From a virus, in the IMG/VR virus record IMGVR_UViG_3300025162_000197, positions 1 through 21,412 of that record: a stretch of 21,412 bases of DNA; one strand, written 5' to 3'. Positions within the stretch are counted from its first letter, which is position 1, and each line of letters starts with the position of its first letter. The position numbers were made by a program, and so were the translations under genes. Shown here one piece after another: positions 1 to 21,412 of the stretch. Below the pieces are notes generated by a model. That model made no database searches. It saw only the letters and a program-made list of their open reading frames with translations, and was not told where the DNA came from.

Positions 1-66
1 ACGTTCGTTATCATTTGTACTGGTGCAAATACCTATGACGGCTTCATCGCAGGTCAAGGTATATGA
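1..66 (+). CDS. C-terminal end of an upstream (probably tail) protein, partial
   Basis: An open frame enters from the left edge and stops at a TGA at 64-66, leaving 21 residues that end in IAGQGI. The stop overlaps the next start as ATGA, so the two genes are translationally coupled. Too little is present to recognise a family. Its position directly before a tail-fibre gene makes a tail or baseplate protein the best guess. The start lies outside the window. Confidence 0.6.
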   Translation, partial: TFVIICTGANTYDGFIAGQGI

Positions 67-1370
67 TAAAAAAAGACACTATTTTCATTTGGACAGGTTT
101 AATATCAGCAATCCCAAGTGGTTGGGTGCGTGAAACTGCACTTGATGGCTATTTTCCAAAAGGAACGGCACAAGGCACTAACCCAAATACAACAGGTGGT
201 AACGCTACACATAACCACACTTCCTCGGCACATACACACGCAGACAACGGACATACTCACCAAGTTACTATCGGCGATATTCACACATACGTGGGTCGTG
301 GCGGTACTGACTTTTTAGGTCAACACCAACACCCCACAGTTACATCGGGTGCAATTTCGGGTGGTGGTTTAGCGTCCGTGGTTTCAACCTATGCCGATTT
401 TTCAAACAATCCTATTTACCAAGACGTTATTTATATAAAACCATCGGCAAACGTGAGTGCTTTACCAAACAATGCTGTTGCCCTTTGTGATAAAACAGAT
501 TTTGCAAACAACACTGGTAATTTTAAGGGCTTTTATAAATGCGATGGTCAAAACTCAACCCCTAACCTTGGTGATAAATACATAAGAGGTGCGGGAACGG
601 GGCAAGAGGCGGGCGGTACTGGCGGTTCTTACACTAACATTCACGATTTAACACACACACATACAGTTACAGCGCATACACACGCACAAGTAACCACAGG
701 AAACAACAACGGTGCGGTTGACGAAGACATTTGGGGTGGTTCTGGTAGTGGTGGTTATCAAAATTCGGGAAACCCACACACGCATACTGTTTCTTTAGGT
801 TCAGTAAGTGATGTTATCAGTAGTGCGGTAAACAGCATTACAACAAGCGAAACAGTTGAACCCGCACATACGAAGCTATTACCAATACAAAACAGAAGCG
901 GTGCAAACGCAATGGCACTTGGTGTAATTGGTATGTGGCTTGGTGCGTTGTCTACAATTCCAAAAGGTTGGGTTTTATGCGACGGTACAAACGGCACTGT
1001 CGATATGCGAAGTAGACACTTAAAACTTACAACGACGACAACTGATGTTGGCGTTACAGGTGGTTCAAATACACACACGCATACAAACAATATTCACACA
1101 CATACATCAACGGGTCACAGTAACCACACGGTTACAATTTCGGGTCACCCTGCTTGGAACTTATCAACAGGCGGTCAATACTACAATTCCACAATTGGAA
1201 TGAACCCAAGCGCCTTGCACGACACCACAGTAGGCAGTGCAACCCCAACATACGCAAACGCAACTACAAACGCCGACAGTGCTAACAACGAACCGTTGTA
1301 TACTACTGTTGCGTATATAAAGCTGGTCACCATGTCGGGCGGTGGCTCGTTACTTGCGGGGGTTCTATGA
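63..1370 (+). CDS. Tail fibre / receptor-binding protein with three histidine-rich tail-collar-like modules
   Basis: This 435-aa protein is built from three related modules (about residues 8-130, 131-280 and 288-435). Modules 1 and 3 begin with a hydrophobic stretch plus IPSGWV or IPKGWVLCDG, and end in DVIYIK or TVAYIK. This is the phage tail-collar pattern. Module 2 carries GFYKCDG and DKYIRGAG. Each module has clusters of HxH motifs such as HTHTV, AHTHA and NIHTH. In T4 gp12 and gp37, HxH motifs coordinate metal along the trimer axis, so a thin trimeric metal-stabilised fibre is inferred here. The CA-rich DNA of the gene comes from His-Thr codons. The start overlaps the previous stop (ATGA) and the end overlaps the next start. 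Host receptor binding is inferred from family and position. Confidence 0.8.
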   Translation: MIKKDTIFIWTGLISAIPSGWVRETALDGYFPKGTAQGTNPNTTGGNATHNHTSSAHTHADNGHTHQVTIGDIHTYVGRGGTDFLGQHQHPTVTSGAISGGGLASVVSTYADFSNNPIYQDVIYIKPSANVSALPNNAVALCDKTDFANNTGNFKGFYKCDGQNSTPNLGDKYIRGAGTGQEAGGTGGSYTNIHDLTHTHTVTAHTHAQVTTGNNNGAVDEDIWGGSGSGGYQNSGNPHTHTVSLGSVSDVISSAVNSITTSETVEPAHTKLLPIQNRSGANAMALGVIGMWLGALSTIPKGWVLCDGTNGTVDMRSRHLKLTTTTTDVGVTGGSNTHTHTNNIHTHTSTGHSNHTVTISGHPAWNLSTGGQYYNSTIGMNPSALHDTTVGSATPTYANATTNADSANNEPLYTTVAYIKLVTMSGGGSLLAGVL

Positions 1371-1693
1371 CAACAAACACAGAAGCACTAAAAATGATGA
1401 TGGACAATCAATGCAACACCGTAGAGGCGCTTACTAAGATAAGCGAGGCGCAAAACGCCATTTCTGAAAACCTAAACAGCATGGCGGGTGCTATGAAAGC
1501 AATCAATGACAATAATATTTTGCACCTACAACTAACAAAGGACATTTCAACGCAAGTCAATTTTACAAAACAATTTTCAACCAAAATGCTTGATATATTA
1601 AAATGGGTGGTGGTTGCCACAGTTGGCACAGTGCTTATGGTACTTGCAAAGTCTAATGGTTTGGACATTTCCCACCTTTTACCCAAATTTTAA
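1367..1693 (+). CDS. Small coiled-coil protein with C-terminal membrane segment (lysis-associated?)
   Basis: The protein has 108 aa. Residues 1-75 are polar and helical with many Asn, Gln, Met and Lys. One transmembrane segment follows at about residues 78-97 (ILKWVVVATVGTV...), then a short tail. The layout resembles small phage proteins of XhlA-like type in lysis modules, but no diagnostic motif is visible. It starts at an ATGA overlap with the fibre gene (with GGGGG upstream) and is followed by a three-TM protein and a peptidase. A role as holin, holin regulator or fibre-associated membrane protein is inferred from context only. Confidence 0.7.
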   Translation: MTTNTEALKMMMDNQCNTVEALTKISEAQNAISENLNSMAGAMKAINDNNILHLQLTKDISTQVNFTKQFSTKMLDILKWVVVATVGTVLMVLAKSNGLDISHLLPKF

Positions 1694-1705
1694 GCCAAAT
1701 TCCCG

Positions 1706-1711
1706 TATACT
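1706..1711 (+). promoter_or_regulatory. -10-like box TATACT, leaderless geometry
   Basis: TATACT lies exactly 6 nt before the ATG at 1718, so transcription would begin at or next to the start codon. No Shine-Dalgarno and no convincing -35 is visible. It belongs to a set of eight boxes with the same spacing in this window. Confidence 0.5.
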
Positions 1712-1717
1712 TAACCT

Positions 1718-2074
1718 ATGGACGTATTCAGTTATTTAATTAAAGCGTTGGACGTTATCCGTTTTGGCTTATTTGTCATGGCGGGGTTCGAAGCACTGAC
1801 GGTGGCATACTTGTACCGTTTTGGCTACAACAAGTTTCGTCCAAGCAAAATAATCGGCGCTATGATAGCGTTTTTTGGGTCGTTGGGCTTGTTTTTTGTG
1901 TACAACTCACTTGCCCCGCTTGCTGTATCGTTTCGCCCCGATTTACACACTGCCGTGGTTGTTATTCTAATGCTTCCACTTGGCGGTGTTATTTACTACC
2001 TTGACCATTTCAGAACTGAAAGCATGAAAGAGCAAAAGAAGACGGAACAAACTGACGACATAAAAAAGGTATAA
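1718..2074 (+). CDS. Three-TM membrane protein, putative holin
   Basis: The protein has 118 aa with three hydrophobic segments, at about residues 11-33, 44-66 and 77-94. A highly charged C-terminal tail (ESMKEQKKTEQTDD) probably faces the cytoplasm. Size and topology fit class I holins, which make inner-membrane lesions that release an endolysin. The gene sits directly before a peptidase gene. Holins share little sequence, so the call rests on topology and context. The ATG has no Shine-Dalgarno but has a TATACT box 6 nt upstream. Its stop codon TAA lies inside the TATAAT box of the next gene. Confidence 0.6.
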   Translation: MDVFSYLIKALDVIRFGLFVMAGFEALTVAYLYRFGYNKFRPSKIIGAMIAFFGSLGLFFVYNSLAPLAVSFRPDLHTAVVVILMLPLGGVIYYLDHFRTESMKEQKKTEQTDDIKKV

Positions 2075-2075
2075 T
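2070..2075 (+). promoter_or_regulatory. -10-like box TATAAT, leaderless geometry
   Basis: A perfect TATAAT, preceded by GG, ends 6 nt before the ATG at 2082. The stop codon of the upstream gene (TAA, 2072-2074) is part of the box. There is no recognisable -35 at 17 nt. Confidence 0.55.
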
Positions 2076-2081
2076 TAAATT

Positions 2082-3146
2082 ATGTTAAATATAAAGCCAC
2101 TTAACCAACGTGACCCGCTTTGGGCGAAAGTTATTTTAGGCGACAACACTGACCCACAATTTACAATTGGTGGTTACGGTTGTTTGATTACCTGCCTTGC
2201 AATGGTGTCTTGTTATTACGGACATCCTGAAACACCAAATTCCCTTAACGAGAAATTGAAAAAAGCAAAGAAATTCACAAACGGTGGGTTTTATGTATGG
2301 GGTGGTTTGACAGCTATTGACAGTGATATTCAGGAAAAGGCAACCTTGACACCCGCCAAACTTACCGACGCACAGATAAAAGAAGTCAAAAAATCAATTG
2401 ACGCAGGTTACCCCGTAATGTGCCAAATAGACTTTCAACCTTTAACTGCAACGCCTGATATGCACTATATTTTGCTTATTGGCTACAGTGATGAGGATTT
2501 TACAATGGCAGACCCTTGGACTGGCACAATTGCCCCACTTGCGGTGTACCTAAAAGCTACCAAGCCAACGGTTCGTGACACGATTGAGCAATACTACATT
2601 TACACAGGTAAAGTTCCTGTACAAGCCCCAAGCGAGCTTGAAACGGTTAAAAAAGCACTGACCGACATGACCACTGACCGAGATTACCAAAAGGGCGAGA
2701 AAGAGAAATACAAAGACGAACGAAACCAGTTGCGTGATGTTGATGTACCAACACTTAAATCACAAATAACAGGAATTAACGCTTTACTTGATAAGCAAAA
2801 AGGCGATATTGCAACACTTCAAAGCACAAATAACAAGCAAACCGACGACATAATTAGTCTTACAACTGAAAGAAATCAGTCATTGCAGGCAAAAACAGAC
2901 GCCGAGCAGAAACTTGTTGAGTTTGCTAATAAACACGCCAATTGCGTACCCCAAGACACCTATACAGCCGAACAAGACCGTGCGTATGGTTTCCAACAGG
3001 CGCTAATGATACTTTCCACACATGTTGATGAAGAAGCAGACAAGAGAGCGCAAGCACTTTTGGTTGCCATGGATTACAAACACTTATTCAGCTTGGCTTT
3101 CAAAGCCATGTTTGCAAAGAAAAAGGCGGTGAAGAATAATGCCTAA
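2082..3146 (+). CDS. C39-like cysteine peptidase with long coiled-coil C-terminus (putative endolysin)
   Basis: The protein has 354 aa. Residues 1-175 resemble a papain-fold C39-type peptidase: Cys34 in GYGCLITC, His128 in DMHYILLIGY and Asp144 in MADPW form the expected Cys-His-Asp order. Residues about 180-285 are a charged coiled coil, and the last 60 residues are helical and basic at the end (KKKAVKNN). C39 enzymes usually cut after Gly-Gly. In phages, related domains occur in endolysins and virion-associated lysins that would cut peptide cross-links. No signal peptide is visible, so export would need a holin, and a holin-like gene lies just upstream. The coiled-coil tail in place of a wall-binding domain is unusual. 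The stop overlaps the next start by 8 nt. Confidence 0.7.
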   Translation: MLNIKPLNQRDPLWAKVILGDNTDPQFTIGGYGCLITCLAMVSCYYGHPETPNSLNEKLKKAKKFTNGGFYVWGGLTAIDSDIQEKATLTPAKLTDAQIKEVKKSIDAGYPVMCQIDFQPLTATPDMHYILLIGYSDEDFTMADPWTGTIAPLAVYLKATKPTVRDTIEQYYIYTGKVPVQAPSELETVKKALTDMTTDRDYQKGEKEKYKDERNQLRDVDVPTLKSQITGINALLDKQKGDIATLQSTNNKQTDDIISLTTERNQSLQAKTDAEQKLVEFANKHANCVPQDTYTAEQDRAYGFQQALMILSTHVDEEADKRAQALLVAMDYKHLFSLAFKAMFAKKKAVKNNA

Positions 3147-3354
3147 AATCACAGTTGAACAGGGGAAAGCCCTTATCAAGTCAAAGACGTTTTGGTTTAA
3201 CGTATTAGCAGGTGTCGTGGCTATCGCTTCAATTTTCGGGTTCGGTGACTTCAAACCAAGTTCAGAAACAACCGAAGCTATTGCAACACTTACCGCAGTG
3301 GTAAACATCTTTTTGCGATTAAATACGAGTGAGCCAATTACTAAACTAAAATAA
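3139..3354 (+). CDS. Small one- or two-TM phage membrane protein (holin-like)
   Basis: The protein has 71 aa. An N-terminal charged stretch leads to SKTFWFNVLAGVVAIASIFG, a common layout of small phage membrane proteins found beside lysins. A second moderately hydrophobic helix spans about residues 47-60. The Shine-Dalgarno AGGCGGTGA lies inside the end of the peptidase gene, so the two are probably translated together. It may be a second holin or an antiholin partner of the three-TM protein, but no motif fixes this. Two terminators follow, so it closes the lysis operon. Confidence 0.65.
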   Translation: MPKITVEQGKALIKSKTFWFNVLAGVVAIASIFGFGDFKPSSETTEAIATLTAVVNIFLRLNTSEPITKLK

Positions 3355-3364
3355 AAATATAAAT

Positions 3365-3414
3365 CACATGCCGTGGTTTTAATCCCTTTGGTTTTTACCA
3401 TGGCGTGTGTTTTA
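3365..3414 (+). terminator. Intrinsic terminator after the lysis operon (first of two)
   Basis: CACATGCCGTGGT (3365-3377) pairs with ACCATGGCGTGTG (3397-3409). This gives a 13-bp stem with two G-U pairs and a 19-nt loop, followed by a short TTTT. The U-tract is weak, so it may instead protect the RNA 3' end. Confidence 0.6.
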
Positions 3415-3455
3415 TGGGTTTATTTACTGCCACAAGTATTAACAAAAATATCAAC

Positions 3456-3486
3456 AAGACGGTCTAACAGCCGTCTTTTTTTATTC
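3456..3486 (+). terminator. Intrinsic terminator, strong
   Basis: AAGACGG (3456-3462) pairs with CCGTCTT (3471-3477) around an 8-nt loop, followed by a run of T residues (TTTTTATT). It lies about 100 nt after the last lysis gene and ends the transcript. The gene-free stretch 3355-3523 holds these two terminators and nothing else that I see. Confidence 0.85.
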
Positions 3487-3523
3487 TTATAAACCTGTAC
3501 AGCTACATAAGGGAGCAAACACC

Positions 3524-3652
3524 ATGAACATTAAGTTGGTTATTGAAGTGCTTAAAAAGATTGACGAATTTTTGTGGTGGGGCGATAGGGACACCGCACA
3601 TGAAATGATTTTGAAACTCATTGCGGACTTGGAAAAGAACCTTAAAAACTAA
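3524..3652 (+). CDS. Small hypothetical protein, 42 aa
   Basis: The short frame runs ATG to TAA and is preceded by GGGAG at a usable distance. The peptide is amphipathic and helical, starting MNIKLVIEVLKKI and containing FLWWGDRD. It is probably a real gene because it has a ribosome-binding site, sits after a terminator and lies 19 nt before the HNH gene in the same orientation. The function is unknown. The two adjacent tryptophans followed by charged residues are its only distinctive feature. Confidence 0.5.
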   Translation: MNIKLVIEVLKKIDEFLWWGDRDTAHEMILKLIADLEKNLKN

Positions 3653-3671
3653 AAACCAAGAGAGGTGACCC

Positions 3672-3953
3672 ATGCCAAAAAAGACCCGTGTCAAATTAAC
3701 ACAGGCAGAGCGTTTGGCAGTTTTGGAGTGTGATGGTTTCTTGTGCCGTGATTGTGGCAAAGGTGGTCGTTGTTCCGATTGGATTTTAGAGGTTCATCAT
3801 GTGAACGAAGACCCAAGCGATAACGACCCACGCAATTTAATCACACTTTGCGTTCGTTGCCATAACCATTACCACCCGTGGCGTTTCCATGTTCCGCTTC
3901 ACCGATGTTATAGATTTTCGGAGTTGCGGAAATTTCAAAAGGCATTTGCTTAA
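3672..3953 (+). CDS. HNH endonuclease
   Basis: The protein has 93 aa with a complete HNH fold. Zinc ligands are Cys25-x-x-Cys28 and Cys60-x-x-Cys63. The beta-beta-alpha metal core contains His42-His43 (EVHHVN), Asn55 and His64. There is a Shine-Dalgarno AGGTG before the ATG. Small free-standing HNH proteins in phages act as homing-like endonucleases or as partners of the terminase during cos or headful cleavage. Here it stands between terminators and away from the terminase genes, which slightly favours a mobile endonuclease, though on a circular map both are possible. Its stop codon lies inside the stem of the following terminator. Confidence 0.85.
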   Translation: MPKKTRVKLTQAERLAVLECDGFLCRDCGKGGRCSDWILEVHHVNEDPSDNDPRNLITLCVRCHNHYHPWRFHVPLHRCYRFSELRKFQKAFA

Positions 3954-3984
3954 CTTATCCAAGTTAGGTGAGTGCCTTTTTTCT
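3939..3984 (+). terminator. Intrinsic terminator overlapping the 3' end of the HNH gene
   Basis: The 18-nt arms 3939-3956 and 3961-3978 pair completely, with four G-U pairs, around the loop ATCC. A TTTTTTCTTC tract follows. The last codons and the TAA of the HNH gene lie in the 5' arm, so transcription ends at once after the gene. Confidence 0.88.
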
Positions 3985-4066
3985 TCAACCAATATGTAAT
4001 GGGGGAGTAAGTGGGGTGTCCCCTACTTTGACACGTCCCACACTTTATTTCCGTTTTTTGTTGATG

Positions 4067-4095
4067 TGACAATGTCATTATTTCCCGCACGGGAA
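4067..4095. repeat. Two short inverted repeats in the HNH / nuclease intergenic region
   Basis: TGAC-AAT-GTCA (4067-4077) and TTCCC-GCAC-GGGAA (4082-4095) stand 4 nt apart in an otherwise featureless stretch between the HNH terminator and the promoter at 4182. They could be operator sites or a small hairpin. The second has no T-tract, so it is not a terminator. The rest of 3985-4181 shows nothing that I can support. Confidence 0.3.
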
Positions 4096-4181
4096 TTGTA
4101 ACGTCTCTTTTATTGGGGGAGTGGTGCGTTTTGCTGATAACAACAACATTAACACCCCTTTCGTTAAGAATAACGCACAAC

Positions 4182-4210
4182 TTGACGAGAGGGGACAGGT
4201 GTTATACATT
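4182..4210 (+). promoter_or_regulatory. Promoter TTGACG-17-TACATT, leaderless geometry
   Basis: TTGACG (4182-4187), a 17-nt spacer and TACATT (4205-4210) form a full sigma-70-like promoter. The -10 ends 6 nt before ATG 4217. The transcript would therefore start at or very near that ATG, which supports it as the true start. Confidence 0.55.
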
Positions 4211-4216
4211 GTTGTT

Positions 4217-4600
4217 ATGCAATCCGAGGTGAATTTATTTTCAAAAACAATAAAATCAGAAAAATCAGCAATAAATTATTTGGCTACCCATTTGGGGGTA
4301 TCAAAAAAGGATATAAAACATCTAACTTTAGACAACCCAAGCAGTCTTTACGACCTGCAATTTAAGAACACCCGTTTTGACGTAAAATATTCGTCACCGA
4401 CAAAAAGCCGAAACAATTTATATTGGGATTTTGACCTTAGATATAAGGGGGCGGATTATTGCGACTTTTTTGTATTTTTAGGTATGTGGGAAACCAAGGT
4501 AAAAAAAGTATTTTTAGTGCCTGTTAAAGAGGTTACAACTTTTCGCCGTATTCGTGTTTCTATCTTGGGGAACTCTAAGTACAATAAATACATCATATAA
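4217..4600 (+). CDS. PD-(D/E)XK-like nuclease, putative
   Basis: The 127-aa protein starts at ATG 4217. The helical N-terminus is followed by LYDLQF (Asp46) and RFDVKYSS (Asp55-x-Lys57), spaced like motifs I-II of a PD-(D/E)XK nuclease. Then come WDFDL, a DYCDFFVFLGM strand and KKVFLVPV, which fit the later strands of that core. Similar small proteins are phage homing nucleases or restriction-like enzymes, and the neighbouring gene is an HNH nuclease. The frame is open back to GTG 4121, but the extra 32 residues are low-complexity and a promoter lies inside that stretch, so the shorter start was chosen. Fold assignment is by motif only. Confidence 0.6.
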   Translation: MQSEVNLFSKTIKSEKSAINYLATHLGVSKKDIKHLTLDNPSSLYDLQFKNTRFDVKYSSPTKSRNNLYWDFDLRYKGADYCDFFVFLGMWETKVKKVFLVPVKEVTTFRRIRVSILGNSKYNKYII

Positions 4601-4606
4601 GTTAGG

Positions 4607-4612
4607 TATAAT
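4607..4612 (+). promoter_or_regulatory. -10-like box TATAAT, leaderless geometry
   Basis: A perfect TATAAT preceded by AGG ends 6 nt before the ATG at 4619. No -35 is evident at 17 nt. It belongs to the same class as the boxes at 2070, 14819 and 20141. Confidence 0.55.
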
Positions 4613-4618
4613 TATTTC

Positions 4619-6025
4619 ATGCACGAAATCGCAATTTTAATCCCTACATACGGCAGAGCGCACAAACTTGCAGGCATAAAAGCCAACATCGAAGCTACGT
4701 GCAAACAAAACATTTACATCATTTGCAGTGAAGAAGACCCTGAAACATTTAACGAGGCAACCCGCCTTGGACTTAACATCATCATAAGTGGTGGTCGCTA
4801 TGTTGAGGGTATTAACCTTGGCTACAAATTAACCGACGAACCTTACTTACTTTTTGGAGCGGACGACATAGAATTTACACCCGATTGGGACAAAAAACTT
4901 TTGAAGTATTTTGATGACCCTAAAATTGGCATAGTTGGTTCACCCGACGATTGGACAATCTCGCAAACAGGCAAGCATGGTTCACACCCACTTGTTAAGC
5001 GTGCATACATTCAAGAATTTTCGGGAACGTATGACGAACCCGATATACCCTATTCACCATTTTACAAACATTACATGGCTGATATTGAAACCGAACAAGT
5101 TGCACAAATGCGTGGCGCTTGGGTTCAAGGTGAAGCAGAAATAAAACACCACCATTGGGTAAACAAGCAAGCTGAAAAAGACGCAACTTATGTTCGTGGC
5201 ATGAAGAACCTGCAACACGACATGGAAGTGTATAACGACAGGCGCAAGAACTTTGAACAATATCTTTTTGAGCCACTTTTTAACGGCAGAGTGGTGGCGG
5301 TTGACCATGCCACTAAACTTTCAATCATTATGGGGTCGTTTAATGCCTTTGATATGTTAAAGCAAACGGTTAGGTCACTGAAAAAGAACACTTACTACCC
5401 GTATGAACTTATCATTGTTGACGATTGTTCCGACAGCAGGGTAAAAACGTGGCTTGAAAACATTGGAGCAGAAAACCCCAACATTACGGTTGTTTTTAAC
5501 GACTGCCAACAGTACACAAACGCAGTTTGGAACAGGGGCGTTTTGCTTGCTAAAAACGACTATATTGCGGTCATAAATAACGACATTACCTTTTCACAGT
5601 GGTGGGACGCCTACCTTGTGGAAGCCTTGAAAGACAAAAAGGTTGGTCTTGCAAACCCGTACCAAACAGATAGGGAAGCGCCAACACCATATGCAAACAC
5701 CGAAAGAGCGGGTGGTTACAATATTCGGGGGGCTTGCTATATGTTCAAAAAACAAGACCTTAAAGGCATTTTCCCAATACCTGAAAAGTTAAGGCATTGG
5801 TGGGGCGATATTTGGGTGCTAAAACAGGTTGAAAAGATGGGTAAAAAATCCGTATGGTGTCCCGACGCTGTAATACACCATTTCGGTGAGCAAAGTACCC
5901 AAGAAGCTAACAAAGACCACACGGTTGACCACATAAAACTTAAAGACTGCCAAGAGTTCACAAACCTTACAGGTACAAGCACAACTAAGTGGCAAAACCT
6001 CGTATTATCCCAAATAAATAGGTGA
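4619..6025 (+). CDS. Tandem two-domain glycosyltransferase (GT-A / GT2-like)
   Basis: The protein has 468 aa and two GT-A-like domains. Domain 1 (about 1-225) starts EIAILIPTYGR and has the metal/sugar-nucleotide motif FGADDIEF (Asp82-Asp83). Domain 2 (about 233-440) starts LSIIMGSFNAFDML, followed by ELIIVDDCSD, and has VINNDITF (Asn320-Asn321-Asp322) as its DxD equivalent. The later WWGDIWVLKQVEK and HHFGEQST match the acceptor-side half of GT2 enzymes. Such enzymes move a sugar from a nucleotide donor to an acceptor. In phages the acceptor may be modified DNA, capsid or fibre protein, or host surface glycan, and the sequence does not say which. The gene stands alone, with a leaderless-type start and the replication leader after it. 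Confidence 0.85.
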   Translation: MHEIAILIPTYGRAHKLAGIKANIEATCKQNIYIICSEEDPETFNEATRLGLNIIISGGRYVEGINLGYKLTDEPYLLFGADDIEFTPDWDKKLLKYFDDPKIGIVGSPDDWTISQTGKHGSHPLVKRAYIQEFSGTYDEPDIPYSPFYKHYMADIETEQVAQMRGAWVQGEAEIKHHHWVNKQAEKDATYVRGMKNLQHDMEVYNDRRKNFEQYLFEPLFNGRVVAVDHATKLSIIMGSFNAFDMLKQTVRSLKKNTYYPYELIIVDDCSDSRVKTWLENIGAENPNITVVFNDCQQYTNAVWNRGVLLAKNDYIAVINNDITFSQWWDAYLVEALKDKKVGLANPYQTDREAPTPYANTERAGGYNIRGACYMFKKQDLKGIFPIPEKLRHWWGDIWVLKQVEKMGKKSVWCPDAVIHHFGEQSTQEANKDHTVDHIKLKDCQEFTNLTGTSTTKWQNLVLSQINR

Positions 6026-6045
6026 CACACATTGGCATATTGCAA

Positions 6046-6074
6046 TTGTTTTGTAAGAAGCGTTAAATTATAAC
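6046..6074 (+). promoter_or_regulatory. Putative promoter TTGTTT-17-TATAAC before the replication genes
   Basis: TTGTTT (6046-6051) and TATAAC (6069-6074) are separated by 17 nt. Initiation would fall near 6080, where the first arm of a long-range RNA stem begins. The match to consensus is moderate. Confidence 0.4.
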
Positions 6075-6078
6075 TATA

Positions 6079-6170
6079 TGGCAATACTGTACATTTACTT
6101 AACTAAATTTGAAGACAAAGACCCCCGCACGACAGTATTGCCAAATACCCTATTGTGCGGGGATTTTTAT
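6079..6170 (+). promoter_or_regulatory. Structured leader: interleaved stems (pseudoknot or attenuator) with T-tract
   Basis: Two helices interleave. TGGCAATACTGT (6079-6090) pairs perfectly with ACAGTATTGCCA (6132-6143). CCCCGCAC (6123-6130) pairs perfectly with GTGCGGGG (6155-6162), which is followed by ATTTTTATTTT. In 5' to 3' order the arms are A, B, A', B', so the stems either exclude each other (antiterminator versus terminator) or form an H-type pseudoknot with 1 nt between B and A'. The element lies in the leader of the initiator gene, whose ATG is at 6197. The stretch 6026-6196 contains no gene. Confidence 0.65.
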
Positions 6171-6196
6171 TTTCAAGTTTGAAAGGACGCCTGCCC

Positions 6197-7048
6197 ATGC
6201 AAATATCAGATAACAGTTTTGTAGTGTTAAGAAGAAAAATAATAAATTGGGAGTGGTACACCGACAATGATGTTAAGGCGCTTTTTTTACACTGCCTTTT
6301 AAGGGCTAATTTCGAGGACGATACATGGCGGGGTGTTCCTGTAAAACGTGGTCAATTTATTACAGGACTTTTCAAACTTCACGAAGAAACGGGAATATCC
6401 GTACAGACGTTGCGACGTTGCATAAAATGTCTAAAATCAACAAACGAAATAGTGGTACAGTCAACAAACAGGTTTTCATTGATAACAGTAGTTAAATATG
6501 AAAAATATCAAGGTAAGGTAACAAGCAAAACAACAAGCCAGCCAACAAACAACCAACAAACAACCAACAAACAACTAACAACGAGTAACAATATAAACAA
6601 TATAAACAATGGGAACAAGGGAGAGGGAAAGACATCACCCGAAGCCGAAAAACAATTGCCATCTAACGAGCTGGACACACAGGCACGTGAGGTTATGGCT
6701 TACTACGCAAAGAGGCGCAACAAGGTGGTTAAATCGTATGCGGGGTGGATTGATAACTTCAAATACTGGATTACCGAGGGCGGTTACACAGTTGTGGACA
6801 TTAAGCGGGCGATTGACGCTTTAGAAACAGGGCGATTTTGGGCAAAGGACGCAGACCTTACCTTAATTTTCCGCAGGTCAAATAAACAGGGTAAATGTGA
6901 TTATATTTGTGAGTTGCTTAACATAATGCCTGAATTTAAGACCCGAAAAGAGCAACTTGACTGGTTTGACCGTAACACTGGCGGGCTTACTGGCAACCAA
7001 ATGGTTGAGTACGGGGCTTTGAAAGGGGACGAACCCGCATATCGTTGA
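6197..7048 (+). CDS. Replication initiator / replisome organiser-like protein
   Basis: The 283-aa protein starts at ATG 6197 behind GAAAGGA. The open frame reaches back to GTG 6155, but that codon lies in the leader stem. The N-terminal domain (about 1-115) has the phage replisome-organiser winged-helix pattern: NWEWYTDNDVKALFLHCLL, VPVKRGQFITG and SVQTLRRCIKCL. A Thr/Asn/Gln-rich linker (about 116-155) follows. The C-terminal domain (from about 170) contains YYAKRRNK and FWAKDADLTLIFRRSNK, as in DnaD-like or phage initiator C-termini that recruit the helicase. The linker DNA contains three 11-bp iterons and an AT-rich stretch, a lambda-O-like layout. The primase-helicase follows directly. 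Confidence 0.75.
   Translation: MQISDNSFVVLRRKIINWEWYTDNDVKALFLHCLLRANFEDDTWRGVPVKRGQFITGLFKLHEETGISVQTLRRCIKCLKSTNEIVVQSTNRFSLITVVKYEKYQGKVTSKTTSQPTNNQQTTNKQLTTSNNINNINNGNKGEGKTSPEAEKQLPSNELDTQAREVMAYYAKRRNKVVKSYAGWIDNFKYWITEGGYTVVDIKRAIDALETGRFWAKDADLTLIFRRSNKQGKCDYICELLNIMPEFKTRKEQLDWFDRNTGGLTGNQMVEYGALKGDEPAYR
6530..6615. other. Candidate replication origin
   Basis: The iterons at 6542-6574 are followed by a directly repeated AT-rich AATATAAAC motif (6590-6609), all inside the coding sequence of the initiator. Iterons near the length of one helical turn beside an easily melted segment, inside the initiator gene, match the lambda O/ori plan. The call is inference from layout. Confidence 0.4.
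6542..6574 (+). repeat. Three tandem 11-bp iterons inside the initiator gene
   Basis: CCAACAAACAA occurs three times without mismatch at 6542-6552, 6553-6563 and 6564-6574. The 11-bp unit is not a multiple of three, so each copy is read in a different codon phase. This argues against a pure amino-acid-repeat origin. Confidence 0.8.
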
Positions 7049-7078
7049 CAAAGTGATAAAATTGTATAACTATATAAT
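7045..7078 (+). promoter_or_regulatory. Putative promoter before the primase-helicase
   Basis: TTGACA (7045-7050) overlaps the TGA stop of the initiator gene. Downstream are TATAAC (7065-7070) and a perfect TATAAT (7073-7078). Neither has an ideal 16-18 nt spacing (14 and 22), so the true -10 is uncertain. The distance from TTGACA to the TTAGTG leader motif equals that before gene 8869. Confidence 0.45.
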
Positions 7079-7087
7079 AGTATAAAA

Positions 7088-7101
7088 TTAGTGAAAGGAT
7101 A
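7088..7101 (+). repeat. Shared leader motif TTAGTGAAAGGATA, copy 1
   Basis: This leader, which includes the Shine-Dalgarno GAAAGGA, precedes the ATG at 7104. The same 14-mer precedes genes 8869 and 11989, and an 11-nt version precedes 13301. Confidence 0.7.
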
Positions 7102-7103
7102 AA

Positions 7104-8813
7104 ATGCCACTAACGAACCAAGAACTTACAAGGTACTACATTGAGCAACTAGGTTGGTCAATTTTCCCTATTGGATTTGATAAACGTCCCCTGTTTAAGT
7201 GGGAAGAATATCAGCACAAAAAATTAACATACGACGAATTCATGGACAAGGTGCGAGCCAACCAAGGCAAGGTTGGTGGTATCGCTGTTGTTACAGGTGA
7301 AATTTCGGGGCTTGCTGTTGTTGACGTGGACTTTAAGAACGGCGCTGTTGATATTTTGGACGGTAGCCCGACCGTAACATCAAAGACGGGTTCGGGTGGT
7401 CGCCACTACTTCTTTGCGTGGGAAAAGTACATACAAAACAAGGTAGGCTTTTTGCAGGGCATAGATTTTAGAGGTGATGGCGGTTACATCGTTTTGCCAC
7501 CATCAAACCACCCAAGCGGTACAAAGTACGAGTGGCTAAAATCACCCGAAGACCATGTAATTTTGAAAATGCCCGAAAACATTGCCTATGCTTTGGAGAA
7601 CGCAAGCGCAATGAACAAACCCCGTGTTGATTTTTCAGCCACTTACGATGTTGGAAATCGTAACGACACAATGACAAGTGCTATTGGTGTTTTGCTTAAA
7701 TACTTACCCGACCAACTTTGGTCAACCGACGCATACCCACTGATTAAAGCGTGGAATTTTGCCAACATGAACCCGCCATTACCTGAACAAGAGTTGCAGG
7801 CGTCATTTAACCAAGTGGCAAAAACCGAGATACGCAGGCGCAGTGGAATGTATGACGGGATTACTTTCAAAGACAGGCTAGGTTTAAGTGATGTTGACGC
7901 CCTGTTTGAAGAACCACAAGGTATAAAGACAGGTTTGCGAGGCTTTGATGGCACAACGGGTGGCTTTCGTGAGGGGCAACTCGCAATAATGGCAGGAGCA
8001 ACGGGAATGGGTAAATCGCTTTTTGCAATTAACCTGATGGTCAAACTTGCACAAAACGATATTCGGGTTTGCTTTATAGACTTGGAAAATGGGCAGACAT
8101 TAACGATGAAACGTGTTTTGGGAATACACACAGGTATGGGAACACGGCTGTTTAATAACAAAGCCAATAAAGTTAAGGCAATTGACGCAATGAAAATCTT
8201 TAACAACTTTGACTATCATTCCTACGAGTTCGGCTTGAAGACACTTGGCGTAAAAGACATTGTTGAAGTCATGGCTGAAAAGGTTAAAAACGGCGTAAAG
8301 GTTTTTTGTATTGACCCACTTCAAGCACTTGAATTTTCGCTTGATAGTGGCAAACAATTAAACGAAGAAGGCTTGCTTGTTAAAACATTTGCCGAGTTTG
8401 CAGTGCGTAACAGGGTTTCAATTGTTATTTGCCACCACTTGCGTAAATCGCAGAGCAACGGCAATTGGGTTTCACAAACAGATTTTGGCAAAGAAGACAT
8501 TGAACCTAAATATCGCATACCAACCATTGAAGACATCAAGGGAAGTTCAAAGATAACCGACTTTGCAACCGATGTGTGGGGCTTTGTTCGTAGTAAAGAG
8601 GGTAAGGACGCACGCACGAGGTCACAAACCCGCTTTGCTGTATTGAAATGCCGTGTCGCCCTTGGGGGTAATGCAACTTTTTACTTTGATGAAAACAGTA
8701 TGCGTTTTGTTGATAACGAAATGGATTTAACCACAACCGAAGACAACCTTTTTAACAAGGACGCAATAGCAATTTTGAACGAGCCTTTACTTGGAACACA
8801 AAAAGGGGCTTGA
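7104..8813 (+). CDS. Bifunctional PrimPol primase - DnaB-like helicase
   Basis: The protein has 569 aa. Residues 1-170 are a PrimPol-type (archaeo-eukaryotic primase) domain: VVDVD supplies Asp74 and Asp76 for metal binding, GSGGRHYFF carries His101, and DFRGDGGYIVLPPS is the third conserved block. Residues about 265-530 are a RecA/DnaB-like helicase with Walker A GATGMGKS (298-305), Walker B VFCIDPLQA (Asp404) and VICHHLRK as the switch segment. Combined enzymes of this type unwind DNA and prime synthesis at the phage fork. No phage polymerase is visible, so the host polymerase probably extends the primers. The gene follows the initiator and has its own promoter-like sequence and Shine-Dalgarno AAAGGA. 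Confidence 0.9.
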   Translation: MPLTNQELTRYYIEQLGWSIFPIGFDKRPLFKWEEYQHKKLTYDEFMDKVRANQGKVGGIAVVTGEISGLAVVDVDFKNGAVDILDGSPTVTSKTGSGGRHYFFAWEKYIQNKVGFLQGIDFRGDGGYIVLPPSNHPSGTKYEWLKSPEDHVILKMPENIAYALENASAMNKPRVDFSATYDVGNRNDTMTSAIGVLLKYLPDQLWSTDAYPLIKAWNFANMNPPLPEQELQASFNQVAKTEIRRRSGMYDGITFKDRLGLSDVDALFEEPQGIKTGLRGFDGTTGGFREGQLAIMAGATGMGKSLFAINLMVKLAQNDIRVCFIDLENGQTLTMKRVLGIHTGMGTRLFNNKANKVKAIDAMKIFNNFDYHSYEFGLKTLGVKDIVEVMAEKVKNGVKVFCIDPLQALEFSLDSGKQLNEEGLLVKTFAEFAVRNRVSIVICHHLRKSQSNGNWVSQTDFGKEDIEPKYRIPTIEDIKGSSKITDFATDVWGFVRSKEGKDARTRSQTRFAVLKCRVALGGNATFYFDENSMRFVDNEMDLTTTEDNLFNKDAIAILNEPLLGTQKGA

Positions 8814-8837
8814 CATTTAGTTATGTATGTTTACAAT
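8810..8837 (+). promoter_or_regulatory. Promoter TTGACA-16-TACAAT
   Basis: TTGACA (8810-8815) overlaps the stop of the helicase gene, and TACAAT (8832-8837) follows after 16 nt. Both elements are close to the sigma-70 consensus. Transcription would begin about 25 nt before ATG 8869. Confidence 0.65.
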
Positions 8838-8852
8838 TATATTAGTAATAAA

Positions 8853-8866
8853 TTAGTGAAAGGATA
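8853..8866 (+). repeat. Shared leader motif TTAGTGAAAGGATA, copy 2
   Basis: Identical to copy 1, and separated from TTGACA by the same 37 nt. It supplies the Shine-Dalgarno for ATG 8869. Confidence 0.7.
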
Positions 8867-8868
8867 CT

Positions 8869-9111
8869 ATGAACGATAAAAAATACATCATCATAAGCGA
8901 TGAAAAAATGACCGAACTATCCAAGGTCATTGTGAGTTTACAATCGTTCTTTGACTACTGGTCAAAGGGCGTAATAACAAATTCCAAATACCAAGAGGAC
9001 GTAAAACCGTTACTTGATAAAGCAGAGGCAATACTTGACGCCCACGACGGTGTTGCTAATTTGTGGGGAAAGGACGAACAATCAAATGGACAACAAAACC
9101 CAACAGCCTAA
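8869..9111 (+). CDS. Hypothetical protein, 80 aa
   Basis: This is a soluble, mainly helical and acidic protein with SLQSFFDYWSKG in the middle and KPLLDKAEAILDAHD after it. No family was recognised. It has its own promoter (8810-8837) and the shared TTAGTGAAAGGATA leader, and it heads the run of genes that ends with the Cas4/RecB-like nuclease. Its expression is therefore early and replication-linked by inference. The C-terminus overlaps the next start by 26 nt. Confidence 0.7.
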   Translation: MNDKKYIIISDEKMTELSKVIVSLQSFFDYWSKGVITNSKYQEDVKPLLDKAEAILDAHDGVANLWGKDEQSNGQQNPTA

Positions 9112-9310
9112 AAAAGATGTAACCACTTTAGAGATAAAGCACGAAATAAGCCCCGACACATACATCGTGGTTGAGTACGAAAATTGTGCCTTTAAGAACG
9201 CTTTTATTGCGCTTGGTTACACAAAAATAATGATTGAAGCAGACGAACTTATAAATTTTTATGCACTGACCAACTGGTTAAAAACAGAACTGGCGGAAAG
9301 GAAATTTTAA
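9086..9310 (+). CDS. Hypothetical protein, 74 aa
   Basis: The open frame extends upstream to 9014, but ATG 9086 is preferred: AAAGGA lies upstream (9070-9074), and the earlier stretch would overlap the neighbouring gene by about 100 nt. The protein alternates strands and helices (TYIVVEYENCAFKNAF, ADELINFYALTNWLK) and probably forms a small alpha/beta fold. No family was recognised. It lies 2 nt before the next gene in the same operon. Confidence 0.6.
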   Translation: MDNKTQQPKKDVTTLEIKHEISPDTYIVVEYENCAFKNAFIALGYTKIMIEADELINFYALTNWLKTELAERKF

Positions 9311-9312
9311 CT

Positions 9313-9543
9313 ATGGAAAAAATTAACACATTACACGAACCCGTGTTGAAGAAGTACGCAGGCGCTTTTTTGCAAAATTTGCCATTTATCATAATGGGCG
9401 TTGCGTTAGCGTCATGGATTTGGTTCTTGTTTTGGGACATTCACACAACAAGTTATGACAACGCAACCCGACCTTGTAGTTACTTTGCAAATTACACAAT
9501 CAAAAACGTGCCTTTGCGATGTGTAGCCGAGGTGTTGAAATGA
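9313..9543 (+). CDS. Small single-TM membrane protein
   Basis: The protein has 76 aa. Residues 1-22 are polar, a hydrophobic aromatic segment spans about 23-43 (LPFIIMGVALASWIWFLFW), and the C-terminal 33 residues contain two cysteines (Cys56 and Cys70 by count). With the TM near the N-terminus, an outside C-terminus with a possible disulfide is conceivable. AAAGGA precedes the ATG at 9 nt. The stop overlaps the start of the nuclease gene as ATGA. The function is unknown. A membrane protein inside a replication operon may anchor the replisome or act in exclusion, but nothing shows this. Confidence 0.65.
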   Translation: MEKINTLHEPVLKKYAGAFLQNLPFIIMGVALASWIWFLFWDIHTTSYDNATRPCSYFANYTIKNVPLRCVAEVLK

Positions 9544-10532
9544 TAGCCGAACACTGGAACAGGGTAAGTATCACAGAACGTGCGGAAAAAGAAGTCAAAA
9601 AGCGTGATTACATTACGTTTTCGGACGTGGGAAAAGCATTTTGTGACCGTTACTTGAAAATGGACGCAGAAAAGCCAAGCAATGAGTTCAGCGAAAGAAC
9701 CTTACGCATATTTGACGCAGGTAAAACCGTTGAAGAAACCGTAACCAAGGCGTTAATCAAGGCAGGAATACTAAACCAAAAGCAGAAGTTTGTTGAGATA
9801 CCCGAAACGCCCGATTGTTTGAAGCAACTTGGCTATCTTGATGTAACAGTCGGCGGTCACGCTGATTGGGACAAGGCGGTTGAAACAATAAACCGTCACC
9901 TTAACGATTACGGTATGAAGCCAACTGATAGTACCGAAGACAACAAGGCGCTTGCCATCATTGAGGGCTTACGCCAAGCATACCCAAACGGGATTGTTGA
10001 CGAAGTGCTTGTTGAAATCAAAAGCATTAACTCAATGGCATTTTGGGGCGCTAAAAACCGAGCAAGTGGCGGTGAGTTCATGGGCTATATTTGGAACAAG
10101 TTACAGTTGTTCGGTTACATGCGAGCCACGGGACTTACCAAAGGAATGTTGCTTTATGTTTCCCGTGACGATGGCGTTATGCAGGAAATCCCCGTGTTTT
10201 TGAATGACCCCGAACTTGCAAAGATTTACGACGAAGACACAAAGAAAATGACGCAGTATTACAGAACTCGCACAATGCCACCACTTGAAGCCGAAGTAAT
10301 TTGGGACGATAGGGCATTGAGATTTAACTTGAATTGGAAAGTTGAACGAAGTAATTATTTAACAAGGCTTTACGGTTACCCAACCGCAGACGAATTGGAA
10401 GCTAAAAACCACCAACTGCTTTTGGACTTAAACCGAGCATTGAAGCATGTGAAAGAGGGTAAAGTCAAAGAAGAAGACGTACCCCACATTAACAGATGGC
10501 GCATAGACCTGCTTGCACAACAGACGAAGTAA
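9540..10532 (+). CDS. Cas4/RecB-like PD-(D/E)XK exonuclease
   Basis: The protein has 330 aa from ATG 9540, which overlaps the preceding TGA and has GAGGTG upstream. The open frame reaches 9519. The nuclease core is visible as GHADW (Asp109, motif I), LVEIKS (Glu159-x-Lys161, motif II) and KLQLFGYMRATG (Gln189), followed by GMLLYVSRDD. This matches the RecB/Cas4 family, which degrades or trims DNA ends in recombination. The four-cysteine iron-sulfur cluster of true Cas4 is not evident. In phages such enzymes feed single-strand annealing or remodel replication intermediates. The gene lies between the replication genes and the ssDNA-binding candidate. Confidence 0.75.
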   Translation: MIAEHWNRVSITERAEKEVKKRDYITFSDVGKAFCDRYLKMDAEKPSNEFSERTLRIFDAGKTVEETVTKALIKAGILNQKQKFVEIPETPDCLKQLGYLDVTVGGHADWDKAVETINRHLNDYGMKPTDSTEDNKALAIIEGLRQAYPNGIVDEVLVEIKSINSMAFWGAKNRASGGEFMGYIWNKLQLFGYMRATGLTKGMLLYVSRDDGVMQEIPVFLNDPELAKIYDEDTKKMTQYYRTRTMPPLEAEVIWDDRALRFNLNWKVERSNYLTRLYGYPTADELEAKNHQLLLDLNRALKHVKEGKVKEEDVPHINRWRIDLLAQQTK

Positions 10533-10699
10533 AGCAGTATGTTCGTGAGCGTTGGGGCGAACCTTTTAACCCCGACGCTTATGACATTGATACTTTGTGG
10601 AACATCGCCAACACACTTGACTTTCAACATTGGCTGTTACATCAAAGGTTGGTTGCGCTTTGGGAAGTGATAAAAGATAGTTTTTGTAAAATGATTTAA
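10496..10699 (+). CDS. Hypothetical protein, 67 aa
   Basis: The short frame overlaps the end of the nuclease gene by 37 nt. The sequence is acidic and aromatic: QYVRERWGEPFNPDAYDIDTLW, then DFQHWLLHQRLVALW. The composition looks like a real folded helical protein. No clear Shine-Dalgarno precedes the ATG, so it is probably translated by coupling. No family was recognised. It is followed by a 213-nt gene-free stretch. Confidence 0.5.
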   Translation: MAHRPACTTDEVKQYVRERWGEPFNPDAYDIDTLWNIANTLDFQHWLLHQRLVALWEVIKDSFCKMI

Positions 10700-10703
10700 T
10701 GCG

Positions 10704-10862
10704 GGGCGGGTAGCCTGCCAAAGTGATTTGCAGGCAGTATTTATCCTACTGACTAACTACCCGCCCGTCACTAGGTCACTTTACACGAGCGGTTTACTGC
10801 TCAAAGTGTCTTTACAGGCTTGGTTGGTTCGTGTTTCTGCTTACTGACCATCGCCTGTAAGC
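10704..10862 (+). ncRNA. Candidate structured RNA with three-way junction
   Basis: P1 is GGGCGGGTAG (10704-10713) with CTACCCGCCC (10757-10766), 10 bp. It encloses P2 (10714-10718/10730-10734, extended by AAA/TTT over a bulged C and closed by a GTGA tetraloop) and P3 (CAGTA 10735-10739/TACTG 10747-10751), with no unpaired base between P1, P2 and P3. P4 follows: CACTTT 10777-10782/AAAGTG 10803-10808 stacked on GAGCGG/CTGCTC with a TTTA loop. P5 is TTACAGGC 10812-10819/GCCTGTAA 10853-10860. An alternative stem, GCTTAC/GTAAGC (10839-10844/10857-10862), competes with P5. It fills the gap 10700-10877. No known family was recognised, and no T-tract follows, so it is not a terminator. Confidence 0.5.
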
Positions 10863-10877
10863 ACATTTTGAAAATGC

Positions 10878-10906
10878 TTGACAAAGTTATATAGTTTTAC
10901 TATTAT
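10878..10906 (+). promoter_or_regulatory. Promoter TTGACA-17-TATTAT, leaderless geometry
   Basis: A perfect -35 TTGACA (10878-10883), a 17-nt spacer and TATTAT (10901-10906) place the -10 exactly 6 nt before ATG 10913. No Shine-Dalgarno is present between them. Confidence 0.7.
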
Positions 10907-10912
10907 ATAAAT

Positions 10913-11434
10913 ATGTTATTAGTAAACAGGGTATATAAATACAGTTTAATGGTTTTCGTTTTAGCGTCCTTGGTTTATTTTCATTACTCGCAAGACTACA
11001 TGAAAAAAGCCGACGCAATTATTCCCGAATTAGAAAAGCAAATAAAAGAACTTAAAACCCCGATTGAAGTTGTGGAAGTTGTTAATGCGTCTAACGTGTT
11101 GGACAGGTGGACGGGCGTTGCAAGTTACTACTACACAGGCGATGGTACAAATACAGGTGTAACCATGGCAAACGGTCACCCTTTGGACAATGGAACACCC
11201 ACGATAGCGTTTAACCATGCGCCCCTTGGAACAATGGTGCGGGTTAAAAACCTTGCTAACGGTATGGTTGTAACCGCAGAAGTTACAGACCGTGGCGGAT
11301 TTAATAAACGAGGTCGCAGAATATCGGGCATTGAGGGTGAAAACAATCTTGAACGTGTGGCTGATTTGAACGTGGCAACCAAAGAAGCCATCAAATGTAA
11401 TTCTTTATGCCAAGTGGAGATTGTAGAACTATGA
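10913..11434 (+). CDS. Membrane-anchored RlpA-like (double-psi beta-barrel) protein
   Basis: The protein has 173 aa. Residues 8-25 form a signal anchor (YSLMVFVLASLVYF), followed by a short coiled stalk (27-60) and an RlpA/3D-type domain (about 66-173). This domain has GVASYYYTGDG, NHAPLGTMVRVKNL (His102) and VTAEVTDRGGF (Asp126). RlpA proteins are lytic transglycosylases acting on glycan strands, and phage relatives help lysis or entry. Here the domain would sit outside the membrane on a tether. The gene is distant from the lysis cassette and has its own strong promoter, with the -10 6 nt from ATG, so expression may be early. The two cysteines near the end (CNSLC) are odd for the family. Confidence 0.75.
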   Translation: MLLVNRVYKYSLMVFVLASLVYFHYSQDYMKKADAIIPELEKQIKELKTPIEVVEVVNASNVLDRWTGVASYYYTGDGTNTGVTMANGHPLDNGTPTIAFNHAPLGTMVRVKNLANGMVVTAEVTDRGGFNKRGRRISGIEGENNLERVADLNVATKEAIKCNSLCQVEIVEL

Positions 11435-11841
11435 AATTAGGTAATGCTGAAAAAGATTATATAAGCACATTATCTTTTAACCTAAGCACGCTTTTGATAA
11501 CAGTATCAAAGGGTAGGGCGTGGTTTGAAATAGAGAAAGGCGTTAGTGTGAAAATTGCTGGCGTTTGTGAAGAAGATATAAAACAAGCGGGCGTTATTCA
11601 AATGATGTTTGGTAAAGAAGCGGGATTTGATAGCGGTTTTAATTGGGAAGATGTGCAGAAAGCTTTTAATTATTTTGATTGGGATATAGATATTGTTAAA
11701 GGGGTGGGCGGGGTGTCTTTTAATGGGGCAGATAGATTTTTAGTTGTTAGTGTTGCCTACTTGATGGGCGGAATGGATAGTAAAAAATATGCAGAATGTT
11801 ATCGTGAAGCACTAGAAAATGGGGAAAGGGTGTTTTTATGA
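11431..11841 (+). CDS. Hypothetical protein, 136 aa, atypical codon use
   Basis: ATG 11431 overlaps the RlpA stop as ATGA and has GGAG upstream. The open frame extends to 11407, but the coupled start is preferred. The protein looks like a small alpha/beta domain (GRAWFEIEKGVSVKIAG, FNWEDVQKAFNYFDWD, RFLVVSVAYLMGGMDS). No family was recognised. All nine Asp codons are GAT and five of six Asn codons are AAT, whereas neighbouring genes use GAC and AAC freely. This suggests a recent, separate origin. Confidence 0.65.
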   Translation: MKLGNAEKDYISTLSFNLSTLLITVSKGRAWFEIEKGVSVKIAGVCEEDIKQAGVIQMMFGKEAGFDSGFNWEDVQKAFNYFDWDIDIVKGVGGVSFNGADRFLVVSVAYLMGGMDSKKYAECYREALENGERVFL

Positions 11842-12005
11842 CTAATACAGCACCGTTCAAGCAACTGAAAAGGATTTTAGGCAAGGGTGTTATTAGTCTT
11901 GGTATTTTGAACCTGAAAGGCGTCCACATACTTACCGAAAAACAGTTTAACGAGGTAGTAAATAAAATTGTTAGTGAAAGGATAAAAAATGCAAAAAAAT
12001 CTTGA
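11838..12005 (+). CDS. Small hypothetical protein, 55 aa
   Basis: The frame starts at the ATGA overlap with the preceding gene and ends inside the next gene (overlap 17 nt). The peptide is basic and has a strand-then-helix look: VISLGILNLKGVHILTEKQF, then a lysine-rich helix. The coupling at both ends and the shared leader motif inside its 3' end support a real gene. The function is unknown. Confidence 0.55.
   Translation: MTNTAPFKQLKRILGKGVISLGILNLKGVHILTEKQFNEVVNKIVSERIKNAKKS
11971..11984 (+). repeat. Shared leader motif TTAGTGAAAGGATA, copy 3
   Basis: Identical to copies 1 and 2, but placed within the end of the 55-aa gene and without a TTGACA box in front. It serves as ribosome-binding site for ATG 11989. 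Confidence 0.65.
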
Positions 12006-12393
12006 ATATAAACCGATTGAGATAAAAGGCAACGGTGTTTATTGCTTTGATGACAAGTATAAACGCCCTATGAAAATGGGTTATTTGATTGACGATGTTT
12101 TCATCAAAGAGGTTGAAAGCAAGAACCGCATGCGGGTATTTGCAGGTTACGGTATACAAACCGAGGCAGTGAAGCTTTTTGAGGCAAACGGCATAAACAA
12201 AATCGTGGTCGTGGAAAAGGACACGGGCAAGTACCTTTGGTGCAACTCGTGTGATTGGGTAACTGGTAAATCAATGGATTATGGCAGAGGTAAACAAACA
12301 TTTCTTGCTGTCGGTCAACTTAAAGACTTGACCCAAGCAACAGGGGCAAACGCAGGTTGGGCAACCAAAGTGCTTATTGCCTTGAAAAAGTGA
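11989..12393 (+). CDS. Hypothetical protein, 134 aa
   Basis: The protein mixes strands and helices. Recognisable stretches are NGVYCFDDKYKRPMKMGYL, GYGIQTEAVKLFEANG and KIVVVEKDTGKYLWCNSCDW. A CNSC pair is present but no second pair, so a zinc site is unlikely. No family was recognised. Translation starts behind the shared TTAGTGAAAGGATA leader. It belongs to the accessory block between RlpA and the ssDNA-binding candidate. Confidence 0.7.
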   Translation: MQKNLEYKPIEIKGNGVYCFDDKYKRPMKMGYLIDDVFIKEVESKNRMRVFAGYGIQTEAVKLFEANGINKIVVVEKDTGKYLWCNSCDWVTGKSMDYGRGKQTFLAVGQLKDLTQATGANAGWATKVLIALKK

Positions 12394-12407
12394 GGGGGTG
12401 AAAAAAT

Positions 12408-12776
12408 ATGTGGACAACTAGAAAACAAAGAACAAAAAGAAAAGTAATGCCCAAAGATGTGTCGTTGATTTGGACATTAGCGCAAAAAGGTGTTAAGAAC
12501 ACCGTTATTACAGAGATTTACGGTTTTTCAAACGCTACTATCGCACGCATTAAGCACGCACAGGGCGACTTTGAAGTTTACCGTAATTTTATGATTAGTA
12601 ACTACAAGCCGTATCAAAAGCCCGTCGTAAAAGATGTTGCAATTGAAGTAGTAAAAACCCCTACAGCAGAACCAACAAATGCCCAACTGGCAGGTATGTT
12701 TGGCGAGATAAAACAGGCTTTGGAGCGCATAGAAGTAAAGTTAAGCGAACCTAAAAAGGGTTTGTTTGGGTTATAA
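12408..12776 (+). CDS. Putative helix-turn-helix DNA-binding protein
   Basis: The protein has 122 aa. A basic N-terminus (TRKQRTKRK) leads to LIWTLAQKGVKNTVITEIYG followed by FSNATIARIKHA (about residues 21-50). This matches a resolvase/terminase-type HTH with a second recognition helix. A proline-rich linker and a C-terminal coiled helix (IKQALERIEVKL) follow and may mediate oligomerisation. A strong GAGGGGGTG ribosome-binding site precedes the ATG. Role (regulator or DNA-remodelling protein) not determinable. Confidence 0.55.
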   Translation: MWTTRKQRTKRKVMPKDVSLIWTLAQKGVKNTVITEIYGFSNATIARIKHAQGDFEVYRNFMISNYKPYQKPVVKDVAIEVVKTPTAEPTNAQLAGMFGEIKQALERIEVKLSEPKKGLFGL

Positions 12777-12778
12777 CA

Positions 12779-12991
12779 ATGAACAAAATTAAATGTCCGC
12801 ATTGCGGAAACTACAAAATAATAACGAAGCTAGACGTGGCAGGTATTATCACGCTTGGTGGTTTTTTCCTTATACCGTTATTTGGTATTGGTTTGATTGT
12901 AATGCTTGTTGGCATAGTTTATTTCTTTGTTGTTAAACACGATTACAAGTGTTCAACATGTGGTTTTGAATGGAAAAAGGGGCAGGCATGA
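12779..12991 (+). CDS. Membrane zinc-ribbon protein (LITAF-like layout)
   Basis: The protein has 70 aa. Cys6-Pro-His-Cys9 and CSTC near residues 58-61 flank one hydrophobic segment (about 21-52, GIITLGGFFLIPLFGIGLIV...). Two CxxC knuckles split by a membrane-embedded stretch is the layout of LITAF-like domains, where both knuckles sit on the same membrane face and bind one zinc. Whether it is homologous or convergent cannot be told from sequence by eye. The stop overlaps the next start (ATGA), so it is coupled. The function is unknown. Confidence 0.6.
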   Translation: MNKIKCPHCGNYKIITKLDVAGIITLGGFFLIPLFGIGLIVMLVGIVYFFVVKHDYKCSTCGFEWKKGQA

Positions 12992-13227
12992 GCAAATTAT
13001 TGCAGAGTGAAACCGCAGAAACAATGACCGATATGCAGTTTGTTAACTTTATTGAAATGACTGGCTTGCGTTGGGACATTGCAGAAAACATGAAGCAATG
13101 GGGTGGAAGTTTCGTAAAAGCGCTGTCGGATTGTGTGCTTACCGCAGATGCAACAAACCTGTATGCCTTGGTGCATGGTTTTAGGCGCTATTTCAATGAA
13201 TACTTACCGCACAAATGGAACAAATAA
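12988..13227 (+). CDS. Hypothetical protein, 79 aa
   Basis: ATG 12988 overlaps the previous TGA and has AAGGGG upstream. The frame is open to 12970, but that start would lack a ribosome-binding site. The peptide is helical: EMTGLRWDIAENMKQWGG, then LTADATNLYALVHGFRRYFNEY. No family was recognised. It ends the transcription unit, since a promoter and another leader follow. Confidence 0.6.
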   Translation: MSKLLQSETAETMTDMQFVNFIEMTGLRWDIAENMKQWGGSFVKALSDCVLTADATNLYALVHGFRRYFNEYLPHKWNK

Positions 13228-13231
13228 GGTA

Positions 13232-13260
13232 TTGCATTTAGTATTTAGTAGTATTAGTAT
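13232..13260 (+). promoter_or_regulatory. Putative promoter TTGCAT-17-TAGTAT
   Basis: TTGCAT (13232-13237) and TAGTAT (13255-13260) are separated by 17 nt in an AT-rich intergenic stretch. The distance to the TTAGTG leader motif (38 nt) nearly equals that at genes 7104 and 8869 (37 nt), which supports a shared promoter-leader module. Confidence 0.5.
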
Positions 13261-13275
13261 TAAACTATATTAAAT

Positions 13276-13286
13276 TTAGTGAAAGG
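13276..13286 (+). repeat. Shared leader motif TTAGTGAAAGG, copy 4 (diverged end)
   Basis: The first 11 bases match the other copies. The end then runs into CGGTGA, which gives a stronger Shine-Dalgarno (AGGCGGTGA) for ATG 13301. Confidence 0.55.
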
Positions 13287-13300
13287 CGGTGATTAACAAA

Positions 13301-13579
13301 ATGAGTAAAGATAGCGCAATGAGAATGTTACAAAGTATGGGGCGTATGGTTCGTTACAGTTTCACGTTTTGGTTCTACAAAGAAAAAAATAATGGGCAGT
13401 TTGCTGACCCAATTATTGTTTCGGTAATTGAACCAACTTACGGTGAAGCCGAAAGGCGAGCAAGGGAAATCGCCATGAAGAACGACCCCACCAAAAAGGA
13501 ATGTTTCTTGCAAAGTTGCGTAGAGTTGCTTGAACAACAACCCATGGTTATCCGTGAGCCTGAACATACCCACGAATAA
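13301..13579 (+). CDS. Hypothetical protein, 92 aa
   Basis: ATG 13301 is preferred over GTG 13289 because AGGCGGTGA lies 8 nt before it. The protein has an amphipathic N-terminal helix (MRMLQSMGRMV), strands RYSFTFWFYKEK and PIIVSVIEPTYGEAERRAREIA, and an acidic end. The strand-helix pattern with xxYGEAERRA resembles small phage proteins of unknown function. It has its own promoter and precedes the ssDNA-binding candidate, so a role in DNA metabolism is possible but unproven. Confidence 0.65.
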   Translation: MSKDSAMRMLQSMGRMVRYSFTFWFYKEKNNGQFADPIIVSVIEPTYGEAERRAREIAMKNDPTKKECFLQSCVELLEQQPMVIREPEHTHE

Positions 13580-13603
13580 AACGCATAATATTTAATTTGT
13601 TCA

Positions 13604-14224
13604 ATGAAAGTGATTACGAACATGCCATTTATTAACAATGAACAAGAAGAAAAAAACCAGTCTATTTATTTGACCATTAACGATAAAAGCAAAATACACT
13701 TGCTTTCACGATTGTATAAAGTTCAAACTTATTTTGTTAGAAGCCTGAACAAGTCAATTTGGGGCGAAGACATCGTTAACAAAGCAGAAGCCGAAAAAGA
13801 TACCCGCCGACGTGTGGAGTATATTTATTGGGCTATTGTTGACGGGCAAGAGGGTATCGTTAGATTACCAGCGTCCGTGTTCTTTTCCATTAACGACGCC
13901 GAAAAAATGCTTGGTTCAGACAAGCGAGGTATGGAGTTTTTCATCAGTAAGTCGGGTTCGGGATTAAACACCAAGTACGGTGTGACAAGAGGTCGTGACG
14001 TCCCAACAACCGAAAGCCAAATTAACGACGCAAACAAGAAGTTGGCTGAACAAATGATGAAGTACGAAAAATCCTTGAAACAAAATTTAGCGGATTATGT
14101 AGGGCAAGCGTACGTTGAGAGTGGCGGAAATTATGACGTAACCCCAACACCAAATGTTGAGTTACCAAACTTGAACCCCACACTTGATGACTTGTTTCCA
14201 ACCGATGAAAATAAGCAATCCTGA
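13604..14224 (+). CDS. Putative ssDNA-binding protein (gp32/OB-fold-like)
   Basis: The protein has 206 aa. The middle region reads as an OB-type binding core: YIYWAIVDGQEGIVRLPASV, then MEFFISKSGSGLNTKYGVTRG. It resembles the phage pattern in which an interaction strand is followed by a G-x-G-L-x-T-x-Y-x-V segment. The C-terminus is acidic (LNPTLDDLFPTDEN), as in ssDNA-binding proteins that recruit replication and repair enzymes. M7 (13622) is an alternative start. Neither start has a clear Shine-Dalgarno. Its place after replication genes and before a resolvase-like nuclease fits the role. Confidence 0.5.
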   Translation: MKVITNMPFINNEQEEKNQSIYLTINDKSKIHLLSRLYKVQTYFVRSLNKSIWGEDIVNKAEAEKDTRRRVEYIYWAIVDGQEGIVRLPASVFFSINDAEKMLGSDKRGMEFFISKSGSGLNTKYGVTRGRDVPTTESQINDANKKLAEQMMKYEKSLKQNLADYVGQAYVESGGNYDVTPTPNVELPNLNPTLDDLFPTDENKQS

Positions 14225-14816
14225 AAAAGTGTATAACGATACACGCAAAAAGGTTGTTGATGAAGCAACTCCCAAGCAAAAAAAAGCTTGGGGGTTGTAT
14301 TCAAGTTTGCAAAAGGTCGTAAAGCAACACACCCGTTCATACCTTGAAGTTGGCAACATCTTAAAAACCATTCGTGACGGTAAACTTTATTTGTATGTCG
14401 GCGAGTGGGAAGTTAAAAACTTTCAAGACTTTTTGAACAGCCCTGAAATTGGTATTAGGCGTGCGACAGCATATTTGTACATACAGATTTGGGAAATATA
14501 CGTTGAACGCTTAAAACTAACGCCCGAAGACGTAACATCAATACCACTTGGCAGACTTATGCGCCTTTGCCCGAAGTTAAAGACAATGACCGATGAACAA
14601 GCGCTTGAAGTGGTTGACCAAGCACGGGACGTAACCAACCCCGACTTTGACCGTGAGTTACGAGTTAGAAAATTGGACGGCACACGCCCTGTAATTAAAA
14701 AGTGCAAAGAATGTGGCGGGTGGGAAATTGAAATTGACCCCGAAAGCCTTTGCACATGCAAAGACAAAACCCCCCTACGTCAAAAGTACATTGCCAAAGA
14801 AGTTGGCGAAATTTAG
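14205..14816 (+). CDS. DUF3102-like protein with C-terminal cysteine cluster
   Basis: The protein has 203 aa from ATG 14205. The frame also offers ATG 14187 and TTG 14184, and no start has a convincing Shine-Dalgarno. The central region has YLEVGNILKTIRDGKLY, VGEWEVKNFQDFL, GIRRATAYLYIQIW and PLGRLMRLCPKLK. This follows the helix plan of DUF3102-like or ParB-related phage and plasmid proteins. The C-terminus carries KCKECGGW and LCTC, a plausible zinc site. A DNA-binding role is inferred. It overlaps the SSB candidate by 20 nt. Confidence 0.6.
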   Translation: MKISNPEKVYNDTRKKVVDEATPKQKKAWGLYSSLQKVVKQHTRSYLEVGNILKTIRDGKLYLYVGEWEVKNFQDFLNSPEIGIRRATAYLYIQIWEIYVERLKLTPEDVTSIPLGRLMRLCPKLKTMTDEQALEVVDQARDVTNPDFDRELRVRKLDGTRPVIKKCKECGGWEIEIDPESLCTCKDKTPLRQKYIAKEVGEI

Positions 14817-14818
14817 GA

Positions 14819-14824
14819 TATAAT
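14819..14824 (+). promoter_or_regulatory. -10-like box TATAAT, leaderless geometry
   Basis: TATAAT ends 6 nt before ATG 14831 and starts 2 nt after the upstream stop. No -35 at usable spacing is visible. Confidence 0.55.
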
Positions 14825-14830
14825 ATAAAT

Positions 14831-15097
14831 ATGAACAATCTATATAAATTAACAGCCGTTAAGGCGATATTGCAGGAAAAGTACAACATAAAAGTTTGCT
14901 TGATGACGCTGTACGCCTACATTGAAAAAGGTTACCTTGCACCGTCGTATATAACCGAGGGCAAACGCAAATGGTTTTTCTTTAACGAAGAAGCCATACA
15001 AGCGTTTGTGGAAAAGTACCCTGTACTGCTCGCAGGCAATAAAAAGCGAATAGGTAAATCACGGGTAGTTAATAAGCATGAAGAATTTAACAAGTAG
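14831..15097 (+). CDS. MerR/excisionase-like HTH protein
   Basis: The protein has 88 aa. LTAVKAILQEKYNIKVCLMTLYAYIEKGYLAPS is a winged-helix MerR/Xis-type DNA-binding motif, followed by the wing strand KRKWFFFNEEAIQAFVEKYP, typical of that superfamily. The basic C-terminus may help DNA contact. The frame is open to 14750, but ATG 14831 has the TATAAT box at the leaderless distance and avoids a 60-nt overlap. It heads the block of genes ending with the methyltransferase, so it may regulate them. No integrase is seen, so excision is unlikely as its job. Confidence 0.75.
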   Translation: MNNLYKLTAVKAILQEKYNIKVCLMTLYAYIEKGYLAPSYITEGKRKWFFFNEEAIQAFVEKYPVLLAGNKKRIGKSRVVNKHEEFNK

Positions 15098-15509
15098 AAA
15101 ACAAAAGGGCAGACAGCTAGAAAAGTTTGTTGCAAAGGCGTTTGAAGAAATTTACCCTTTTGCATATGCTCGCATGGACAGTGGCAGTGGTTTTCGTCAT
15201 AAAGAGGACGTAACCCTACCCGATAATGTCCTTTGGCACATTGAGTGTAAAAACCACAATGCACCAAGCGTAAACAGTTGGTGGGAACAGGCAAAGGTTG
15301 GCTGTCCTGCTTGGAAAATACCTGTTTTGGTTTACAGACTACCGTACCAAGAAGACCCGACAGTTGTTGTGTTTTTGTATCACTTAATAGGGTTTATGGG
15401 GAAACAGGACATAACCCATATTGACCCAAGTGATTACACAATCAGCATGGCGTTTTCAAAGTTTATGAAGTTAGTTAAAGAGCGAGAAAATGACAAGACC
15501 ACAGAATGA
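15078..15509 (+). CDS. Holliday-junction-resolvase-like PD-(D/E)XK nuclease
   Basis: The protein has 143 aa. SRKQKGRQLEKFVAKAF (Glu15), HKEDVTLP (Asp44) and WHIECKNHN (Glu56-x-Lys58) form the E...D...ExK signature of small resolvase-type nucleases. WWEQAK then supplies the usual Q-A-K helix, and PVLVYRLP is the next strand. Such enzymes cut branched DNA before packaging. The start overlaps the HTH gene by 20 nt and the stop overlaps the next gene by 20 nt. With the Cas4/RecB-like enzyme and SSB candidate, it completes a recombination set. Confidence 0.75.
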   Translation: MKNLTSRKQKGRQLEKFVAKAFEEIYPFAYARMDSGSGFRHKEDVTLPDNVLWHIECKNHNAPSVNSWWEQAKVGCPAWKIPVLVYRLPYQEDPTVVVFLYHLIGFMGKQDITHIDPSDYTISMAFSKFMKLVKERENDKTTE

Positions 15510-15753
15510 AATTTTAATAAAATCACATAAAATGCCTGACTTAATAGGGCAAATACTTTATGGCGAAATGTCGTCAATTGGCGAGAATGAAAGCAAGGAA
15601 AAAAACGCTTTGTGGATTGATAACGATATTTTTATATACGAAATGTACAAAATTCTTAAAAAAGCCGATGAACTTGGTGCGTTTGACAAAAACAAAGAGG
15701 CTGACGGCACAACCGATGAAGACGGCGAGCCACGACAGGTTATTTATGTCTAA
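15490..15753 (+). CDS. Hypothetical acidic protein, 87 aa
   Basis: The protein is acidic, especially at the C-terminus (KEADGTTDEDGEP). It has a helical centre (IFIYEMYKILKKADEL) and begins within the end of the resolvase gene. No family was recognised. The C-terminal part is encoded together with the start of the next gene (8-nt overlap). A DNA-mimic or adaptor role would fit the charge, but that is speculation. Confidence 0.6.
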   Translation: MTRPQNEILIKSHKMPDLIGQILYGEMSSIGENESKEKNALWIDNDIFIYEMYKILKKADELGAFDKNKEADGTTDEDGEPRQVIYV

Positions 15754-15994
15754 ACTATACGGAACACGAACACACACGGTTTGGGGTATTCAATTTGGTA
15801 AGTGGCAGTTTTGTTTCAGCGAGGTTTTAGAAAAATTTTATACATTCCAAGCGTTGCTTGATAGCTTTCGTTCGGACGGTAAAATTACTACGTTGCAGGG
15901 GCTATACCCGTATGTTGAGCAAGCCCCAAGCCTGAACGGAACACACAAGGATAGTTTTGTGCTTGATTTAGGCAAGGCGTATGAAACAAAGTAA
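15746..15994 (+). CDS. Hypothetical protein, 82 aa
   Basis: ATG 15746 is preferred. The frame stays open to 15560, but that upstream stretch is the shadow of the 87-aa gene. The protein has an aromatic, strand-rich start (THTVWGIQFGKWQFCF) and a helix (EVLEKFYTFQALLDSF). No family was recognised. It overlaps both neighbours, by 8 and 14 nt. Confidence 0.55.
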   Translation: MSKLYGTRTHTVWGIQFGKWQFCFSEVLEKFYTFQALLDSFRSDGKITTLQGLYPYVEQAPSLNGTHKDSFVLDLGKAYETK

Positions 15995-16118
15995 ATGGCT
16001 TAATTTTTTAGGTTGGGTGTTTTTTAAGTTGTCGTGTTTGCGTGACCGTACCCCCGCACCGATAACTTGGTTAATTGATTGGGTGCGCTATGAAATTTTA
16101 TGGGACAAATTAAACTAG
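15981..16118 (+). CDS. Small hypothetical protein, 45 aa
   Basis: The peptide begins KQSKWLNFLGWVFFKLS, an amphipathic aromatic helix likely to touch membrane, followed by RDRTPAPITWLIDW. AGGCAAGG precedes the ATG. It overlaps the preceding gene by 14 nt and the following one by 19 nt, which fits the packing seen throughout. No function can be assigned. Confidence 0.5.
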   Translation: MKQSKWLNFLGWVFFKLSCLRDRTPAPITWLIDWVRYEILWDKLN

Positions 16119-16846
16119 CGGTAGCAATACAACACTACCCGACCGAAGAACGTGTACGCATGAAAGACAGGCTGTTAAAACAGCTTGATAACGACCCCCG
16201 CATTAAGGTTGTTGCCGACGGCGATTTGTGGACAAACTGCAAAGCGTGTTTACGAAGTGCAGAGCAGGGGGCAACACATATTTTGGTATTACAAGACGAC
16301 ATTGAAGTGTGCCGTGACTTTTTGGAAACAGTAGAGCGAGCCGTTGAGTTAAGACCCGACAAACACATAACATTTTTCACAAACAGAAATAGGGAATTAA
16401 GCCAAGCAATGAACGAGGGCAAAAGATGGGTACGCATAAAGCGATGGTTGATGGCGCAGGCGTATGTCGTGCCTGTTTCAATGGTTGAGCCTTTTATTGC
16501 GTTTGCCGACAGCGCCCTAAAGGCTGACATCAAGTTTGACGATGACCGTTGGTGTGTTTACCATTTGTACACAAGAACGTACGTTTGGGCAGTAGCGCCC
16601 ACGCTTGTTCAGCACTTGGCTTGGGGTGAAACCACCATTGCCGATTTATACGGCGATGACTGGAAGTTTGTAAAAGAGGCAAGTAATAGAACGTCCGAAG
16701 TTTACCTTGGTGCAAACCGTTCGGGTCGTGAGGTTGATTTGTCCGATGTAAATAATTTTGTAGCCGACGAAAAAGGGCATATTCTCATGTATAAACACAT
16801 GATGAAAATTGATAACTTGTCGTGTGGCGTTAAAGGGGATTACTAA
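16100..16846 (+). CDS. Glycosyltransferase-like protein (GT-A fold)
   Basis: The protein has 248 aa. LAVAIQHYPTEERV opens the fold. THILVLQDDIEVCRDF (about residues 69-84) is the strand carrying the metal motif (QDD), and KFDDDRWCVYHLY (about 145-157) provides a second acidic patch at the expected acceptor side. This is the layout of GT-A glycosyltransferases, including phage-encoded ones. The acceptor is unknown. It is followed by a methyltransferase in what looks like a two-gene modification cassette placed directly before the terminase genes, so DNA, capsid or fibre decoration are the candidates. Confidence 0.65.
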   Translation: MGQIKLAVAIQHYPTEERVRMKDRLLKQLDNDPRIKVVADGDLWTNCKACLRSAEQGATHILVLQDDIEVCRDFLETVERAVELRPDKHITFFTNRNRELSQAMNEGKRWVRIKRWLMAQAYVVPVSMVEPFIAFADSALKADIKFDDDRWCVYHLYTRTYVWAVAPTLVQHLAWGETTIADLYGDDWKFVKEASNRTSEVYLGANRSGREVDLSDVNNFVADEKGHILMYKHMMKIDNLSCGVKGDY

Positions 16847-16847
16847 A

Positions 16848-17450
16848 ATGAAATATAACGTGGATTGGTTTTCGCATAATATACCGTCAATAAAAAAGGC
16901 AGTTGAGGGCAAGGAAAGTGAAAAAGTTAATATGCTTGAAATCGGTTGCAATGAGGGTAGAAGCACCGTTTGGTTTTTGGAAAACCTATTGTTGCACGAC
17001 GATAGCAGAATTACGGTTATTGATACGTTTAACAGTAGCAGTAATTACAAACCAAGCACAGCCAAGAAATCCCCATTACAAAAAACATTTGAAGAAAACA
17101 TAAAAGAAACAGGCAAAGCGGAAAAAGTGTTTGTTTACAAGGGTATGAGCCAAGACGTTATGCGTACAATGCCCACTATGCCACGTTTTGATGTTGTCTA
17201 CGTGGACGGCTCACACTACGCACCTGACGTTTTAGAAGATTTGATTTATGTATACCGCATGGTGAAAAAAGGCGGATTGATTATTTGCGACGACTACGAA
17301 CTTGGCTACGGTAACAATACAGGTAATGGCTATGACAACCCCAACTATGAAGAACTACCCAAAAACGCAATTGATACGTTCAAAAAAATGTTCAAAGACC
17401 AAGTTGAAGTTGTTTTTGCTGGTTACATTATGGTGTTGCGCCGTAAGTAG
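16848..17450 (+). CDS. Class I SAM-dependent methyltransferase
   Basis: The 200-aa protein starts at ATG 16848 behind AAAGGGG. The frame is open to 16809, but that part overlaps the upstream gene. NMLEIGCNEGRSTVWFLE (motif I, glycine-rich loop), RITVIDTFN (motif II acidic residue), RFDVVYVDGSHY (motif IV region) and KKGGLIICDDYELG (post-motif) follow the methyltransferase-24 / CmcI-like pattern. Such enzymes methylate sugars or small acceptors more often than DNA. Since it follows a glycosyltransferase, methylation of a transferred sugar is a reasonable inference. No DNA-methyltransferase NPPY/DPPY motif is present. Confidence 0.82.
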   Translation: MKYNVDWFSHNIPSIKKAVEGKESEKVNMLEIGCNEGRSTVWFLENLLLHDDSRITVIDTFNSSSNYKPSTAKKSPLQKTFEENIKETGKAEKVFVYKGMSQDVMRTMPTMPRFDVVYVDGSHYAPDVLEDLIYVYRMVKKGGLIICDDYELGYGNNTGNGYDNPNYEELPKNAIDTFKKMFKDQVEVVFAGYIMVLRRK

Positions 17451-17453
17451 GTT

Positions 17454-17459
17454 TATAAT
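17454..17459 (+). promoter_or_regulatory. -10-like box TATAAT, leaderless geometry
   Basis: A perfect TATAAT ends 6 nt before ATG 17466 and starts 3 nt after the methyltransferase stop. It probably starts the packaging transcript. No clear -35 is visible. Confidence 0.55.
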
Positions 17460-17465
17460 TAAGTT

Positions 17466-17609
17466 ATGGAATTTACTTGCCCATTATTCTTGAAAAAGAT
17501 TTTAGCCTTTTTAGGGTTTCCATTTTGTTCCCAATGCGGTAACAAGTTAATACTTAAATACACACACGGCTTTGATGAAAAAGAAGTATGGGGGTGTCCA
17601 AAATGTTAG
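17466..17609 (+). CDS. Small zinc-ribbon protein, 47 aa
   Basis: The short frame ends in two CxxC knuckles: FCSQCGNKL (Cys21 and Cys24) and WGCPKC (Cys44 and Cys47, the last residue). That is enough for one zinc. The N-terminus (FTCPLFLKKILAFLGF) is hydrophobic. It has the TATAAT box at 6 nt and overlaps the small terminase start by 7 nt. The function is unknown. A zinc-ribbon partner of the terminase is one possibility. Confidence 0.6.
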   Translation: MEFTCPLFLKKILAFLGFPFCSQCGNKLILKYTHGFDEKEVWGCPKC

Positions 17610-18094
17610 ACACACAATTTACCGACGCTTACGAAGAACTTACACCCGACGATAAACAATTAGTGTTAATGCACGTTGACGGCATGCCTTACAGACTAAT
17701 GGCAGAAGTATTAGCGATAAACGGCAAGGTGATGACCGAGGGGACGATTAAAAACTGCTTTGATAAGAACGGCAGGTTGTACAACGCTTACCAACTAAAA
17801 ACAAAAGAAAAAGAAGAACGCATTGCAGAGTTCCACAAGACCGCAGGGGACTTGCTAATTGATATTTCGTATAAGGCGCTACAAAACGTAAAAAAAGCGA
17901 TTGACGACGGCAAGGTGGGCGTTTCCCTTGATATTTTAGATAGGGTCGGATTAGCAAAGGTGTTGAAAGTGGAAGTTGCGGACAACCCGCTTATAACACT
18001 TTTGAGAAAAAACATTGAAGCATATGAACGAGATAACAAAATACCTTTTCAAGCTGAACAATCAGCCATTGACGCTGACACCAAAGCAGAGTGA
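17603..18094 (+). CDS. Terminase small subunit, putative
   Basis: The protein has 163 aa. ATG 17603 has GGGGGTG at good spacing. ATG 17588 in the same frame would add five residues. The N-terminal helices (ELTPDDKQLVLMHVDG, MPYRLMAEVLAI, TEGTIKNCFDKNG) look like the HTH-type DNA-binding domain of small terminases, followed by helices for oligomerisation (NVKKAIDDGK, LDILDRVG). It directly precedes and overlaps the large subunit by 71 nt, the usual order. Recognition of the phage packaging site is the inferred role. Confidence 0.7.
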   Translation: MLDTQFTDAYEELTPDDKQLVLMHVDGMPYRLMAEVLAINGKVMTEGTIKNCFDKNGRLYNAYQLKTKEKEERIAEFHKTAGDLLIDISYKALQNVKKAIDDGKVGVSLDILDRVGLAKVLKVEVADNPLITLLRKNIEAYERDNKIPFQAEQSAIDADTKAE

Positions 18095-19376
18095 AATTTT
18101 TGATTTAATCGTAGGGTGCAGACACCCACGAAACCAAGTAATAGCACCGACACAATACGGCAAGTCAATGGTCGTTGGTTTGGCAATAGACACAAGAGCA
18201 GTACCAATGGGCGAGCGTTTTACTGTCCTTGCACCGTCGCAGAAGAAATGCGACATCATAATGGGCTATTGTATTGACCATATCTTTGACAGCCCTGATT
18301 TACTGTCGCAGTTAGAGTTGGACAGTAGCACAAACCTCGATAGGTTAAGACGTGAGCGAAGCAAAGAGAGTTTGACGTTTAAGGGCGGTGGCGGTGTGCA
18401 GACGCTTACGTTAGACGCAAAAAATGGTAAGCGTGCTATTGAAAGTGCCATGGGTTTTGGTAGCAAGCGTGTCATTTTGGACGAAAGCAGTTTGATTGGC
18501 GACGACCTGTATGCAACGGTTAAACGTATGCTTGGTGGCTATGCGTACAAAGACCAATTCTTACTTGAAATTGGTAACCCGTTTCATCGTAACCACTTTT
18601 ACAGGACGTGGCACAGCCCGATTTATAACAAGGTTTATCTTGATTACAAGGACGGTTTAGCAGAGGGCAGATACAGCCCCGAATTTATTGAAGAAATGAG
18701 AGGGGAAGCGTTTTTTGACGTTTTTTATGAGTGCAAGTTTCCCGATGAAGAAGAAGTTGACGCAGGCGGTTATAGGGTTTTAGTTACTTACGATGTTTTG
18801 GAAAAGGCGTCAAGCGACACAGCCGAAATGACCGAGGACGACCCGTTGATACTTGGTGTTGATGTTGGTGGTGGTGGCGATTACAACGTGTATACGCTAC
18901 GCAATAGCAACTTTGCATGGTGCGAAAGTTTTAACCATAGCAATGACACAATGACCAATGTAACCGAGATTGAACGCATAATGCGTGACTACGGGGTTAA
19001 GGCGCAAAACATTTACATTGATGACACTGGTATTGGTCGTGGTGTTTGCGATAGACTAAAGGAAAAGGGTATCAGAGTGAACGCAGTGGCGTTTGGTTCA
19101 AAAGCAAAAGACCCAACACGCTATACGAACACCAAAGCAGAAGACTTTTGGCATGCCCGTCAATGGTTAGAAGCGGGCGGAAAGTTATTAAAATCCGATA
19201 AATGGCAACAGCTAAATTGGATTAAGTATAAAATTTCCACCGATAAGGTGCTTCAAATTGAGGGCAAGGACGATTTGAAGAAGCGTACAGGCAAGTCACC
19301 CGACTTTGCTGATAGTTTTGCATTAACTTTCACGCAAAGAGCGCCTGCACCAAATATACGGGTAATGGGTCAATGA
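18024..19376 (+). CDS. terL: Terminase large subunit
   Basis: The protein has 450 aa from ATG 18024 (TTG 18015 is in frame). The ATPase half has Walker A APTQYGKS (41-48) and Walker B VILDE (150-154, Asp153-Glu154). The RNase H-like nuclease half has LGVDVGGGGD (Asp280), YIDDTGIG (Asp333-Asp334) and SPDFADSF (Asp427 and Asp430), giving the acidic cluster needed for two-metal cleavage. It drives DNA into the prohead and cuts the concatemer. Length and motif order are normal. It ends at an ATGA overlap with the next gene. Confidence 0.93.
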   Translation: MNEITKYLFKLNNQPLTLTPKQSEIFDLIVGCRHPRNQVIAPTQYGKSMVVGLAIDTRAVPMGERFTVLAPSQKKCDIIMGYCIDHIFDSPDLLSQLELDSSTNLDRLRRERSKESLTFKGGGGVQTLTLDAKNGKRAIESAMGFGSKRVILDESSLIGDDLYATVKRMLGGYAYKDQFLLEIGNPFHRNHFYRTWHSPIYNKVYLDYKDGLAEGRYSPEFIEEMRGEAFFDVFYECKFPDEEEVDAGGYRVLVTYDVLEKASSDTAEMTEDDPLILGVDVGGGGDYNVYTLRNSNFAWCESFNHSNDTMTNVTEIERIMRDYGVKAQNIYIDDTGIGRGVCDRLKEKGIRVNAVAFGSKAKDPTRYTNTKAEDFWHARQWLEAGGKLLKSDKWQQLNWIKYKISTDKVLQIEGKDDLKKRTGKSPDFADSFALTFTQRAPAPNIRVMGQ

Positions 19377-20122
19377 TTGAATTTACAACTACATCGTTAA
19401 GGGAAGTTGAAAGTAACATACATCTTGAACAGGTCATTGCTACCCTGCCCCCTAAAAAGCAAGAACTCGTAAGGCTCATTATTGAGGGCAACAACTTGGC
19501 TAAATCCGCAGAGATAATGGGCGTTGATAGTGGGCTTGTCTACAAAATGAAACGTGAGTTGAAGCGTGATTTGCTAGGGCTACGAAAAGACTGTTGGGGT
19601 AAGATGGGTACACAGGAAACCGAGTTTGACCGTATTTGCCATCACAACATTGCTGAAATGCCGTTGTCACAGTTTATGCAGGTGTTTTTGGCTGATTACG
19701 ATTGTGAGGGTTTATTTAACTGGAACACCGATAACAGCATTATTGATAAGGCGTTTAGGCAGTGGGAAAACAACATACCGACGATTGTTAGTTTTGGAAA
19801 TAACGACACGAAAGTAACCACAGTGCTGTCATACATAGCATACAAGATGTTTCTAAGGTGTGACCCGATACGAGTAATTTACTTTGCAGACCAGTCGTTT
19901 GCACCCCACATTGCCAAGTTGCGTAAGGTCATGCGACTAAGCCCCGTTCTTAACGACAACATGCAGATGATAACAACAAAAACAGGTATAGGACTTTTGG
20001 ACGGTTCAATTTTGAGGTTGCACAATCCGCTAAACCCCTTTAAGACTGCCGACATTGCGGTGTATGATAAATCGTTAAAAGATAAACGTGTTGTTGCAGG
20101 GCAATCGCTATACGTTCAATAA
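19373..20122 (+). CDS. HTH protein fused to a degenerate terminase-ATPase-like domain
   Basis: The protein has 249 aa, coupled to terL by ATGA. Residues about 20-75 have a sigma-factor/LuxR-like HTH (LPPKKQELVRLIIEGNNLAKSAEIMG). The C-terminal part follows the order of the terL ATPase: IVSFGNNDTKVT (138-149) stands where Walker A should be but lacks GKS/GKT. VIYFADQS resembles the strand after it. SPVLNDN matches SPDLLSQ of terL, GLLDGSILRL the glycine-rich strand, and IAVYDKS (Asp232) takes the place of the Walker B VILDES. There is no nuclease half. It is probably a non-catalytic paralogue or packaging adaptor. The alignment was done by eye. Confidence 0.55.
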   Translation: MIEFTTTSLREVESNIHLEQVIATLPPKKQELVRLIIEGNNLAKSAEIMGVDSGLVYKMKRELKRDLLGLRKDCWGKMGTQETEFDRICHHNIAEMPLSQFMQVFLADYDCEGLFNWNTDNSIIDKAFRQWENNIPTIVSFGNNDTKVTTVLSYIAYKMFLRCDPIRVIYFADQSFAPHIAKLRKVMRLSPVLNDNMQMITTKTGIGLLDGSILRLHNPLNPFKTADIAVYDKSLKDKRVVAGQSLYVQ

Positions 20123-20140
20123 TTTGAAGTGTTTTATAGG

Positions 20141-20146
20141 TATAAT
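20141..20146 (+). promoter_or_regulatory. -10-like box TATAAT, leaderless geometry
   Basis: TATAAT preceded by AGG ends 6 nt before ATG 20153. It probably starts the structural-gene transcript. TTGAAG upstream is only 11 nt away, too close to be a -35. Confidence 0.55.
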
Positions 20147-20152
20147 GGATTT

Positions 20153-21412
20153 ATGAACATAATACAAAGACTTACTGGCAAAACCGAACAGCCAATTATG
20201 AAAAAGGGTGGGGATTTAAGAGCCGTTTTTCAAGTGCTTGGTGGTAATTCGGGCGAGCGTAGTTTTACAAAAAGAGATTATTTTACAGGCATTATTTATT
20301 CTTGTATTGACGCCATTGCACAGGCTACAGCGTCAACAGGTTTTGAACTTTACAGAAAAGACGCCGAGGTTGAAAAGCACCCCGCCTTGGATTTATTACG
20401 CAGACCCAACAGTTTTCAATCAGCCGTGGACTTGATGTACTTAATATCCGCATACATTGACGCACAGGGCAGAGCCTTTATTTATCCCGTTCCAAATAAA
20501 TCAAATAACGCAGGTGTTGTGAAAAACCCCGTTGAACTTTGGGCGCTTGACCCGTCACGCATAAAGACAATTGCAGGTGCAGGTTTTATACAAGGCTACA
20601 CATACAGAAACCCACAAGGCGTTGAAATCCCTTTTGGCACTGGTGAACTTATTTGCATACAAAGACCACACCCATTCAACCAATACGAGGGCGTGTCAAC
20701 CATTGAGATGGCAAGACTGACAATTGAAGCCGACCTAAATGCACAGTATTTTAACCGAGCGTTTTTTGCTAATTCCGCAACCCCTGATGGTGCTTTATCT
20801 ACAACTCAAATTGTTGATGATGACGTTTGGAAAAGATTAAAACAACAGTGGGAAGAACAGTACAATGGCGTAAACAACGCACACAAGACGCTTTTATTAG
20901 AGGGTGGTTTGACTTATCAACCATTTCAACCAACACAAAGAGATATGGAGTTTGTAAAGCAAAGAGAGTTTAGCCGTGACGAAATCTTGGCTATTTTCAA
21001 AGTGCCAAAAACCATACTTGCAATTACCGACGATGTTAACCGTGCCAATGCTGAAACAAGCGACTATGTGTTTGCAAGCCGTGTTGTTAAACCAAGACTT
21101 GAACTTATATTTGAAAAATTAAATCGTTTCTTGCTACCAATGTTTGACGCAAGTGAGGGGCTTGAACTTGTTTACGATGACCCCGTTCCTGACAACAAGG
21201 AACTTGAACTTGCAGAGGACGTGCAATCAGTAAACAAATGGCTAACAATCAACGAAGTAAGAGCCAAAAGAGGTTACGAGCCTATTGAGGGTGGCGACGT
21301 TTTGTATAGTCAAGGTTTATCAATGCCAATTGGCACTGACATTACTTTTACACAGCCTGCTGACAACACGAGTAACGACGGCGCTAATGCCGAAAACAAA
21401 GCAGTAAAAAAA
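20153..21412 (+). CDS. Portal protein (HK97 type), 3' end cut by the window
   Basis: The frame is open for 420 codons to the window edge with no stop. Family hallmarks include YFTGIIYSCIDAIAQATAST near the N-terminus, HPALDLLRRPN (clip/stem region), YFNRAFFANSATPDGALST, and REFSRDEILAIFKVPKTIL followed by RANAETSDYVFASRVVKPRL. These match the phage portal family of HK97-like phages, a dodecameric ring at the capsid vertex through which DNA passes and to which the terminase docks. Length already equals a typical portal, so only a short tail is missing. The ATG has a TATAAT box at 6 nt and no Shine-Dalgarno. Confidence 0.93.
   Translation, partial: MNIIQRLTGKTEQPIMKKGGDLRAVFQVLGGNSGERSFTKRDYFTGIIYSCIDAIAQATASTGFELYRKDAEVEKHPALDLLRRPNSFQSAVDLMYLISAYIDAQGRAFIYPVPNKSNNAGVVKNPVELWALDPSRIKTIAGAGFIQGYTYRNPQGVEIPFGTGELICIQRPHPFNQYEGVSTIEMARLTIEADLNAQYFNRAFFANSATPDGALSTTQIVDDDVWKRLKQQWEEQYNGVNNAHKTLLLEGGLTYQPFQPTQRDMEFVKQREFSRDEILAIFKVPKTILAITDDVNRANAETSDYVFASRVVKPRLELIFEKLNRFLLPMFDASEGLELVYDDPVPDNKELELAEDVQSVNKWLTINEVRAKRGYEPIEGGDVLYSQGLSMPIGTDITFTQPADNTSNDGANAENKAVKK

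Follow-up and report, generated by a model that had tools for sequence, protein, structure and literature searches.

We analyzed the gene starts in a linear 21,412-base virus record (IMG/VR virus record IMGVR_UViG_3300025162_000197), a fragment that in its entirety is referred to here as the window. In eight of its genes, a −10-like hexamer is separated from the ATG by exactly 6 nt. Altogether, we suggest, with a probability of roughly 0.8, that seven and probably all eight of these genes are transcribed as leaderless mRNAs alongside genes with Shine-Dalgarno (SD) starts, that this mode of expression is also that of the host, and that the phage is a member of a family infecting Patescibacteria.

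Eight −10 boxes at a fixed distance from ATG

The window is AT-rich (GC ~0.41), and a search of 50,697 phage records gave no near DNA match to it. Its products include a C39-like peptidase, a glycosyltransferase, a primase/helicase, an RlpA-like protein, a terminase, and a portal protein. All eight hexamers are on the plus strand and at the positions given in the original prediction, each of them exactly 6 nt from its ATG. TATACT (1706–1711) precedes the gene for a 118-aa membrane protein in the lysis cluster (ATG at 1718), and TATAAT (2070–2075), which overlaps the upstream stop codon, precedes the gene for the C39-like peptidase, a probable endolysin (ATG at 2082). TATAAT is also found upstream from the genes for a family 2 glycosyltransferase (4607–4612; ATG at 4619), an 88-aa protein heading a gene cluster (14819–14824; ATG at 14831), a 47-aa Cys-rich protein ahead of the terminase genes (17454–17459; ATG at 17466), and the portal protein (20141–20146; ATG at 20153). 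TATTAT (10901–10906) precedes the gene for the RlpA-like lipoprotein (ATG at 10913) and has TTGACA at 17 nt (10878–10883). The weakest member is TACATT (4205–4210), which has four of six consensus matches and precedes the gene for a protein of unknown function (ATG at 4217); this ATG lies inside a longer open reading frame that opens with GTG at 4121/4124, and TTGACG at 17 nt supports that a promoter may be located here. As originally claimed, a clear −35 box at 17 nt is present at 4217 and 10913 and only at these two; at the other six sites, a recognizable −35 box is absent.

To score the distance between hexamer and start codon, we used 39 starts, i.e., those from a simple home-made codon-model gene caller that is blind to upstream sequence together with eight added starts. 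TANNNT ends 6 nt before the start codon (offset 6) at eight of these starts, while the other 39 offsets (0 to 39) have a mean of 1.03 and none has more than three (Poisson P = 1.2e-5; multiplied by 40, 5e-4). The enrichment claimed for this offset is, thus, borne out; the chance expectation of 0.6 that accompanied it was slightly low, but the conclusion drawn from it holds. For boxes with at least five of six matches to TATAAT, the count at offset 6 is 7 of 39 against a mean of 0.21 (P = 2.5e-9). Exact TATAAT-N6-ATG occurs five times on the plus strand, each time at a called start, compared with a mean of 0.13 and a maximum of 2 in 500 dinucleotide-preserving shuffles, and of the remaining TATAAT-to-ATG distances up to 30, none is seen more than once in the window. 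About a fifth of the phage genes, therefore, have a −10 box positioned for an mRNA start at the start codon. General consensus scans of the window gave counts not clearly above those in shuffles for sigma-70 promoters (48 versus 41) and 22 versus 23.5 for terminators, and we used these scans solely for individual sites.

None of the eight box-led starts has an SD sequence at 4–11 nt. The AAGG upstream from 2082 and the AGGA upstream from 14831 both end 12 nt before the ATG, and the prediction that an SD sequence at usable spacing is missing is correct for all eight. The description of these genes as operon heads holds in part: the sites are at module boundaries, but the promoters would lie within a gene array, and six of the eight boxes are in gaps 7–30 nt past a codirectional stop codon. 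The single convincing terminator in the window (3456–3477) is directly in front of none of the eight sites. Interior genes mostly overlap their neighbors or carry an SD sequence. As a contrast class, the SD-led starts of the primase/helicase gene at 7104 (TTAGTGAAAGGATAAAATG, 7089–7106, plus strand) and of the gene at 8869 (TTAGTGAAAGGATACTATG, 8854–8871, plus strand) share the leader TTAGTGAAAGGAT, and similar leaders precede the starts at 11989 and 13289.

The layout in related phages

The terminase relatives are metagenomic phages, mostly with 40–66% identity, and one genome locus. The original prediction proposed a search for TANNNT by offset in related phages; this search recovered the offset-6 peak in the nearest relatives, whose terminases are ~65% identical to that of the window, in partly different genes. 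In the clade nearest the window (L006–L010 and L021), the peak at offset 6 is strong, and SD sequences are scarce. In L006 and L007 together, eight of 35 ATG starts have the box at offset 6, while the next-highest offset has two; some start calls in the relatives are uncertain. Upstream from the portal gene, a −10 box with five of six matches ends 5–10 nt before the ATG in 17 of 27 distinct relative loci, and almost no −10 box is present elsewhere within 60 nt in the same loci. The offset is exactly 6 in L006–L010, L021, L071, and L086 and 5–10 in most other near relatives. Hexamer and spacer both vary, so that the arrangement persists although the individual bases differ (TATAAT-ggattt in the window, TAAAAT-atttgt in L006–L010, TAAAAT-aaaaac in L086, and TAAAAT-taagct in L071). 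The N-termini of the portal proteins of L086, L071, and others align at the predicted ATG. Similarly, the glycosyltransferase orthologue of L075 is 60% identical, aligns from residue 1, and has TAGAAT at offset 6. Thus, the box is conserved at orthologous starts for the portal and glycosyltransferase genes, and among the loci compared, usable orthologues were lacking for the other six genes.

In wider relatives, the −10 box is often 8–11 nt from the ATG, a distance that could give a leader of 2–5 nt. It might, therefore, be argued that the boxes are real promoters from which mRNAs with a leader of a few nucleotides are made, or that the true start codons are farther downstream, and that the genes are not strictly leaderless. 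We regard this as improbable for the window, where the spacing is exactly 6 nt every time and homologue N-termini align at these ATGs; moreover, a leader of 2–5 nt has no room for an SD sequence and is usually classed with leaderless mRNAs.

Chance or composition, despite the AT-richness of the window and a possible bias in start calls, has next to no part in the peak. SD-rich relatives, in which 70% of starts have an SD sequence and which provide a built-in negative control, have no offset peak; Escherichia coli and lambda have no excess at offset 6; and none of 72 starts in mycobacteriophage D29 has the signal. An artefact is also contradicted by the shuffles, the other offsets, the relatives, and the host genomes described below.

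In ~15 of the relatives, we observed TGTATAA at a fixed distance of 19 nt from TANAAT upstream from the portal gene and other genes. A TGTATAA-N19 promoter is missing from the window itself. Over 1.03 Mb of phage loci, TGTATAA-N19-TANAAT has 33 sites versus 0–6 at any other spacing, while TGTATAA at this spacing was absent from 0.93 Mb of host loci; TTGACA-N17, in contrast, can be seen in the phage and the host loci alike. When the −10 matching was relaxed, 35 TGTATAA-N19 sites were found in the clade, of which about two thirds are 6–11 nt before a called start. Scans of IMG/VR gave at least 120 matches both for TGTATAA-N19-TATAAT and for an N22 control. We considered that TTGTATAA upstream from the portal gene might encode Leu-Tyr-Lys; three-frame translation in L041, L052, L042, L098, and L017 ruled this out, as the element is intergenic. 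Because TTGTATAA is intergenic in several relatives with its spacing unchanged or nearly so, it is a DNA element. The presence of the TGTATAA promoter in several copies per phage at different genes, together with the intergenic position, argues against simple common descent or coding constraint. TGTATAA occupies the usual place of the −35 box, and a natural guess is that it would be read by a phage factor or an alternative sigma factor. Tentatively, and with considerable doubt, we speculate that phages of Patescibacteria may have dedicated promoters, leaderless or nearly so, for their late modules, while replication genes are SD-led. In much of the family, these promoters would form a phage-specific class (TGTATAA-N19-TANAAT), which, given its absence from the host DNA sampled, would probably be read with a phage-encoded factor. 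If this split were true, a switch of initiation mode would help to time infection. A division in which late modules are leaderless and early genes are SD-led would fit part of the gene list of the window; the glycosyltransferase and RlpA-like genes have no obvious place in it.

Patescibacteria as the probable host

Patescibacteria are a very large and almost uncultured group with ultra-small cells and reduced ribosomes. The only close genomic relative of the window's terminase (61% identical) is on a chromosome contig of a Candidatus Daviesbacteria (Patescibacteria) metagenome-assembled genome, and the remaining matches in 380 genomes are distant. Based on gene names that we assigned by reading the sequences, this 61.5-kb contig runs from genes for a proton pyrophosphatase-like protein, lysyl- and seryl-tRNA synthetases, and a secA-like gene to genes for a serine recombinase, a primase-like protein, and the terminase. 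The locus appears to be a reduced prophage in integrated form and not a phage sequence that was mis-binned; because of this, we suggest that the phage family infects Patescibacteria and infer that the host of this particular phage is a patescibacterium, an assignment that rests on one close chromosomal relative. The original prediction had pointed to Actinobacteria or Deinococcus as host. This assignment is not supported, as there is no DNA match in the phage collection and the nearest relatives are not in such hosts; the evidence instead points to Patescibacteria, D29 lacks the signal, and the terminases of Arthrobacter phages are only ~28% identical to that of the window.

The same layout is found in genes of the putative host group. 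In 17 stretches of Daviesbacteria, with the phage contig left out, the box is at offset 6 in 24 of 236 ATG genes against a background of 1.9, while offsets 7–9 have six to eight genes each and offsets past 13 have ~2 each. In 0.9 Mb of host loci, TATAAT-Nk-ATG is most frequent at k = 6, with 45 occurrences, and at k = 7, with 31, compared with a level of ~10. In the family genomes, TATAAT-N6-ATG occurs 1084 times versus 382 in the reversed control, with an excess in 29 of 29 genomes, and in 145 genomes of the phylum, it occurs 3368 times versus 1489, with an excess in 127; TATAAT-N8-ATG in the phylum has just 2116 versus 1732. Fourteen of the 145 genomes go in the opposite direction, with the control above TATAAT-N6-ATG. 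The peak at gene starts is clear in G138, G081, and G079 and absent in G069. Based on these counts, the layout appears to be common but not universal across Patescibacteria. The anti-SD sequence CACCTCCTTTCT is intact in the 16S genes of two genomes (G081 and G079), while no 16S gene was found in G001 or G138; an intact anti-SD sequence is consistent with SD and leaderless starts side by side.

The 24 Daviesbacteria genes have TTGA near −35 and T/G at −15/−14, which is the signature of an extended −10, sigma-70-type promoter and was seen mainly in this host set. This bears on whether the hexamer could instead act in translation, like the unstructured, AT-rich elements by which ribosomes bind SD-less genes in Bacteroidota. 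For the FCB group, non-canonical upstream elements rich in A and T have been described (PMC9581028), and the box-led genes do lack an SD sequence at normal spacing. We nevertheless consider a translational element quite unlikely: the signal is a TATAAT in fixed register and not a broad preference for A/T, TTGACA at 17 nt accompanies the box at 10913, the host copies bear the sigma-70 signature, and wider relatives have a second, intergenic element at fixed spacing upstream from the −10 box. An element acting in translation would have no need of such features.

Leaderless expression compared with known systems

In sigma-70 promoters, the −10 hexamer occupies positions −12 to −7 as counted from the transcription start, and, consequently, a gap of 6 nt places +1 on the A of the ATG. 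We suggest that the main RNA polymerase of the host would recognize the −10 box and start 7 nt past the hexamer, i.e., on this A, giving an mRNA whose 5' end would be at the start codon or one or two bases off and that would presumably be translated by 70S ribosomes. Other genes of the phage have ordinary SD starts or overlap with the preceding gene. According to this model, the phage would use the expression mode of its patescibacterial host, in which −10-N6-ATG may be a common start signal. Leaderless transcription, as originally proposed, is well supported at the sequence level by the geometry, the relatives, the host pattern with extended −10 and −35 elements, and the homologue N-termini at predicted ATGs; that the RNA starts at the ATG, that 70S ribosomes initiate, and that the genes are late is what we infer from it. 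Because no convincing terminator lies directly before the sites, read-through mRNA would also cross these SD-less ATGs. A local promoter would then provide a 5'-terminal AUG that ribosomes could use without an SD sequence. A leaderless programme for the lysis, packaging, and portal modules is plausible. If our interpretation is right, a sizeable share of the genes of Patescibacteria and of their phages would be leaderless, affecting start-codon annotation of Patescibacteria genomes and the design of expression constructs. The layout would also be a sequence cue tying orphan phage contigs to patescibacterial hosts.

The cI mRNA of lambda made from PRM is the classic leaderless phage mRNA. As a positive control, the TAGATT upstream from cI is at exactly the same 6-nt distance from the ATG. 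In lambda, this concerns one regulatory gene; in the window, it concerns seven or eight module-leading genes, including those for lysis and portal proteins. TA-led genes were surveyed in 953 bacterial genomes by Zheng et al. 2011 (PMC3160421). The genes described here resemble them in having TANNNT/TATAAT ~12 bp upstream (first T), in lacking an SD sequence, and in being mixed with SD-led genes; in that survey, the center of TATAAT was more informative in medium-GC genomes. However, TA-led genes in that survey correlated negatively with operon-distal genes, whereas the promoters in the window would mostly be inside tight codirectional arrays. According to PMC12340547, a −10 motif 6–7 bp before open reading frames in Deinococcus is, by experiment, the promoter of leaderless genes, and the boxes described here share this position with Deinococcus-Thermus. 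The motif is present in ~30% of open reading frames in Deinococcota compared with ~10% of the ATG genes that we sampled from Daviesbacteria, and the host group differs. In the literature searched, we found no report of leaderless expression in Patescibacteria/CPR or their phages, although the survey of "common phyla" in PMC12340547 may hold one. Because relatives of the phage and its probable hosts share the layout, it is very likely real; by comparison with the systems above, it represents a known type of gene expression that occurs here in a new group, and not a mechanism that is itself new.

Starts and terminator in the window

Ahead of the starts at 7104 and 8869, TTAGTGAAAGGAT or a close variant is repeated as a Shine-Dalgarno (SD)-type leader (7089-7106 and 8854-8871), and similar leaders precede the starts at 11989 and 13289 (11977-11991 and 13274-13291). 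These starts form a second, leadered class. At the ATGs at 2082, 4619 and 20153, the -10 box is directly adjoined by GG (AGG or AAAGG; 2065-2069, 4602-4606 and 20136-20140), as it is at L085:11862 and L087:18410; in each case, the distance to the ATG is 12 nt. This GG may be either a component of an extended -10 element or a distant SD serving read-through mRNA. A clear intrinsic terminator, AAGACGGTCTAACAGCCGTCTT followed by a T-run, lies at 3456-3477 and is the sole convincing one within the scanned part of the window.

A bipartite element in wider phage relatives

We found a phage-specific bipartite promoter, (A/T)TGTATAA-N19-TANAAT, at 33 sites with a single spacing in phage loci (L012, L013, L014, L017, L019, L020, L041, L042, L043, L052, L067, L071, L073, L082, L086 and L098; e.g., L067:9117, 11227 and 14151). 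Most of the sites lie 6-11 nt ahead of called gene starts, those of portal and other genes. The TGTATAA-TANAAT pair at N19 spacing was absent from the sampled host DNA.

Patescibacteria genomes

A Ca. Daviesbacteria chromosome carries a reduced prophage-like segment adjoining a secA-like gene (G001:C40 ~14980-23352; loci L105, L106 and L039). It contains a serine recombinase, a primase-like gene and a terminase, and is followed by possible cargo genes, e.g., for a BlaI-like regulator and membrane proteins. In another Patescibacteria genome (G138), the TATAAT-N6-ATG signal is exceptionally strong, with 124 occurrences versus 10 reversed controls in 0.7 Mb.
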